From positions 1 through 58,323 of the forward strand of contig JAFZYE010000024.1 in the NCBI GenBank assembly GCA_017616445.1: a stretch of DNA of 58,323 nucleotides, in the 5' to 3' direction. A program made the translations under genes and the position numbers. How positions within the stretch are numbered: the first letter of the stretch is position 1; the number at the start of each line of letters is the position of its first letter. This document shows, piece by piece, positions 1-58,323 of the stretch. Origin of the DNA: Bacteroidaceae bacterium. Its GTDB lineage: Bacteria > Bacteroidota > Bacteroidia > Bacteroidales > Bacteroidaceae. The notes beneath the pieces were generated by a model that was not told the origin of the DNA, searched no databases, and worked only from the letters and a program-made list of their open reading frames with translations.

Positions 1-15
1 CTGATAACACATAAG

Positions 16-2829
16 ATGTATACATTGAAATTATTCCTTTCTATATTATCCATGACATTCCTGCCGCTCACCATGCAGGGGCAGGAGGCGATTCATGGTG
101 TGTGTGGTCTGTATGGCGACAATGTTCTGTGGGACCTGAAGGGTGATACGCTCTTCATCAGCGGACGAGGTGATATGGCGAATTATGAATGGAACAGTTC
201 TCAACGTTCGGCACCTTGGAACGCATATAGGGCACAGATTAAATGTGTCATTGTTGAGGATTCTGTCACTTCTATTGGAGAATATGCGTTCCAGCAATGC
301 GAGAAACTGACTACAGTTAGGTTTCCTCAAAGTCTGAAGAAGATTTGCAAAGGAGCTTTTTGGGAGTGTACAAATATGGATTCCATCACGTTTCCCGATA
401 GTGTTTATATTGGCGGACAAGCTTTCTACAGGTGTATCTCCTTACACTCAATCACGTTTCCTGAACATTTATTAGAATTGGGAGGAGCAGCCTTCTGGAA
501 TTGCGCCAGCCTGGATTCTATCCGCATTCCGAATACCATCACAACCTTAAAAGGCACATTTGCCGGATGCACATCCTTGCGTTATGTAGAGATTCCGAAT
601 AGCGTGAAAACCTTGGAAGGAACGGTATTTGCCAACTGCAGTTCTTTGAAATCTATCCAAATACCGAATAGTGTGAAAACATTGGGAGGAGAAGTATTCA
701 AGGGCTGTACAGACTTGGATTCCATCGTGATTCCCAACAGTGTGACAGATATTGGTATACGGGCTTTTGAAGATTGCACGCATCTGAAATCTGTCAAGTT
801 ATCGGAGAAACTCACCTCCATTCCCAGTTACGTTTTCAGAAACTGTAGCAGCCTGACTTCCATAGAGATTCCTGAAGGAGTAACGGCTATTGGGGATTAC
901 ACATTCGCAGGCTGCGAAGCCCTCTCAACTATCATCATCTCAAAGAATGTGTCAAATATTGGCTATTATGCATTCTATAACTGTATGGGAATAAAAGATT
1001 TCTTCTGCTATCCTGCCATAATGCCCAAGATATTTGAAAACGCATTTGACAACTACATGTACTGGCCGCTTCAGGCGACACTTCATGTGCCGAAGAATCT
1101 AATGAATGAGTATTCCGTCACCAAACCCTGGACAACATTCGAGCGACTCGCAGCTCTTCCCGACGCCATCGATAAAGGGAACAACTCGACGGCATACTAT
1201 ACCCTAAACAATGAAGAACAGACAGCCTCAGTGACCAGTGGTCTCGAGAAATATGTGGCGGATGTCATTATTCCTGGTCGCATCATGTCGAATGGAAAGT
1301 ACTACAACGTGACCTCTGTCGAGAACTTCTCATTCCTGAATTGTGAACAACTGACCTCTGTCTCCCTTAGCAACTCCATCAAATATGTAGGGCGCTTTGC
1401 CTTTGCCGACTGCCCAAGGTTGGAAAAGGTAAAACTACCAAGCAGCATCACTGCCATTGAAGACTACACCTTTTCAAACTGCATCAGTTTGTTTGAGATT
1501 GAGATTCCTGGCAAAGTGACCTCCATCGGTGAGGGAGCATTTGTTGGTTGCAGCAACTTGGAATCCATCTCTCTCCCAAACAAAACAACCTCTATCGGCA
1601 TGCGTGCATTTGCCGACTGCTCGTCATTAACCTCAGTTCAGCTGAATGACAAGCTGGAGGTGATTGACGACAACGCATTCGAGGAATGCAAATCGTTGAC
1701 CTCTGTGACCATTCCAAACAGCATGACTCTTCTTGGCAGTAATGCCTTTAAGGACTGCACATCATTGAAAGCCGTGACCTTCGACGGCTGTGCAGGAGAG
1801 ATCTGCCAGGATGCCTTTAGCGGTTGTACAGGATTGAAAGACATCTACTCTTATTCCGACGTGCCTCCAGCAGCCGATGAGTATGCCTTCGAGGGCAGTA
1901 ACTACGATGCGACCCTTCATGTGTCTGCCGCTTCATTGGAAGCCTATCAATCGACTGCCCCTTGGTGCTACTTCAAGCATATCATCCCACACGAGGAAGC
2001 TGCCTACGGAGGAATCGTCTTTCAGTATGAATATAATACTGAAGACCTGACAGCCACATTAGTAAAAGTCACCTTCTCTGATAACACGAATGAAGAAAGG
2101 CTGGTTATTCCTGCAGAACTCCAAGTGGAAGGAAAGACCTACAAAGTAACTACAATAGAGGAGGGAGCTATTTCGTCTTATCAGAGAAGCTTTATCACTT
2201 CCATTGAGTTGCCAAGAACTTTACGTACATTAGAACGCAATACCATATCTGTTTCAGAGCAGTTGAAAACCATCAGAATTATGGGAGATATAGAAAAAAT
2301 TGACGATTATGCGTTTGTGGCCGCTCTTTATAATGGTTTGGGGCTAATAAACTGCTCACTGAATGATTTCTACTGCTATGCATCGTTTGTTCCTGAACTC
2401 AGTCCGCTGGCTTTCAATGGACACGCTTCACGTATCAAGTCTGATGACGATATCGCAGAGTTTGAAGACAATGGAAGGACATCTTATCTGCCACGATACT
2501 TCACCTTTAACTGGTGGGAGATGGGGTATAATGAAGATGGTGCTTTCACACAGATAGCCTACCATACCGACACCAAATATCAGTACTATCTCATCGAACA
2601 TGCCACCCTCCACGTACCGGCCTACCTCGTGGAAAGCTACAAGCAGACATTCCCATGGAACATGTTCGGCAACATCGTAGCACTTACGGAGGAAGAAACC
2701 AAGATAAAGGAGACCCCCTCCGACTCCCCCTCTATGGGGAGAGAAATTGTCAACCTCAATGGACAACGCATTACCACCCTCCAGAAGGGGTTGAATATCG
2801 TAGATGGGAAAAAAGTCTTTTTAAAGTGA
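16..2829 (+). CDS. BspA-type leucine-rich repeat surface protein
   Basis: A 937-aa secreted protein made mostly of LRR_5 (BspA-type) repeats. Residues 1-22 form a signal peptide ending near TMQGQEA. Repeats of the kind AFxxCxxLxSIxIPxSVxxIG run from about residue 70 to 370 and again from 430 to 640, with a more diverged third block around 680-860. The last 27 residues (VNLNGQRITT...GLNIVDGKKV) resemble the short C-terminal domain common on Prevotella secreted proteins, possibly a sorting signal. BspA-family proteins are known for adhesion to host proteins or other bacteria; the ligand here is unknown. The stretch ETPSDSPSMGRE just before that C-terminal domain is encoded by a copy of the dispersed C-rich palindrome (2711-2743). 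Confidence 0.9.
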   Translation: MYTLKLFLSILSMTFLPLTMQGQEAIHGVCGLYGDNVLWDLKGDTLFISGRGDMANYEWNSSQRSAPWNAYRAQIKCVIVEDSVTSIGEYAFQQCEKLTTVRFPQSLKKICKGAFWECTNMDSITFPDSVYIGGQAFYRCISLHSITFPEHLLELGGAAFWNCASLDSIRIPNTITTLKGTFAGCTSLRYVEIPNSVKTLEGTVFANCSSLKSIQIPNSVKTLGGEVFKGCTDLDSIVIPNSVTDIGIRAFEDCTHLKSVKLSEKLTSIPSYVFRNCSSLTSIEIPEGVTAIGDYTFAGCEALSTIIISKNVSNIGYYAFYNCMGIKDFFCYPAIMPKIFENAFDNYMYWPLQATLHVPKNLMNEYSVTKPWTTFERLAALPDAIDKGNNSTAYYTLNNEEQTASVTSGLEKYVADVIIPGRIMSNGKYYNVTSVENFSFLNCEQLTSVSLSNSIKYVGRFAFADCPRLEKVKLPSSITAIEDYTFSNCISLFEIEIPGKVTSIGEGAFVGCSNLESISLPNKTTSIGMRAFADCSSLTSVQLNDKLEVIDDNAFEECKSLTSVTIPNSMTLLGSNAFKDCTSLKAVTFDGCAGEICQDAFSGCTGLKDIYSYSDVPPAADEYAFEGSNYDATLHVSAASLEAYQSTAPWCYFKHIIPHEEAAYGGIVFQYEYNTEDLTATLVKVTFSDNTNEERLVIPAELQVEGKTYKVTTIEEGAISSYQRSFITSIELPRTLRTLERNTISVSEQLKTIRIMGDIEKIDDYAFVAALYNGLGLINCSLNDFYCYASFVPELSPLAFNGHASRIKSDDDIAEFEDNGRTSYLPRYFTFNWWEMGYNEDGAFTQIAYHTDTKYQYYLIEHATLHVPAYLVESYKQTFPWNMFGNIVALTEEETKIKETPSDSPSMGREIVNLNGQRITTLQKGLNIVDGKKVFLK
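2711..2743. repeat. C-rich palindromic repeat, in-frame copy
   Basis: GACCCCCTCCGACTCCCCC followed by TCTATGGGGAG. Nearly the same sequence lies between genes at 33011-33044. This copy is read in frame by the BspA-like gene as ETPSDSPSMGR, between the repeat region and the C-terminal domain. Confidence 0.75.
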
Positions 2830-2860
2830 GGACCCCCCGCCCCCCTTTAGGGGGAGGAGA
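2830..2860. repeat. C-rich palindromic repeat
   Basis: GGACCCCCCGCCCCCCTTTAG followed by GGGGAGGAG, directly after the BspA-like stop codon. CCCCCTTTAGGGGG can fold as a hairpin. It belongs to the family seen at about a dozen places in this window. Confidence 0.75.
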
Positions 2861-2918
2861 AAGTGAAAGTGTATAGTTTATAGTAAAAAACGAAAAGTGA
2901 GACGTTATACAATGCATA

Positions 2919-3086
2919 ATGGAAGAAGAAATGAACAAACGAAAGGAGCAGAAAGAGCTGATTCGTAGTGTCATGGCCCAGTGTAACAAATGGGTGGATG
3001 ACGGAAGCAACATTTCCATCCATGTGACCATCGAGCATCACTATTATGGAACAATAGATCAACTAACGATAAATGGATTAGCGTAG
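2919..3086 (+). CDS. Small hypothetical protein (55 aa)
   Basis: An ATG-started frame of 55 codons, MEEEMNKRKEQKELIRSVMA at its start and ending TIDQLTINGLA. It is hydrophilic, has no signal peptide and no family I recognise. It lies between the BspA-like gene and the ATPase gene, both on the same strand. Amino acid composition looks protein-like (charged N-terminal helix, then an alternating beta-like segment), but length is short and I have no homology evidence. Confidence 0.4.
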   Translation: MEEEMNKRKEQKELIRSVMAQCNKWVDDGSNISIHVTIEHHYYGTIDQLTINGLA

Positions 3087-3096
3087 AAACTTACAG

Positions 3097-3134
3097 CTAA
3101 TAAAGTTTATAGTTGATAGTTTAGTGTTTATAGT
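3097..3134. repeat. Heptamer-phased spacer tract
   Basis: Degenerate 7-bp units AGTTTAT-AGTTGAT-AGTTTAG-TGTTTAT-AGT in the gap upstream of the ATPase gene. One of many 7-bp tracts in the window's intergenic DNA. Confidence 0.6.
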
Positions 3135-3228
3135 CTGTTGAATTGGTTGAAAGTGCAGAGTTTAGACTTTAGTTTGTTCAATTTTAAACATTTTCGACAC
3201 TAACTGCTCCACTCTAATATTTTTTTAC

Positions 3229-3236
3229 TATCTTCG
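3229..3236 (+). promoter_or_regulatory. Possible Bacteroidetes -7 element for the ATPase/STAS-like pair
   Basis: TATCTTCG followed by CACAG, one mismatch from the TAnnTTTG consensus, 30 bp before the ATPase start. No clear TTTG -33 element was seen. Confidence 0.35.
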
Positions 3237-3266
3237 CACAGAAAAACAATAGGCATTAGATATCTC

Positions 3267-3992
3267 ATGGCAACTAACACAATACAAATCGCATCAATGG
3301 ATGACATACTGTCTTCCTTTTTTGCAAATATCATCGCCAAAGAAAATACTATTTCTTCAGCGACACCTCTGCTTTCTGCCATGAAGGACATATATGCCCA
3401 GAAAACGACATCGAGTATTTGCACATTCTGTTTGGACGACAATGCTATAGCCACAGCTATTAACCAACTTAAGGATCATTTGCGTAGTTGTAACCCAGAT
3501 TGTCTGAAATCATTTAACACGCCGCTTACTTACTTGCTGGACGAATTGATTTGCAACATCCAACAACACGCACAAACTGAGCGAGGCTTTGATTTTTTAG
3601 AATACAACGCTGCTACTAATTATATTGAGATTATTATCGCAGATTTGGGCATTACTATCTATGGTAGTTACGTGGCTGCCCAGAAACATCTTGATAAATT
3701 GGGAAATAGCGATGCAGAGGCTCTAAATCTGGCACAAAAAGGTTATTCCGTTAAAAACTTACCAGACGCAGAGAATCGTGGCTATGGTATCTCATCGAGT
3801 ATACGTATGGTCGTAGATGGATTGCAGGGAGAGTTCGCCGTTTTATCTGGAAATGCCCTATTAGTTCAATCTGCCACTCAAAAGAAAATTTTAGATTTGC
3901 CAAAGGAAATAGACTACAAAGGAACAATGATAGTAATCAAGATTCCTGCTACTATTCCTGAAGGATTTAACCTTTATAGTTATACAAGTTAA
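3267..3992 (+). CDS. GHKL-type (histidine-kinase-like) ATP-binding protein
   Basis: A 241-aa soluble protein whose C-terminal two thirds match a stand-alone HATPase_c domain. The N-box is DELICNIQQHA at 92-102 (E93, N97), the G1 region is ADLGIT around 125-130 (degenerate, lacking the second glycine of DxGxG), and the G2-like loop is NRGYGISS at 170-177. There is no dimerisation/phosphoacceptor His domain, so it resembles anti-sigma-factor or signalling ATPases rather than a sensor kinase. Residues 1-85 are an unassigned N-terminal domain. The stop is 2 nt before the next gene, which encodes a STAS-like protein, so the two are probably translated together and may interact. Target unknown. Confidence 0.75.
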   Translation: MATNTIQIASMDDILSSFFANIIAKENTISSATPLLSAMKDIYAQKTTSSICTFCLDDNAIATAINQLKDHLRSCNPDCLKSFNTPLTYLLDELICNIQQHAQTERGFDFLEYNAATNYIEIIIADLGITIYGSYVAAQKHLDKLGNSDAEALNLAQKGYSVKNLPDAENRGYGISSSIRMVVDGLQGEFAVLSGNALLVQSATQKKILDLPKEIDYKGTMIVIKIPATIPEGFNLYSYTS

Positions 3993-3994
3993 CG

Positions 3995-4330
3995 ATGAAA
4001 CAGATTATTAATATACAAGAACGTTATGGCGCGGAACTTCACACGCGACAATTGATTGAGCGGCTAGCAGCCTCACTTAATCCAGCCGATTCCTATTTGT
4101 TGGACATGCAGGGCGTGCAGCAAATCTCTCGCTCCGCTGCTGATGAATTATACAACTTAACCCATAGCAACATTCACGTAGATATTATCAACCTAGAACC
4201 TTTTGTCGAGAAGATGTTCTCCGCAGTAACGAAGGGTCGTTTCCTTCCACGTCAGCACACCGCTGGAGATATGCCTATTGTACATTGTGCTACAATTAGC
4301 AGTGTGCTGCAACAATTGGGATCACTATAG
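3995..4330 (+). CDS. STAS-like domain protein (DUF4325 type)
   Basis: A 111-aa protein. The segment SYLLDMQGVQQISRSAADEL (33-52) has the shape of the STAS-like/DUF4325 core: a beta strand ending in D, then a loop and helix where anti-sigma antagonists carry their regulated Ser. Here S46 and S48 lie in that region. It follows the GHKL ATPase by 2 nt. In Gram-positive partner-switch systems an ATPase phosphorylates such a STAS protein; whether this pair works the same way is inference. No sigma factor or phosphatase gene is adjacent. Confidence 0.7.
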   Translation: MKQIINIQERYGAELHTRQLIERLAASLNPADSYLLDMQGVQQISRSAADELYNLTHSNIHVDIINLEPFVEKMFSAVTKGRFLPRQHTAGDMPIVHCATISSVLQQLGSL

Positions 4331-4559
4331 TCGGTAGTTCCCCATATCAAAGATGTAGGAAGTGGCTATAACAGACATTGAGAAATAGTTTCTGATAAAT
4401 AATAGAATAAGAGAAATGGTGTATAGCGCCATCAGATAAAATAAAAATAATATTTTTTTAGAAGATATAATTCATATCATCACGCTGAGGTTCATCGGCT
4501 TCCATAAACATTACATGATAAACGGGCATGTAAGTGATCTTCCTGTACAGCATGATTTT

Positions 4560-4639
4560 TACACTTTTCAATGACTTTTTGTAGTCAAAAACTACACTTT
4601 TCAATAGAATTTCGCACTGCAAAAATACACTTTTCAATC
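4560..4639. repeat. Three 13-bp repeats phased at 33 bp
   Basis: TACACTTTTCAAT starts at 4560, 4593 and 4626. Spacing is exactly 33 bp (about three helical turns) while the spacer sequence between copies is not conserved. This is the layout expected of a protein-binding array or iterons. It lies about 230 bp downstream of the STAS-like gene. Confidence 0.7.
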
Positions 4640-5104
4640 GAAACGGCCAAATAAATTATAAAAAAAGTGATATCAGATGTTGTTTCGCAACCACACTTTG
4701 GGGATAAAGGTGAATCAAGAATCAGTAGAGTTAAGTATTAATAAACTTTAGTTCGACGGACTCAATTAAGGCCTAAAGTCTAATTAATACCCTCATTTTG
4801 GCTCACTGGTAAAATCCTGTGTTGTGATAAATAAAAAAGCCTCCGGAAAAAAACAAAAACATCAAAAATACCTTTCAGATGACAAGCAACCTTTGGTCGC
4901 TTTGCAGAACTCGCCCGATGTGTTCATCGGTAAGTGAACTTCCCATGCCCACTTCGAGCGATCTCTGCACCCTTACAGGGTATGTCATCTTCAAGGACAA
5001 AAACAGTGCAAATCGAACGCAGAAATCAAACTTGTTTGAATTTTGCTGAGATGCCGCCTGTTTTGCAGGAACTGAAAATATTAAAAATTATGCGTTCTAG
5101 AAAA

Positions 5105-5132
5105 GACTTTAGACGCTAGACACAAGACTTTA
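5105..5132. repeat. Heptamer tract GACTTTA-type
   Basis: Four 7-bp units GACTTTA-GACGCTA-GACACAA-GACTTTA. They overlap the end of the small minus-strand frame 5116-5277. Confidence 0.6.
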
Positions 5133-5167
5133 GAAGAAAACATCCACTTTTTTCTTTTTTTTCTTGG

Positions 5168-5282
5168 CTGTGATGCGAGGCCGTAGGCTGTTCGTAGGTA
5201 TCGGGCAAAGGGCTGTTAAGCTCGCTTAGACAGAACTTGGAACGATGACTTCGGACTGATGCTCGTAGAGAATGCATCACAG
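5168..5282 (-). ncRNA. Candidate structured RNA or short conserved ORF element
   Basis: CTGTGATGC (5168-5176) and GCATCACAG (5274-5282) form a perfect closing stem around a 97-nt interior. On the minus strand a TATCTTTG promoter-like site lies about 80 bp upstream (5363-5370). The same strand carries a 53-codon frame (5277 to 5116) starting MHSLRASVRSHRSKFC, so the element could be a small gene instead. From memory, very similar sequence recurs in other Bacteroidales genomes; I could not check this. Confidence 0.35.
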
Positions 5283-5362
5283 GCAAGTATTTTTGATATT
5301 TTTGATTGGATTATTGTTAAATTTCACTTTTTCGTCCCAACATTGTTGGAACATATTCGGCG

Positions 5363-5370
5363 CAAAGATA
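5363..5370 (-). promoter_or_regulatory. Minus-strand -7 promoter element
   Basis: Minus-strand TATCTTTG followed by CGCC matches the TAnnTTTG(C) consensus. It points away from the RecA-like ATPase gene into the structured element at 5168-5282. No TTTG -33 box is at the usual distance. Confidence 0.35.
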
Positions 5371-5459
5371 CTACTTTTTTCCGAACTTTGCATTGTCCGG
5401 ACAAAAAAAGTGAAATAATTAACTAAAACATCAAAAGGAAAAGACAATGGAATGATAGT

Positions 5460-6692
5460 ATGAACGAAGAAGCATTTAAATTGGTTCGACAATCGGTGAT
5501 TGAATCATCGATGACTGATGACGACAGATTATTGGAAGGGCTACGCATCACTTGCGAGAAAGAACTGCCTCCCATGCATTTCCTCTTCCGTATATTCGGG
5601 AAACCTTGTTTTCCCCGCGGTGAACTTGTGGCAGTCACAGGAAAAGCCAAGAGCGGTAAGACGCTGTTCAATTCAGTATTGATGGCCTGCTGCATGCGCG
5701 ATGAGGTGCTGCAGGTACAGCGTCCCATTGATGATGACGATGGCATACGCCAGAAGCAGTATGTCAAATGTCTTTGGTATGATACAGAGCAGAGTGAGCA
5801 GTCCACACAGGACATCCTCAAAAACCGAATCGCCAGGATGGTCGGAGAAGCTGGTTCAAAGTTTCATGATGCAGGATTCGAAGTTTTTAATGTCAGGTGC
5901 CTGAATCACGATGTACGTCTGCGCCTGTTCGAGAAGGCTGTACACAAGTACCGCCCAGAACTCGTTGTGCTTGATGGCGTACGTGACCTCTTAGCAGACA
6001 TCAACGATGGCGTGAAAGCTCAGGAGATTGTGGAACGGCTGATGAAGCTGGCACAGGAGACCGATTGCTGCCTGGTATGTGTGCTGCACCAGAATAAGGG
6101 TGCAGAAGACCGCAACCTGCGAGGATGGATTGGTACGGAACTGATGAACAAAGCCTTCGAAGTATATGCATGCGAGAAGGTGAAACCAGAGAATATCTTT
6201 GCGGTGGAGCAGACCCATACGCGTAAGTACGACCTCGGAAGCCTGATGTTCTTCCGTGTGGATACGGATACCGAACTGCCAATAGTATGTGATGCCCCTA
6301 CCCGCTTTGCTACGATGAGTTGCTTTCAGCAGGCTTATCAGCAATGGGATAAGTTGCCTTACATGACCAAAGGATATCTGTGGTTCGATGAGAACAACAA
6401 ACCTCATCCGAAGACTGATGAGCTTTTCTATGAGGCGTTAAAGGCCGGTCCTTTGTATTACTGCGACTTGCAGGCCAAGGTGCAGTCGTTACTCAATTGT
6501 GGTACAGACATGTGGAACAACATGTTTCGTGAGATGCGGGACCAAGGTGCCATCATCCGCACGAAGAACAGCCAAGGGAAGTCTGTATGGACACTACCAG
6601 CAACACCAACAAAAACAACCAAACCACAAGCATCTCAACAGGACCTGTTTGACCCGCCCGCTGCCGACTCAGGCGACAGCCCCTCCTCTTAG
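5460..6692 (+). CDS. RecA-like AAA ATPase (RepA-helicase type)
   Basis: A 410-aa cytoplasmic P-loop ATPase. Walker A is GKAKSGKT (61-68), Walker B is ELVVLDGVRD (167-176), and a VLHQNKG motif (208-214) follows, as in hexameric RepA/DnaB-type RecA-fold ATPases. The C-terminal 120 residues look like a winged-helix segment (YYCDLQAKVQSLL...MWNNMFREMRDQGAIIR). Such proteins occur in Bacteroidales replication/mobilisation modules. It is followed by a DUF4248-like HTH gene and an HU-like gene, a recurring cassette. No relaxase, integrase or partition gene is nearby. The stop codon lies inside a palindrome that could terminate transcription. Confidence 0.75.
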   Translation: MNEEAFKLVRQSVIESSMTDDDRLLEGLRITCEKELPPMHFLFRIFGKPCFPRGELVAVTGKAKSGKTLFNSVLMACCMRDEVLQVQRPIDDDDGIRQKQYVKCLWYDTEQSEQSTQDILKNRIARMVGEAGSKFHDAGFEVFNVRCLNHDVRLRLFEKAVHKYRPELVVLDGVRDLLADINDGVKAQEIVERLMKLAQETDCCLVCVLHQNKGAEDRNLRGWIGTELMNKAFEVYACEKVKPENIFAVEQTHTRKYDLGSLMFFRVDTDTELPIVCDAPTRFATMSCFQQAYQQWDKLPYMTKGYLWFDENNKPHPKTDELFYEALKAGPLYYCDLQAKVQSLLNCGTDMWNNMFREMRDQGAIIRTKNSQGKSVWTLPATPTKTTKPQASQQDLFDPPAADSGDSPSS

Positions 6693-6721
6693 GCCCCTAT
6701 ATATAGGGCCTTAGAGGGGGG
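6680..6721 (+). terminator. GC-rich palindrome overlapping the ATPase stop codon
   Basis: CCTCTTAGGCCCCTATATA then TAGGGCCTTAGAGG forms a long stem. The TAG stop (6690-6692) is part of the first arm. It has no T-tract, so it may be an RNA-stabilising hairpin or a member of the C-rich palindrome family rather than a classic terminator. Confidence 0.5.
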
Positions 6722-6819
6722 CTTAGGCCTAGAATAGTCGAGAGTAAGTCAGAGATCATCCCCGTTAGATGTTAAGATTTTCTGTAGTGTCAAACAATTA
6801 AACAATAATCAATAGACTT

Positions 6820-6999
6820 ATGAAAGCAATGTATAAATCCGAACTGGCCGAACTCGCAGGAGTCTCCCCTCGCACTTTCCGCCGCTATCTGCAGACGCGC
6901 CGTCCTGTTCTTGAGGCAATGGGTGTCAGTCCCAGAACACGCAAATTGCCTCCAAAGGCAGTCCGTTATATCTGTGAAGACTATTGTATTGAAATATAA
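6820..6999 (+). CDS. Small DUF4248-like helix-turn-helix protein (59 aa)
   Basis: A 59-aa protein beginning MKAMYKSELAELAGVSPRTF and ending YICEDYCIEI. KSELAELAGVSPRTFRRYL is a classic helix-turn-helix. The second half (PRTRKLPPKAVRYICEDY) matches my memory of the Bacteroidales DUF4248 family. It sits between the RecA-like ATPase and the HU-like gene, the usual position of this family. DNA binding is inferred from the HTH; the target is unknown. Confidence 0.7.
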   Translation: MKAMYKSELAELAGVSPRTFRRYLQTRRPVLEAMGVSPRTRKLPPKAVRYICEDYCIEI

Positions 7000-7053
7000 T
7001 TCTTTTTTTTCTCTAAGACGGCCATAGACAGCCATCGTCCTTTCAAAATGTCG

Positions 7054-7061
7054 TAACTTTG
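7054..7061 (+). promoter_or_regulatory. -7 promoter element upstream of HU-like gene
   Basis: TAACTTTG in GTCGTAACTTTGTATCG matches TAnnTTTG. Transcription from here would give a leader of about 165 nt before the HU-like gene, containing the direct repeats at 7099-7135. Confidence 0.5.
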
Positions 7062-7098
7062 TATCGCGAAAGAAAAAGACTAGGAAAATCTGTTCCGC

Positions 7099-7135
7099 GT
7101 TCAAGGAAAAAAGTCTTCTTGTTCAAGGAAAAAAG
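7099..7135. repeat. Direct repeat pair in HU-like gene leader
   Basis: GTTCAAGGAAAAAAG occurs at 7099-7113 and again at 7121-7135 (22-bp period). CTAGGAAA (7080) and CTAGGAAC (7147) flank the pair. They lie between the promoter element and the HU-like start, so they may be regulatory at RNA or DNA level. Confidence 0.55.
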
Positions 7136-7234
7136 ACAAATTTTTCTAGGAACTTTTAGAAGAAGATCAAGGTAAAATAGTTTGGCCAACTATATAATTA
7201 TCTTATTATTAACCACAAAAAAAAGAAAGCGATT

Positions 7235-8068
7235 ATGGGAAAAATCAAGTATTCTGTACGTGAGACGACCGTGAAATGGGGCGACCATGCAGGCGAGAAG
7301 CGTTACAGCGCCAACCTGCAGACCAGCGGCACTATATCACTCGACAAATTTGCCGAACACATGGCCGACCACGACTGCAAGTACAACAAAGGTGACATCT
7401 ACTCTGTCCTGCTCCAGATGTCGAAGTGTATTCGTGAATTCATCCTTGATGGATATATGGTCAGTCTGGGTGACCTGGGTGTCATCAGTCCGCGAATCAA
7501 GCAGAAAGCAGCAACTGTGCGTGAAGAGTACAGCGCAGGCAACATCACCGACCTGTATGCCACACTCAAGATTGGTCCGGCACTGATCAACATGCGAGGC
7601 GAGGCATCCTTCGAGTACGCCCCTACTCTTGCGAGTCAGGCACTGCTCGTAGCAGCGATTCGAGAGGGAGCCAACTCTGTCAGCCTTGTCAAGCCGACAT
7701 CAGGTTCGGGCAACAGCGGTCAGAACAATGGAGGCAGTGGTTCTTCTTCGACTGGCTCAGAACAGGGTGGTTCAAATGGTTCAAGCAGTTCAAGTTCCGT
7801 AACTGCTCCAACCATCAGCGGAACGACTCCGTTCGATGACTCTACTCAGATAACCATCTCAGGTCCTGCAGGTGCAACCATCAAGTACACCACCAACGGT
7901 GTAGCTCCAACCGCTACATACGGTAACGACTACGAGGAGCCTATCACCCTCAATGCATCCGCAACCGTCAAGGCAGTAGCCATCATCGATGGCGTAGCCA
8001 GCGAAGTAGCTACGAAGCAGTTCACTAAGAACGGTAGTAGCGGTGGCGGAGGTGAGGAAGGAATGTAG
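7235..8068 (+). CDS. HU-like DNA-binding protein with chitobiase-type C-terminal domain
   Basis: A 277-aa protein. Residues 1-130 match the Bacteroidales HU-like (HU-HIG) fold: IKYSVRETTVKWGDHAGEKR, then LLQMSKCIREFILDGYMVSLGDLG (59-82) and a basic PRIKQKAATVREEY arm. Residues 155-188 are a Gly/Ser-rich linker. Residues 190-265 match the CHB_HEX_C-type beta-sandwich (PTISGTTPF...TIKYTTNG). HU-like proteins bind DNA; the appended domain is usually seen on extracellular enzymes, so its role inside the cell is unclear. No signal peptide. It closes the ATPase/HTH/HU cassette; the amidase and tiny smalltalk gene often found downstream are absent. Confidence 0.8.
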   Translation: MGKIKYSVRETTVKWGDHAGEKRYSANLQTSGTISLDKFAEHMADHDCKYNKGDIYSVLLQMSKCIREFILDGYMVSLGDLGVISPRIKQKAATVREEYSAGNITDLYATLKIGPALINMRGEASFEYAPTLASQALLVAAIREGANSVSLVKPTSGSGNSGQNNGGSGSSSTGSEQGGSNGSSSSSSVTAPTISGTTPFDDSTQITISGPAGATIKYTTNGVAPTATYGNDYEEPITLNASATVKAVAIIDGVASEVATKQFTKNGSSGGGGEEGM

Positions 8069-8096
8069 CCCCCCCGACCCCCTTTAGGGGGAGGGA
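8069..8096. repeat. C-rich palindromic repeat
   Basis: CCCCCCCGACCCCCTTTAGG then GGGAGGG, directly after the HU-like stop codon. Same family as 2830-2860. Confidence 0.75.
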
Positions 8097-8110
8097 AAAG
8101 CCACCAAAGC

Positions 8111-8195
8111 ACCTCCCCCTCATTGGAGGAAAACAAAAACAGCAGACCCGCCCCCCAAGCCCCCTCCCTCTATGGCGGGGGTGACGGGTGGAGGA
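8111..8195. repeat. C-rich palindromic repeats, two diverged units
   Basis: ACCTCCCCCTCATTGGAGG forms one short hairpin. Then GACCCGCCCCCCAAGCCCC with TCCCTCTATGGCGGGGG forms a second unit related to the copy at 33011-33044. Confidence 0.65.
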
Positions 8196-8503
8196 AAACA
8201 ACCTTACTAAGTAAAAAACAGTCGCTTTCGCTCAAAAACACCATGCGGCACGTTAACATTAACAATTGTTTTTCTTGTTTTTTACTTTGAATTGTTCATA
8301 AGCCATAGGCTTGTTAGATGGATTATCAGGACTATCGGGGAACTCGTTCACCAGTAGGGATGATAAGACAGCTAACAGAAGTGCAAAGCACTTGAACAAT
8401 GAAAAAGCTGTATTGATTGTTTTTGTTTTAAAATCTGTGGTTTCTGTACCATCTGTGTGACCTATTATTAAACTAATAAACTTTTAACCAATTAACTATT
8501 AAA

Positions 8504-8536
8504 GAGGTAAGAGGTAAGGAGTATGAGGTAAGAGGA
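8504..8536. repeat. Heptamer tract GAGGTAA-type
   Basis: GAGGTAA-GAGGTAA-GGAGTAT-GAGGTAA-GAGG, a 7-bp-phased tract between convergent genes. Confidence 0.65.
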
Positions 8537-8594
8537 TAGTTCTGTCCCTGCTTCGACTGCCAGGAGCTTCGCGATTACTTCACACAGCGCCGTT

Positions 8595-8634
8595 AACAAG
8601 AAACAGAGGCTCGGTTGAGCCTCTGTTTCTTGTT
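8595..8634 (-). terminator. 18-bp perfect hairpin at gene end
   Basis: AACAAGAAACAGAGGCTC (8595-8612) and its exact complement (8617-8634) with loop GGTT. The TAA stop of the minus-strand gene (8633-8635) is inside the stem. No T-tract follows on either strand, so it may block exonucleases as well as terminate. Confidence 0.65.
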
Positions 8635-9556
8635 AGGGTAACGATTCCTTTTTACTCGATACCTTTTTCAATACTCCATTCTTCCATTTAAAGACATCGA
8701 TGTAGAGGCCATCCACATCACGTGCATAACTGGTGATGGTCTTGGCTTTCTTGTCGAAATCGGGTTCCTGTATCTCTTCGAATGCTTCTACGGGATAGAA
8801 CTGACGTGTGACAGGATTCCATACGAATGCCTTGTACATGTTCTGTGCACGAGTGGTCATTCCGATGAATACTTTCAGGTCGGGGATGCCGTCGAAGTTG
8901 ATGTCGTCTTCTGTCACCCATGTCAAATCGGTCTCACGTGGGGCTTCGAAGGCTCCGCAGAGTGGTTCTTCGAAACTCAGCGGACTCTTCTTCCCGCCAG
9001 CATAGATATCCACATGGATATCGGTCAGCCATCCGTCTCGCTCTTGGTCGAAATGATGCTTGAAACTCCATGCCTCACGTTTAGGAGCCGTGAATGCAGC
9101 AGGCTCACCCGGATACCATTCAGGCACGTCGTAGAACTGCTTGACCTGGCTCATCTGCATCACCTTTCCTGTAGTGGGATTGGTCCATGTACCACGTTGG
9201 AAGTTGTAATCGCCCTCCACCTCTGTGTACCATATCCGGAAGATGCCTGTGATTTCGCCATCGGGCTGGTACTCCACCAGTTTCAGCATGTAGTGGTTCT
9301 CGCCTTTCGGCAAGAGTTTCTTATCGGTCTCTGGTGTAGCCACCACCAGAATGGGTGCAGGCGTCTTAGCTTTGGGGTAGTAGCAGTAACCAGCGGTAAT
9401 CCAATCACCATCGTTGTACTTTTCAGAAACAACAATCTCCACTGCTGTCTTACCGTTGAGCAATCCCTTAAAGCCCTTCATCTCATTGAGATCCTGGGCC
9501 ATTGCTGTCTGGAGACAGGCCAGCAGCAGGGCAAGGAAGGAAAATAATGTTTTCAT
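8633..9556 (-). CDS. Secreted protein of unknown function with EF-hand-like loop
   Basis: A 307-aa protein with a clear signal peptide (MKTLFSFLALLLACLQTAMA, cleavage before QDLNE). DDINFDGIPDL near residue 215 has the DxNxDGxxD pattern of a calcium-binding loop, as in FG-GAP/XAC2610-like periplasmic proteins. The following segment (FVWNPVTRQFYPVEAFEE...FDKKAKTITSYARD) also fits that family: a measured versus baseline repeat seen in many Bacteroidales secreted proteins. Function unknown. It stands alone between a terminator hairpin and heptamer tracts. Confidence 0.65.
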   Translation of the reverse strand: MKTLFSFLALLLACLQTAMAQDLNEMKGFKGLLNGKTAVEIVVSEKYNDGDWITAGYCYYPKAKTPAPILVVATPETDKKLLPKGENHYMLKLVEYQPDGEITGIFRIWYTEVEGDYNFQRGTWTNPTTGKVMQMSQVKQFYDVPEWYPGEPAAFTAPKREAWSFKHHFDQERDGWLTDIHVDIYAGGKKSPLSFEEPLCGAFEAPRETDLTWVTEDDINFDGIPDLKVFIGMTTRAQNMYKAFVWNPVTRQFYPVEAFEEIQEPDFDKKAKTITSYARDVDGLYIDVFKWKNGVLKKVSSKKESLP

Positions 9557-9560
9557 TTCT

Positions 9561-9682
9561 TTAGAAGTTAGGAGTTAGGAGTTAGAAGTTAGGAGCTCAG
9601 GAGTGTCAGACGATACTTTGTAGACCTCTCAACTCTAAACTATTAAACTGACTATAAACTATAAACTTTAAACTATCAACTT
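9561..9682. repeat. Two heptamer tracts
   Basis: First tract (9565-9599): AGTTAGG/AGTTAGA units upstream of the secreted protein gene. Second tract (about 9629-9682): AACTCTA, AACTATA, AACTTTA and AACTATC units, running up to the GH115 stop codon. Both keep a 7-bp period. Confidence 0.7.
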
Positions 9683-12148
9683 TTACCTCTTTACTTCTGA
9701 TTCCGTTCCATAGAGGTAAGAAGTGCTGTAACCACCGAAGTCAACCACAATCTTCTCGAACACGATGCCGGAATGACGTGGGTGAATCACAAGTTCATGG
9801 GTTTCACCACTACCTACAGGGAGCGTCACAGTATTCTCAACCACACGACGTGCGATGGTTGGATAGAATACGCTGTACTGATATGGCTGCTTGTCGACCA
9901 AATTCTTGTTGAAGTTCACAACAGCAGGCTCTGAACCATCGAGGCTGACGGTATATTCGTGTCCACCACGGTTCATGAAGTCGAGGGTTGACTTCACTAC
10001 CACGAGCACCTTCACCTCTGACGGATGGTTGGCTGGAAGGGTGAAACGATAGGTCAGCTTGGAATCGCCTGTTTCCTTGGTATAAGGGGTCAGCGCCACA
10101 GCACTACGCGTACGTCCATAATAAGGATAGACAGTCCACTCTGTGCCTGCCGCAGCTGTTGCCGCGTAATAATGCTCTGCTTCCATCGCTACGAATCCGT
10201 TGCTTGGCGAGAAGATGTAACCACCTTGAGCAGCCTCCACCTCACGGGTACGTGGCTGTGTGTCGGCACGGAAGTTATCGTTCCAATTGGTGTAGCCGAT
10301 ATGTTTCTGCGTCATCATGCCGTTCCACTTACCGCCTGCAATATCTTTATTGTACGACGCATTGAGGGCCGCGTCACGCTCGAAGCATGCCTTCACACGC
10401 TGTGCCCACAGGTTGGCATCAGGGTTGTTACGCTCAGCAAGATACTGATTCATGGCATGTGCATAATACATGTCGTAGATATTGGCTCCTGCCTGTACGG
10501 GGAAGAGAATCAATTGCTGATAAGCATCCTTCGTATTCTCAGGAATCTCGAGGAAGAGACGCAAGGCACGGGTTTCGAGGCGTTGGTATTCGTCTGCCAC
10601 CTGCTTCCATTCACCTGTAGCCACGTTATAGGTACGTGCATCGAGCATCTCAGGTGTCACGCGTGCCATATACTGACAGTTCTGATTGTAGATATCAGCT
10701 GCCTCGTCAGCAAACTGTTCACCCAACACAGTAGTAAAGAAATGACGTGTATGCTCAATGATATTCTCCACCTTATATTCTTTTGGTTTCCATGCCATAT
10801 CGAAGTACATCTGGATAGGATATTCCATTGGCTTGAGGTCGCCCACATTGAGAATCCACAGCTGCTGGATGCCAAAATCGTAAGCCAGCGAAAGCTGCTC
10901 GAACATCTGCTGAGTCTGGGTCACGTTGAGCCACTTGGTGTTACGAGGTGCACCTACATAGTCCACATGATAGTAGATACCCCATCCACCACTACGCTGA
11001 GCGTTGGGCACACGACGGATATTACCCCAGTTGTCATCGCTGATGAGGATGGTCACATCGTCAGGCACTTTCATTCCTGCATCGAAATAGTCCTGTACCT
11101 CCTTATAGAGTGCCCACACCTGCGGAGTCTCCTTAGCAGGACGCTTGGTCACTTCCTGGATGATACGACGCTGATTGACCACGATGTCCTCCAGCAACTT
11201 GGTATCAGCATCTGCACTCATGGCAGCATCACCGTCACCACGCATACCGATGGTCACTACATCGTCTGTTCCCTGCATACGCTCGATACCCTCACGGAAG
11301 AACTCATCGAGTTTCTCCTTGTTCTTCGAGTAGTCCCATGCACCCCACTTCTGACGGTTACGGGCATACTCCTGATGGTTGCGTGCCATAGGTTCATGGT
11401 GGCTCGTACCCATGATGACACCCATCTCGTCTGCTGTCTTCAGGTTCTCAGGGTCATCTGCATAGAATGCCCATCCCCACATAGCAGGCCACAACATGTT
11501 ACCTTTGAGACGAAGGATGAGTTCGAATACCTTTGCATAAAAACGATGGTCACCGTAATCGGTACCAAAGGTGTTCTTCACCCATGAAGTAAGACAGGGA
11601 GCCTCATCGTTGAGGAACAATCCACGCCACTTCACAGCAGGTTCACCATCTGTATAGTTGCCGTTCTTTACAAACACTTTATCGTGATGAGTTGTAGGTA
11701 CATCTGCCCAATAATACCAGGGAGACACACCCAACTGGCGACTCAACTCATAGATACCGAAGATGGTACCACGACGATTGCTACCAGCAATGGTCAACTT
11801 ACCACTCGTTGCATCAATCACATACATCTCATACTTACCCTTCAGCTGCTTGGCGTATGCCTTTACTGCATCCACCTTACCAGCTGTTCCAATGACGATA
11901 GCAGCATCCTTGGGGTTGTCAACCAACACACCCGCCGTACCTGTCACGGCCTTCAAGTCCTGTGCAAGGTCCTGAGCTGCACGCTTCACGCCACGTTCGT
12001 CCTTGTCACTTACGTAAATAGTTACTTTACCATTTGCATTCAGCTGCCAGTCACCTGCAGCGAAATCTACAAACACATCTGCTGCTGCAGCTTTCAACGA
12101 AGCCACTGTTGCCAGACAGATGGTCAAGAATAATTTCAAAGTTTTCAT
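9683..12148 (-). CDS. GH115 alpha-glucuronidase (xylan-active)
   Basis: An 821-aa secreted glycoside hydrolase. The start at 12148 gives MKTLKLFLTICLATVASLKA as signal peptide; an upstream in-frame extension has no signal and reads through a heptamer tract. Family 115 features: an N-terminal domain (25-145), then KWRGLFLNDEAP (173-184), NMLWPAMWGWAFYADDP (217-233) and GTSHHEPMARN (247-257), followed by a helical region and a C-terminal beta domain ending near GIVFEKIVVDFGGY. GH115 enzymes remove (4-O-methyl)glucuronic acid from xylan. It may work with the CE15 and GH43 enzymes further along; it is not inside a SusC/D locus here. Confidence 0.93.
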   Translation of the reverse strand: MKTLKLFLTICLATVASLKAAAADVFVDFAAGDWQLNANGKVTIYVSDKDERGVKRAAQDLAQDLKAVTGTAGVLVDNPKDAAIVIGTAGKVDAVKAYAKQLKGKYEMYVIDATSGKLTIAGSNRRGTIFGIYELSRQLGVSPWYYWADVPTTHHDKVFVKNGNYTDGEPAVKWRGLFLNDEAPCLTSWVKNTFGTDYGDHRFYAKVFELILRLKGNMLWPAMWGWAFYADDPENLKTADEMGVIMGTSHHEPMARNHQEYARNRQKWGAWDYSKNKEKLDEFFREGIERMQGTDDVVTIGMRGDGDAAMSADADTKLLEDIVVNQRRIIQEVTKRPAKETPQVWALYKEVQDYFDAGMKVPDDVTILISDDNWGNIRRVPNAQRSGGWGIYYHVDYVGAPRNTKWLNVTQTQQMFEQLSLAYDFGIQQLWILNVGDLKPMEYPIQMYFDMAWKPKEYKVENIIEHTRHFFTTVLGEQFADEAADIYNQNCQYMARVTPEMLDARTYNVATGEWKQVADEYQRLETRALRLFLEIPENTKDAYQQLILFPVQAGANIYDMYYAHAMNQYLAERNNPDANLWAQRVKACFERDAALNASYNKDIAGGKWNGMMTQKHIGYTNWNDNFRADTQPRTREVEAAQGGYIFSPSNGFVAMEAEHYYAATAAAGTEWTVYPYYGRTRSAVALTPYTKETGDSKLTYRFTLPANHPSEVKVLVVVKSTLDFMNRGGHEYTVSLDGSEPAVVNFNKNLVDKQPYQYSVFYPTIARRVVENTVTLPVGSGETHELVIHPRHSGIVFEKIVVDFGGYSTSYLYGTESEVKR

Positions 12149-12167
12149 GTTTTTTGGATTTGATATT

Positions 12168-12205
12168 ACATAATGATGTAAAATGTAAAATATAAAATAA
12201 GACTT
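12168..12205. repeat. Heptamer tract ATGTAAA-type
   Basis: ATGTAAA-ATGTAAA-ATATAAA followed by GACTTTA, between mazG and the GH115 gene, covering the GH115 leader. Confidence 0.6.
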
Positions 12206-12234
12206 TAGACCCCTACTAACCAATTAACCTACCT

Positions 12235-13023
12235 TCAATTTTTACATTTTCCCTTGGCTTCTTCCCAAAGGGCATCCATCTCTTCGAGCGTGAGGTCTTT
12301 GATATCACGTCCCTGTTCACGCGCCTTCATCTCCACATAGGTGAAACGCTGGATGAACTTCTGGTTGGTATATTCGAGCGCCGTGTCAGGGTTGATATGA
12401 TAGAGTCTGGCTGCATTGATCAGACTGAACATCAGGTCACCAAACTCACGCGTAGCCTTGTCCTTATCCATATTGGCCACTTCGGCCTCGAACTCGGCAA
12501 TCTCTTCACGCACCTTGGGCCACACATCCTCCCGATTGTGCCAATCGAAGCCTACGTTGCTTGCTTTCTCCTGAATACGGTCAGCCTTGATGACTGACGG
12601 GAGTGCAGCAGGTACACCACTGAGGACAGTCTTATTGCCGTCTTTCTCCTTGGTCTTCAGCTGTTCCCAGTTTTGCAACACCTGTTCTGTTCCGTCCACT
12701 TTCACCTCACCATACACATGCGGATGACGGAAGATGAGTTTATCACATAGTTGGTTGCACACGTCAGCGATGTCAAACGCTTCCTTCTCGCTGCCTATCT
12801 TGGCATAGAACACGATATGCAGCAACACATCGCCCAACTCTTTGCAGATGTTATGGTCGTCCTCCTTCAAGAGTGCATCGCACAGTTCGTAGGTTTCTTC
12901 TATGGTGTTGGGACGCAGGCTCTGATTGGTTTGCTTACGGTCCCACGGACACTTCTCACGCAATGTATCCATCACGTCGAGCAGGCGTCCGAATGCTTGT
13001 AGTTTCTCTTCTTTGGTACTCAT
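12235..13023 (-). CDS. mazG: Nucleoside triphosphate pyrophosphohydrolase MazG
   Basis: A 262-aa protein, start chosen at MSTKEEKLQAF because the 12 codons upstream are read from a nonamer repeat. Two MazG domains: the first has IEETYELCDAL...KELGDVLLHIVF (EExxE and ExxD magnesium ligands, about 40-75), the second is around 150-235 with VREEIAEFEAEV and REFGDLMFSLIN. It hydrolyses NTPs to NMP and PPi, cleaning nucleotide pools and lowering ppGpp in E. coli. It lies at the end of the minus-strand block rsmE-pncC-tsaD, a common Bacteroidales neighbourhood type. Confidence 0.92.
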   Translation of the reverse strand: MSTKEEKLQAFGRLLDVMDTLREKCPWDRKQTNQSLRPNTIEETYELCDALLKEDDHNICKELGDVLLHIVFYAKIGSEKEAFDIADVCNQLCDKLIFRHPHVYGEVKVDGTEQVLQNWEQLKTKEKDGNKTVLSGVPAALPSVIKADRIQEKASNVGFDWHNREDVWPKVREEIAEFEAEVANMDKDKATREFGDLMFSLINAARLYHINPDTALEYTNQKFIQRFTYVEMKAREQGRDIKDLTLEEMDALWEEAKGKCKN

Positions 13024-13078
13024 ATTAATTATGGGGCCTATGGGGCTAATGGGGCTCATGAGGCCAATGGGGCTAATG
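13024..13078. repeat. Nonamer tract GGGGCTAAT-type
   Basis: GGGGCCTAT-GGGGCTAAT-GGGGCTCAT-GAGGCCAAT-GGGGCTAAT on the plus strand, a 9-bp period. On the minus strand its first unit supplies the CAT-TAG end of rsmE. Confidence 0.75.
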
Positions 13079-13774
13079 GGTTAAATTCATCAGGTGGACT
13101 GCTACGAGGGCGGCTGTTTCTGTGCGCAGACGGCTCTTTCCGAGACTCACTGACTGGAATCCTGCTGCCTCTGCCGCCTTCACTTCCTCGATGCTGAAAT
13201 CACCCTCCGGACCTACCATCACCAGCGCATCCTCTTCAGGAGTAAGCTGGTCCTTGAGCAAGGGCAGATGGTCGTCGTAGCAATGACAGATGAACTTCTG
13301 ACCAGAGGACGGGCGCTTGATGAATTCGCTGAACGGTATCATGGAATTGAGATGCGGCAGATACGCCTTACGGCTCTGCTTCATTGCCGCCACAAGAATC
13401 TTCTCGATACGTTCGTCCTTCACCACACGACGTTCAGAGAACTGGCAATCGAGGAACGTGAGTTCGTCAAACCCAATCTCTGTAGCTTTCTCTGCGAACC
13501 ACTCCGTGCGATCCATGTTCTTCGTAGGAGCCATCGCAAGATGCAGATGTCCCTTCCACTGAGGTGTCTGAGGTAGTGTTTCCACGATTTGATAGCCACA
13601 ACGTTTCTTCATGGCTTCTGTGATAGCGGCACGATAGAACGTGCCTTTGCCGTCCATCAGGAATATCTCGTCACCCTCAGCAAGCCGTAACACACGCAGT
13701 GCATGAGCCGCTTCGTCATCAGGCAAAGCACCACTCATAGGCTCTGGAGTATAGAAATACCGGACTTCTTTCAT
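13073..13774 (-). CDS. rsmE: 16S rRNA (uracil-1498-N3)-methyltransferase
   Basis: A 233-aa SPOUT-class methyltransferase. MVGPEGDFSIEEV (near 191-203) and SLGKSRLRTETAAL (near 211-225) are the signature SAM-binding knot motifs of RsmE. The N-terminal part is the PUA-like RNA-binding domain. It methylates U1498 of 16S rRNA. Its start overlaps the pncC stop by 4 nt, so it is translationally coupled in the tsaD-pncC-rsmE-mazG block. Its last codons (CAT TAG) come from the nonamer tract. Confidence 0.93.
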   Translation of the reverse strand: MKEVRYFYTPEPMSGALPDDEAAHALRVLRLAEGDEIFLMDGKGTFYRAAITEAMKKRCGYQIVETLPQTPQWKGHLHLAMAPTKNMDRTEWFAEKATEIGFDELTFLDCQFSERRVVKDERIEKILVAAMKQSRKAYLPHLNSMIPFSEFIKRPSSGQKFICHCYDDHLPLLKDQLTPEEDALVMVGPEGDFSIEEVKAAEAAGFQSVSLGKSRLRTETAALVAVHLMNLTH

Positions 13775-14250
13775 GCGTCAACCTCAAGATATTTGTTAAA
13801 CAGGTCGAGTGCCTGCTGAGCTACGTCGTCCTGAATCTCAGTCCGTGTCTGACATTGGCTCACCACCCTCTTGGTCATCCCTCTCGACTCTGTCCCTACT
13901 GATATATATACTGTTCCTACAGGGTCAGCTTCCGTCCCACCCGTAGGTCCTGCATAACCTGTGATTGCAATGGCGTAATCAGCCTTGAGCAATCGGCAGG
14001 CACAAATGCGCATTGCATCGGCCGTCTCACGACTCACCACACCATATTTATCGATGATGGCAGCATCGACTTTCAATACTGTCTCCTTAATCTCTGTCTG
14101 ATACGACACAACACCCCCACGGAAATACTCCGAACTGCCTGGCACACTGGTGATGAGGGCAGCAATGCGTCCTCCTGTACAACTCTCTGCCGTACACAAT
14201 GTCTTATTGCATTCGAGCAAACGCTGGTGAATTGATGTCGCAGTATTCAT
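13771..14250 (-). CDS. pncC: CinA-family nicotinamide-nucleotide amidohydrolase
   Basis: A 159-aa single-domain CinA C-terminal protein. TAESCTGGRIAALITSVPGSS near the N-terminus carries the catalytic Ser, and ITGYAGPTGG the second conserved loop. It deamidates NMN to NaMN in NAD recycling. The MNTATSIHQRL start at 14250 is preferred by length; an upstream ATG at 14277 is possible. The gene overlaps the end of tsaD by 47 nt. Confidence 0.9.
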   Translation of the reverse strand: MNTATSIHQRLLECNKTLCTAESCTGGRIAALITSVPGSSEYFRGGVVSYQTEIKETVLKVDAAIIDKYGVVSRETADAMRICACRLLKADYAIAITGYAGPTGGTEADPVGTVYISVGTESRGMTKRVVSQCQTRTEIQDDVAQQALDLFNKYLEVDA

Positions 14251-15217
14251 GATCTTGATATTTGAAATGTCCAGCAATACCTATCATCGCTGCATTATCA
14301 GTCGTGTAACTGAATTTCGGAATATACACCGTCCACCCATACCGTTTGGCATGATCGTGGAAAGCATTACGCAATCCGTTGTTGGCACTCACACCTCCTG
14401 CCACAGCCACATGGGTGATACCTGTCTCCTTCACCGCCATCCGCAGTTTCTTCATCAGGATGTCCACAATGGTTTTTTCGAGCGATGCCGCAAGGTCCTC
14501 CTTGTGATGCTCAATGAAATCAGGGTCGTCCTTCAACCAGTCACGGAGTGAATAGAGGAACGAAGTCTTCAGCCCTGAGAAGCTGTAATCATAACCAGGA
14601 ATATTCGGTTTGGCAAACTGATAGGCATCAGGATTACCCTGACGAGCCAAACGGTCGATGATAGGACCTCCCGGATAGCCCAGTCCCATCACCTTCGAAC
14701 ACTTATCGATGGCTTCACCCGCTGCATCGTCAATAGTTTGACCCAGTATCTGCATGTCGTTATATGCGTTCACACGGATAATCTGGCTGTTACCTCCACT
14801 GACCAGCAGACAGAGGAATGGGAATGGAGGAGGACTGTAGGGTTCACCTTCCTCTCGGATGAAGTGCGCCAATACATGACCTTGGAGGTGGTTCACATCG
14901 ATGAGTGGGATACCCAACGAGAGCGCTAACCCTTTTGCGAAGTTCACACCCACCAACAGACTACCCATCAATCCAGGTCCTCGTGTGAAGGCAATGGCAG
15001 AGAGCTGTTCCTTCTCTACCCCAGCACGCTTCAGTGCCTGATCGACTACAGGAACAATGTTCTGCTCGTGGGCACGACTGGCCAGTTCAGGCACCACGCC
15101 TCCATATTGCTCATGCACCGCCTGACTGGCTGTCACATTCGACAGCAACACACCATCCCTCAACACAGCTGCCGAGGTATCGTCACACGATGATTCGATT
15201 GCAAGTACAAATACCAT
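14204..15217 (-). CDS. tsaD: tRNA threonylcarbamoyladenosine transferase TsaD
   Basis: A 337-aa ASKHA-fold enzyme. It begins MVFVLAIESSCDDTSAAVL; metal ligands are in HLQGHVLAH (about 110-118), with LLVSGGNSQI and AGGVSANNGLR as further conserved motifs. It transfers the threonylcarbamoyl group to A37 of ANN-decoding tRNAs together with TsaB/TsaE, which are not in this window. First gene of the tsaD-pncC-rsmE-mazG block. Upstream DNA (15236-15340) is repeat-rich spacer. Confidence 0.97.
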   Translation of the reverse strand: MVFVLAIESSCDDTSAAVLRDGVLLSNVTASQAVHEQYGGVVPELASRAHEQNIVPVVDQALKRAGVEKEQLSAIAFTRGPGLMGSLLVGVNFAKGLALSLGIPLIDVNHLQGHVLAHFIREEGEPYSPPPFPFLCLLVSGGNSQIIRVNAYNDMQILGQTIDDAAGEAIDKCSKVMGLGYPGGPIIDRLARQGNPDAYQFAKPNIPGYDYSFSGLKTSFLYSLRDWLKDDPDFIEHHKEDLAASLEKTIVDILMKKLRMAVKETGITHVAVAGGVSANNGLRNAFHDHAKRYGWTVYIPKFSYTTDNAAMIGIAGHFKYQDHEYCDINSPAFARMQ

Positions 15218-15235
15218 TTAACAATTTACTATTTA

Positions 15236-15370
15236 GCTATTATTGAATTGAAGGGCTTTGAAGGGAAGTTAAAGGGAAGTTAAAGGGACCTTTCCATTCA
15301 TTTTAGCCATTTTACTATTTACATTCTACATTTTACATCTCCTCCCCCCAAGGGGGGGGTAGGGGGGCCC
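15236..15370. repeat. Spacer: 11-mer, heptamers and C-rich palindrome
   Basis: AAAGGGAAGTT is repeated in tandem near 15262-15285. Heptamer-phased ATTTACA-TTCTACA-TTTTACA lies near 15315-15338. A C-rich palindrome CCTCCCCCCAAGGGGGGGG follows at 15341-15370, up to the map stop codon. Confidence 0.65.
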
Positions 15371-16239
15371 TAGTATGTCAACACTTCCAGCCCGTCTTCT
15401 GTCATCAGGAACGTATGCTCCCACTGAGCAGAGTCGGAATAGTCTTCTGTATAAACCGTCCAACCATCATCTTCATCCACCACAACTTCCCAACCACCAG
15501 CATTGACCATCGGCTCGATGGTGAACACCATCCCTGGTACCAGCAGCATACCGCTACCCTTCTTGCCGTAATGCTCCACATCAGGTTCTTCGTGGAAAGC
15601 ATTACCGACCCCATGTCCACATAGGTCACGAACGATGGTGTACCCGTTCTTGTGGGCATATTTCGCAATCGCGTTTCCCATATCACCTACGAACGTATAA
15701 GGCTTGCACACCTCTGCTCCGAGATCCAGACACTCCTTTGCCACACGCACCAACCGCTCGCGCTCAGGAGAGGTTTTACCGATGATGAACATACGGCTGG
15801 CATCAGCGAAGTAACCATCAAGGATGGTGGTGACATCTACATTCACAATATCGCCCTCTTCCAACACCTCGTCCTCGCTGGGGATACCATGACAGACGAC
15901 ATCGTTCCGCGACACACACACGCTTTTGGGATAGCCTTCATAGTTCAGTGGTGCAGGGATACCTCCATGACTGACGGTGAACTCATGCACCAAACGATTG
16001 ATGGCCTCAGTCGTCATTCCTTCATGTATCTTCTCTGCCACAAGGTCGAGTACGGCAGTATTCAGTACACCCGCCTTGCGGATACCCTCAATCTGTTCAG
16101 GGGTCTTTATCAACTCACGCATAGGGCACAACTTACCTTTGTTCTGAAAACTCAAGATACGCTTGTCCATTTCTGTGAGTGGTTGTCCTTTTATCGGACG
16201 CCAATTCTTTGGAATCCTTTTGAAAATATTCATACGCAT
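15370..16239 (-). CDS. map: Methionine aminopeptidase with N-terminal extension
   Basis: A type I methionine aminopeptidase of about 289 aa from the MRMNIFKRIP start. The usual catalytic core is preceded by about 40 residues (FKRIPKNWRPIKGQPLTEM...). Metal ligands are all present: VNVDVTTILDGYFADASRM (two Asp), GHGVGNAFHEEP (His), FTIEPM (Glu) and WEHTF (Glu), plus substrate His in VCHGIPS. It removes the initiator Met from nascent proteins. The extension has no zinc-finger cysteine pattern. Stands between tsaD and the HhH gene. Confidence 0.95.
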   Translation of the reverse strand: MRMNIFKRIPKNWRPIKGQPLTEMDKRILSFQNKGKLCPMRELIKTPEQIEGIRKAGVLNTAVLDLVAEKIHEGMTTEAINRLVHEFTVSHGGIPAPLNYEGYPKSVCVSRNDVVCHGIPSEDEVLEEGDIVNVDVTTILDGYFADASRMFIIGKTSPERERLVRVAKECLDLGAEVCKPYTFVGDMGNAIAKYAHKNGYTIVRDLCGHGVGNAFHEEPDVEHYGKKGSGMLLVPGMVFTIEPMVNAGGWEVVVDEDDGWTVYTEDYSDSAQWEHTFLMTEDGLEVLTY

Positions 16240-16293
16240 AACAAAACTGATGCAAAGGTACAAAAAAGATTGCGAACCTGTGCAGGAATTGTT

Positions 16294-17193
16294 TCAAAAA
16301 ATGTAATTACGTAGCTTTTCCAGTTCTTCATCAGTGAAGATACGGGTAGCTCGGAGCTGTTCTTCGCTGATGATTGGTCCATAAATGCGTTGATAGTTAC
16401 TGATTGCTTTTGCCTTTTCGTAACCGATATACGGAAATCGAGACATCTCTGCGAATGTCATATCGCTGAGCTGAATATGACGAATTTGAGCGGCATCGAC
16501 AGTGAACCATTCAAGCATCGATGGCTCTACATGCTTCACCTCCAACAACTGCTCCACGGCATAGAACCCACCCAACTTATCTCGTCGGTCCACAATCCAT
16601 CGGGCGATGTTCGAACCGATACCTGGTATTCGTTTCAGCAGGTTGGTGTCGGCAGAATTCACCTCCACCTTCGTGGGGTTGTCGAATTTAGGAACATACG
16701 TGGTTTCTTTGGTTGGCTGTGAGGTTGTGGAAAGGGTGTAATCAGCTTTCTCGGAGTGGAGACGACTATCTCTCTTGGCATGCGCAGCAGCCCGTATCTT
16801 CACCTTCGGCATCAACCGCTCTATGTCACGTTCGCTGAGAGTATAGAGACGTTGGATGTCCTGAGGTTCGTAGAACAACCCTCCAGCCTCTCGATAGCGT
16901 ACCCATGCATGAGCTTGATAAGGTTGAAGTCCCAATGCCACCAATGATGCGGAATCCACCGTGTTGGGGTCAAAACTCTCTGGCAACTCTCCTTCAACCT
17001 CTGGAGCCGAAGAACTTGAATCCTGAAACCTGAAACTTGAATTTTGAGCACCTTGCCCCTCGTTCCCCCTAAAGGGGGTGAGGGGGTCCGACTTTTCCTC
17101 TCGGCCGCCAAACAGCACGATGCCCAAGACAATCACGCATGCCACCACAGCCAACGCAATCAGAGCCCTTCTGTCCGCCTTCGATTCGCCCAT
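16294..17193 (-). CDS. Helix-hairpin-helix (ComEA-like) membrane-anchored protein
   Basis: A 299-aa protein with one N-terminal membrane helix (LIALAVVACVIVLGIVLFGG, 11-30) and several HhH-type motifs: FDPNTVDSASLVALGL (74-89), VEVNSADTNLLKRIPGIGSNIA (177-198) and MTFAEMSRFPYIGYEKAKAI (245-264). ComEA-like proteins bind double-stranded DNA outside the membrane during uptake, but a DNA-uptake role here is not shown. Residues about 35-48 (SDPLTPFRGNEGQG) are encoded by a C-rich palindromic repeat, in the linker after the membrane helix. Last gene of the block DUF2807-DUF4886-trmB-mrp. Confidence 0.8.
   Translation of the reverse strand: MGESKADRRALIALAVVACVIVLGIVLFGGREEKSDPLTPFRGNEGQGAQNSSFRFQDSSSSAPEVEGELPESFDPNTVDSASLVALGLQPYQAHAWVRYREAGGLFYEPQDIQRLYTLSERDIERLMPKVKIRAAAHAKRDSRLHSEKADYTLSTTSQPTKETTYVPKFDNPTKVEVNSADTNLLKRIPGIGSNIARWIVDRRDKLGGFYAVEQLLEVKHVEPSMLEWFTVDAAQIRHIQLSDMTFAEMSRFPYIGYEKAKAISNYQRIYGPIISEEQLRATRIFTDEELEKLRNYIF
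17051..17090. repeat. C-rich palindromic repeat inside the HhH gene
   Basis: Minus strand GACCCCCTCACCCCCTTTAG then GGGGGAACGAGGGG is read in frame as DPLTPFRGNEG. It matches the family consensus better than most intergenic copies. Confidence 0.75.
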
Positions 17194-17222
17194 CGTTCTA
17201 AACGCTAACCCTTAACCGCTAA
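17194..17222. repeat. Heptamer tract overlapping mrp stop codon
   Basis: On the minus strand GGATTAG-CGGTTAA-GGGTTAG-CGTTTAG, 7-bp units. The third contains the TAG stop of mrp, and the units encode its last residues LAVKG. Confidence 0.65.
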
Positions 17223-18281
17223 TCCATCTACTCGTGTCACTACTTTCGCAGCCAGACTCATGAAGGCGATGCCCTCAGGTGAGGCAGGTCGAAGCACAGG
17301 CGGTTCGCCATTGTCGGCATTCTCGCAGATGCTCTGCACCAACGGAATCTGTGCCAAGAGCGGTACATTGAGTTCCTCTGCCAACTGCTTACATCCTTCC
17401 TTGCCAAAGATGTAGTATTTGTTGTCAGGCAGTTCCGCTGGTGTGAACCACGCCATGTTCTCCACCAATCCCAGTATCGGCACATTCACCTTTTCGTTCA
17501 TGTACATGTTAATACCTTTACGTGCATCCGCCAACGCTACCTGCTGCGGTGTGCTGACAATTACTGCTCCAGTAATCTGCAGCAGTTGAATCAACGAGAG
17601 GTGGATATCGCTCGTGCCTGGAGGTGTATCTAACACGAAGTAGTCGAGTTCGCCCCATTGTGCCTCCGTAATCAACTGTTTCAGGGCGTTACATGCCATT
17701 CCTCCACGCCATAATGTAGCTTGTTCGGGGTCAACAAAGAATCCGATGGAGAGCAACTTCACACCATATTTCTCGATAGGTTCAATCAGGTCTTTCCCGT
17801 CCACATTCACGGCATAGGGACGCGCATCCTCCACCTGAAACATCTTGGGAATGGAAGGTCCGAAGATATCTGTGTCGAGCAGCCCCACACGATAGCCCAT
17901 CTTGGCCAATCCGATAGCGAGGTTGACAGCCACTGTCGACTTACCGACACCACCCTTACCCGACGAGACTGCGATGATATGTTTCACGCCTGGCAGCACA
18001 GGTGGTTCCTCCTCTTTCTGCTGTTCAGGAGCCAATGATTTCTGCTTGATGGTCACTTCCACCTCTGGGCTTACGAAGGTCTTGATGGCAGTCTCAGCCG
18101 CTTTCATGACCGACTTGCTGAACGGGTCTGGGTTCTTGGGGAAGATGATGGAGAACGAGACACTCATGCCATCGATTCGCAGGTCGTCTTCTACCATCTC
18201 AGCCTCAACGAGGTTCTTGCCGTTTCCAGGATAGCGCACCGTCGTGAGTGCGTCCATAATCAGTTTAGGATAGATTGTCAT
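17205..18281 (-). CDS. Mrp/NBP35-type Fe-S carrier ATPase
   Basis: A 358-aa P-loop ATPase of the Mrp/ApbC family. An N-terminal MIP18-like domain (about 1-90) precedes the deviant Walker A SGKGGVGKST (107-116) and LDTPPGTSDIHLSL (218-230). Mrp proteins usually carry a CxxC motif after ENMxxF that bridges an Fe-S cluster between two subunits. Here that region reads ENMAWFTPAELPDNKYYIFG (274-293) with no CxxC, so cluster binding must differ. It overlaps nothing and is spaced 1 nt from trmB, in the same operon. Confidence 0.88.
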   Translation of the reverse strand: MTIYPKLIMDALTTVRYPGNGKNLVEAEMVEDDLRIDGMSVSFSIIFPKNPDPFSKSVMKAAETAIKTFVSPEVEVTIKQKSLAPEQQKEEEPPVLPGVKHIIAVSSGKGGVGKSTVAVNLAIGLAKMGYRVGLLDTDIFGPSIPKMFQVEDARPYAVNVDGKDLIEPIEKYGVKLLSIGFFVDPEQATLWRGGMACNALKQLITEAQWGELDYFVLDTPPGTSDIHLSLIQLLQITGAVIVSTPQQVALADARKGINMYMNEKVNVPILGLVENMAWFTPAELPDNKYYIFGKEGCKQLAEELNVPLLAQIPLVQSICENADNGEPPVLRPASPEGIAFMSLAAKVVTRVDGLAVKG

Positions 18282-18282
18282 C

Positions 18283-19050
18283 TTATTTTCTTGTTTTTAC
18301 GGTTGTCAATACCTCATGGTCGTACGAGCGGTACTCGTCAATCGGAATCTCCACATCGGGCTCTGCAAGTGCCCCTTCGTGTGGCAGACGGAAACGCAGG
18401 TACTTGATGCTCAATCCCCGTTCCAGCCACATCTGCTCGTAATAGGTCTGGATGGTTGTGAGGGCAGAACCCTCGACTGCGGGGTCGGCATAGAGGTCGT
18501 CTGTCCATTGTTCGATGGGAAGATGGTTCGCTTCTGCCATCAGGCGTGTGTAGGTAGCCATGAAGTTCGAGTCGGTCTTGAGATGGAGGATGCCACCATC
18601 TACAAGGAACTTACGATAGCGCTCCATGAAATAGGTGGAAGTCAGACGTTTGGTAGGCTTCTTCATCTGTGGGTCGCTGAACGTGAGCCATATCTCGCTC
18701 ACCTCGTTCTCTGCAAACATCTCATGAATGAATTCTATACTCGTACGCAGAAAACCCACATTCGTCAGCCCTTCATTCAACGCCTCCTGTGCTCCATGCC
18801 ACATACGCGCACCCTTGATATCCACACCAATAAAGTTCTTGTCCGCATACTGACGGGCCAAGCCCACCGTGTACTCACCCCGTCCACAACCCAGTTCCAG
18901 CACAATCGGGTTATCGTTCTTGAAGAAATCTACGTTCCATCGTCCCTTCAACGCAAAGCCCTCATCCGCCTTCAGTTTCCAGAACGGACACTCCACCACC
19001 AGCGGATTGGCAGCCATATCGGCAAACTTCGCTAACTTACCTTTTCCCAT
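18283..19050 (-). CDS. trmB: tRNA (guanosine-46-N7)-methyltransferase
   Basis: A 255-aa class I SAM methyltransferase. [15 protein letters not shown] is the SAM-binding loop; [18 protein letters not shown] is the TrmB signature (usually FPDPWPKKRH; here SDPQMKK, as in Bacteroidetes). It makes m7G46 in tRNA. One nucleotide separates it from mrp downstream and five from the DUF4886 gene upstream. Confidence 0.93.
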
Positions 19051-19055
19051 AACTA

Positions 19056-20024
19056 CTATTCTTCGTTTACAAATTCGCTGATGTTGTAGTTGTTGGCTAC
19101 TGCCAGACGTGCACAGTTCTGAATCTTCCGACGATTGGTGTCGTTGACAATATCGGGTTCTTTCTTCCCGTAAACCGTACGGTCGTCCCTCAAATTGACA
19201 TTGAAGCAGGGTGCGATGAGTGTTTCGAATACGGTGCAGGCCAACAGGTAGCGTCCCTGATAGGTGCTAATATGCTGATTGTCGCGTGTCCATTCGTTGT
19301 CTGTAGTCACAGACGTAAGACTACGTGCATTCTGCACGGCTGTACCGCAAGGAATGATGATATCGATGCCCGATTTCTGCTTCATGGCATTGGATGCCTC
19401 ACAAATCCTACGCCACATCTCTTCTTGGGTTCCATAGCGTTTGATGTCCTTATGACGGGACGAATAAGCCCAAGTCTGATTGAAGGCGAATGTGGTGCGT
19501 GGTGAGATGGTGTTGATCTTATATGCCTCAAGTACTTTTGAGAGATAAGGCTCATAGGATTCGTAGTTGCCCGACTCCAATGAATACTGCTGGAACACCA
19601 CAATATCGTATGCGAACCGTCGCATCACATTGCGTATGGTGGTCTTGCTTTCGAGTTTCTTCTCGCCTCGCGAGTCGTACATCCACAGTTCGTACACAGG
19701 ATCGTCATTCTTGTAGTACTCGTAGTGTTGCTTCATGGAGCACCCACCCTTGTAGAGCACATACACGGCCACGGTACTAAGTTTAGCCGACCGCAACAGC
19801 TGCGGCAGGGCTGTACATGCATCAATAGAGAATGAGTTGCCAATGAACAGCACATCAAGCTTATAGGGCAGATACGGAAGTGGTGTGTTGCAGAAGTAAC
19901 CCTGTTCGTTACCCACTGTCTGTGCCTGAAGAAGTCCCCCACCGACTCCCCAAAGAGGGAGCAACAGGAAAGCCAACTTCAAAAGCCCCCTATACATTTT
20001 ACATTTTACATTATACATTTTCAT
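19056..20024 (-). CDS. DUF4886 SGNH-like secreted protein
   Basis: Up to 322 aa. [14 protein letters not shown] near residue 57 and the following layout identify DUF4886, an SGNH-hydrolase-like family; the catalytic Ser would be in GNSFS. The ATG at 20024 overlaps the upstream stop as ATGA, but its first 10 codons come from a TACATTTT-like heptamer tract. A second ATG at 19997 is equally possible. The hydrophobic core [23 protein letters not shown] is the signal peptide, and its second half is encoded by a C-rich palindromic repeat (19931-19965). Substrate unknown. Confidence 0.8.
19931..19965. repeat. C-rich palindromic repeat in a signal peptide
   Basis: AAGTCCCCCACCGACTCCCC then AAAGAGGGAGCAA; the minus strand reads in frame as [11 protein letters not shown], part of the DUF4886 signal peptide. 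Confidence 0.7.
19988..20024. repeat. Heptamer tract supplying a start codon
   Basis: TATACATTTTACATTTTACA then TTATACATTTTCAT, ACATTTT/ACATTAT units. On the minus strand it encodes [10 protein letters not shown], the first residues of the DUF4886 protein. Confidence 0.7.
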
Positions 20025-20851
20025 CTGAAACTGATTTTAGCGTTCTTTCCTTGATGCACGTCTTTTTGTTTATACTTTCCCTTGAGGACTACATTTCCTC
20101 GTAAGGCAGTGAGGTAAAGCTGATCGGCATCGAACGCAGCCTCACAATTGCATTCCTCGAGTAATGTGAGTTCGGCAACCTTGGCTTTTCCGCTGACGGA
20201 CACATTGCCTGTGTGGTCGTTCTGGACCAACAGCCGATTGGGCACATCAACATCGGCAGTAGTGTTTCCTTCTCCGGAAAGCAGCAGACTGCACTCCTCA
20301 GCGTCCTGGATATGACGGAAGATGGCATCGCCATCGCCTGAACTCTCATACTTGAAGGTGCCCGTGGTCATGACCGTATCCAACTCGATAGATCCCGTCC
20401 CAAGACACCCTACATGCATATTTTCGTTGTGGATGGTTCCAACGGATCGGAAACTGCCTGTGCCACAAACTGCGAGCAGCTGAAGACTGGGACATGAGAT
20501 ATAGAGGGTGACGGGTGAGACGCTATTAAATCGGTCGAGCCCAAGCTGTCCTTCATTGTCGATGTAAACAGTTAGTACATTGCTATCGACATTCACATTG
20601 ATGACGTTGAAGAGGTTTTCAGGCGCTTCGGCTTCGATGCTGTAATCACCTTCTGTAAAAACAATATCAGGGCTTCCAACATTGGTAATCTGGTAGAAGG
20701 TTCCGGAAAAACTTAGCGGCTTACGCACCTTCGTCACCTGCACGTCGGGCTCATTCGTATCATTGTTCTTAACAGGTTCGTTTTTTGTACCTGACGAATT
20801 ACAACTAACCAAGAACAGAACACCAATAATTATCAAAAAAACTTTGTTCAT
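20021..20851 (-). CDS. DUF2807 (head GIN domain) lipoprotein
   Basis: A 276-aa lipoprotein: MNKVFLIIIGVLFLVSC gives a lipobox with Cys17, followed by a polar linker. The rest is the beta-helical DUF2807 domain (LSFSGTFYQITNVGSPDIVFTEGDYSIEAEAP, then stacked short strands such as NRLLVQNDHTGNVSVSGKAKV). Such proteins are predicted surface adhesin-like or regulatory lipoproteins; function is unproven. First gene of the block running to the HhH gene, with an ATGA overlap to the next. Confidence 0.85.
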   Translation of the reverse strand: MNKVFLIIIGVLFLVSCNSSGTKNEPVKNNDTNEPDVQVTKVRKPLSFSGTFYQITNVGSPDIVFTEGDYSIEAEAPENLFNVINVNVDSNVLTVYIDNEGQLGLDRFNSVSPVTLYISCPSLQLLAVCGTGSFRSVGTIHNENMHVGCLGTGSIELDTVMTTGTFKYESSGDGDAIFRHIQDAEECSLLLSGEGNTTADVDVPNRLLVQNDHTGNVSVSGKAKVAELTLLEECNCEAAFDADQLYLTALRGNVVLKGKYKQKDVHQGKNAKISFR

Positions 20852-20954
20852 GCCGTATTTAAAAACTCATTTGTCCATTTAGTCAATAATTTCACTGCAA
20901 AATTAGTGAAAATCTGAAAAATGAAAGATTGAATAATTGAAAAAATGAAGAAAT

Positions 20955-20982
20955 CTCTAAACTCTAAACTCTAAACTCTAAA
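20955..20982. repeat. Perfect heptamer array CTCTAAA x4
   Basis: Four exact CTCTAAA units end 8 bp before the TATCTTTG promoter element of slyD, occupying the place where a -33 box would be. Confidence 0.85.
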
Positions 20983-20990
20983 CTTTTTCG

Positions 20991-20998
20991 TATCTTTG
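20991..20998 (+). promoter_or_regulatory. -7 promoter element of slyD-aroC
   Basis: TATCTTTG followed by CAAAA, an exact match to the Bacteroidetes TAnnTTTG box, 41 bp before the slyD start. No TTTG -33 box is present upstream; the CTCTAAA array lies there. Confidence 0.75.
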
Positions 20999-21038
20999 CA
21001 AAATAAAATAATGAATTTAACGATAATTAAACGTAAAA

Positions 21039-21641
21039 ATGGCAATAAAGAACAACTATATCTCGGTTGCTTACAAATTATATGTGAAAGAAGGTGAGAA
21101 CGACAAAGAGGAGTTGGTGGAGGAATGCTCTGCAGAACATCCTTTCATGTTCATCAGCAAACTCAGCGCTGTGCTCGAACGGTTCGAGGAAGCGCTTGAC
21201 CCTTTGAAGGAAGGCGACAAATTTGATTTTGTCATCCCATGCGATAAGGCCTACGGACAGTTTGACGAACAACTGATGTTCGATGTACCGAAAACCATCT
21301 TCATGCAAAATGGCAAGTTCGATTCTTCACGTATCTACGAAGGTAACATCATTCCTTTGCAGGGCGAGGACGGAAGCCGATTCAATGGGGTGGTCATCGA
21401 AGTAAAGGACGATGCCGTAACGATTGACCTGAACCATCCACGTGCCGGTCAGGATTTGCATTTTGTGGGCACCGTTGTTACCCATCGTGAAGCAACGAAC
21501 GAAGAGGTGACCCAGATGATTACCGCCCTCAGCGGTGGATGCGGAGGATGTGGCGGACACTGTGGTGGTGGTGATTGTAGCGGCTGTGGAGACGAAGGCG
21601 GCTGTGGAGACGAAGGCGGCTGTGGAGGATGTGGAAAATGA
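21039..21641 (+). CDS. slyD: SlyD-like FKBP peptidyl-prolyl isomerase with Cys-rich tail
   Basis: A 200-aa FKBP-type isomerase. Residues 1-165 give the SlyD layout: IFM-flanked FKBP core ([16 protein letters not shown]..., [44 protein letters not shown]). The C-terminal tail after residue 166 is almost only Gly, Cys, Asp and Glu with eight Cys and one His, arranged as GGC/GC repeats. E. coli SlyD has a comparable His/Cys tail that binds nickel for hydrogenase assembly, so metal binding here is likely. Part of the tail is an 18-bp tandem repeat (21582-21627). The stop overlaps the aroC start as ATGA. Confidence 0.88.
21582..21627. repeat. 18-bp tandem repeat in slyD tail
   Basis: GGCTGTGGAGACGAAGGC at 21582-21599 and 21600-21617, then a partial third copy. 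It encodes GCGDEG units of the metal-binding tail. Confidence 0.8.
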
Positions 21642-22660
21642 ATACATTCGGCAACATATTCAGACTGACGACTTTCGGAGAAAGTCATGGTGAAGCATTA
21701 GGAGGTGTGATTGACGGCATGCCTTCGGGGATTGATGTGGATATGGAGTTCATTCAATCGGAACTTGACCGTCGTCGTCCTGGTCAGGGTATGCTGACTA
21801 CCGCTCGCAATGAAGCAGACAAGGTAGAAATCCTCTCAGGTGTCTTTGAAGGCAAGACGACAGGCTGCCCTATCGGATTCGTCGTACGAAATGCCGACCA
21901 TCATTCAGCCGACTACACGAATATCAAGGATGTGTATCGTCCATCGCATGCGGACTACACCTATCAGATGAAGTATGGTATTCGTGACTACAGAGGTGGA
22001 GGACGCACCTCTGCCCGCGAAACCCTGTGCAGGGTTGTAGGTGGTGCATTTGCTAAGTTGGTGTTGCGTGAGAAAGGCATTGTGATTGAAGCAGACATCC
22101 TACAGGTGGGTAATCAGAAACTACAAGGAACTCGTGAAGAACGTCAGGCACAACTCGAAGAGGTGGTGAAAGCCGTGAGAGCTGAGAACGACAGCATCGG
22201 AGGTATCATCGGATGTACCATACGGAATTGTCCAGTAGGATTAGGTGAACCCGTCTTTGGCAAACTCAATGCAGCACTCGGAGCCGCTATGCTTTCCATC
22301 AATGCCGTGAAGGGATTTGATCTGGGTGACGGTTTCGAGGGTGTAGGACAGAAAGGCTCGGAGATGAACGATGAATTCTACAACGACCACGGACGTATCC
22401 GCACGCGTACCAATCACAGCGGAGGCATCCAGGGAGGAATCAGCAACGGTGAGGACATCAACTGCCGTGTGTTGTTTAAACCTGTGCCTACCATCCTTCG
22501 TGAACAGCATACCGTCAATACCGCAGGTGAAGAAGTCACGTTCACAGCCAAAGGGCGACACGATCCGTGTGTGCTCACCCGAGCAGTACCCATCGTGGAA
22601 GCGATGGCAGCGATGACCATTCTGGACTATATGGAGATGAAAGAGACCCACCACCTTTAG
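21638..22660 (+). CDS. aroC: Chorismate synthase
   Basis: A 340-aa enzyme, start [20 protein letters not shown] at 21638, overlapping slyD by 4 nt. Signatures: [38 protein letters not shown] and RHDPCV. It makes chorismate from EPSP using reduced FMN, the last shikimate step. The final residues KETHHL and the TAG stop are encoded by a C-rich palindromic repeat (22641-22680), so the natural C-terminus has been trimmed or replaced by the repeat. Confidence 0.96.
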
Positions 22661-22680
22661 GGAGAGCGGGGAGAGGGTCT
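22641..22680. repeat. C-rich palindromic repeat providing aroC stop
   Basis: AAGAGACCCACCACCTTTAG then GGAGAGCGGGGAGAGGGTCT. The TAG in CCTTTAG is the aroC stop codon. Confidence 0.7.
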
Positions 22681-22687
22681 AAATTTT

Positions 22688-22736
22688 ACATTATACATTA
22701 TACATTTTACATTTTACTTTTTACATTTTACATTAT
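22688..22736. repeat. Heptamer array ACATTTT/ACATTAT x7
   Basis: Seven consecutive 7-bp units: ACATTAT x2, ACATTTT x2, ACTTTTT, ACATTTT, ACATTAT. It ends 6 bp before the ssb start, so the ssb ribosome-binding region is made of repeat. Confidence 0.85.
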
Positions 22737-22742
22737 AATACA

Positions 22743-23180
22743 ATGTCACTGAACAAAGTCATGTTGATTGGCAATGTTGGTCAGGAACCAACTGTCAGAT
22801 ATCTAGATACGGGAGTGTGTGTTGCGTCAGTAAGACTTGCAACCACTGATCGTGCATTTACCATGCGTGATGGAACCCAGGTACCGGAACGTGCAGAATG
22901 GCACAGTTTGATATTCTGGGACAAACTGGCGGAGACCGTCGAGAAATATGTCCATAAGGGCGATAAGTTGTATGTTGAGGGTAAAATCCAAAGTCGCAAC
23001 TATACCGACAAGCAAGGAATCAGCCGTCAAGTAATTGAAATCATGGTGAACAACATGGAGATGCTGACTCCCAAAAGTAGTGCAAATCCTGCTGGTCCAA
23101 GTAATCCAACGAATGTTTCACCAGCTGCGAGTCCTCAACCCAGTATGAGGGTGTCGGAAAGCGATGAGCCCCCATTCTGA
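22743..23180 (+). CDS. ssb: Single-stranded DNA-binding protein
   Basis: A 145-aa SSB. The OB fold is residues 1-108 (MSLNKVMLIGNVGQEPTVRY, WHSLIFWDKLAETVEKYVHKGD, YVEGKIQSRNY). A short Pro/Ser linker leads to the protein-interaction tip DEPPF, a slightly unusual version of DDDIPF. It coats ssDNA in replication and repair. Its stop codon overlaps the next gene's ATG by 1 nt. A paralogue may exist elsewhere; this cannot be seen here. Confidence 0.95.
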   Translation: MSLNKVMLIGNVGQEPTVRYLDTGVCVASVRLATTDRAFTMRDGTQVPERAEWHSLIFWDKLAETVEKYVHKGDKLYVEGKIQSRNYTDKQGISRQVIEIMVNNMEMLTPKSSANPAGPSNPTNVSPAASPQPSMRVSESDEPPF

Positions 23181-23848
23181 TGCTTTACTACGACAAACAT
23201 ATTGAGGGCATGCGAGTTGCCGTGTGGCATGTTACAGAGGAATACGAAGAATTGCTCAGCTTGTTACCCGACGCCGATTCAGTCCAGAATGAAGCAGAAC
23301 AGCAGTTCTGTTCTGAGTTCCGAAGGGTTGAATGGACAGCCGTTCGCGTGTTGCTCTATACGGTACTCGACCGCCAGGTACATATCAGCTACAACGAACA
23401 GGGTGCTCCCTTACTGCCCGATTACGAAGGATTGCATATCAGCATCTCACATACAAAGGGTTATGTGGCGATTGCGCTTTCTGAAAAAGCAATTGTAGGC
23501 ATTGATGTTGAACAAATCGAACGGATGGAGGAGAAGACCAACATTTTCGATGATAAGGAGAAGATGCCTCGGGTGGAACGTGTAAGAAGTCGTTTTATTC
23601 GAGAAGACGAATGTGCAAATACCATTGTGGGCATGTTGCTACATTGGTCGGCCAAAGAGACGGTGTTCAAAGTGCTAGGACGTGAGGGTGTGAATTTTAT
23701 TGATGAGATGAAAGTGCGTCCATTTGATGAGACGCAATACGAAGGAGATTTCCAATTGGAAGATCTGAAGGAGGACGACACCTATATTATATATTATAAG
23801 GTGTTCGATGATTTCGTATTAACATATACCAAGAAACAGGATGAATAA
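23180..23848 (+). CDS. 4'-phosphopantetheinyl transferase (Sfp-type)
   Basis: A 222-aa member of the Sfp/AcpS superfamily. GIDVEQIER carries the magnesium-binding Asp pattern, and WSAKETVFKVLGR is the second signature (W-K-E...K). It attaches phosphopantetheine to carrier proteins. It overlaps ssb by 1 nt and kdsA by 8 nt, so ssb-PPTase-kdsA-kdsD appear to be one transcript. Confidence 0.88.
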   Translation: MLYYDKHIEGMRVAVWHVTEEYEELLSLLPDADSVQNEAEQQFCSEFRRVEWTAVRVLLYTVLDRQVHISYNEQGAPLLPDYEGLHISISHTKGYVAIALSEKAIVGIDVEQIERMEEKTNIFDDKEKMPRVERVRSRFIREDECANTIVGMLLHWSAKETVFKVLGREGVNFIDEMKVRPFDETQYEGDFQLEDLKEDDTYIIYYKVFDDFVLTYTKKQDE

Positions 23849-24602
23849 ACAGATAACACTCATCGCAGGCCCATGCGTGATTGAAAGCATGGAGGTATTA
23901 AATGAGGTCGCAGAAGAATTGGTGCGACTGAATCATGCGTATGGTCTGGACATTATCTTCAAAGCCTCGTATGACAAAGCCAATCGCACATCGCTCCATT
24001 CATATCGTGGTCCAGGAATAGAAAAAGGATTGCAGATGCTAGCCGATGTGAAGTCGACCTATGGACTGAAAGTGCTGACCGACATCCACGAAAGCTGGCA
24101 GGCTCAACCTGCTTCAGAGGTGGTCGATGTGTTACAGATACCTGCCTTCCTCTGCCGCCAGACCGACCTGCTGGTCGCTGCTGCAAATACCGGCAAGACC
24201 GTGAACATCAAGAAAGCCCAGTTTCTAAGTGGCATCGACATGCAGTATCCTGTGCAGAAAGTGCGTGAGAGTGGGAACAATCAGGTGTGGTTGACAGAAC
24301 GGGGAAATATCTACGGGTATAACAACCTGGCTGTCGATTTCCGCAATATTGCCGACATGAAGCAGTTTACTGATACCGTCATCATGGACTGTACGCATTC
24401 TGTGCAACGTCCAGGTGCGATGGGAGGCAAGACCGGAGGTGATCGCGAGTTTGTGCCAGCGATGGCTTTAGCAGCCAAAGCATTCGGTGCGAATGGATTC
24501 TTCTTTGAGATACATCCCGACCCCGAGAAGGCCTTGAGCGATGGACCAAATATGTTGTATTTGAAAGACTTTGAGTCAGTAGTGAAATCTTTGATTGATT
24601 GA
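23841..24602 (+). CDS. kdsA: 3-deoxy-8-phosphooctulonate synthase
   Basis: A 253-aa Kdo8P synthase. It begins MNKQITLIAGPCVIESMEVL; FKASYDKANRTS, LTDIHE, QIPAFLCRQTDLLVAAA and HSVQRPGAMGGKTGGDREF are family signatures. It condenses arabinose-5-phosphate with PEP for the Kdo of lipopolysaccharide. Residues suggest the non-metal class because the NxC position reads KKAQF rather than carrying Cys. It is followed 1 nt later by kdsD, whose product supplies its substrate. Confidence 0.96.
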   Translation: MNKQITLIAGPCVIESMEVLNEVAEELVRLNHAYGLDIIFKASYDKANRTSLHSYRGPGIEKGLQMLADVKSTYGLKVLTDIHESWQAQPASEVVDVLQIPAFLCRQTDLLVAAANTGKTVNIKKAQFLSGIDMQYPVQKVRESGNNQVWLTERGNIYGYNNLAVDFRNIADMKQFTDTVIMDCTHSVQRPGAMGGKTGGDREFVPAMALAAKAFGANGFFFEIHPDPEKALSDGPNMLYLKDFESVVKSLID

Positions 24603-24603
24603 T

Positions 24604-25551
24604 ATGGAAATAAGAGACATAGCAGCACGTTGTCTGAAAGACGAGTCGCAAGCCCTGCTGGATTTGATTCCGCAACTTGATGGCAATTTCGACGGAGCTG
24701 TCAACCTTTTGTATAATTGTAAGGGACACGTCGTGGTTTCTGGAGTAGGTAAGTCAGGGCATATCGCCGCTAAAGTGGCCGCCACATTAGCCAGCACGGG
24801 GACACCTGCCTTTTATGTGAATCCACTCGATGCGCTACATGGCGATCTGGGTATGATTACGGAGAATGACGTAGCATTGCTGATATCCAACTCTGGCAAT
24901 TCCGATGAGATTCTGCGTATGGCTGCCTTTTTGAACGAACGTCATCTGCCCATCGTAGCAATGACGGGCAATCCGGAATCGCTCCTTGCTCATACCGCCA
25001 CACATAACATCAACGTGTATGTGAAGAAAGAAGCCTGTCCACTCAATCTGGCTCCTACCTCATCCACCACAGCAGCAATGGCGATGGGTGACGCACTTGC
25101 TTGTGTACTCATTGAGTTACGTCATTTCAAAGCACAGGACTTCGCGATGTTCCATCCTGGTGGTCTGTTAGGAAAGAAACTGGTCACCAAGGTGAAAGAT
25201 GTGATGTACACAGAACATCTGCCAATCATCCCACCAGAGATGAAGCTCATCGATGCACTTATCTCTATCAGCAACGGTCATCTGGGACTTGGAGTCGTCA
25301 TGCAAGATGAGCGGATACTTGGTATCATCACCGATGGAGACATCCGCCGTGCGGTAGAGGGTTCAAAAGAGAACGTATTCAATATCGCAGTATCGGAAGC
25401 GATGACAAAGACCCCGAAGACCATCGATCCGGATGCCAAACTGACCCAGATTCAGTATATGTTCCATAAGTACAAGATTCACTCTCTGCTGGTTGTCGAT
25501 AAGAACAACCATTTGCTGGGAATCGTTGACTACTTCGCCATCATGAACTAA
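24604..25551 (+). CDS. kdsD: Arabinose-5-phosphate isomerase (KpsF/GutQ family)
   Basis: A 315-aa enzyme with a SIS domain (about 35-170: VVVSGVGKSGHIAAKVAATLASTGTPAFYVNPLDALHGD) and two CBS domains (about 200-315). The ATG at 24604 is preferred over a TTG inside kdsA. It interconverts ribulose-5-P and arabinose-5-P, the kdsA substrate, which fits its position just after kdsA. A strong terminator follows. Confidence 0.95.
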   Translation: MEIRDIAARCLKDESQALLDLIPQLDGNFDGAVNLLYNCKGHVVVSGVGKSGHIAAKVAATLASTGTPAFYVNPLDALHGDLGMITENDVALLISNSGNSDEILRMAAFLNERHLPIVAMTGNPESLLAHTATHNINVYVKKEACPLNLAPTSSTTAAMAMGDALACVLIELRHFKAQDFAMFHPGGLLGKKLVTKVKDVMYTEHLPIIPPEMKLIDALISISNGHLGLGVVMQDERILGIITDGDIRRAVEGSKENVFNIAVSEAMTKTPKTIDPDAKLTQIQYMFHKYKIHSLLVVDKNNHLLGIVDYFAIMN

Positions 25552-25565
25552 AGGTGTGTTCTAAT

Positions 25566-25598
25566 AATAAAAAAAGCTCCCATGGGAGCCTTTTTTTT
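25566..25598 (+). terminator. Rho-independent terminator, bidirectional
   Basis: AAAAAAGCTCCCATGGGAGCC followed by TTTTTTTT. The core GCTCCCATGGGAGC is a perfect palindrome flanked by A- and T-tracts, so it can end both kdsD and the convergent minus-strand CMD gene. Confidence 0.9.
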
Positions 25599-25619
25599 GT
25601 TGATGGAATAATGGACGAA

Positions 25620-26408
25620 TCACATCACCTGTTCAGTGCTGTAAGCTTTGTTGATGATATTCACAGCGTTGAGTGTGCGAGGGAAACCAATCCAAGGAAG
25701 GATGACGGTAGCTACGGCTATCATCTCGTCCTTCGTGATGTTGTGATTCTTACATCCACGAGCATGAACCAACAGACGGTCGTCACATCCACCCATTGCT
25801 GCGATAAGGCAGAAGCAAATCAACTCACGATGCTGTGTATCGATACCATTGCGTGAGTAGAAATAGCCAAAGCAGTACTCTGCCATGAACTTTCCAATAT
25901 GTTCCTGACCCTTAGGGGCAGACTCAATCATGCTTTCGCCTGCACCAGGACCGAACGTTTCATCCATCAGTTCCAATCCACGCTTGAATGCCTCCTCGTC
26001 GTTCTCCACGGTATTCTGAGGATCGAGCGGCAGACGAATACCGTTGTTCTCGAAAATATCGTTCATGAGCAATGTATAGTCAACCAGCAATGCTGCACCT
26101 ACATATGGATAAGCCATGTATACAATCTCACGAATCTCACGTGGCTTGACACCGAAGTTAAGACATGCATCGACAAAGAGTTTGAACTCGTTGATTGCGT
26201 TACATCCAATGGTAGCAGCAAGGATACACATCACGCGTGTCTTCTCCAACACAAAGCCTTCCGACTTCTGTAATGTCTTATCGAATGCGAAGTTATCTAC
26301 TATCTCTGTCAATTCGGGATCGGTGCGCAGACTGTTGATCTGTGCTCTCGATGAGAAACTGCGGCGTATTTCATCATGCGCACGCTTCGTGATTTTTATT
26401 TCTTTCAT
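25620..26408 (-). CDS. Carboxymuconolactone decarboxylase (CMD) family protein
   Basis: A 262-aa protein made of two CMD/AhpD-like alpha-helical domains (about 35-115 and 140-250). It has Cys in RVMCILAATIGCNAINEFK and GYFYSRNGIDTQHRELICFCLIAAMGGCDDRLLVHARG. The HRELICFCLIAA...DDRLLVHARG part is typical of the family. Single AhpD-type CxxC motifs are absent (CFC only), so activity could be hydrolase-like or redox. Start at MKEIKITKRAHDEI. Exact substrate unknown. Confidence 0.85.
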   Translation of the reverse strand: MKEIKITKRAHDEIRRSFSSRAQINSLRTDPELTEIVDNFAFDKTLQKSEGFVLEKTRVMCILAATIGCNAINEFKLFVDACLNFGVKPREIREIVYMAYPYVGAALLVDYTLLMNDIFENNGIRLPLDPQNTVENDEEAFKRGLELMDETFGPGAGESMIESAPKGQEHIGKFMAEYCFGYFYSRNGIDTQHRELICFCLIAAMGGCDDRLLVHARGCKNHNITKDEMIAVATVILPWIGFPRTLNAVNIINKAYSTEQVM

Positions 26409-26432
26409 CTTAAACAAGTTTTAGTTACATTG

Positions 26433-26440
26433 CAAATGTA
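26433..26440 (-). promoter_or_regulatory. -7 promoter element of CMD gene
   Basis: Minus-strand TACATTTG followed by CAATG, exact TAnnTTTG match, 25 bp upstream of the start. Confidence 0.65.
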
Positions 26441-26523
26441 CGAAATTAATTCAATATGGGCAATATTTTTCATTTTTTTTGTGATTTATTCATCAATCTA
26501 ACCATCTGAACCTGTTTTTTTTG

Positions 26524-26531
26524 TATTTTTG
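26524..26531 (+). promoter_or_regulatory. -7 promoter element of GH43 gene
   Basis: TATTTTTG followed by CAGTG, an exact TAnnTTTG match. Heptamer-like ATTTACA-TTCTACA units occupy the leader between here and the start at 26583. Confidence 0.65.
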
Positions 26532-26582
26532 CAGTGTATTTATTTTACAATTTACATTCTACAATATAATTTCCGAATAGCC

Positions 26583-27626
26583 ATGAAAAGACGCTTTTTC
26601 CTCATTACCGCAGTCTGTTTCATCGTACTGAGTAGCGTTGCACAAAACGAAAACCGCAGACCACGATTCAACTTCGACAGTACCAATCCTGATGTTCACG
26701 ATCCAGTGATGGCTCGTTGCGACGGCATCTATTACATCTTTGCCACAGGACAAGGTATCGGCAGTATGACTTCAACAGATATGAAGACATGGCAACCTGG
26801 CCGCTCAGCCATGCCGTCTATTCCTCAATGGGCCATCGATTCGGTTCCTGGCTATCGCGGACACACTTGGGCACCCGACATCAGTGAGCACAACGGCACA
26901 TGGTACATGTATTACAGCTGTTCTACCTTTGGAAAGAACGGTTCTGCAATAGGTCTGATGACTAACAGCACCCTCAATCCTGAGTCGCCTGACTACAAAT
27001 GGGAAGACCAAGGGGTGGTGATTCGGAGCATTCAGCAGAAGACCAATTGGAACGCTATTGACCCCAACCTCATCGTCGATGAGAAAGGCAATCCCTGGTT
27101 GACATGGGGATCGTTCTGGGACGGCATACAGTTGGTGCAACTCAACAAAGACTTCCGCACACCGAAAGGAGAACCCAAGACCATTGCACGTCGTTATCTG
27201 CGCAACAAGATGGCACAACTCGTCTCGAAAGAAGATATGGAACGTGCCAACCAAGCACCCGATGCAGGAGCGAATGCCATCGAAGCACCTTTTATTATTA
27301 AGGAAGGGAAATACTACTACCTGTTCGTTTCATGGGACTATTGCTGCAAGGGGGCGAACAGCAACTACAAGACAGTTGTAGGCCGCTCAAAGAAAGTATC
27401 AGGTCCTTACCTTGACAAGAAAGGTAAGGATATGGCAGCAGGTGGAGGAGACATCATCGCACAACGAGACGACGATTATTATGGCATTGGTCATACCTCG
27501 GCTTATCAATTCGACGGACAATGGTACTTCATGGCACATGGCTATGCACGCGCTAACAACGGAGCATCTAAACTGGTCATCAAGAAGATGCACTTCGACA
27601 AAGACGGATGGCCGGTACTTGAATAA
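26583..27626 (+). CDS. GH43 secreted glycosidase (arabinan/arabinoxylan type)
   Basis: A 347-aa secreted five-bladed beta-propeller enzyme. Signal peptide MKRRFFLITAVCFIVLSSVA. The GH43 triad is visible as D40 (VHDPVM, base), D160 (NAIDPNLI, pKa modulator) and E234 (AIEAPFII, acid). TWAPDISEHNGTWYMYYSCSTFG matches endo-1,5-alpha-L-arabinanase-type GH43 members. It probably cleaves alpha-L-arabinofuranosyl links. Start at 26583 follows the -7 element by about 50 bp; the longer upstream frame would add repeat-encoded residues. Confidence 0.92.
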   Translation: MKRRFFLITAVCFIVLSSVAQNENRRPRFNFDSTNPDVHDPVMARCDGIYYIFATGQGIGSMTSTDMKTWQPGRSAMPSIPQWAIDSVPGYRGHTWAPDISEHNGTWYMYYSCSTFGKNGSAIGLMTNSTLNPESPDYKWEDQGVVIRSIQQKTNWNAIDPNLIVDEKGNPWLTWGSFWDGIQLVQLNKDFRTPKGEPKTIARRYLRNKMAQLVSKEDMERANQAPDAGANAIEAPFIIKEGKYYYLFVSWDYCCKGANSNYKTVVGRSKKVSGPYLDKKGKDMAAGGGDIIAQRDDDYYGIGHTSAYQFDGQWYFMAHGYARANNGASKLVIKKMHFDKDGWPVLE

Positions 27627-27734
27627 TGAATAACACTGCGCTTGATTAACCGCGAATCGACCCTTTTCGTGACAAAAAGCAAGGAGAAACGCCACTTTCT
27701 GTAGAAAAGTGATGGCTAATTCGCCAAATTGTTG

Positions 27735-27742
27735 TAATTTTG
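27735..27742 (+). promoter_or_regulatory. -7 promoter element of ilv operon
   Basis: TAATTTTG followed by CAGTTC, exact TAnnTTTG match 23 bp before ilvD. The leader is too short for a leader-peptide attenuator. Confidence 0.7.
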
Positions 27743-27765
27743 CAGTTCAAAATTTTATAAAGAAA

Positions 27766-29568
27766 ATGAAACATCAGTTACGAAGTGCTGTTTGCACAGA
27801 GGGTCGCCGTATGGCAGGAGCCAGAGCTCTGTGGGTGGCCAACGGAATGAAACGGGAACAATTTGGTAAGCCTATCATCGCCATCGTTAATTCATTTACT
27901 CAGTTTGTACCAGGACATACTCATCTGCATGAGGCTGGGCAGATTATCAAGGCTGAGATTGAACGATTGGGATGCTATGCTGCTGAGTTCAACACGATTG
28001 CCATAGATGATGGTATCGCGATGGGCCATGACGGTATGCTCTACAGTCTGCCAAGCCGTGATATCATTGCCGATTCTGTGGAATACATGTGCAACGCCCA
28101 TAAGGCTGATGCAATGATTTGCATTTCGAACTGCGACAAGATTACTCCTGGTATGCTGATGGCAGCGATGCGTCTGAACATCCCTGCTGTGTTTGTCAGC
28201 GGAGGACCGATGGAGGCAGGTAAGTACAAGGGCGAGAACCTCGACTTGATTGCTGCGATGATTAAGGGTGCCGACCCAACAGTAAGCGATGACGAACTGG
28301 CAGAGGTAGAAAACCGTGCCTGCCCTGGATGTGGATGTTGCTCAGGTATGTTCACAGCCAATTCGATGAACAACCTCACTGAGGCAATCGGATTGAGTCT
28401 GCCTGGAAACGGAACGATTCTGGCTACACATGTCAATCGTGTGGAACTGATGAAGGCAGCTGCCCGTCAGGTAGTGAAGAATGCCTTTGCATACTACGAG
28501 GATGGTGACGAGTCAGTTTTACCACGTAGCATCGCTACACGTCAGGCATTCCTCAACGCCATGACACTCGACATCGCTATGGGCGCATCTACCAATACCG
28601 TGCTACACCTCTTGGCTGTGGCTCAGGAGGCAGAAGTGAACTTCACGATGGCAGACATCGATGCGCTCTCACGCAAAACACCATTCCTTTGCAAACTCGC
28701 ACCTAACTCACAGAAGTATTCCGTACAGGAGTGCGGACGTGCGGGTGGCATGCTGAACCTCTTAGGCGAACTGGCCAAGGGTGGACTCATCGATACAAGT
28801 GTGAAGCGTGTGAATGGTGCTACGCTGGCTGAAGACATCGAGAAATACAGCATTCTGAAGGCAAACGTTGACCCAGAGGCAAAGCGCATCTACTCATCTG
28901 CTCCAGCAGGTGTGTTCTGCAACAAGCTTGGGGCACAGAATACCAACTATGAAACCCTCGATACAGACCGCGCTACCGGTTGTATCCGCGACATCGAACA
29001 TGCATACACGAAGGACGGCGGAATGGCCATCCTCTTTGGCAACATCGCTCAAGATGGATGTGTGGTGAAGACCGCAGGTGTAGATGAAAGTATCTGGAAG
29101 TTCGCAGGACCAGCTGTTGTCTTCGACTCTCAGGAAGATGCCTGCGAAGGAATCCTTGGCGGTAAGGTGAAGGCTGGCGATGTAGTAGTCATCACCCACG
29201 AAGGTCCGAAGGGAGGTCCTGGTATGCAGGAGATGCTCTACCCTACCTCATATATCAAGTCGATGCATCTGGGCAAGGAATGTGCGTTGATTACCGACGG
29301 ACGTTTCTCTGGTGGCACCAGCGGTTTGAGCATCGGACATATCTCGCCTGAGGCAGCTAATGGAGGTAATATCGGTAAGATTGTGGATGGCGATATCATC
29401 GAGATTGACATCCCGAACCGTAGCATCAACGTGCGTCTCAGCGACGAAGAACTGGCTGCTCGTCCACAACAGCCGCTCAAACGCAATCGTGTGGTCAGCA
29501 AGTCGCTCAGGGCGTATGCTCAGAGTGTAAGTAGTGCCGATAAGGGAGGCGTAAGAATCATTGAATAG
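27766..29568 (+). CDS. ilvD: Dihydroxy-acid dehydratase
   Basis: A 600-aa Fe-S enzyme; start [20 protein letters not shown] chosen because the longer frame begins upstream of the promoter element. Cluster cysteines are in [11 protein letters not shown] and [16 protein letters not shown]-terminal [10 protein letters not shown] and [20 protein letters not shown] are signatures. It converts dihydroxy-isovalerate and dihydroxy-methylvalerate to keto acids in valine and isoleucine synthesis. First gene of ilvDBNC. The gap to ilvB is a perfect nonamer tract. Confidence 0.97.
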
Positions 29569-29573
29569 AACAA

Positions 29574-29609
29574 ACTAGTCGTACTAGACATACTAGAGAT
29601 ACTAGAAAC
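29574..29609. repeat. Nonamer array ACTAGANAT x4 abutting ilvB
   Basis: ACTAGTCGT-ACTAGACAT-ACTAGAGAT-ACTAGAAAC, strict 9-bp period, ending directly before the ilvB ATG at 29610. The ilvB ribosome-binding region is therefore repeat-derived. Confidence 0.85.
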
Positions 29610-31304
29610 ATGAAAGAAAAAATTACAGGAGCAGAAGCTTTGATGCGTTCCTTGCTGAACGAAGGTGTTGAGACCCTCTTCGGCTATCCAGGAGGCGCCA
29701 TCATGCCAGTATATGACGCTCTCTATGATTATACAGACCGTTTGAATCATATCCTTGTTCGTCACGAGCAGGGAGCAGTTCATGCAGCGCAGGGGTATGC
29801 CCGTGTGTCGGGTAAGGTGGGATGTGCCATCGTGACCAGCGGACCTGGTGCCACGAACACCATCACTGGTGTGGCTGATGCGATGATTGATTCTACCCCA
29901 ATGGTAGTTATCTGCGGTCAGGTAGGTGCTGCGATGCTGGGTACGGATGCTTTCCAAGAGGTGGATGTAGTGAATGTGACCAACCCAATCTCTAAATGGA
30001 GCTACCAGATTCGCCGTGCAGAAGATGTGGCATGGGCTGTCAGCCGTGCGTTCTATATCGCTCGTACAGGTCGTCCAGGACCAGTGGTGCTCGACTTCGC
30101 CAAGAACGCCCAGACCAGCATGGTGGAGTACAAACCCGAGAAGGTAGATTTCATCCGCAGTTATCAGCCCGTTCCTACTGTCAACGAAGAGGCAATCGAA
30201 CAAGCAGCATATCTCATCAATCATGCCGACCGTCCGCTTCTGTTGGCAGGACAGGGCATCGAACTGGGAAACGCACATCAGGAGTTGCTGAACCTCATCG
30301 AGAAAGCAGACATTCCTGTTGGATGTACCTTGTTAGGTCTGTCCGACCTCCCATCTGACCATCCACTAAATAAGGGTATGTTGGGTATGCACGGAAACCT
30401 CGGACCTAACGTTCAGACCAACCAATGCGACCTGCTCATTGCTGTCGGAATGCGTTTCGATGATCGTGTGACAGGTAATCTCAATACCTACGCCAAACAG
30501 GCAAAGATTATCCATTTCGACATCGACCCAAGCGAGTTCAACAAGAATGTAAAAGTGGATCTGGCGGTATTGGGAGATTGCAAGCAGACCCTTGCAGCTG
30601 TGACAGAGAAGGTACACAGAATCAAACATACCGAATGGGTTGAATCGTTCAAACCCTACGCAGAGAAAGAATACGAGAAGGTCATCGACAAGGCCATCCA
30701 TCCAAAGGAAGGTCCGCTGTTGATGGCAGAAATTATCCGTAAGGTGAGCGAGGCAACCAAGAACGAAGCTATCCTCGTGACTGACGTTGGCCAGAACCAG
30801 ATGTTCGGATGCCGTTACTTCAAGTTCACGAAAGGACACAGCGTGGTGACATCAGGCGGTTGCGGCACGATGGGCTTCGGACTTCCTGCTGCCATCGGTG
30901 CTACGTTCGGTGCTCCCGACCGTACCGTCTGCCTGTTCGTAGGTGACGGCGGTCTGCAGATGACCATTCAGGAACTGGGGACCATCATGGAACAGAAGGC
31001 TCCCGTGAAGATTATTCTTTTGAACAACAACTTCCTGGGCAATGTGCGTCAGTGGCAGGCGATGTTCTTCAACCACCGCTATTCGTTCACTCCGATGGAC
31101 AACCCAGACTTCGAACTGATTGCAAAGGCATACAACATACCTGCTGCAACAGTAACCGATCGTGACAAGCTGGACGAAGAGATTGAGAAGATGCTGACGA
31201 CAGAGGGTGCATACCTGCTCCAATGCGGTGTGCTCGAGGAAGACAATATCCTTCCGATGACTCCTCCAGGTGCTAACGTAGACGAAATGATACTTGAAAT
31301 ATGA
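29610..31304 (+). CDS. ilvB: Acetolactate synthase, large subunit
   Basis: A 564-aa TPP enzyme. EGVETLFGYPGGAIMPVYDAL and HEQGAVHAAQGYAR (catalytic Glu) at the N-terminus; VGDGGLQMTIQELGTIMEQ...NNNFLG is the TPP/Mg site; the middle domain is the FAD-binding fold. It forms acetolactate and acetohydroxybutyrate. It ends with an ATGA overlap to the regulatory subunit gene. Confidence 0.97.
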   Translation: MKEKITGAEALMRSLLNEGVETLFGYPGGAIMPVYDALYDYTDRLNHILVRHEQGAVHAAQGYARVSGKVGCAIVTSGPGATNTITGVADAMIDSTPMVVICGQVGAAMLGTDAFQEVDVVNVTNPISKWSYQIRRAEDVAWAVSRAFYIARTGRPGPVVLDFAKNAQTSMVEYKPEKVDFIRSYQPVPTVNEEAIEQAAYLINHADRPLLLAGQGIELGNAHQELLNLIEKADIPVGCTLLGLSDLPSDHPLNKGMLGMHGNLGPNVQTNQCDLLIAVGMRFDDRVTGNLNTYAKQAKIIHFDIDPSEFNKNVKVDLAVLGDCKQTLAAVTEKVHRIKHTEWVESFKPYAEKEYEKVIDKAIHPKEGPLLMAEIIRKVSEATKNEAILVTDVGQNQMFGCRYFKFTKGHSVVTSGGCGTMGFGLPAAIGATFGAPDRTVCLFVGDGGLQMTIQELGTIMEQKAPVKIILLNNNFLGNVRQWQAMFFNHRYSFTPMDNPDFELIAKAYNIPAATVTDRDKLDEEIEKMLTTEGAYLLQCGVLEEDNILPMTPPGANVDEMILEI

Positions 31305-31909
31305 AACAGAACGATTGTAATATATGCGGAAAGTGTAAGGACAAGGCTGAGAAAGACTTGAGCCTCTGTGAGCATCTCTATACCATATTGATTTACTCAG
31401 AGAACGTGCCAGGTCTGCTTTCACAGATTTCTGCCATCTTCACTCGCCGACAGGTCAACATCGAGACCTTGAATGTTTGCGCGTCGAGCACCCCTGGTGT
31501 ACACAAGTACACGGTGGTATGCTGCTGCACCGAATCGATGGTCATCATGCTGACGAAGCAGATTGAAAAACGAATCGATGTGTTGCAGGCACGTTACTAT
31601 ACCGATGACGAGATTTTCATCAACGAGACTTCGCTGCTGAAGATTTCCACACCTGTGATGCTCGAAAATGCTCATGTTTCTGAGGCAATCCGCGAACATA
31701 ACGCCCACATCATCGAGGTGAATCCTACTTATGCAACAGCTGAGAAGACAGGTTCGACCGAAGAAATCCTCTCGCTCTACAACACCCTGAACGCCATGGG
31801 TGCTGTCTTGCAATTCGTTCGCTCAGGTCGCATCTGTATCACCAAGAGTAAGGCCGAGCACCTCGACGAGTTCATCGCGAGAAGAGAAAAGGAGAGAGAA
31901 CTGAAATAA
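31301..31909 (+). CDS. ilvN: Acetolactate synthase, small (regulatory) subunit, with Cys-rich N-terminus
   Basis: A 202-aa subunit. An ACT domain (about 26-100: YTILIYSENVPGLLSQISAIFTRRQVNIETLNV) and a second ACT-like domain follow. The first 25 residues contain CNICGKCKDKAEKDLSLCEH with Cys at 6, 9, 12 and 23 and His25, which standard IlvN proteins lack. The region could bind a metal. ACT domains normally sense valine for feedback inhibition. ATG overlaps the ilvB stop. Confidence 0.93.
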   Translation: MKQNDCNICGKCKDKAEKDLSLCEHLYTILIYSENVPGLLSQISAIFTRRQVNIETLNVCASSTPGVHKYTVVCCCTESMVIMLTKQIEKRIDVLQARYYTDDEIFINETSLLKISTPVMLENAHVSEAIREHNAHIIEVNPTYATAEKTGSTEEILSLYNTLNAMGAVLQFVRSGRICITKSKAEHLDEFIARREKERELK

Positions 31910-31959
31910 CAACATTTCGTAATGACGTAATAACGATATAATTAAATTTCTTTAAAACT

Positions 31960-33003
31960 ATGGCAAAAATGAATTTTGGCGGTGTTATCGAAGAAGTGAT
32001 GACCCGCGAAGAGTTTCCATTAGAGAAAGCTCGTGAAATTTTGAAAGATGAGACAATTGCAGTAATCGGTTATGGTGTACAGGGTCCTGGTCAGGCATGT
32101 AACCTCCGCGACAACGGATTCAACGTTATCGTTGGCCAGCGTCAGGGAAAGACATTCGAGAAGGCTAAGGCTGACGGATGGGTACCAGGCGAGACTCTCT
32201 TCTCTATCGAAGAGGCAGCAACCAAGGGTACTATCGTTATGTGTCTGCTTTCCGATGCAGCTGTAATGTCTGTATGGCCAACCCTCAAGAACTGCTTGCA
32301 GCCAGGCAACGCACTCTACTTCTCACACGGATTCGCTATCACTTGGAACGATCGTACAGGTTGTGTTCCTCAGAAGGACATCGACGTGATTATGGTTGCT
32401 CCTAAGGGTTCTGGTACATCTCTCCGTACCATGTTCCTCGAGGGTCGTGGTTTGAACTCTTCTTACGCAGTATATCAGGATGCAACAGGTAAGGCACTCG
32501 ATCGCACCCTTGCACTTGGTATCGGTATCGGTTCTGGTTACCTGTTCGAGACTACTTTCCAGCGCGAGGCTACATCAGACCTCACTGGTGAGCGTGGTTC
32601 ATTGATGGGTGCTATTCAGGGCTTGCTCCTTGCTCAGTACGAAGTGCTCCGCGAGAACGGTCACACTCCATCTGAGGCATTCAACGAGACCGTTGAAGAG
32701 CTGACTCAGTCACTCATGCCTCTCTTCGCACAGAAGGGTATGGACTGGATGTATGCAAACTGCTCTACTACTGCACAGCGTGGTGCTCTCGACTGGATGG
32801 GTCCATTCCACGATGCCATCAAGCCAGTTGTTGAGAAGCTCTATGCAAGTGTGAAGAGCGGACACGAGGCACAAATCTCTATCGACGCTAACTCAAAGCC
32901 TGACTACCGTGTTGGTCTTGAGAAAGAACTCGCTGCACTCCACGACTCTGAGATGTGGCGTACAGCAGAGGTCGTTCGTAAGCTTCGTCCAGAGAACAAC
33001 TAA
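31960..33003 (+). CDS. ilvC: Ketol-acid reductoisomerase
   Basis: A 347-aa class I enzyme. VIGYGVQGPGQACNLRDNGF is the Rossmann nucleotide-binding motif; C-terminal knotted domain has GERGSLMGAIQGLL and NETVEELTQSLMPL with metal-binding acidic residues. It isomerises and reduces acetolactate. Last gene of the operon, followed by a C-rich palindrome and a hairpin. The acyl-ACP thioesterase gene sometimes found between ilvN and ilvC in Bacteroidales is absent. Confidence 0.97.
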   Translation: MAKMNFGGVIEEVMTREEFPLEKAREILKDETIAVIGYGVQGPGQACNLRDNGFNVIVGQRQGKTFEKAKADGWVPGETLFSIEEAATKGTIVMCLLSDAAVMSVWPTLKNCLQPGNALYFSHGFAITWNDRTGCVPQKDIDVIMVAPKGSGTSLRTMFLEGRGLNSSYAVYQDATGKALDRTLALGIGIGSGYLFETTFQREATSDLTGERGSLMGAIQGLLLAQYEVLRENGHTPSEAFNETVEELTQSLMPLFAQKGMDWMYANCSTTAQRGALDWMGPFHDAIKPVVEKLYASVKSGHEAQISIDANSKPDYRVGLEKELAALHDSEMWRTAEVVRKLRPENN

Positions 33004-33010
33004 TAAAAAG

Positions 33011-33044
33011 AAGACCCCCTCCCCGCTCCCCCTCTATGGGGAGT
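33011..33044. repeat. C-rich palindromic repeat
   Basis: GACCCCCTCCCCGCTCCCCC then TCTATGGGGAG, directly after ilvC; the closest match to the in-frame copy at 2711-2743. Confidence 0.8.
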
Positions 33045-33069
33045 GCGATTACTTGGCAAGGTCGAAACA

Positions 33070-33096
33070 AATAGCTCCCCGATTTGAGGAGCTATT
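33070..33096 (+). terminator. Hairpin terminator after ilvC
   Basis: AATAGCTCC (33070-33078) pairs with GGAGCTATT (33088-33096), followed by ATTGT. Weak T-tract. Confidence 0.6.
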
Positions 33097-33120
33097 ATTG
33101 TATACACCAGCAGAGATTAT

Positions 33121-33160
33121 ACTCCCCTCCCTCGCAGGGAGGGGTTAAAGGGGGAGGGTC
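33121..33160. repeat. C-rich palindromic repeat
   Basis: ACTCCCCTCCCTCGCAGGGA then GGGGTTAAAGGGGGAGGGTC, at the 3' side of the minus-strand SGNH gene. CCCTCGCAGGG can fold. Confidence 0.7.
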
Positions 33161-33162
33161 TG

Positions 33163-33831
33163 TTATTTCTTCAGCTGCTCTGCGATGGCTTTCATGCCTG
33201 CGATGGAGGGGTGACCTCCTTTCTTGTCGATGTTGCGGAGTTCGACGAGTTTCACATTATAGTGCTTGCAGATTTCGCGGACTGATGCGTTGACCTCTTC
33301 CTTCAGTTCGGAGTTGAGGATGAAGATGATCTGGGTGTTGAGGTAGCGGTTGGTCATGTGGTGGAGCATGTAGGCCATAGCTGGACGGAAGGAATAGAGG
33401 TCCTGCTTGGTCCATCGCTCGTACTTGTAATCACCGATGGGCGAATTGGCCCATGCGTCGTTCGTACCGCCAAAGATATAGATGATGTCGGGTGCACCTC
33501 CGAGGTTGTCCATACGGGCAAGGAACGAGTTGCGGGTGACATCCTCCTGACGATAGCCTGTGTTGCAGATGGTGGAGCCTGAGAACGAGTTGTTCTTCAG
33601 CAGTCGCCAGCCTTTGGCTTTGATGAGCTGATGCCACCAGGTCTGGGTGACACTGGTCACATCGGTCTGCGTGCGAGGTGTACCGTCGAAGTACCACACA
33701 TAATTCGTGTCAGGTTCAAGATAGCCTTGGAACGTGCTGTACGAGTCACCAAGGATGGATACAGTTTTGATTTGTGCACTTGCAGTGAGGCACAGCGCCA
33801 TCATGATGAAGTGGATGAATACTCTTTTCAT
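33163..33831 (-). CDS. SGNH/GDSL-family secreted hydrolase
   Basis: A 222-aa secreted esterase-like protein. Signal peptide MKRVFIHFIMMALCLTASA. The SGNH blocks are ILGDSYSTF (Ser, block I), GGTND (block III Gly/Asn) and HPSIAG (block V, catalytic His; Asp two to three residues earlier in the KKGGHP loop is not obvious). Enzymes of this group remove acetyl or other acyl groups, often from polysaccharides. Substrate unknown; the neighbourhood suggests carbohydrate esters. Confidence 0.85.
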   Translation of the reverse strand: MKRVFIHFIMMALCLTASAQIKTVSILGDSYSTFQGYLEPDTNYVWYFDGTPRTQTDVTSVTQTWWHQLIKAKGWRLLKNNSFSGSTICNTGYRQEDVTRNSFLARMDNLGGAPDIIYIFGGTNDAWANSPIGDYKYERWTKQDLYSFRPAMAYMLHHMTNRYLNTQIIFILNSELKEEVNASVREICKHYNVKLVELRNIDKKGGHPSIAGMKAIAEQLKK

Positions 33832-33875
33832 ATATTATAAATTATACATTATAAATTATACATTAATTATACATT
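33832..33875. repeat. Heptamer tract AAATTAT/ACATTAT
   Basis: ATTATAAATTATACATTATA then AATTATACATTAATTATACATT, mostly 7-bp units, between the SGNH gene and the lipoprotein gene. Confidence 0.7.
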
Positions 33876-33876
33876 A

Positions 33877-34467
33877 CTATGCATCAAATTCATTTGGGTC
33901 TTGATTTAGGTTGTTATTGATTGGTTCAGTATCGACGGTCTGGACGATAGATGTAGAGATGCCACCGCTCTTGTCGATAGCTATGCCAACGGAATAGCTT
34001 ATGTCGCTGGTCTCGTCGGGGTCGCCTACTACGGCGATGAAATAGAAGCGGTCGTGCTTGTCCTGCTGCATATAGTTGAAGTTGAAACCAGCAAGGACGG
34101 AGCGCTTGTAGTCGGTAGCAGGGATGAGCGACTGGAATGCTTCCTTGGTAAAGGTGTGCTCATACACCGTCTCCTGTCCACGGTTGATATAGAGTTTCAC
34201 GGAGTTGTCGTAGTATTTGTATCCTTCGTCCGTGGTGACCACAGGCAGCTTCGTGTTGTTGTTGAAGGCAAATTCGTAGGTGTACTTCTCGCCATCGACC
34301 ACCACTTCGCCCTCAAGGTTGTATTCTGGCATTTTGTTCACCGTGTTTTTCGAAACCTGTGAGGTTTTGATGGTATCAGCACCACTTTTGTCAGTTGTGT
34401 TACCTATGCAACTCACAAATATGCAAGTTACACTTGCAATTATCATTGGATATACGATTCTTCTCAT
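33877..34467 (-). CDS. Hypothetical lipoprotein
   Basis: A 196-aa lipoprotein; MRRIVYPMIIASVTCIFVSC gives a lipobox with Cys20. After a Ser/Thr/Lys-rich linker comes a beta-rich domain (GEVVVDGEKYTYEFAFNNNTKLPVV, YINRGQETVYEHTFTKEAFQS) of the DUF4738-like kind. Family not certain. A long acidic C-terminus ends NQDPNEFDA. Role unknown. Confidence 0.7.
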   Translation of the reverse strand: MRRIVYPMIIASVTCIFVSCIGNTTDKSGADTIKTSQVSKNTVNKMPEYNLEGEVVVDGEKYTYEFAFNNNTKLPVVTTDEGYKYYDNSVKLYINRGQETVYEHTFTKEAFQSLIPATDYKRSVLAGFNFNYMQQDKHDRFYFIAVVGDPDETSDISYSVGIAIDKSGGISTSIVQTVDTEPINNNLNQDPNEFDA

Positions 34468-34507
34468 ATTTCAGTGATTTTGTAGTGCAAAGATAAGAAT
34501 TTATTGT

Positions 34508-34535
34508 AAATTATAAATTATAAATTATAAATTAT
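34508..34535. repeat. Perfect heptamer array AAATTAT x4
   Basis: Four exact AAATTAT units ending 3 bp before the -7 box of the CE15 gene, in the -33 position. Confidence 0.85.
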
Positions 34536-34538
34536 TTG

Positions 34539-34546
34539 TATCTTTG
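34539..34546 (+). promoter_or_regulatory. -7 promoter element of CE15 gene
   Basis: TATCTTTG followed by CACG, exact TAnnTTTG match 24 bp before the start. As at slyD, a heptamer array sits where a -33 box would be. Confidence 0.75.
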
Positions 34547-34569
34547 CACGTCTAACAATTAATACCGTT

Positions 34570-35898
34570 ATGAAAAGAACTATTTTTTTAGCAACAATGT
34601 TTGTAAGTGCCCTGATGGCTCAGGCACAAATTCCTTATGTTTATGAGAAAGAGTACTCGGGAAAAGAATTCAAGATGAAGCCCGTAGTAAAGCCGGAACA
34701 GCTTCCTCTGATTGAGAAGTTGCCCGACCCATTCAAGTTCCAGAATGGTAAGCGCTCGACGGACTTCAAGGACTGGGAGCAGCATCGCTACGAGATTATG
34801 CAGCTCTTCCAGCAGTACGAGATTGGTATGCGTCCGGTTTTGGAGGCAGGTAACCTGAAAGCAACGATTGAAGATCAGGCTCCAGCACCAGCTGGCGGAC
34901 AGCGTCCTGGTGGCGGTGGCGGCTTCGGTGGCTTCGGAGGCGGCTTCGGTGGTTTTGGTGGCGGTTTCGGAGGTGGAACTCCAGATGAGACCATCGGCGA
35001 ACGCAAGCAGCTGAAGGTGACTGTAAAGCACAACGGTCAGGAACTGGTACTGACTGCTCAGATTCAATATCCAAAAGAGGCTAAGTATCCATGCCCAGCA
35101 TTGCTCGGCGTGTCCAACACTTTGCCTACCCGTTTCTTCACTGGTCGTGGATGTGCCATCGTGAACATCGACGTGTTTGCCGTCACTCAGCACACACAGA
35201 AGCGAGGCACAGAGCCTATCAACAAACTCTATCCTGAACTCGAGGCTAACGGCTCATACTGCTTCTGGGGCTGGTGCGTATCACGCATCATCGACGGATT
35301 GCAGCAGTTAGGTCCCAGCAAGTCAAAGATCGACACGAAGCACCTGGCCATCTCAGGTTGCTCATGGGCAGGTAAGTGCGCCCTGTATTGTGGTGCCTTC
35401 GACGAGCGTATCGCACTTGTCATCGCTCACGAGCCAGGCGGCGGTGGTGTAGCTTCATGGCGTTACAGCGAGACTCTGGGCGAGGTTGAACGCAGCTTCA
35501 ACACCAACGACTCATGGTTCTTTGCCAACATCAAGACCGACTATGCTCAGGAGAAGATTGCTCGCATGCCTGTTGACCACCACGAACTCGCAGCATTGGT
35601 TTGCCCACGTGCATTGCTCTACTTCGGCAACACCGACTACAAGTGGCTCGCCGATGAGAGCGGTTACGCTTCAATCAACGCAGCAAAGGAAGTATGGCGC
35701 ACATTCGGCATTGCCGACCGTGTAGGTTACAGCATCTCAGGTGGACACGGACACTGTCAGCTCCCTGAGGCTGAATATCCATACCTTGAGGCATTCATCG
35801 ACCGTTTCCTCATGGGCAAGGACGTGAAGACCGACGTGGCTAACGCTCCTATGTTCAAGGACGTTGACTGGAAGTCTTGGATTGCCAACTGGAAATAA
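34570..35898 (+). CDS. CE15 glucuronoyl-esterase-like protein with glycine-rich insert
   Basis: A 442-aa secreted alpha/beta hydrolase. Signal peptide residues 1-19. CE15 landmarks: nucleophile S265 in GCSWAGK (usually GCSRNGK, so the conserved Arg is Trp here), E288 in AHEPGGGG, DSWFFAN, and H395 in GHGHCQLP. Such enzymes break ester links between lignin and glucuronoxylan. Residues 108-136 are a Gly/Phe-rich insert (GGQRPGGGGG then FGGFGGGFGGFGGGFGGG), just before the core. It may be a flexible loop or surface anchor. An S/H/E triad plausibly remains; the Trp swap could alter substrate binding. Confidence 0.85.
   Translation: MKRTIFLATMFVSALMAQAQIPYVYEKEYSGKEFKMKPVVKPEQLPLIEKLPDPFKFQNGKRSTDFKDWEQHRYEIMQLFQQYEIGMRPVLEAGNLKATIEDQAPAPAGGQRPGGGGGFGGFGGGFGGFGGGFGGGTPDETIGERKQLKVTVKHNGQELVLTAQIQYPKEAKYPCPALLGVSNTLPTRFFTGRGCAIVNIDVFAVTQHTQKRGTEPINKLYPELEANGSYCFWGWCVSRIIDGLQQLGPSKSKIDTKHLAISGCSWAGKCALYCGAFDERIALVIAHEPGGGGVASWRYSETLGEVERSFNTNDSWFFANIKTDYAQEKIARMPVDHHELAALVCPRALLYFGNTDYKWLADESGYASINAAKEVWRTFGIADRVGYSISGGHGHCQLPEAEYPYLEAFIDRFLMGKDVKTDVANAPMFKDVDWKSWIANWK
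34899..34980. repeat. Glycine-rich coding repeat (QRPGG/GGFGG)
   Basis: ACAGCGTCCTGGTGGCGGTG at 34899-34918 is identical to 48012-48031 in the GH43 gene, followed by GGCTTCGGTGGC-type units. Confidence 0.8.
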
Positions 35899-35910
35899 TA
35901 CTCATCAACA

Positions 35911-35942
35911 TAGGCACGTTACGGCAAGGCCGGGCGTGCCTA
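35911..35942 (+). terminator. Hairpin between CE15 and lipoprotein genes
   Basis: TAGGCACG (35911-35918) pairs with CGTGCCTA (35935-35942), 16-nt loop, then TTATTAT. Possible attenuating terminator before the next gene. Confidence 0.5.
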
Positions 35943-35960
35943 TTATTATATCTTACCGTC

Positions 35961-36914
35961 ATGAAAAACTCACTGGCACTACTTTTCACCATTGCGGCTC
36001 TCGTACTCACATCGTGCGAGAACAACCACATCGACCCCGACTGGACCTGGACACCCGACTCGAACGTCGTCATTCCTACACCCGAATCGCGTAAGATTGA
36101 CGTAACGGTGTCTATCGACTACGACCTTGAGATAAGCCGCACAGGCACATCTACTGATGGCACCACCCGTCCTGTGCTGCATACTGGCGACCGCCTTTAC
36201 ATCTTCGCCATTCCTAAGTCGGACCCCATCTACCGTATGACAGGCTACCTCAGCATGGTACCAGGCTCACTGAGCGAAGACGAACACTCGGCACAGTTCA
36301 GCGGCACCTTATATATTTTTAAGGGAGGCCAGCCATCGATGGACAACCCATTCAACAGCAGTCGCTATCTCGCAGAAAGCCGCGTCGAGGCCCACCTTGT
36401 GCCAGCAACCATGACTGAAGGATTTCTCATCACAACCTCCTCAAACATCTATTCCTACAACTCAGGCATGAGCATGATTCAAGGTAGCAACGGACTGAAC
36501 CGACTCATCGACTCTGCGCTTCAGGTACGAAGCGACACATACGATGCTGCAACGAACCAGTTTAGCAAGTTCTATTGCCCACCCATCCTCCAATTCACGG
36601 TGAAGGGTCTGCCACAAGGCGAGTTTACCCCCTACCTGGGCACCTCTAAAGACGATGTAGCCACAGCCAGCATCTCCTTCGCCCAAGTGTACAACCTTCA
36701 AAACAGCTATGAATACTGGAGTCGCCTGTCTGTACCCAAATCAGGCATCACAGAATTCACCCTGGCCTTCCAGCCGACACAAACCATTGAGCACCTGTTC
36801 CTTGGACTCCAAGCCCAGCAACCGAACGACGACTACGGATTCTACATAGGTAAGGCCACACTCAGAAACAACACCTTCAACAGCATCTCACTCGATGCCC
36901 GCATCGATCATTAG
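35961..36914 (+). CDS. Hypothetical lipoprotein, fimbrillin-like layout
   Basis: A 317-aa protein from MKNSLALLFTIAALVLTSCEN (lipobox Cys19). The long upstream frame would read through the hairpin at 35911-35942. Text such as DVTVSIDYDLEISRTGTSTDGTTRPVLHTGDRLYIFAIPK is typical of Bacteroidales fimbrillin/Mfa-like lipoproteins, followed by beta-rich segments and ending FNSISLDARIDH. No anchoring or usher neighbours are present. Function unassigned. Confidence 0.6.
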   Translation: MKNSLALLFTIAALVLTSCENNHIDPDWTWTPDSNVVIPTPESRKIDVTVSIDYDLEISRTGTSTDGTTRPVLHTGDRLYIFAIPKSDPIYRMTGYLSMVPGSLSEDEHSAQFSGTLYIFKGGQPSMDNPFNSSRYLAESRVEAHLVPATMTEGFLITTSSNIYSYNSGMSMIQGSNGLNRLIDSALQVRSDTYDAATNQFSKFYCPPILQFTVKGLPQGEFTPYLGTSKDDVATASISFAQVYNLQNSYEYWSRLSVPKSGITEFTLAFQPTQTIEHLFLGLQAQQPNDDYGFYIGKATLRNNTFNSISLDARIDH

Positions 36915-36920
36915 GCAAAA

Positions 36921-36944
36921 AACACCCCGCTAAGTGGGCTTTTT
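36921..36944 (+). terminator. Rho-independent terminator
   Basis: AACACCCCGCTAAGTGGGCT then TTTT: short CCCGC/GTGGG stem with one G-T pair and a T-tract, just after the lipoprotein stop. Confidence 0.7.
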
Positions 36945-37158
36945 GTATAACGAAAAGAAGCCATCTTGAAGCATTTTTGCCCAAGTCGTAGCGTTTGGGG
37001 TCATTCTCTATGACCACTTTGAGCATTGTTCTTGTGCTCTTACAACGTTTAATGATACCCCCCTGAGGCTGCACGTGCAGCCCTTAGGGGAAAATTTTGC
37101 AGCCCCTAGGGGAAACAAATTTTTCTGATTTTCCAGCAAAACGATGACAGCGATGACA

Positions 37159-37351
37159 ATGACACCGATGACAGTGGGGGCATTTATTTTTCTGTCATCG
37201 TTATGTTCGCTGAATCACCTCCTTTTATTATTATAATTATTATATATAATATTGTATAATAAATAATACATAAATAATAATAATTAACATACTCCCCATC
37301 CACTACTACGCAAAGAAAAAAATAAAAATAGGTCACTGTCATCGGTGTCAT
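37159..37351. repeat. Inverted repeat ATGACACCGATGACAGTG
   Basis: The 18-bp arm is at 37159-37176, its exact complement at 37334-37351, separated by 157 bp of AT-rich DNA. Additional GATGACA words lie on both sides (37143, 37152, 37355, and 37416-37431). Confidence 0.75.
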
Positions 37352-37505
37352 CACTGTCATCGATTTCGCAAAGTGCCTCCTACATACCTGTGGAGGGGTT
37401 TGAAGCTGAAAAACGATGACAATGGCGATGACAACTACCATCATAAGTCGCAAAACAAGCATTTAATATGCACCAAACAAGATGCACCTCCATCATGTTC
37501 AGCGA

Positions 37506-37586
37506 AGCAACACGGCTTGTTACTACGAGCAACACGGCTTCTCGCTATGAGCAACACGGCCTCTCGCTATGAGCGATACGGCTCAC
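37506..37586. repeat. 22-bp tandem repeat, three and a half copies
   Basis: AGCAACACGGCTTGTTACTACG, then two copies with CTTCTCGCTATG or CCTCTCGCTATG endings (37528-37549, 37550-37571), then a partial copy AGCGATACGGCTCAC. Two helical turns per unit. Confidence 0.8.
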
Positions 37587-37805
37587 AATAATTCCTATTG
37601 GCAAATTGGGGGAGATTTCGACGTTTTGCGAAGAAAAACGCCGCAAAATGTGCGTCGTTTCACAGGATCAAGTGATGGTTCTGGCATTTCTTCCTCGCTT
37701 TTATTTCACCTTTGTTTCGCTCTAACCATACTGCAGCCATACTCGTGAGTAAGCCTAGAAGCAGGCAAGGAGCAGCTTTGGAGCTGGCTAGAGTAATGTA
37801 CCGTC

Positions 37806-39053
37806 TTACTCAAACCTCATGGTTTGTGCTGGACGGCTGATGCTCATCAGATAAGACGAGCCAAAGATGACGATGAAGGAAATGATGAGCGTGATGGCAT
37901 TCACCAACAGGAAAAGGAGCCAATCGAAGCGGATGGGTACGGCATCGAGATAGTAGACAGCGGGATCGAGCCGGACCAGATGGAACTGACTCTGTAGGAA
38001 ACAGAGTGCCAATCCGATGACGTTTCCCCAAAGCATGCCACGACCTACGAGCATCACAGAGAAGTTGATGAACACTTGACGGACGGAGCGATTGGTGGCT
38101 CCTAACGACTTGAGAATGCCAATCATATTGATACGCTCCAACATGACGATGAGCAATCCTGACATCACTGTGAACGAAGCCACGCAAATCATCAGGACAA
38201 GAATCATGATGACATTCATGTCGAGCACACCCAACCAAGAGAAGATATGCGGTGCCAACTGACGGATACTGAACGCTCCATACATGCACCCATTCTTGTC
38301 GTACACCTTATTTATTTTATAGACAAGCTCCTGAGTCACATCGTCCAAACGGTCGTAGTCCTTGATAGTGATTTCGAATCCAGTTGACATGTCGCTGTCC
38401 CAGTTGTTCAGCCTGCGGATGGTGTAGATATCGGTCATGACCACATTACGGTCGTACTCAGAGAGGTGGGTCTCGTAGATGCCGCATACGGTGAAACGGC
38501 GGGCACGCATCCCACTCTCATTGACAAAATAGGCATAAACCTTATCGCCCGCCTGGATATGGAGGTCGGATGCTATTCGCTGCGACACAAGCAATTGGTT
38601 CGTGGCTTCCTTGGAACTGAACTGAGGAATCTTGCCTTCTTTGAGGTATTGACGGAAGAAAGAGAGGTCGTAACCCTCATCAACTCCCTTGAACTGAATG
38701 CCGCGGAAGTCGTCCTGGGTCTTGAGCATTCCCATCTTGGTTGCGAAACGCTGCACATCAGCCACTTGTGGATTCCTCCGAATCACCCGTTCAAGACTAT
38801 CGGTGGTCAGCACAGGCAGCAATTCATAGTCTTCGCCCTGCGTCAGACTGAGCACCTGGATATGGGCGCCAAATCCTACGACCTTGGAACTCACCTGAGA
38901 CTTGAATCCCATCACAACCGCAATGCTGACAATCATCACCGCCATTCCGATGATGATGCCAATCAGTGCAATACGAATTGCTGGACGGGAAATCTGACGT
39001 TTCTCGTCGGTTTGAGCATAAATACGCTTGGCTATGAATCGTTCGAAACTCAA
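37806..39053 (-). CDS. ABC transporter permease, LolE/FtsX type
   Basis: A 415-aa membrane protein. First membrane helix IRIALIGIIIGMAVMIVSIAV (near 26-46), then a large periplasmic MacB-like domain, then three helices (about 275-300, 320-345, 375-400). The layout and the ending SYLMSISRPAQTMRFE match the LolC/E lipoprotein-release permeases that pair with a LolD ATPase; no ATPase gene is next to it, so the partner is encoded elsewhere. It may export lipoproteins to the outer membrane. Confidence 0.88.
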   Translation of the reverse strand: MSFERFIAKRIYAQTDEKRQISRPAIRIALIGIIIGMAVMIVSIAVVMGFKSQVSSKVVGFGAHIQVLSLTQGEDYELLPVLTTDSLERVIRRNPQVADVQRFATKMGMLKTQDDFRGIQFKGVDEGYDLSFFRQYLKEGKIPQFSSKEATNQLLVSQRIASDLHIQAGDKVYAYFVNESGMRARRFTVCGIYETHLSEYDRNVVMTDIYTIRRLNNWDSDMSTGFEITIKDYDRLDDVTQELVYKINKVYDKNGCMYGAFSIRQLAPHIFSWLGVLDMNVIMILVLMICVASFTVMSGLLIVMLERINMIGILKSLGATNRSVRQVFINFSVMLVGRGMLWGNVIGLALCFLQSQFHLVRLDPAVYYLDAVPIRFDWLLFLLVNAITLIISFIVIFGSSYLMSISRPAQTMRFE

Positions 39054-39103
39054 AATAGTTTAATTGTTTAGTAGTTTAATTGGGCTAACCACTAACCGCT
39101 CAA

Positions 39104-40303
39104 CTACTCCACTCGTCCAGGATATGCTTCTAAGGCCTTCTTCAAAACTACCAGTGCGCGAACAAGGTCTTCCTTCTTCAAGACATAGGCGATACGTACC
39201 TCATTACGTCCTGAACCTGGAGTTGTGTAGAATCCTGCTGCAGGAGCCATCATGACGGTCTCACCTTCGTAATTGAATTCAGAAAGACACCAAGCACAGA
39301 ACTTCTCGCTATCATCGACTGGCAGCTTTGCAACTGTATAGAATGCTCCCATCGGGATTGGCGAATAGACACCTGGTATGCGATTGAGTCCGTCAATCAA
39401 ACACTTACGACGCTCGACATACTCATCATAGACATCGCGAGTGTAGCTCTCAGGCACATCGAGCGAAGCCTCAGCGATGACCTGACCAATCAGCGGAGGA
39501 CTGAGTCGAGCCTGGCAGAACTTCATGACGGCCTTGCGCACCTCCACATTCTTCGTAATCAAAGCACCGATACGGATTCCGCACTCGCTATAGCGCTTTG
39601 ACACAGAGTCGATCAGCACCACATTATTCTCTATTCCCTCCAGATGGCAAGCGGAGATGTATGGACTGCCGGTATAGATAAACTCACGATAGACTTCGTC
39701 GGAGAACAGGTAAAGGTCATACTTCTTCACAAGGTCACGTATCTGGTTCATCTCACGTCTGGTGTACAGATAACCAGTCGGGTTATTTGGATTACAGATG
39801 AGGATGGCGCGTGTGCGTTCGTTGATCAGTTCCTCGAATTTCTCAACTTTTGGCAAAGAGAAACCTTCTTCTATCGTCGTAGCAATGGTACGAATCACAG
39901 CTCCAGCAGAAATGGCGAATGCCATGTAGTTAGCATAAGCAGGTTCTGGAACGATGATTTCATCTCCTGGATTCAGACAAGAGAGAAACGCAAACAACAC
40001 AGCTTCGGAACCACCGCTGGTGATGATGATGTCGTCCGCTGTTAGCTTGATGTTATACTTGTCATAATAGCCCACCAACTTCTCGCGATAGCTTCGGTAA
40101 CCTTGGCTTGGGCTGTACTCCAATATCTTACGGTCGATGTTCTTCATGGCATCAAGCGCAATCTGCGGTGTGGGCAGATCGGGCTGACCGATGTTCAGAT
40201 GATACACATGAATTCCGCGTTTCTTAGCATCCTCAGCAAGTGGTGCCAACTTACGGATTGGTGATGAAGGCATTTCTGTGCCTCGTACTGATATTGACGG
40301 CAT
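39104..40303 (-). CDS. Class I/II aminotransferase
   Basis: A 399-aa PLP enzyme of fold type I. GQPDLPTPQIALDAM, SQGYRSYREKLVGYY, ICNPNNPTGYLYTRREM and DSVSKRYSECGIRIGAL (PLP-binding Lys in SVSK) are aspartate-aminotransferase-family signatures. Substrate not determined; aspartate or aromatic amino acids are usual. It is encoded on the minus strand next to the LolE-like gene with a repeat-rich 50-bp gap. Confidence 0.88.
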   Translation of the reverse strand: MPSISVRGTEMPSSPIRKLAPLAEDAKKRGIHVYHLNIGQPDLPTPQIALDAMKNIDRKILEYSPSQGYRSYREKLVGYYDKYNIKLTADDIIITSGGSEAVLFAFLSCLNPGDEIIVPEPAYANYMAFAISAGAVIRTIATTIEEGFSLPKVEKFEELINERTRAILICNPNNPTGYLYTRREMNQIRDLVKKYDLYLFSDEVYREFIYTGSPYISACHLEGIENNVVLIDSVSKRYSECGIRIGALITKNVEVRKAVMKFCQARLSPPLIGQVIAEASLDVPESYTRDVYDEYVERRKCLIDGLNRIPGVYSPIPMGAFYTVAKLPVDDSEKFCAWCLSEFNYEGETVMMAPAAGFYTTPGSGRNEVRIAYVLKKEDLVRALVVLKKALEAYPGRVE

Positions 40304-40402
40304 TGTCTAAAGTGTTATTTCGAATTTGGGTGCAAAGTTACAAAAAAAAGTGCAAAGTGGTACGTGAAAACACAATAATTCGTCTATGCACATATACAAA
40401 AA

Positions 40403-40430
40403 CAAAAAAAGTAACCCGTAGGCTACTTTT
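40403..40430 (-). terminator. Terminator of the tRNA operon
   Basis: Minus strand AAAAGTAGCCTACGGGTTAC then TTTTTTTG: eight-pair stem with a TACG loop and a T-tract, following the second tRNA-Gly. Confidence 0.85.
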
Positions 40431-40431
40431 G

Positions 40432-40504
40432 AGCGGAAAACGAGACTCGAACTCGCGACCCCAACCTTGGCAAGGTTGTGCTCTACCAACTGAGCTATTT
40501 CCGC
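40432..40504 (-). tRNA. tRNA-Gly(GCC)
   Basis: 73 nt, identical to the neighbouring copy. Acceptor GCGGAAA pairs with TTTCCGC, anticodon loop TTGCCAA (GCC), T-loop GTTCGAGTC, discriminator U. CCA is not encoded. Confidence 0.96.
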
Positions 40505-40524
40505 AATTGCGTATCTTTAATGTG

Positions 40525-40597
40525 AGCGGAAAACGAGACTCGAACTCGCGACCCCAACCTTGGCAAGGTTGTGCTCTACCAACTGAGCTATTTCCGC
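40525..40597 (-). tRNA. tRNA-Gly(GCC), second copy
   Basis: Same 73-nt sequence as 40432-40504, 93 bp apart; evidently a tandem duplication with a 20-bp spacer. Confidence 0.96.
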
Positions 40598-40610
40598 AAT
40601 TACAATAATG

Positions 40611-40691
40611 TGCCCAGAACAGGACTCGAACCTGCACGGCTCTCACCACTCGCACCTGAAACGAGCGCGTCTACCATTCCGCCACCTGGGC
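40611..40691 (-). tRNA. tRNA-Leu(CAG)
   Basis: 81 nt with a short variable arm. Acceptor GCCCAGG/CTGGGC, anticodon stem CTCGT/GCGAG around loop TTCAGGT (anticodon CAG), T-loop GTTCGAGTC, discriminator A, no encoded CCA. First of three tRNA genes transcribed together. Confidence 0.95.
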
Positions 40692-40735
40692 CCTTTTCAA
40701 GGCGTTTTTGATGCTCTTCCGCCGAATTGCGACTG

Positions 40736-40766
40736 CAAAGGTAGTACTTTTCCGAAAACTGACAAA
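40736..40766 (-). promoter_or_regulatory. Complete promoter of tRNA operon
   Basis: Minus strand TTTG (40766-40763), 19 bp, then TACCTTTG (40743-40736): both boxes of the Bacteroidetes consensus at the proper distance, about 45 bp upstream of tRNA-Leu. Confidence 0.85.
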
Positions 40767-40863
40767 ACTTTTTGGCCGTTTTTTTTAATTTCCAAAGAAA
40801 AAAAGTAATTCTTTCGTGAAAACCACACCACATTTCCTCGGAAAGGATGCCATTAACTGCAAT

Positions 40864-41178
40864 TTATAGATATTTGAAAGACGCAAAAAGCTTGCGGGTT
40901 TTCAGATAGTTCAAATTTGCTTCATTCGCGTATGCCTCGCGTTCGAAACTAATATTGTAATATGCCTGTTTCATATTGCGAAGCTTCAAGAAACGTATCC
41001 CCCACTCGACTAAATACCAGAGATAAAAACCGAATACCGCCATTTCCAACAACTGACGTGTATGAATCATCTCATGGTTCACCTCACTGGGTTGCAAAGG
41101 CATCTTCGTAAAGATAATGCCAAACAGATTGATGGCTTTGTAAGTACCAAAAGGAATAATGTGGTTAAGGATGGTCAT
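40864..41178 (-). CDS. Small HExxH-containing membrane-associated protein
   Basis: A 104-aa protein. VNHEMIHTRQLLEM has an HExxH zinc-metallopeptidase motif (H, E, H), and downstream SFEREAYANEAN carries a possible third ligand Glu in FExEAY. FGFYLWYLVEWGIRFL is a hydrophobic segment. I recognise no named family with confidence. It is encoded 2 nt after the Crp/Fnr gene on the same strand and overlaps nothing, so it may be under the same promoter. Confidence 0.7.
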   Translation of the reverse strand: MTILNHIIPFGTYKAINLFGIIFTKMPLQPSEVNHEMIHTRQLLEMAVFGFYLWYLVEWGIRFLKLRNMKQAYYNISFEREAYANEANLNYLKTRKLFASFKYL

Positions 41179-41180
41179 CG

Positions 41181-41885
41181 TTAGTCGTGGATACTGATTT
41201 CTTTGAGAGCTTCTTCGTCGAGAATAGTGATTCTACGCTTGTTCATCGTAATCAACCCCTCGGATACAAAGGCAGAAAGCGTTCGGATGGCATTGGCGGT
41301 GATCATATTCGACAAGTTGGCCAATTCCGCGCGAGTCGTCTCAAAAGCTAAGGTCTTACCGTCTTCACGATAACCAAAATTCTCACCAAGCCCTAATAAC
41401 GTAGCAGCCATCCTACCTCGCAGATGCTTCTGAATCATACATACAAAACGGAAATCAGAAAACCACAGACTACAGGCCAGACGTTTCAGGAAGAAGTCCT
41501 TCAGGAAAGTGTTATCGTCCAAACATCGTTTGATAAAATCCATCGAAATGACACAAATATCCATCTCCGTCATCGCAATATATGATGCCATGTGATTCTG
41601 ATTTGCAAAAAAGGCTCTGTAACCAAAATAGTCACCCACTTTTACCAACCGCACGATTTGCCATCTGTCGGCATCTCCACGTATACAACATTTGGCAACT
41701 CCTTTCAGAATGAAGAACAACCGGTCGGCCACATCGCCCTCGCCGCTGATGACTTCGCCCACCTTAAAGCGCTTGACAGAACAATGCTTCAATAAATCCA
41801 TTTGCTGATTACTGGTCATTTCTCCTGTCAAAAGCGAAAGTTCATGCAACAACTCTTCACGTTTGTATGTTTTCTTAACCCGCAT
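41181..41885 (-). CDS. Crp/Fnr-family transcriptional regulator
   Basis: A 234-aa regulator: cyclic-nucleotide-binding-like beta-barrel (about 30-130: FKVGEVISGEGDVADRLFFILKGVAKCCIRGD) and C-terminal winged helix (TTRAELANLSNMITANAIRTLSAFVSEGLITMNKRRITILD). No Fe-S cysteines in the Fnr pattern. It lies divergent from the glycogen operon at 42124 with about 240 bp of shared upstream DNA, making it a candidate regulator of that operon. Confidence 0.9.
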   Translation of the reverse strand: MRVKKTYKREELLHELSLLTGEMTSNQQMDLLKHCSVKRFKVGEVISGEGDVADRLFFILKGVAKCCIRGDADRWQIVRLVKVGDYFGYRAFFANQNHMASYIAMTEMDICVISMDFIKRCLDDNTFLKDFFLKRLACSLWFSDFRFVCMIQKHLRGRMAATLLGLGENFGYREDGKTLAFETTRAELANLSNMITANAIRTLSAFVSEGLITMNKRRITILDEEALKEISIHD

Positions 41886-41929
41886 ATTTCACTTTTTTAT
41901 GAAGTGTAAATTATTGTTGTATTCGAGTG

Positions 41930-41937
41930 CAAATATA
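41930..41937 (-). promoter_or_regulatory. -7 promoter element of Crp/Fnr gene
   Basis: Minus-strand TATATTTG followed by CACTCG; exact TAnnTTTG match about 45 bp upstream of the gene. Confidence 0.6.
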
Positions 41938-42029
41938 ATCTTATTTGTTCAAACAAGCAAGCAAAACGGCATTTTTTGGCAGAAAAAGAGCGAAAAATCG
42001 ACACTTAAGGCAAAAAAGTTCATTTAAAC

Positions 42030-42060
42030 TTTGAAAGATAGAAAAAAGTACGTACTTTTG
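42030..42060 (+). promoter_or_regulatory. Complete promoter of glycogen operon
   Basis: TTTG (42030-42033), 19 bp, then TACTTTTG (42053-42060): both Bacteroidetes boxes at consensus distance, 63 bp before the debranching enzyme. Confidence 0.85.
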
Positions 42061-42123
42061 TAGGTGGACAACGAATGTCGTCCAATAATCTGACTACAAA
42101 TAAATAATTATACCAATACTAAA

Positions 42124-44067
42124 ATGAGTTACTTACAATTTGAGAAAACATTGTTGACGAACTTGCAAGAAGCGCTTCCAAAAGAGATTCTTCGCACCAA
42201 CCGTTCGGGTGCATACTCTTCGTCATCAATCGTTGACTGCAACACTCGCAAATATCATGGTTTGCTTGTCGTTCCCGTTCCAGAGATTGATGACAACACC
42301 CATGTACTGCTCTCATCACTCGATGAAACAGTCATCCAGCACGGAGCGGAATTCAATCTCGGACTTCACAAGTACGCCGGCGACGTGTTCAGTCCGAACG
42401 GACACAAATACATTCGTGAATTCACCTGGGACAAGATTCCGACAACACTCTATCGTGTGGGTGGTGTCATCTTGAAGAAAGAAAAGGTGTTCCAACATTT
42501 CCATAACAGAGTGCTGATACGTTACACGCTGGTCGATGCCCACTCCGTAACAACCCTTCGCTTACGACCGTTCCTTGCTTTCCGTGCAGCCAACCAGCTG
42601 ACACACGAGAACGCTGCAATCAACCGTAACTACGAGGAGGTGGACAACGGCATCAAGACATGCTTGTACGATGGATATCCGTATCTGTATATGCAGACTA
42701 ACAAAAAGGCAGAGTATGTCTTCACTCCGAACTGGTACAAGGGCATTGAATATCCAAAGGATCAGGAACTGGGATATGACTACTCGGAAGACCTCTACGT
42801 GCCTGGTTACTTTGAGTTCAACATCAAGAAAGGTGAAAGTGTTATCTTCTCTGCTGGATTAGAGGAAATCAATACACGGACACTGAAGAAGACATTCGAC
42901 GAAGAAATTGAGGTCCACACCCCACGCGATAGTTTCCATCAATGCTTAATTAACGCAGCTCACCAGTTCCATAATAAGAAAAAAGGTGAGCACTATATCC
43001 TTGCAGGCTACCCTTGGTTCAAAGCCCGTGCACGCGACACATTTGTTTCATTGCCAGGTCTGACGCTGGCCAATGATGAGACCGAACGTTTCATCAGCGC
43101 AATGAAAACTGCAGAGAAAGCCATCAACGACTTCATCGCAGGCAAACCAATCTCTGTAAAGATTTATGAGATGGATGCCCCAGATGTACTGCTATGGGCA
43201 GTCTGGAGCATTCAGCAATATGCACGGATTGTCGACATGAACGATGCTGTAAAACGCTATGGACCATTGGTTGAGAAAATCGTAAACTATATCCAGCAAG
43301 GCAAACATCCAAACCTCACACTTCACGAGAACGGTATGCTCTACACCAACGGAACAGAACGTCCGGCAACTTGGATGAACTCCACCATCAACGGACGGCC
43401 CGTTGTTCCACGCACAGGGTATATCGTTGAGATTTGTGCCCTATGGTACAACGCCCTTATCTTTGTATCACAGATTCTGGAGTCGCAGAACAAACAGGAG
43501 GAAGCAGAGAAACTGAAAGCGATTGCTGCTGAATGCGGCAAGTCATTCCGCGAAACGTTCATCAATGACTATGGATACCTGATGGACTATGTTGACGGAA
43601 TGAATATCTCATGGGAGGTACGTCCAAACATGCTGATTGCTACTTCGCTCGAAAACACACCGCTCACGATGGCGGAACGCAAGAGTGTTTTCGACATCTG
43701 CACCAAAGAACTGCGTACACCAAAGGGTATTCGTTCGCTTTCACCAAAGAGCGGTGCTTACAACCCAATCTACCAAGGTGGTCAGCAAGAGCGTGATGCC
43801 GCCTACCATCAAGGCACCGTATGGCCATTCATGCTGGGATTCTATCTGGAAACCTGCATGAAGATTTACAAACGCAGCGGGCTCTCGTTTGTTGACCGCA
43901 GCCTCATCGGACTTGAGGAAGAAATGCTCTATCATGGAATCGGAACCCTTCCTGAACTCTTCGACGGAAACCCACCATTCCATGGACGTGGCGCACTTTC
44001 GTTCGCCATGAATGTAGCAGCCATTCTCCGTGTGAATAAATTATTGTCTAAGTATTATAATTATTAA
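42124..44067 (+). CDS. Glycogen debranching enzyme (amylo-alpha-1,6-glucosidase)
   Basis: A 647-aa enzyme with an N-terminal GDE-type beta domain (RTNRSGAYSSSSIVDCNTRKYHGLLV, about 20-45) and a C-terminal (alpha/alpha)6 barrel (HYILAGYPWFKARARDTFVSLPGL near 285-310; QQERDAAYHQGTVWPFMLGFY near 550-570). Ends at HGRGALSFAMNVAAILRVNKLL. It removes alpha-1,6 branches from glycogen-like glucans. First of three genes, followed 15 nt later by the glycosyltransferase. No signal peptide, so it acts in the cytoplasm. Confidence 0.93.
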   Translation: MSYLQFEKTLLTNLQEALPKEILRTNRSGAYSSSSIVDCNTRKYHGLLVVPVPEIDDNTHVLLSSLDETVIQHGAEFNLGLHKYAGDVFSPNGHKYIREFTWDKIPTTLYRVGGVILKKEKVFQHFHNRVLIRYTLVDAHSVTTLRLRPFLAFRAANQLTHENAAINRNYEEVDNGIKTCLYDGYPYLYMQTNKKAEYVFTPNWYKGIEYPKDQELGYDYSEDLYVPGYFEFNIKKGESVIFSAGLEEINTRTLKKTFDEEIEVHTPRDSFHQCLINAAHQFHNKKKGEHYILAGYPWFKARARDTFVSLPGLTLANDETERFISAMKTAEKAINDFIAGKPISVKIYEMDAPDVLLWAVWSIQQYARIVDMNDAVKRYGPLVEKIVNYIQQGKHPNLTLHENGMLYTNGTERPATWMNSTINGRPVVPRTGYIVEICALWYNALIFVSQILESQNKQEEAEKLKAIAAECGKSFRETFINDYGYLMDYVDGMNISWEVRPNMLIATSLENTPLTMAERKSVFDICTKELRTPKGIRSLSPKSGAYNPIYQGGQQERDAAYHQGTVWPFMLGFYLETCMKIYKRSGLSFVDRSLIGLEEEMLYHGIGTLPELFDGNPPFHGRGALSFAMNVAAILRVNKLLSKYYNY

Positions 44068-44082
44068 TAAGGAGGAAACGAT

Positions 44083-45345
44083 ATGAGAGTATTAATGTTT
44101 GGATGGGAATTTCCCCCTAAGATATATGGTGGATTGGCTGTTGCATCCTACGGTATCACCAAAGGACTAAGCCTTCAACCCGACATGGAAACCATCTTCT
44201 GCCTGCCGAAACCGACAGGCGAAGAGGAGTCGTTCCTGAAGATTATCGGAATGAACCAAGTGCCGATTGTGTACAAAGGTCACGACTACGACTACGTGAA
44301 ACACCGTCTGCCCAATTACATGACGCCGGAAGAGTACTACCATTTCCGTGATCATATCTATGCAGACTTCTCCTACATGCATACCAACGATATGGGTTGC
44401 ATGGAGTTTGCTGGTGGCTATCCTGGGAATCTGCATGAAGAAATCAACAACTTCTCCATCATCTCCGGAGTCGTAGCACGTGCTGAACAATTCGACATCA
44501 TACATGCTCACGACTGGCTCACCTACCCTGCAGGTGTACATGCTAAGATGGTCAGCGGAAAACCACTATGCATACATGTCCATGCTACCGATTTCGACCG
44601 TAGCCGCGGAAAGGTCAACCCAACGGTTTACTCCATCGAGAAAAACGGAATGGATCATGCTGATTGCATCATGTGTGTAAGCGAGTTGACACGTCAAACC
44701 GTCATCAAGGAATATCACCAAGATCCTCGCAAGTGTTTTGCAATGCACAATGCAGTGTATCCACTTTCACAAGACCTGCTCGACATTCCTCGTCCTGACC
44801 ACTCGAAAGAGAAAGTGGTCACCTTCCTCGGACGTATCACCATGCAGAAAGGTCCGGAATACTTCGTTGAAGCAGCTGCATTGGTTTTGCAACGTACCCA
44901 TAATATCCGATTCTGTATGGCGGGTTCAGGTGACATGCTTGAAGCCATGATTGAACTGGTGGCTCGACGCGGCATTGCCGACCGTTTCCACTTCCCAGGA
45001 TTCCAGCGAGGTCGACAAGTGTACGAAACCTACAAGAACTCAGATGTGTTCGTCATGCCTTCTGTCAGCGAACCGTTTGGTATAGCACCACTCGAGGCAA
45101 TGCAATGTGGCACACCGTCCATCATATCCAAGCAATCCGGTTGTGGTGAAATCTTGGAGAAGGTCATCAAAGTCGATTATTGGGACATTCATGCAATGGC
45201 TGATGCCATCTACTCCATCTGTACCAATCCGTCACTCTTCAAATACCTTCAGGAAGAAGGCATTAAGGAAGTTGACGAAATCACATGGGAGAAAGTCGGA
45301 TTGCGCATTCGCAAACTGTACAATCAGTGTTTAGGTATGAATTAA
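44083..45345 (+). CDS. Glycosyltransferase, glycogen-synthase-like (GT4/GT5)
   Basis: A 420-aa GT-B-fold glycosyltransferase. N-terminal MRVLMFGWEFPPKIYGGLAV has the KxxGGL loop of glycogen/starch synthases, and the C-terminal SEPFGIAPLEAMQCGTPSI has the E-x7-E sugar-nucleotide motif. An embedded HAHDWLTYPAG supports the GT5-like reading. In Bacteroidales this gene sits between a debranching enzyme and a GH57, as here, pointing to storage-glucan metabolism. Donor (UDP- or ADP-glucose) not determinable. Confidence 0.9.
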   Translation: MRVLMFGWEFPPKIYGGLAVASYGITKGLSLQPDMETIFCLPKPTGEEESFLKIIGMNQVPIVYKGHDYDYVKHRLPNYMTPEEYYHFRDHIYADFSYMHTNDMGCMEFAGGYPGNLHEEINNFSIISGVVARAEQFDIIHAHDWLTYPAGVHAKMVSGKPLCIHVHATDFDRSRGKVNPTVYSIEKNGMDHADCIMCVSELTRQTVIKEYHQDPRKCFAMHNAVYPLSQDLLDIPRPDHSKEKVVTFLGRITMQKGPEYFVEAAALVLQRTHNIRFCMAGSGDMLEAMIELVARRGIADRFHFPGFQRGRQVYETYKNSDVFVMPSVSEPFGIAPLEAMQCGTPSIISKQSGCGEILEKVIKVDYWDIHAMADAIYSICTNPSLFKYLQEEGIKEVDEITWEKVGLRIRKLYNQCLGMN

Positions 45346-45397
45346 GCCCTGCTCCTATTTAAACAATTAAACTAACAAACTACTAAACCAATATACA

Positions 45398-46930
45398 ATG
45401 GCTAAAACAATTTGTTTATATTTCGAGATTCATCAAATCATACATCTCAAACGCTACCGTTTCTTTGATATCGGTCGCGACCACTACTATTATGACGACT
45501 ATGAGAACGAGCGTAGCATCAACGACATCGCTGAGCACTCATACGTGCCTGCCCTTCAGACACTCATCGAGATGGCGAAGGAAAACGGTAAGTTCTTCAA
45601 GGTTGCACTCTCACTCTCCGGCGTAGGTCTCGAACAGTTGGAGATGCACGCTCCTCAGGTGATTGATTTGCTTCAGGAGCTCAATTCAACTGGATGTGTG
45701 GAATTCCTCTGCGAGCCATATAGCCACGGACTTGCTTCTCTCGGCAACGAAGAGAGTTTCCGCGACGAGTGTATGCGCATGAAAGCAAAAATCAAGGAAC
45801 TCTTCGGACAATCGCCAAAGGTATTCCGCAACAGCTCACTCATCTATTCCGATGAGATTGGTGCACAGGTAGCGGCAATGGGATTCAAGGGTATGCTCAC
45901 CGAAGGTGCTAAACACATCCTGGGATGGAAGTCGCCACACTTCATCTACAACTGTGCCCTCAATCCTAACCTCAAGCTCTTGCTGAGAGATTACAAACTG
46001 AGTGATGACATCAGCCTACGTTTCAACAACTCCGACTGGAGCGAATATCCACTCTTCGCAGACAAATATGTTGACTGGATTGCTGCCCTCCCAGAGGAAG
46101 AGAACGTCATTAACATCTTCATGGAGCTCTGCGCTCTCGGCATCTTCCAGCCACTGAGCAGTAACATCCTGCAATTCCTCAAAGCGATTCCCGCATGTGC
46201 GAAAGCACGAGGCATCACCTTCTCTACTCCATCAGAACTATGCAGCAAGGGGAAGTCGGTCGGCAGTTTGGATGTTCCTTACAACATCAGTTGGGTGGAC
46301 GAAGAGCGTAACACCAGCTGCTGGCTTGGCAACTGTATGCAGCGCGAGGCATTCGACAAGCTCTACAGCGTTGCCGATCGTGTTCGCATCTGCACAGATC
46401 GCCGCATCAAACAAGACTGGGACTACCTGCAGGCATCAAACAACTTCCGTTTCATGACCACCAAGCACACCAGTGTTGGTATGAATCGAGGCATCTATGA
46501 CAGTCCTTACGACGCATTCACCAACTACATGAATATCCTTGGTGACTTCATCAACCGTGTCAATGCACTTTATCCTATCGATATGGATAACGAAGAACTC
46601 AACTCACTCCTCACAACCATCAAGAACCAAGGCGAGGAGATTGAGGCGAAAGACCGTAAGATTGAGAAGTTGCAGGCAGAACTGGAGAAGTATCATCCTT
46701 CTGTCTACAAGACAAAAGAAGAACCTGCTCCTGCAAAGGGAACTGCAACAAAGAAACCTGTTGCCAAGAAAGCCACAACAGCAAAAAGGCCACGACAGCA
46801 AAGAAAGCTCCAACGGCCAAAAAGGCTCCGGCAAAGAAATAATGAGTCATGCGATAACTTGATTGCTGACATACCATCCCTCGCATCGAATGGTGCGGGG
46901 GATGATTGTTTTCTGCTATTCGCAGAATAG
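45398..46930 (+). CDS. GH57 alpha-amylase-like enzyme with frameshifted lysine-rich tail
   Basis: A 510-aa GH57-family enzyme. Core residues 1-430 (YFEIHQIIHLKRYRFFDIG, VEFLCEPYSHGLASL with the nucleophile Glu in CEP, FKGMLTEGAKHILGWKS). After about 430 comes a coiled segment (IEAKDRKIEKLQAELEKY) and a Lys/Ala/Pro/Thr tail. The annotated frame changes at the A-run 46783-46787. One base earlier, the alternative frame continues AKKATTAKKAPTAKKAPAKK and stops at 46841-46843; the current frame instead runs 40 extra residues of poor quality. So the natural end is probably 46843, reached by a -1 shift, a sequencing error or a real indel. Confidence 0.85.
   Translation: MAKTICLYFEIHQIIHLKRYRFFDIGRDHYYYDDYENERSINDIAEHSYVPALQTLIEMAKENGKFFKVALSLSGVGLEQLEMHAPQVIDLLQELNSTGCVEFLCEPYSHGLASLGNEESFRDECMRMKAKIKELFGQSPKVFRNSSLIYSDEIGAQVAAMGFKGMLTEGAKHILGWKSPHFIYNCALNPNLKLLLRDYKLSDDISLRFNNSDWSEYPLFADKYVDWIAALPEEENVINIFMELCALGIFQPLSSNILQFLKAIPACAKARGITFSTPSELCSKGKSVGSLDVPYNISWVDEERNTSCWLGNCMQREAFDKLYSVADRVRICTDRRIKQDWDYLQASNNFRFMTTKHTSVGMNRGIYDSPYDAFTNYMNILGDFINRVNALYPIDMDNEELNSLLTTIKNQGEEIEAKDRKIEKLQAELEKYHPSVYKTKEEPAPAKGTATKKPVAKKATTAKRPRQQRKLQRPKRLRQRNNESCDNLIADIPSLASNGAGDDCFLLFAE
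46783..46787 (+). other. A-run with frame change in GH57 tail
   Basis: GCAAAAAGG. Reading GCA AAA AAG would need one extra A and restores the AKKA repeat frame to a TAA at 46841. A P-site tRNA-Lys can slip back one base on AAAA here. Confidence 0.6.
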
Positions 46931-47078
46931 AAATAGGTCGTTTTGGAAGTATTATTCTGCGATAAGTGCAAAAAAATGGTATAAAAGGCATTCATTCTCG
47001 TTTTTTATGCTTAACTTTGTGCCAAATATGCGAATATATATTTTGTTCACAACAATTAATACCAAAAACAAACAAAAC

Positions 47079-47801
47079 ATGAAAGCATTACTAGCATTCG
47101 CAGTTGCATCTTTGTTCGGTATGTCAGTTTACGCTGCTCCAGGTGGTGGAGACGGTGATAAGGACGACCTCACAAAGGAAAATGTGCAACCAACGTTGGC
47201 TGACTACTTCAGCCCTGTGTCTAAAAACGTAGCAAAACCCGATGCAAAGGGATTCATCCGCAGATGGTTATTGCTTGAGCCTATCGACAAACCAAACCGT
47301 AGCAACACGGTATTCACTGACTCTTACATCCGTGAGAACTTCAGCCAGCAGTACTTCTCTGGACAGTTTACCGACATCCCAACTGACGGTAAAACAGAGA
47401 AAGTGGGTGAGCAGGAACTGAAATGGCATGCGTTTGACGCTACACGCTACAACGTGAAGCTTTTCCGTTTCGCATCAGGATTGGAGAAGCAAGTATATGG
47501 CGTGCTGTTCTGGGCTGTTACCATCATCGACTGCCCTGAGGACATTTCAAATGTACGTCTGGCCGTAGGTTCAAACTCAGCATCGATGTGGTGGCTCAAT
47601 GGTGAAGAAGCTGTCATCCTCTCAGGCGACCGCCGTATGGTTGTCGATGACGTGATGTCAGGACGTCTCAACCTGAAGAAGGGAAAGAACGTGCTTCGCG
47701 GCGCTGTCATCAACGGTCCAGGTATGAGCGACTTCTGTGTCCGTTTCATCAAGGAGAACGGCGAACCATTAACCAACGTATCTGTAACCTTAACTAAATA
47801 A
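47079..47801 (+). CDS. Secreted jelly-roll-like protein of unknown function
   Basis: A 240-aa secreted protein; signal peptide MKALLAFAVASLFGMSVYAA. After a Gly/Asp-rich stretch (GGGDGDKDD) come segments typical of a galactose-binding-like beta-sandwich (FIRRWLLLEPIDK, YGVLFWAVTIIDCPEDISNVRLAVGSNSASMWWLNGEEAV, RGAVINGPGMSDFCVRFI), the type used as N-terminal domains of acetylxylan esterases and GH enzymes. It is 9 nt before the GH43 gene and probably cotranscribed, a partner or carbohydrate-binding protein. No catalytic residues identified. Confidence 0.6.
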   Translation: MKALLAFAVASLFGMSVYAAPGGGDGDKDDLTKENVQPTLADYFSPVSKNVAKPDAKGFIRRWLLLEPIDKPNRSNTVFTDSYIRENFSQQYFSGQFTDIPTDGKTEKVGEQELKWHAFDATRYNVKLFRFASGLEKQVYGVLFWAVTIIDCPEDISNVRLAVGSNSASMWWLNGEEAVILSGDRRMVVDDVMSGRLNLKKGKNVLRGAVINGPGMSDFCVRFIKENGEPLTNVSVTLTK

Positions 47802-47810
47802 TCGGCAATT

Positions 47811-49622
47811 ATGAAACAGTATAAGAACATCATAAAGGGCTTTGGAGCCCTCGTAGGTATCATGCTGAGTCAGTCAGCAATGGCACAAATCGGCGCACCA
47901 TTCATCCACGACCCATCAACCATCGTGGAGTGTGACGGTAAATACTATACATTCGGAACAGGTGGCGGCGGCCTCATCTCTGAGGACGGTTGGACTTGGA
48001 ACAGCGGAGCACAGCGTCCTGGTGGCGGTGCAGCTCCTGATGCATTGAAGATTGGCGACCGCTATCTCGTTGCTTATAGCGCTACTGGTGGTGGACTTGG
48101 TGGTGGACATGCAGGTCGTATCCTTGTGATGTGGAACAAGACCCTCGACCCAGAGTCTCCTGACTTCAAGTTCTCAGAACCTATCGAAGTAGCTCGTTCT
48201 ATTCAGGACGAAGACTGCGATGCAATCGATGCAGGTCTGTTGCTCGATCCTAAGACTGGTCGTCTGTGGGTAACCTACGGAACCTACTTCGGACATATCC
48301 GTATGGTCGAAATCGATCCTAAGACAGGTGAGCGCGTTAAGGGCAATAAGGCAAAGAATGTAGCTATCGACTGCGAGGCTTCTGACCTTATCTATAAAGA
48401 TGGTTGGTACTATCTGCTTGGAACTCACGGCACATGCTGCGACGGAGGCAACTCTACCTATAACATCGTCTGCGGCCGTTCAAAGAACGTAACTGGTCCA
48501 TTCATCGACAACGTTGGTCGTGACATGTTGGAAGGTGGTGGCCGTATGGTCATCGCTGGTAGCGGACGTACTTGGGGTGCTGGTCACTTCGGTCGCTACG
48601 TCGTAGCTGACGGAGTTGAGAAGATGTCTCTCCACTGGGAGGCAGACCTCGACCAGGGTGGTCGTAGCGTATTGGCAATCCGCCCAATCATTTGGAAGAA
48701 CGGATGGCCAGTAGGTGGCGAGCTCTTTAAGGAAGGTACATATGAAATCGAATCAGAACGTCGTGGCTATTCACTTGAACTCGTTGTTGACTTCGTTCGC
48801 ATGAACCGTGGCGGCGGCATGTTCGGTGGCATGGGTGGCTTCGGCGGTTTCGGCGGTATGGGCGGTGGCGCTCAACGTCCTGCTGGTGCTGCTGGCGCTC
48901 AGCGTCCAGCTAACGGACAGGCTCCTGCTGGTGCAGGTCAGGCTCCTGCCGGCGGCTTCGGTGGTTTTGGCGGCTTTGGCGCAGGTGCTCCTCAAGGTGC
49001 AGGTGCTCCTCAAGGCGCTCAACGTCCAGCTAACGCACAGGGTGCTCCTGCTGGTGCTCAAGGTGGTCAGGCTCCTGCTGGCTTCGGTGGCATGGGCGGC
49101 TTTGGCGGCATGGGAGGCTTTGGTGGCGGTGCTGCAGGTGGCGCAGCCGGTGGTGCTCAGCGTGCTACAGCTCAGGCAGCTCCTCAGCCAGTTGCTTCAC
49201 AGACTCTTGCTGACGTTATCGAAGATTGGCCAAAGGGCGAAATCCGCGTTCGTATGGCCGACTATATGGGTCGTCCTCATCAGCGTTGGACCATCACAGC
49301 CGTTCCTGAGGCTGGTGGTTACCTCGGAGGTCCTTACTTCAAGATTATCATCGCTGGCACAAATCGTGCACTCGCTGCAACAGCAGACAAGGAAGTTACT
49401 TCTGTTCCTAAGTTCACAGGTGCTCCTGAGCAGCTCTGGCGCATCGACCAGTGTACTGACGGTACTTACCGCATCATGCCAAAGGCTGTTCCTGGAACAG
49501 ACGAAGAACTTGTGCTGATGTCAGCAGGTGACTGTACTCCTACCCTCGGCAAATGGGACTTCAACAGCGACAACTGCAAGTGGAACTTCAAAGACATGAG
49601 CAAGGATATCACCGTAAGATAA
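47811..49622 (+). CDS. GH43 glycosidase with long glycine/alanine-rich linker and ricin-like domain
   Basis: A 603-aa secreted enzyme. Signal peptide about 1-26. GH43 propeller residues: D34 (FIHDPS), D140 (AIDAGLLLD) and E189 (DCEASDLI). A first-blade loop holds GAQRPGGGAAP (67-77). Residues 333-463 are low complexity: GGMFGGMGGFGGFGG, AQRPA motifs (four), QAPAGG, GGFGGFGGFGA and GAGAPQGA units. Residues 467-603 are a ricin-type or RICIN-like carbohydrate-binding domain (LAATADKEV, EQLWRIDQ, KWNFKDM). Probably acts on arabinoxylan-like substrate. Follows the jelly-roll gene by 9 nt. Confidence 0.85.
   Translation: MKQYKNIIKGFGALVGIMLSQSAMAQIGAPFIHDPSTIVECDGKYYTFGTGGGGLISEDGWTWNSGAQRPGGGAAPDALKIGDRYLVAYSATGGGLGGGHAGRILVMWNKTLDPESPDFKFSEPIEVARSIQDEDCDAIDAGLLLDPKTGRLWVTYGTYFGHIRMVEIDPKTGERVKGNKAKNVAIDCEASDLIYKDGWYYLLGTHGTCCDGGNSTYNIVCGRSKNVTGPFIDNVGRDMLEGGGRMVIAGSGRTWGAGHFGRYVVADGVEKMSLHWEADLDQGGRSVLAIRPIIWKNGWPVGGELFKEGTYEIESERRGYSLELVVDFVRMNRGGGMFGGMGGFGGFGGMGGGAQRPAGAAGAQRPANGQAPAGAGQAPAGGFGGFGGFGAGAPQGAGAPQGAQRPANAQGAPAGAQGGQAPAGFGGMGGFGGMGGFGGGAAGGAAGGAQRATAQAAPQPVASQTLADVIEDWPKGEIRVRMADYMGRPHQRWTITAVPEAGGYLGGPYFKIIIAGTNRALAATADKEVTSVPKFTGAPEQLWRIDQCTDGTYRIMPKAVPGTDEELVLMSAGDCTPTLGKWDFNSDNCKWNFKDMSKDITVR
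48807..49200. repeat. Low-complexity GGFGG/AQRPA coding repeats
   Basis: Codon-level repeats GGCGGCTTCGGTGGT-like and GCTCAACGTCCAGCTAAC-like units (encoding AQRPAN) recur several times. The reverse strand is open in places as a result, which explains spurious frames here. Confidence 0.85.
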
Positions 49623-49641
49623 TCCTATCATATACATCATC

Positions 49642-49673
49642 AAAGGGGAGTAAGTATCGTCTTGCTCCCCTTT
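49642..49673. terminator. Bidirectional terminator
   Basis: AAAGGGGAGTAAG pairs with CTTGCTCCCCTTT (one G-T), 6-nt loop, T-tract on the plus strand and A-tract on the minus, between two convergent transcripts. Confidence 0.85.
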
Positions 49674-49693
49674 ATTTATTATAATAAGGTGTA

Positions 49694-50098
49694 TTAGTTC
49701 CTTACCAACAAGTCATAACGTATATTATCATCTGCCACAGAACGGCCTACAGATGGTTGGTGCTTAGGTTGAGATGTGGAGGCACGGTATATTTTAGGAG
49801 TAGGTGCAGGCACTATAGGGTCATCTGCAACCTTTGGTTCCTGTGGTGGTTGCTGAGTCGGCACCTCGATATAAACAGTATCCACAAGTGCGGTAAGCGG
49901 AGCGTCATTCTGAGGACGTTGTGCCCATAAACCAACGAAGAAACCAATGATAGCTGCCGCTGGGATAGCAACAAGCCATTTGGGGAAATGACGCCAAGGT
50001 CTTGTTTGCCGGAATTCGGAACGGACATACAATTGTTCGTTCTCTTCATCTCGCAGTTGTCGAGCTGTACGGATGATGTCTTGTTCAGTGATATTCAT
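49694..50098 (-). CDS. Membrane protein after ECF sigma gene (anti-sigma-like)
   Basis: A 134-aa protein with one membrane helix (KWLVAIPAAAIIGFFVGLWAQ, about 40-60), a basic N-terminal cytoplasmic part with no zinc-finger motif, and a Pro-rich periplasmic tail ending RYDLLVRN. It overlaps the sigma gene by 14 nt, as anti-sigma factors do, but it does not match known anti-sigma domains. Role as an anti-sigma is inferred from position only. Confidence 0.6.
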   Translation of the reverse strand: MNITEQDIIRTARQLRDEENEQLYVRSEFRQTRPWRHFPKWLVAIPAAAIIGFFVGLWAQRPQNDAPLTALVDTVYIEVPTQQPPQEPKVADDPIVPAPTPKIYRASTSQPKHQPSVGRSVADDNIRYDLLVRN

Positions 50099-50645
50099 AT
50101 TGTTTCAGATTTTGCTTGATGATATTCATTGTTTTGTGCAGACGCGATTTCACCGTTCCTTCGGGGAGATTGGTGATTCGCGCTATTTGGGGAACTGTCA
50201 GTTCCTCTTCATAGTGGAGCGAAAAGAGCATCGCGTATGGTTCGGGGAGTTTTCGTAACACTTCACGAAGGGCTTCATGAAGACCTTTCATGTCTAGTTC
50301 AACTTCAATACTAACCTCATCGGTGATGTCCACATCCTCATCAGAAACCATTTCCAACTGGTTACGATGGTGATTCCGACAAAGGTTATAGGCGATGGTG
50401 AAGAGCCAGGCACGAAAGTTACTCCCTTCGTGATAGGTTTCACGGGCGGCATAGAGACGCAGAAACGTGTCGTGCATGAAATCGGCAGCGAGGTCGGCAT
50501 CGTCGCCTAACCTTCGGACGAAGAAACCCTGCAACCGTCGGGCATAACGGTTGTAGAGTTCCTCGAAGGCACGGTCGCTACCTCTGGCGGCACGTTCCAT
50601 CAGTTGCTCATCGGACTGTGCCGATAGTCGTAGGGGTATCAGCAT
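50085..50645 (-). CDS. ECF-type RNA polymerase sigma factor
   Basis: A 186-aa sigma-70 family factor. Region 2 at about 25-95 (AFEELYNRYARRLQGFF...ADFMHDTFLRLYAARETYHEGSNFRAWLFTIAYNLCRNHHR) and region 4 at about 125-180 (LRKLPEPYAMLFSLHYEEELTVPQIARITNLPEGTVKSRLHKTMNIIK). It lacks region 3. It directs transcription of an unknown set of genes. It lies 3 nt from the secreted-protein gene and overlaps the membrane-protein gene, suggesting one regulatory unit. Confidence 0.92.
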   Translation of the reverse strand: MLIPLRLSAQSDEQLMERAARGSDRAFEELYNRYARRLQGFFVRRLGDDADLAADFMHDTFLRLYAARETYHEGSNFRAWLFTIAYNLCRNHHRNQLEMVSDEDVDITDEVSIEVELDMKGLHEALREVLRKLPEPYAMLFSLHYEEELTVPQIARITNLPEGTVKSRLHKTMNIIKQNLKQYEYH

Positions 50646-50648
50646 AAC

Positions 50649-51803
50649 TTACTTCTGAATCAGCACGTTCATGTATTCCTGTTTTTTCTCCTCGCTGAGC
50701 GATGTGTTACTGATACCGCTCACCAGTCTCCGCATCAACCAATCGTACCGCTTCTGATCATTCTTCTCGTAGTAAGGCAGCAAGTCGGCAAGCAAAACGG
50801 CATAGTTGGCTGACAATCGCTGACCTGATGTCCAGTCAGGACGAAACGAAACAAGCAGATACTCCAGCATGTAGCGTTCTTCCACATTACGACGTTTCAC
50901 AGCAAGATTATCGTAGCGGTTCTTCGAGTACTTCAACAGCAGCCCCTCGTTATAGAGGTTCTGTTTCCAAGGTTCCATCGATGATGGAGGTGTGGTTGCA
51001 GAGAAATACACCTTACTGCCATACTTGTCAATGATGGTCTGTAGTACGGCACGCTCAAAATCCTGATATGTATCATAAGTGCCAGTCTCCCATTCAGGTA
51101 ACTGAATGTCGAGTTTCTTGTTCAGCCACATACGATATTCCTTCACGGCCAGGAACGGAATACAAACTATTGTCTTGTCCTTGTGTTTCCCCATGCCCTC
51201 TTGGATAAGCCACTTTGGGATGATAGAAGTATCACCAGAACCGATATAGATACCATCTGCATCCATACCAGCCAACTCGTTGTAGCCATATCGCAACACG
51301 TTTTCCGAATAAATTCCACTTTCGAAGTAGCGTTTCGCCATCTGTGCCATTCGTGGCTCATATCCTTTCATGGCTAAGTAGCACACCCATTGGTCATAGT
51401 CAAAAAACTGCATATCGTCGGGCAGCTTTTCCAATGCTGCTTCCGCATATTTGTCGCCATCCTTTTCTTCGGAATGACCACTACCAATGGCACGATAAGC
51501 ACAATAATTATAGGTATACGTATCAGGAATGGCCTGCTTCATCTCGTTCATTGCCTCACGAACTACGCTGTCAGAATTAGTACCCCACCAACCCATATAG
51601 TGTGCTGCATGATAATAGTTCAACCACGCGGTCTCATCCTTAGGATTTCTCTGCGTCTGAGCTTTCCACGCTTCTTTCTGTTCTACATACCACACAAAAT
51701 CTTTCTCCGTTACAATCGGACTTTCCACCTTGACAGCTTTGGTCTGAGCCATAGCGCTGAAGGTGAGCACGACCGACATAACACCTAATAGTATTCTTTT
51801 CAT
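50649..51803 (-). CDS. Secreted helical-repeat protein of unknown function
   Basis: A 384-aa protein; start MKRILLGVMSVVLTFSAMAQ chosen because it gives a good signal peptide, while the longer upstream frame adds 27 non-signal residues. The body is helical with repeat-like stretches (NPKDETAWLNYYHAAHYMGWWG, YAEAALEKLPDDMQFFDYDQW, KYSKNRYDNLAVKRRNVEERYMLEYLL), reminiscent of TPR-type proteins. No catalytic motif recognised. First gene of the sigma/membrane-protein block. Confidence 0.65.
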   Translation of the reverse strand: MKRILLGVMSVVLTFSAMAQTKAVKVESPIVTEKDFVWYVEQKEAWKAQTQRNPKDETAWLNYYHAAHYMGWWGTNSDSVVREAMNEMKQAIPDTYTYNYCAYRAIGSGHSEEKDGDKYAEAALEKLPDDMQFFDYDQWVCYLAMKGYEPRMAQMAKRYFESGIYSENVLRYGYNELAGMDADGIYIGSGDTSIIPKWLIQEGMGKHKDKTIVCIPFLAVKEYRMWLNKKLDIQLPEWETGTYDTYQDFERAVLQTIIDKYGSKVYFSATTPPSSMEPWKQNLYNEGLLLKYSKNRYDNLAVKRRNVEERYMLEYLLVSFRPDWTSGQRLSANYAVLLADLLPYYEKNDQKRYDWLMRRLVSGISNTSLSEEKKQEYMNVLIQK

Positions 51804-52017
51804 TTTTGTTCTGTTTTTTATGATTAAACGATTCCAGAGCAGCTCTTTCATTACCGCATACACAGAAAGCAGGAAATCGTTCACGAGAAAATGAAATAAT
51901 AGACAAAGTTAGCTACTATTTCCTAATCGGCCTTTGCTATATCCACCTACTCCTACAATTTTTATAGAAAAACAACACTTTTTTACGTGATTCTTTTCCC
52001 TATTCATGAAAAAGCAG

Positions 52018-52025
52018 TAACTTTG
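52018..52025 (+). promoter_or_regulatory. -7 promoter element of MFS gene
   Basis: TAACTTTG followed by CCTTGC, an exact TAnnTTTG match 31 bp before the gene. Confidence 0.7.
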
Positions 52026-52055
52026 CCTTGCTAATCAAATATATACTGAACATTT

Positions 52056-53504
52056 ATGAGCAATCAATCTACCCAGACAAAGCTGATGACCAACTGGCGT
52101 TGGTGGCTTTGTTCGTTGCTTTTCGTGGCAACAACCATTAACTACCTCGACCGTCAGGTCTTGAGTCTTACGTATGAAGAGTTTATCAAACCCGAATTTG
52201 GTTGGACAGATGACGACTACGGCAAAATCACCTCATTCTTCAGCATCTTCTATGCCATCTGTTGTCTGTTCGCAGGTAAGTTCATCGACTGGATGGGCAC
52301 CAAGAAAGGTTACCTGTGGAGTATTGGTGTATGGAGTGCAGGTGCCTGCCTACATGCCCTCTGCGGATGGGGAACCTCGTTGCTGACCGGCTCACCCGAT
52401 CTTGCAGCTGCAACTAAGATTGGTTCAAATGCCGCATTGGCTTTCTCCACCACATCGGTTTACCTCTTCCTCTTCTGTCGAGGCATCCTGGCGCTTGGAG
52501 AGTCAGGCAACTTCCCCGCAGCCATTAAGGTGACAGCAGAATACAATCCAAAGAAAGACCGAGCTTACTCTACGAGTCTGTTCAATGCAGGAGCCAGCGT
52601 AGGAGCACTTGCAGCTCCACTCTGCATTCCACCATTGGCAAAGAGTCTCGGATGGGAATGGGCATTTATCGTTATTGGTGCCTTCGGATTCCTGTGGATG
52701 TTCTTCTGGCACTTCATGTACGACAAACCTGAGAAGAGCAAGCATGTGAATCAGGCTGAACTCGACTACATCCATCAGGACGACGAAGCCGAGGCAGCAG
52801 AGAAGGCTGCGTTGAAGGAAGAGAAAGCCATCCCGTTCCTCAAGTGCTTCACCTATCGTCAGACTTGGTCGTTCATCTGTGGAAAACTGCTCACCGATGG
52901 AGTGTGGTGGTTCTTCCTCTTCTGGGCACCATCCTATTTCCAGAATCAATTTGGTATTAAGGCATCCGAGCCACTCGGTCAGGGTCTTATCTTCACCCTG
53001 TATGCCATTGTGACCGTTGTCAGCATCTTCGGTGGCTACCTCCCCAAGCTCTTTGTCGAGAAACGTGGTATGCACCCTTACAGCGGACGTATGCTCGCCA
53101 TGCTCATCTTTGCCTTCTTGCCACTTGTTGCCCTTGCTGCTCAGCCACTCGGCGTACAGAGCCCATGGTGGCCAGCCATCCTCATCGGTATCGCGGCAGC
53201 AGGTCACCAGGCTTGGTCGGCTAACCTGTTCTCTACCATCGGCGACATGTTCCCAAAGAGTACCATCGCTACCATCACAGGTGTGGGAGCTACAGCAGGT
53301 GGAGCAGGTTCTATGGTGATTCAGTTCGTAGCAGGAAAACTCTTCACACATGCAGAGGAAGCAGGAGCAGCCTTCCAGTTCATGGGTTTCGAAGGTAAGC
53401 CAGCAGGTTATTTCATCATGTTCTGCTTCTGCGGTATCGCTTACATCATCTCTTGGATTGGCATGAAGTTGCTGGTACCGAAATACAGCCCAATCAAGGC
53501 GTAA
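52056..53504 (+). CDS. MFS transporter, hexuronate (ACS family) type
   Basis: A 482-aa 12-helix permease. N-terminal WWLCSLLFVATTINYLDRQVLSLTYE contains the YLDRQVLS motif of the anion:cation symporter family (ExuT). GRGILALGESGNFPAAIKVTAEYNPKKDRAYSTSLFNAG is the family's loop and helix. Likely imports glucuronate or galacturonate released by the GH115 and CE15 enzymes, though specificity is inferred. The central loop has an acidic, Ala/Glu-rich stretch (EAEAAEKAALKEEKA). Confidence 0.88.
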   Translation: MSNQSTQTKLMTNWRWWLCSLLFVATTINYLDRQVLSLTYEEFIKPEFGWTDDDYGKITSFFSIFYAICCLFAGKFIDWMGTKKGYLWSIGVWSAGACLHALCGWGTSLLTGSPDLAAATKIGSNAALAFSTTSVYLFLFCRGILALGESGNFPAAIKVTAEYNPKKDRAYSTSLFNAGASVGALAAPLCIPPLAKSLGWEWAFIVIGAFGFLWMFFWHFMYDKPEKSKHVNQAELDYIHQDDEAEAAEKAALKEEKAIPFLKCFTYRQTWSFICGKLLTDGVWWFFLFWAPSYFQNQFGIKASEPLGQGLIFTLYAIVTVVSIFGGYLPKLFVEKRGMHPYSGRMLAMLIFAFLPLVALAAQPLGVQSPWWPAILIGIAAAGHQAWSANLFSTIGDMFPKSTIATITGVGATAGGAGSMVIQFVAGKLFTHAEEAGAAFQFMGFEGKPAGYFIMFCFCGIAYIISWIGMKLLVPKYSPIKA

Positions 53505-53507
53505 GAG

Positions 53508-53538
53508 AGGACCCTCCCCCGCTCTAGGGCGGGGAGTA
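53508..53538. repeat. C-rich palindromic repeat
   Basis: AGGACCCTCCCCCGCTCTAG then GGCGGGGAGTAG after the MFS stop. CCCCGCTCTAGGGCGGGG is a strong hairpin. Confidence 0.75.
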
Positions 53539-53563
53539 GTTACCCAAAACGAAGTTAAAAAAG

Positions 53564-53616
53564 ACCTGCTTTCGCTACGTTTCAAGCAAGAGAATCGTAA
53601 AAAAAGCAGGTTTTTG
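53564..53616 (+). terminator. Possible terminator of MFS gene
   Basis: ACCTGCTTT (53564-53572) pairs with AAAGCAGGT (53603-53611), followed by TTTTTG. Loop of 30 nt. Confidence 0.5.
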
Positions 53617-53660
53617 CAAAATAATTATGCATTTTACATCCCACATTAAAAATTATTTTG

Positions 53661-53668
53661 TACCTTTG
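53661..53668 (+). promoter_or_regulatory. -7 promoter element of tRNA-Met
   Basis: TACCTTTG followed by CACC, exact consensus, 20 bp before the tRNA. No TTTG box at -33. Confidence 0.7.
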
Positions 53669-53688
53669 CACCCGCAAAACAAAAACGG

Positions 53689-53762
53689 GGCGAGATAGCT
53701 CAGCTGGTTAGAGCGTCGGATTCATAATCCGGAGGTCGTGGGATCGTGACCCACTCTCGCTA
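53689..53762 (+). tRNA. tRNA-Met (CAT anticodon) with unusual T-loop
   Basis: 74 nt, acceptor GGCGAGA/TCTCGCT with one G-U, D-arm normal, anticodon stem TCGGA/TCCGG around TTCATAA (anticodon CAT), discriminator A, no encoded CCA. The T-loop is ATCGTGA rather than TTCRANY, so positions 54 and 58 are A and T (normally T54 and A58). Could be elongator Met or the lysidine-modified Ile; sequence alone does not settle it. Confidence 0.88.
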
Positions 53763-53765
53763 CAG

Positions 53766-53796
53766 AAAGGATGTACCGCAAGGCACATCCTTTTTG
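53766..53796 (+). terminator. Terminator after tRNA-Met
   Basis: AAGGATGTACCGCAAGGCAC then ATCCTTTTTG: stem GGATGT/ACATCC with T-tract. Confidence 0.85.
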
Positions 53797-53811
53797 TTTT
53801 ACCATTAGTGG

Positions 53812-53875
53812 TGAGAGGTGAGTGGTTACTCCTTACCTCTTACCTCAGAACTAAGTGGTGAGTGGTGAGAGTGAG
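53812..53875. repeat. Heptamer tract GGTGAGT-type
   Basis: GGTGAGA-GGTGAGT-GGTTACT then CCTTACC-TCTTACC and GTGGTGAGTGGTGAG: 7-bp units, with both orientations (GGTAAGx and its complement), between the tRNA and ilvE. Confidence 0.65.
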
Positions 53876-53958
53876 CCAAAAGCCATGTATTCATTGACAT
53901 TTTCATGGTTTTCTGCTGATTTCGGCAGCAATATGATGCGTAATTCAAAAAGAATGCT

Positions 53959-53966
53959 TACATTTG
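53959..53966 (+). promoter_or_regulatory. -7 promoter element of ilvE
   Basis: TACATTTG followed by CAGTCG, exact TAnnTTTG match 45 bp before the gene. Confidence 0.7.
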
Positions 53967-54010
53967 CAGTCGAAAACGAACGAACACATAACAATTAAAA
54001 CATAAACAAC

Positions 54011-55027
54011 ATGATGGATTGGTCAAACATAGGTTTTGGCTACAACAAAACCGATTACAATGTCCGTTGCTATTACAGAGACGGCAAATGGGGTGAGATT
54101 GAAACCTGTAGTGAAGAGACGATTCCTCTCCACATGGCAGCAACATGTCTGCACTATGGTCAGGAGGCATTCGAAGGTCTGAAGGCATACCGTTGTCCTG
54201 ACGGCAAGGTACGCGTATTCCGCATGGACGAGAACGCAGCACGCCTTCAGTCGACATGTCGCGGCATTCTGATGCCGGAAGTACCAACAGAACTGTTCGA
54301 GGAGATGGTTCGTAAGGTGGTGACGCTCAACCAGCGCTTCATCCCACCATACGAGAGTGGTGCCACCCTCTACATCCGTCCGCTGATGATTGGTATCAGC
54401 GCTCAGGTTGGTGTGCATCCTGCATCCGAATACCTCATTCTGATGTTCGTAACTCCAGTAGGTCCGTACTTCAAGGGAGGATTTGCAGCAAACCCATACG
54501 TCATCATCCGCGAATACGACCGTTCAGCTCCGCTCGGTACGGGTATCTACAAGGTGGGCGGCAACTATGCAGCAAGCCTTCGTGCCAACAAGCTGGCACA
54601 CGATCTTGGCTATAGCTGTGAGTTCTACCTTGATGCAAAAGAAAAGAAATACATGGACGAGTGTGGTGCAGCCAACTTCTTTGGTATCAAAAACAACACC
54701 TACGTCACTCCGAAGTCAACCAGCATCCTTCCGTCAATCACCAACAAGAGCCTCATGCAGTTGGCCGAAGACATGGGATTGAAAGTGGAACGCCGTCAGA
54801 TTCCAGAAGAAGAGCTGGCAACGTTCGAAGAGGCAGGTGCTTGCGGCACAGCTGCCGTCATATCGCCAATTGCCAAAATCGATGACTTGGAGACGAAGCA
54901 GAGCTTTGTGTTCTCAGCCGACGGAAAACCAGGTCCAATCTGTACAAAACTGTATAATAAACTCCGCGGTATCCAGTACGGCACAGAACCCGATACTCAC
55001 GGATGGACAACAGTCATTCTGGACTAA
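54011..55027 (+). CDS. ilvE: Branched-chain amino acid aminotransferase
   Basis: A 338-aa fold-type IV PLP enzyme. LHYGQEAFEGLKAYR (about 52-66), KVGGNYAASLRANKLAHDLGY (PLP Lys is in the later EFYLDAKEKKYMDECGAANFF region) and GACGTAAVISPIAKI are BCAT signatures. It completes valine, leucine and isoleucine synthesis, working with the distant ilvDBNC operon. It stands alone with its own promoter. Confidence 0.95.
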   Translation: MMDWSNIGFGYNKTDYNVRCYYRDGKWGEIETCSEETIPLHMAATCLHYGQEAFEGLKAYRCPDGKVRVFRMDENAARLQSTCRGILMPEVPTELFEEMVRKVVTLNQRFIPPYESGATLYIRPLMIGISAQVGVHPASEYLILMFVTPVGPYFKGGFAANPYVIIREYDRSAPLGTGIYKVGGNYAASLRANKLAHDLGYSCEFYLDAKEKKYMDECGAANFFGIKNNTYVTPKSTSILPSITNKSLMQLAEDMGLKVERRQIPEEELATFEEAGACGTAAVISPIAKIDDLETKQSFVFSADGKPGPICTKLYNKLRGIQYGTEPDTHGWTTVILD

Positions 55028-55118
55028 AACGAGGCAGAAAGAGCCGTTTTTCGGGTTGTGTTCGACAACATATGTTATAAAACATAAAAAAAGGTGTGCT
55101 TGTGTGAATAAAAAGCAC

Positions 55119-55126
55119 TACCTTTG
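55119..55126 (+). promoter_or_regulatory. Orphan -7 promoter element
   Basis: TACCTTTG followed by CACC, exact consensus, pointing rightward into the gap between ilvE and a convergent gene. No protein gene follows on this strand. Confidence 0.5.
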
Positions 55127-55177
55127 CACCATCCTAAAAACAATCTTTTTACCTTAAAAAAATTAATACTTATTGGG

Positions 55178-55210
55178 TGGGGAGAGCATTCGCGAGAACA
55201 ACTCTCCCCA
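55178..55210 (-). terminator. Hairpin terminator of DUF4890-like gene
   Basis: TGGGGAGAG (55178-55186) pairs with CTCTCCCCA (55202-55210). On the minus strand an AT-rich TTAATTTTTTT stretch follows about 15 nt later. On the plus strand it would end any transcript from the orphan promoter. Confidence 0.6.
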
Positions 55211-55243
55211 TTGTCATATTCATACGTCAGTAATGGTACGGAA

Positions 55244-56095
55244 TTATCTCACCAGAACCTTCTTTCCATCCTTGACATAGATACCAGCCTGAGTTGGCTG
55301 TTCCTTCAGAGCAACTCCGTTGATGGCGTGCCACTCTCCCTTGTCTGCATTGTCGCTACCGACAGTTTCGATGGCAGCAGCAATTCCTTCAGGACCACGA
55401 GTTGCAGCAGCTTGTTCTGTTGTCTCTTCTTCTTCCTGTACAGGAACGAACTTCACAAACAGACCTTTGTCACGCTCCAAACGGAACATCCAGTGATACT
55501 GGCGTGGGTTCAGCACCTCAAGGAAGTTCTCCTTGTACTCATCCCTTACTTCTCTGACAGCCTTGTCGCGAGCAGCAAACTGTTCACGCTGTGCTTTCAT
55601 CTCTGCGATTTCAGCCTCAGTTGGCTTTTCTGCCTTCGGAGCTCTGTGAGCCTTAGGTTTGAATGTCACAGGATTCTGATCTTCAGCAGCCTTCACGTCA
55701 GCACGATAAGCGGTGAAGACAGGTTCGAAGGCAGCAGTCTGCTCCTCATTAAGATGCAGACGACGTGCGAAACGCTGAGCAACTTCCTCAGCAGTCAGTT
55801 CTACTACTTCGAACTTCTTGCCGTCTGGACGTGGACCGAATTCACGAGGACCCTGAGGGCCACGAGGACCGCGGAATCCTTGAGGACCTTGGAATTCCTT
55901 TGGTGCCTGGAATTTCATAGGAGCACGGAATTCTTCAGAAGTCTTGAATTCCTTTGGTGCCTCAAACTTAGGCATGCCTTCGGGAGCAAAGAAATGAGGT
56001 TGTGGGCCACGGAACTCGCGTGGTCCCTGTGGTGGTTGAGCCGATGCTCCCACCATCATTAATGATGCAACTGCACAAAGTAGAATTTTTTTCAT
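55244..56095 (-). CDS. Spy/DUF4890-like secreted protein with degenerate repeats
   Basis: A 283-aa secreted protein; signal peptide MKKILLCAVASLMMVGASAQ. Residues 21-90 are a Phe/Pro/Gly-rich repetitive stretch (APKEFKTSEEFRAP, FQAPKEFQGPQGFRGPRG). A helical region follows (TAEEVAQRFARRLHLNEEQTAAF...) similar to Spy/CpxP and DUF4890 chaperone-like proteins. The end (WHAINGVALKEQPTQAGIYV then KDGKKVLVR) resembles the C-terminal domain of the BspA-like gene. The ATG at 56095 is chosen for the signal peptide. Confidence 0.75.
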   Translation of the reverse strand: MKKILLCAVASLMMVGASAQPPQGPREFRGPQPHFFAPEGMPKFEAPKEFKTSEEFRAPMKFQAPKEFQGPQGFRGPRGPQGPREFGPRPDGKKFEVVELTAEEVAQRFARRLHLNEEQTAAFEPVFTAYRADVKAAEDQNPVTFKPKAHRAPKAEKPTEAEIAEMKAQREQFAARDKAVREVRDEYKENFLEVLNPRQYHWMFRLERDKGLFVKFVPVQEEEETTEQAAATRGPEGIAAAIETVGSDNADKGEWHAINGVALKEQPTQAGIYVKDGKKVLVR

Positions 56096-56243
56096 GGGCT
56101 TTCTGTTTAAATAAAAAAAGGGTAAATAAACTGTTAATCCTTTCAACACAGCTAACATCTCTACACCTTATTAGATATATTAAACACAAAAAAGTAAAAT
56201 CCAATCTTCTAATTTAACCTTAATTAACGAAAGGAGAGTGGTA

Positions 56244-56313
56244 AGTTAGGAGTTAGGAGTTAGGAGTTAGGAGTTGGGAGTTAGAAGTTAGAAGTTAGAA
56301 GTTAGGAGTTAGG
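56244..56313. repeat. Heptamer array AGTTAGG x10
   Basis: Ten consecutive 7-bp units (AGTTAGG x4, AGTTGGG, AGTTAGA x3, AGTTAGG x2), the longest array in the window, between the DUF4890-like and dockerin genes. Confidence 0.9.
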
Positions 56314-56359
56314 AGTGTATGAACAAGCCTCAACGGGTAGCAGCAGCATGGTGTCAAAA

Positions 56360-56393
56360 CAAAACGGACAGGGAAACAACCCTGTCCGTTTTG
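56360..56393 (-). terminator. Strong hairpin terminator
   Basis: CAAAACGGACAGGG (56360-56373) pairs exactly with CCCTGTCCGTTTTG (56380-56393), 6-nt loop. On the minus strand it is followed by TTTTG, ending the dockerin gene. Confidence 0.85.
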
Positions 56394-56440
56394 TAGTTTA
56401 TGGTAAAAAGATCCGGTCTCAGGTTCTTGAGGGGGGCTCC

Positions 56441-58000
56441 TTAATGGCTTCTGATATATTCGTAAATCATGAGGATGTCCTGGGTATCAACCGAACCATC
56501 ACCATTTACGTCCTCTCTTGCACCATTGGCTTCGCTGCCAACAGTCTTCATGTAGTCGTATATCATGAGCACATCCTGTGTGTCGGCTGTTCCGTCGCAG
56601 TTCACGTCGCTCACAACGTACTTTCTTTCCGTGAAATAGCCTGGAGCCTCCTCTCCGCCATCGGGACGTGCATAGGTCTTGTCTATGAAGTTACTGTCGA
56701 ACACGGTTTCCTTGCCGCCAACCAACGATGTGCAGCCAGAGAACATATAGTCTGATGCGGCTGTGCTGGTGCTCCAGTCATCGTTGCAATAGATAGTGGT
56801 CAGCTTCGGGCAGTAGTTGAACATCTGTCCCATGTCCGTCACCTTGCTGATGTCGAACGAGCTGACATCCACCGTCTCCAGTTTCTCGCAGCTCTGGAAC
56901 ATGGCAACCGTCTTTGTCACGCGGCTGGTGTTGAACGAGCTGAGGTCGAGCGAGGTCAGCGAAGAGCACATACAGAACATATTACTCATATCGGTGACAT
57001 TCTCTGTGTTGAGGTTCTCCAGCCCCTCGATGGTGGTTAACTTCGACAGTTTCTGGAACACCCAAGTTTGAGGGTTCGTTCCGCCGTAGAACATTCCATT
57101 GAAAGAAGTCATGGGAGCATCCTTCATCGAGGGGTCGATAACGACTTTCTTCACTTTGTTGTAGTAGCCTGTGAAACGCACGGCATCGGGGTGGGTAACG
57201 GGGTCATACACTTCCGTTATGCCAGTTCGCTCTGACCGAAGGAAGTCATAGTAATAAGTCAGCGTACCCGTCTCTTCTACAAACTCTGTATAGACATTCA
57301 ATTTCTTAACTCGTACAGGGCGAATGCCATATGTATGATAGCGCTCTGTATCGTCAAGGCCGGCAGAGGTCCCATAGATTTTGTAGCAAGATGCCTCGTT
57401 GGGTATACTAGACCAAGAAAAATCTCGCGTCCAAAGGTAGCATATACCTGAAGGCAATATTGAAATCCCCTTATCATTCTTCAGTCCAGGAGTAGGTATG
57501 AGAATAAAGTTGCCATTGATTTTGCTTTTAACCCTTATTCCCGTTATTCTATCCAACGTAGGCGATGTCCATGACGCCGCTGTTACTTCAGTATAGTCAC
57601 TTTGAAATAATTCTCTGAATTGTTCATAACTCGGTATCTGCCATTCTTCGCCCCAGGCTTGTGTCGCAGCATCATCTTCCGGCAGAAGATTTTTCAATCC
57701 GTCCGTAAAGCCATTGTATCCATATGCGCTCTTTGTACAGTACTTTGTCAGGGTATTGCCTGAACCCATACACCACTTGTAATTCTCCCAGTTGAGTGCA
57801 TAATCATTTACGTCAGTCGGTTCTGTGTCACCCCAAGCGTATATGTTGCCTGTTTCGTAGGTTTTATTGGCACCAAGATTATACGTTGCCCAAACGGTTC
57901 CGCTTGGCAAGCCGAGGTCAACATACTCGTGCTCTGTCTGTGCATTTGCAGTCAGCGTCATCAGTATGACAGCAAGGAGAGAAAGTAATCTTTGTTTCAT
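56441..58000 (-). CDS. FISUMP / DUF285 / dockerin-type surface protein
   Basis: A 519-aa secreted protein. Signal peptide MKQRLLSLLAVILMTLTANA. Residues about 24-235 match the Fibrobacter succinogenes major paralogous (FISUMP) domain (YVDLGLPSGTVWATYNLG, GEEWQIPSYEQFRELF, YGIRPVR). Residues about 290-420 are DUF285/BspA-type repeats (VTDMSNMFCMCSSLTSLDLSSFNTS). The end carries two dockerin-like calcium loops: DVNCDGTADTQDVLMIYDYM and DVNGDGSVDTQDILMIYEYI. Dockerins bind cohesins, but no cohesin gene is visible here; the loops may instead be a wall-attachment or folding tag. Confidence 0.88.
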   Translation of the reverse strand: MKQRLLSLLAVILMTLTANAQTEHEYVDLGLPSGTVWATYNLGANKTYETGNIYAWGDTEPTDVNDYALNWENYKWCMGSGNTLTKYCTKSAYGYNGFTDGLKNLLPEDDAATQAWGEEWQIPSYEQFRELFQSDYTEVTAASWTSPTLDRITGIRVKSKINGNFILIPTPGLKNDKGISILPSGICYLWTRDFSWSSIPNEASCYKIYGTSAGLDDTERYHTYGIRPVRVKKLNVYTEFVEETGTLTYYYDFLRSERTGITEVYDPVTHPDAVRFTGYYNKVKKVVIDPSMKDAPMTSFNGMFYGGTNPQTWVFQKLSKLTTIEGLENLNTENVTDMSNMFCMCSSLTSLDLSSFNTSRVTKTVAMFQSCEKLETVDVSSFDISKVTDMGQMFNYCPKLTTIYCNDDWSTSTAASDYMFSGCTSLVGGKETVFDSNFIDKTYARPDGGEEAPGYFTERKYVVSDVNCDGTADTQDVLMIYDYMKTVGSEANGAREDVNGDGSVDTQDILMIYEYIRSH

Positions 58001-58323
58001 TATGACTTATTGTTTAGATGATTTGTATTTAGGTTTAGTATAATCGTCAGTATTGTTGTCGGTAATACAAGGGCAAAGATAAGGCATTTATTTGAAACCA
58101 CCAAATGTTTTACGGAAAAAAGTTGAAGAATTGAGGAAGAAAGCCTCAACGAGGCGACATATCTTAGGATAGGGTGTGAACCCTATCTATATGAGAACCC
58201 CCTACTCCACAGCCCTGAATGGGCGACAGAGTATTATATTATGTCGCACCTTTGGCGCTATGGTGGGTTGCATGGATAGAATTGATAGGGCTAACACCCT
58301 ATCCTATGTTATTTCACCCCTTC
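58001..58323. other. Intergenic end region with chained hairpins
   Basis: No gene. From about 58140 a series of perfect hairpins: GCCTC-AAC-GAGGC (58143-58155), GATAGGGT-GTGA-ACCCTATC (58168-58187), GCCC-TGAAT-GGGC (58214-58226), GCGACA...TGTCGC (58225-58259) and GATAGGG-CTAACA-CCCTATC (58284-58303). The element continues past the window edge. Confidence 0.6.

What the first reader, a model, noticed from the sequence alone, without database searches (positions are those of the whole stretch)
2711..53538. Family of C-rich palindromic repeats that also writes into genes
About a dozen copies of GACCCCCTC...CCCTTTAGGGGGAG occur in 58 kb (2711, 2830, 6680 as a relative, 8069, 8111-8195, 15341, 17051, 19931, 22641, 33011, 33121, 53508). 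Most sit directly after stop codons, as REP elements do. At least four are read in frame: BspA C-terminal linker, HhH protein linker, a signal peptide and the aroC C-terminus with its stop codon. REP-type repeats rarely invade coding frames so often. It may be a mobile miniature element with a tolerated reading frame (D/E-P-L/S-...-R/G).
Basis: seen in the sequence. Interest (0 to 1): 0.72.

Follow-up and report, generated by a model that had tools for sequence, protein, structure and literature searches.

The report
Mobile palindromes inside and between genes
A gut bacterium and its relatives carry many copies of a short C-rich palindromic DNA element that sits against gene starts and stops and is also read as extra protein inside ordinary genes, a habit best known from Rickettsia and from REP repeats, while no mobilising enzyme was found for it.

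Summary
The family is real. A profile finds 10 copies in the window (E<0.1; 5 of them in its training set) and at least 127 in the genome; an exact pattern gives 13 hits against 0 for its reversed control. The half unit is AGACCCCCTC..CTCCCC-loop-GGGGAG; full units (109-152 bp) carry two inverted halves. Of 67 copies scored intergenic, 25 have their CAGACCC end within 15 nt of a gene, 0 the other end. About 26 of 85 lie in reading frames. Orthologues (8 to 13 of 17 genus species per gene) show occupied and empty sites in MtaB, a RecD-like helicase, XseA, MnmA and at tyrA. The genome's only Y1 transposase is flanked by another repeat, and Y1 does not track this family. Open frames match composition. 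A sub-type outside the window sits 2-4 nt before start codons in 18 of 18 aligned copies, with a loop-to-RBS-region pairing that changes in concert in 3 of 18. Best read as a REP/REPIN/RPE-like mobile family with unknown mobiliser: a new variant of a known kind.

The parts
2711..2746 (+). half element, type A2, read in frame (ETPSDSPSMGRE) near the C-terminus of the BspA-type LRR protein (ORF 16-2829)
   Evidence: R1 52.9 bits, in training set; translation; LRR_5
2830..2861 (+). half element directly after the BspA stop codon (TGA at 2827-2829)
   Evidence: R1 34.7 bits, in training set; sequence
8067..8098 (+). half element overlapping the TAG stop of ORF 7235-8068
   Evidence: R1 27.9 bits, not in training set
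8144..8184 (+). half element; its CCCTCCCTCTATGGCGGGGGTGAC resembles the left end of the complete unit before mnmA in G003 (by eye)
   Evidence: R1 20.6 bits, not in training set
15339..15371 (-). half element at the stop of the M24 peptidase gene (15370-16263, minus)
   Evidence: R1 19.2 bits, not in training set; Pfam
17058..17089 (-). half element read in frame (SDPLTPFRGNEG) after the N-terminal hydrophobic stretch of the HhH protein (16294-17193, minus)
   Evidence: R1 30.1 bits, in training set; orthologues in G001, G003, G007 lack it
19933..19966 (+). weak half element whose minus strand codes the hydrophobic part of the signal-peptide region ([12 protein letters not shown]) of the DUF4886 protein (19056-20024, minus)
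   Evidence: R1 14.2 bits, E 0.086; codons; DUF4886; signal peptide judged by eye
22645..22685 (+). right-end copy fused to the aroC 3' end; the aroC TAG stop lies in its loop
   Evidence: R2 16.5 bits, E 0.012; shared sequence with the G014 locus; no R1 match
33012..33048 (+). alpha half, 8 nt after the ilvC stop codon
   Evidence: R1 49.1 bits, in training set; also in G014, absent in G006 and G007
33117..33161 (-). beta half abutting the stop of the convergent gene 33163-33831 (minus); 33012-33161 enclose a terminator-like hairpin
   Evidence: R1 17.6 bits, not in training set
53509..53538 (+). half element 4 nt after the stop of the MFS transporter gene (52056-53504)
   Evidence: R1 23.8 bits, in training set; Pfam

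Best explanation
The copies are a family of short, non-autonomous mobile palindromic elements of the REP/REPIN/MITE type. Shown: a half unit (AGACCC + pyrimidine tract + CTCCCC-loop-GGGGAG hairpin) occurs alone or as two inverted halves making a 109-152 bp unit from CAGACCC to GGGTCTG; whole units are present in some and absent in other sister species at the same site; one nested composite occurs, 139 of 145 identical, in two genes of one genome; copies lie at gene borders and in linkers or termini of proteins, where the DNA supplies predicted start codons (xseA), stop codons (aroC) or extra peptide. Inferred: the element moves by an unidentified mechanism (not the resident Y1 transposase, as far as flanks and co-occurrence tell); insertion is largely blind to frame; selection removes damaging copies, so survivors sit just after stops, just before starts, or in frame in tolerant linkers. 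The low stop content of the GC-rich sequence makes in-frame survival easy. A sub-type (B2, outside the window) may work as an RNA leader at operon junctions: its loop CCTCCCC can pair with GGGGAGG 8 nt before the start codon.
For: Model and counts; control 0. Patchy: 12 of 17 genus genomes with R1 hits, 5 of 17 with none; 17 of 81 in the family sample. Occupied and empty sites: tyrA junction occupied in G000, G011, G007, but with a gap of only -4 to 22 nt in G006, G003, G014 (5, by eye), G010, G012, G016; RecD-like loop occupied in G011 (full unit) and G003 (another form), not in G014, G006, G007, G000, G004, G008, G010, G012; MtaB linker occupied in G003, G011, G006 and in part in G001, not in G000, G007, G014, G008. 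mnmA N-terminus: shared by G000 and G014, absent in G011, G006, G007, G013, G005, G002. The predicted xseA start codon lies inside the unit in G000, G006, G007, G011. Nested composite 139 of 145. Full-unit alignment of 9 copies, mean column identity 80%. Border polarity 25 of 67 against 0 of 67.
Against: No mobilising enzyme found; no target-site duplication seen at the tyrA site. No pair of strains of one species was available, so each gain or loss is between species. Half elements alone fold no better or little better than shuffles (z -0.95, -1.95, -0.12). In the U32 linker and at ilvC the flanks differ too much to define the inserted length. The border polarity rests on a crude gene caller (10 of 67 copies had no called gene on the CAGACCC side, 9 on the other), and in a second set of 45 R1 matches, partly from other genera, 15 were scored in genes and only 7 of the other 30 had the CAGACCC end within 15 nt of a gene. 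B2's nearly fixed distance to ATG is more than chance insertion plus clean-up would easily give and points to function.
Confidence: 0.7

Rival explanations
1. Functional RNA elements of the host (3'-end stabilisers after stops, RBS-masking leaders before starts) kept by selection, with mobility only in the past.
For: Polarity at gene borders; B2 leader: GGGTCT end 2 nt (16), 3 (1) or 4 (1) before ATG in 18 aligned copies; loop, RBS-like G-run and the alpha stem change together; B2 found in three genera, at aroG-type genes in two of them and at mutA-like genes in two; score gap 77.6 against 47.9 bits.
Against: About 26 of 85 copies lie inside reading frames, where such a role is unlikely; B2 itself is present or absent at tyrA among sister species; the pairs changed on both sides come from the same 3 of 18 sequences, perhaps one event, and two of the five measures do not stand out (4 pairs with a change on both sides, reached by 25 of 500 shuffles; further pair types, by 451 of 500).
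Confidence: 0.35
2. REPs mobilised in trans by the Y1 (TnpA-REP/RAYT-like) transposase of these genomes.
For: REP-like anatomy and placement; G000, G003 and G011 each have one Y1_Tnp; in G008 a weak C-rich match (E 0.22) lies about 220 nt behind a Y1 gene, and in G365 one match (E 0.004) lies about 1.4 kb from another.
Against: The G000 and G011 enzymes are flanked on both sides by another repeat family; Y1_Tnp in 4 of 12 genus genomes with R1 hits and 2 of 5 without; R1 matches in only 2 of 31 Y1 loci tested, none on both sides. MAG completeness of 51-94% weakens the absence argument.
Confidence: 0.12
3. Unrelated GC-rich stretches or intrinsic terminators.
For: Hairpins follow stop codons; a merely C-rich pattern is not above its control.
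Against: Specific pattern with 0 control hits and a model that separates genomes with many hits from 5 of 17 with none; the window copies read have no T-run after the hairpin on their own strand; native terminator-like hairpins exist beside or instead of the copies at ilvC.
Confidence: 0.02

Closest known systems
Rickettsia palindromic elements (RPE)
   Same: Short palindromic elements repeatedly read in frame in unrelated genes (review PMC10969869, passages read; the original papers are not held, and are recalled)
   Different: Different phylum and, as far as recalled, sequence; the review gives ~150 bp, a conserved peptide per element and nearly half of the copies in genes, whereas here several frames and both strands are used, open frames are only what composition gives, and about two thirds of the exact copies are intergenic
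REP / REPIN elements with RAYT (TnpA-REP)
   Same: Singlets and inverted pairs, often next to the 3' ends of genes, stop codons supplied, some in-frame copies (PMC3733652 sections 15-16 read; REPIN paper PMC3116915 seen in a listing only)
   Different: No GTAG head before the hairpin in the consensus, no associated Y1 transposase found
CGTC-tagged REPs
   Same: REP-like, partly intragenic, not associated with transposase genes (PMC3733652 section 16)
   Different: No CGTC tag in the consensus of these copies
Bacteroidetes TnpA-REP subclass 2.6 and subclass 1.2
   Same: Bacteroidetes Y1 enzymes; subclass 2.6 genes have atypical structures also found elsewhere in the genome (PMC6006769, sections 23 and 25 and passages read); the resident Y1 resembles subclass 1.2 by its YIKNQ motif
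   Different: The resident Y1 pairs with another repeat family, not the C-rich one

Membership tests
REP (GTAG- or CGTC-tagged) | short palindromic repeat in high copy, mostly extragenic | tested here: met
   >=127 R1 matches in G000; 67 of 85 exact copies scored intergenic by a simple caller, 59 after hand correction
REP (GTAG- or CGTC-tagged) | GTAG or CGTC tag at one end of the hairpin | tested here: not met
   Consensus AGACCCCCTCCnnCTCCCCCTCTATGGGGAGAG; GTAG appears only behind the GGGGAG arm of some alpha halves
REPIN | two inverted REPs forming a unit | tested here: met
   16 rows with both ends, 13 distinct copies after removing overlapping or nested readings, 9 copies aligned
REPIN | cognate RAYT gene flanked by the repeat | tested here: not met
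   31 of 54 fetched Y1 loci tested
MITE | terminal inverted repeats | tested here: met
   CAGACCC..GGGTCTG; outer stem in the consensus fold
MITE | target-site duplication | tested here: inconclusive
   none seen at the tyrA comparison; flanks diverged elsewhere
Rickettsia palindromic elements | in-frame insertion in many unrelated genes | tested here: met
Rickettsia palindromic elements | sequence homology to RPE families | not tested
   RPE sequences were not fetched
Intrinsic terminator | hairpin followed by T-run | tested here: not met
   reading of the window copies; no terminator scan was run
Rfam families | match above gathering score | tested here: not met
   window: only four tRNA matches; four B2 loci: 11 matches, all below gathering score

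The most novel reading that the evidence does not exclude
A mobile palindromic element adapted to operons: one sub-lineage carries its own ribosome-binding site and a pseudoknot that can mask it, so it can drop into the few bases between a stop and the next start codon without killing translation, putting genes such as aroG, tyrA, argG, argD, sdhA and gldL under a common, spreading RNA leader, while other sub-lineages enter reading frames and donate start codons, stop codons and linkers to housekeeping proteins - all without a Y1 transposase.
Probability: 0.3. Interest if true: 0.8.

Novelty: new variant of a known kind. Interest (0 to 1): 0.58.

Why it matters
It extends protein-coding palindromes, best known from Rickettsia, to uncultured gut Bacteroidota, with occupied and empty sites among sister species, so that how such elements move, why they end at gene borders and how proteins absorb them become testable. 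The start-codon-anchored sub-type is a candidate RNA leader that spreads between operons and matched no Rfam family in the loci tested. Annotation also gains: several N-termini and linkers in this clade are repeat-derived.

Tried and rejected
Site 6680: matched by neither R1 nor R2; rejected. A plain C-rich pattern was no better than its control; dropped for a structured one. Y1 transposase as local partner: tested in G000, 61 genomes (relatives and own) and 8 distant genomes, flanks of 31 of 54 fetched Y1 loci; rejected for lack of association, with two one-sided matches told under the rivals. A designed reading frame: stop-free frames equal the composition expectation; rejected. Phage carriage: 0 matches of one strict pattern in viral contigs. 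Autonomous element with these ends: same-orientation pairs 1.2-1.45 kb apart turned out to be neighbouring genes each with its own copy; none seen, but not searched systematically. AlphaFold on the RecD-like protein with its insert gave mean pLDDT 51.8 from a 10-sequence alignment; the insert is low-confidence coil, but so is much of the model: uninformative. Single hairpins fold little or no better than shuffles. One copy against easy tolerance: L001 appears to shift the frame of a C-terminal domain (read by eye; not proven). Literature: six sequence words of the element found in 0 papers; the listings showed no description of this family, which does not prove absence. My gene caller is crude: trained on window ORFs, it missed N-terminal extensions, and I corrected 8 of 85 rows by hand (L006, L027, L031, L037:2955, L040, L074, L091 twice); 4 rows from distant genomes were dropped beforehand (89, 85). 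One search classified 45 of the 61 R1 matches (15 in genes, 4 near starts, 3 near stops, 23 other). One search gave only weak TrkA-type matches for the N-terminus of the gene that I call tyrA-like, and none for the mutA-like, korB-like and acetyltransferase-like ones (argG was not submitted); those names are by eye.
Full report
Observation. I aligned 26 half elements from five genomes, the window's included (A3), and built covariance model R1. In the window it returns ten matches with E<0.1; five were in the training set, the other five (8067, 8144, 15339-, 33117-, 19933) were not. The exact pattern GACCCCCTCN{2,12}CCCCN{3,10}GGGGAG has 13 places in the 2.38 Mb, 70%-complete genome G000 and none for the reversed control; a looser, merely C-rich pattern was not above its control. 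With R1, G000 has 127 matches at E<=0.1; only 150 of 760 candidates were scored, so this is a lower bound; with stricter filters and E<=0.01 it has 71. Site 6680 is not a member. Site 22641 is a decayed right end, supported by R2 and by the same sequence behind aroC in G014.

Distribution. In the genus, 12 of 17 genomes have R1 matches (G003 90, G011 86, G007 75, G015 57, G006 52, G014 48, G016 40, G009 31, G001 15, G013 9, G004 8, besides G000) and 5 of 17 have none at E<=0.1. In a family sample 17 of 81 have matches at E<=0.01, patchily: G491 35 and G030 8 in one genus where G471 has 0; G505 20 in another. In the phylum sample the exact pattern occurs in 16 of 395 genomes; of the distant copies looked at, most have no long open frame across them and a few are in frame, for instance in integrase-like genes (gene type by eye); they may be independent. 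Equal contig lengths identify G006, G007, G011 and G014 with metagenome assemblies labelled uncultured Bacteroidales or Bacteroidaceae, two of them from sheep reticulum and buffalo rumen; so 'Prevotella' is only approximate, and G000 itself was not named.

Anatomy. The half unit reads AGACCC, a pyrimidine tract, then a CTCCCC-loop-GGGGAG hairpin with variable loop. Full units have two inverted, unlike halves: alpha (CAGACCCCCTCCCCGCTCCCCC..GGGGAGAGTNNTTACC) and beta (CAGACCC(A/T)CCCCC..CCCCTCCCT..AGGGAGGGGAGTGGTTACC). Sixteen rows with both ends, 13 distinct copies, were found in the fetched loci, and nine copies were aligned. As DNA, one full unit folds better than its shuffles (z -2.84), another less so (z -1.78), single halves little or not. 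In G003 a nested composite of 145 bp lies in both mtaB and a neighbouring glycosyltransferase-like gene, 139 of 145 identical: it was copied as a composite.

Gene borders. Of 85 distinct exact-pattern copies in the genus loci, a simple gene caller placed 18 in genes (one of them only in part) and 67 between them. Among the 67, the CAGACCC end lies within 15 nt after a same-strand stop in 20 and within 15 nt before the start of an opposite-strand gene in 5; the other end does so in 0. Inspection of open frames and orthologues moves 8 of the 67 into genes, giving about 26 of 85. A second set of 45 R1 matches, partly from other genera, gives 15 in genes and 7 of 30 near a border, a weaker trend. 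At aroC, and as TGACCCCC at the gene upstream of mnmA in G000 and G014 (by eye), the copy supplies the stop codon.

In-frame copies and empty sites. Protein searches over all 17 genus genomes gave orthologues, of which I compared those whose loci I held. RecD-like helicase, 10 species: G011 carries a full unit in a loop, G003 another form in the same loop; G014, G006, G007, G000, G004, G008, G012, G010 have none. MtaB, 8 species: the linker before the radical-SAM part holds a full unit in G003 and G011, another form in G006, a part in G001; G000, G007, G014, G008 have none. MnmA, 13 species: N-terminal extension shared by G000 and G014 with a shorter relative in G004; G011, G006, G007, G013, G005, G002 have the short start; G003 has a complete unit between the two genes. 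XseA, 11 species: in G000, G006, G007 and G011 the predicted start codon lies inside the unit, which is read in frame; G003 has a half, G014 other repeats, G001 9-bp tandem repeats; G004, G005, G015, G016 none. tyrA-like gene, 9 species: a ~140 bp unit between stop and start in G000, G011, G007; the gap is -4 nt in G006, 4 in G003, 5 in G014 (by eye), 12 in G010, 16 in G012, 22 in G016. The U32 linker is filled with different sequences, several of them repeats, in different species, so nothing about ends can be read from it. The frames used include DPLxLPLYGE and TPSxSPSMGR (sense), LPIEGExEGV and SPHRGGAGRGS (antisense). Stop-free frames are not enriched: 1-3 of 6 in full units against 1.3-2.2 expected from composition, 4-5 in halves against 4.5-5.2. 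So frames are tolerated because the sequence is GC-rich, not because it is built to code.

Mobiliser. G000 has one Y1_Tnp match, an enzyme with HVH and YIKNQ motifs resembling subclass 1.2 of PMC6006769. On both sides it carries another repeat (GCCCCAAAGGGGCGACAT and GATAGGG..CCCTATC), as does its G011 relative; that repeat also stands at 58151-58323 of the window. Y1_Tnp matches occur in 4 of 12 genus genomes with R1 hits (G000, G003, G011, and weakly G013) and 2 of 5 without (G005, G008). Over 31 Y1 loci, of 54 fetched, R1 finds two single matches: one (E 0.004) about 1.4 kb away in G365, one (E 0.22) about 220 nt behind the gene in G008; none is two-sided. Completeness of 51-94% limits the absence argument. 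The mobiliser remains unknown.

An unexpected sub-type. Looking at other genera showed copies whose alpha end stands immediately before start codons, joined to a second hairpin (GTAGAAT..ATTCTAC) with loop CCTCCCC. Eighteen copies from G000, G006, G007, G011, G491, G030 and G505 were aligned (A6): the distance from GGGTCT (GGGTCC in one) to ATG is 2 nt in 16, 3 in one, 4 in one. Sixteen came from patterns that did not fix the distance (14 of 14, 16 of 16), two (L086, L337) were added by hand; only loci chosen for R1-type matches or their orthologues were looked at. Downstream genes: DAHP synthase (aroG-type), argD-type transaminase, another aminotransferase, a succinate dehydrogenase/fumarate reductase flavoprotein and GldL; by eye only, tyrA-, argG-, mutA- and korB-like genes and an acetyltransferase. 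Loop CCTCCCC is complementary to GGGGAGG, 8 nt before ATG. Counting the pairs of two hairpins plus this pseudoknot gives 98.1% paired cells; four pairs change on both sides, two in the alpha hairpin and two in the pseudoknot; 0 of 500 shuffles reach the covariation score and slid versions score lower, but 25 of 500 reach four such pairs and 451 of 500 the number of further pair types. All four changes occur in the same three sequences, so they may be one event. Model R2 separates this sub-type (24 rows at 77.6 bits or more, 19 distinct copies of which 18 trained the model) from other alpha ends (47.9 or less). Four B2 loci gave no Rfam match above gathering score. Whether the G-run acts as a ribosome-binding site is not tested; that Bacteroidota rarely use Shine-Dalgarno pairing is recalled. 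R2 finds no complete B2 copy in the window; its best window match is the alpha end at 33007-33068 (35 bits).

Known kinds. In-frame palindromes are known from Rickettsia (RPE; review PMC10969869, passages read) and from GTAG and CGTC REPs (PMC3733652, sections 15 and 16 read), which also sit at gene ends, may supply stop codons and are reported in many DNA synthesis and repair genes; here XseA, XseB (by eye) and a RecD-like helicase are hit too. The present family lacks the GTAG or CGTC tag and a partner transposase, so it is not filed as either, but it behaves like them.

Verdict. Real, mobile-like, REP/REPIN/RPE-like, with an unknown mobiliser: new variant of a known kind. The start-anchored sub-type is the most novel part and needs an experiment.

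Noticed in passing
58151-58323: Second palindromic repeat family (GGCGACATAT, GGATAGGGTGTGAACCCTATC, GATAGGGCTAACACCCTATCC), the one that flanks the only Y1_Tnp found in the genome (L014) and its relative in G011 (L055).
   Followed up: partly
9561-9604, 19993-20021, 20955-20984, 22683-22734, 33830-33876, 34503-34535, 56244-56316: Tandem 7-bp repeats (TTAGGAG, TACATTT, CTCTAAA, ATTTTAC classes), some beside the C-rich copies; at about 19991-20024 such sequence codes the first residues of the DUF4886 protein.
   Followed up: no
40430-40601: 79-bp exact repeat, 93 bp apart, carrying two identical tRNA genes, with a third tRNA next to it (40611-40691).
   Followed up: no
37506-37583: 22-bp tandem repeat AGCAACACGGCTTCTCACTACG, 3.5 copies.
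   Followed up: no
6680-6725: AT-centred palindrome at the stop codon of ORF 5460-6692, not a member of the C-rich family.
   Followed up: partly
L295 878-943, 3837-3903, 4596-4662: Three copies of the start-anchored leader sub-type before three nearby genes (argD-type, argG-like, acetyltransferase-like) in one genome (G491) of another genus.
   Followed up: partly
L233 and L265, upstream of xseA: In G001 (and the matching record L265) the xseA leader is filled by 9-bp tandem repeats (CCCATAAGG-like) where sister species have the C-rich unit.
   Followed up: no
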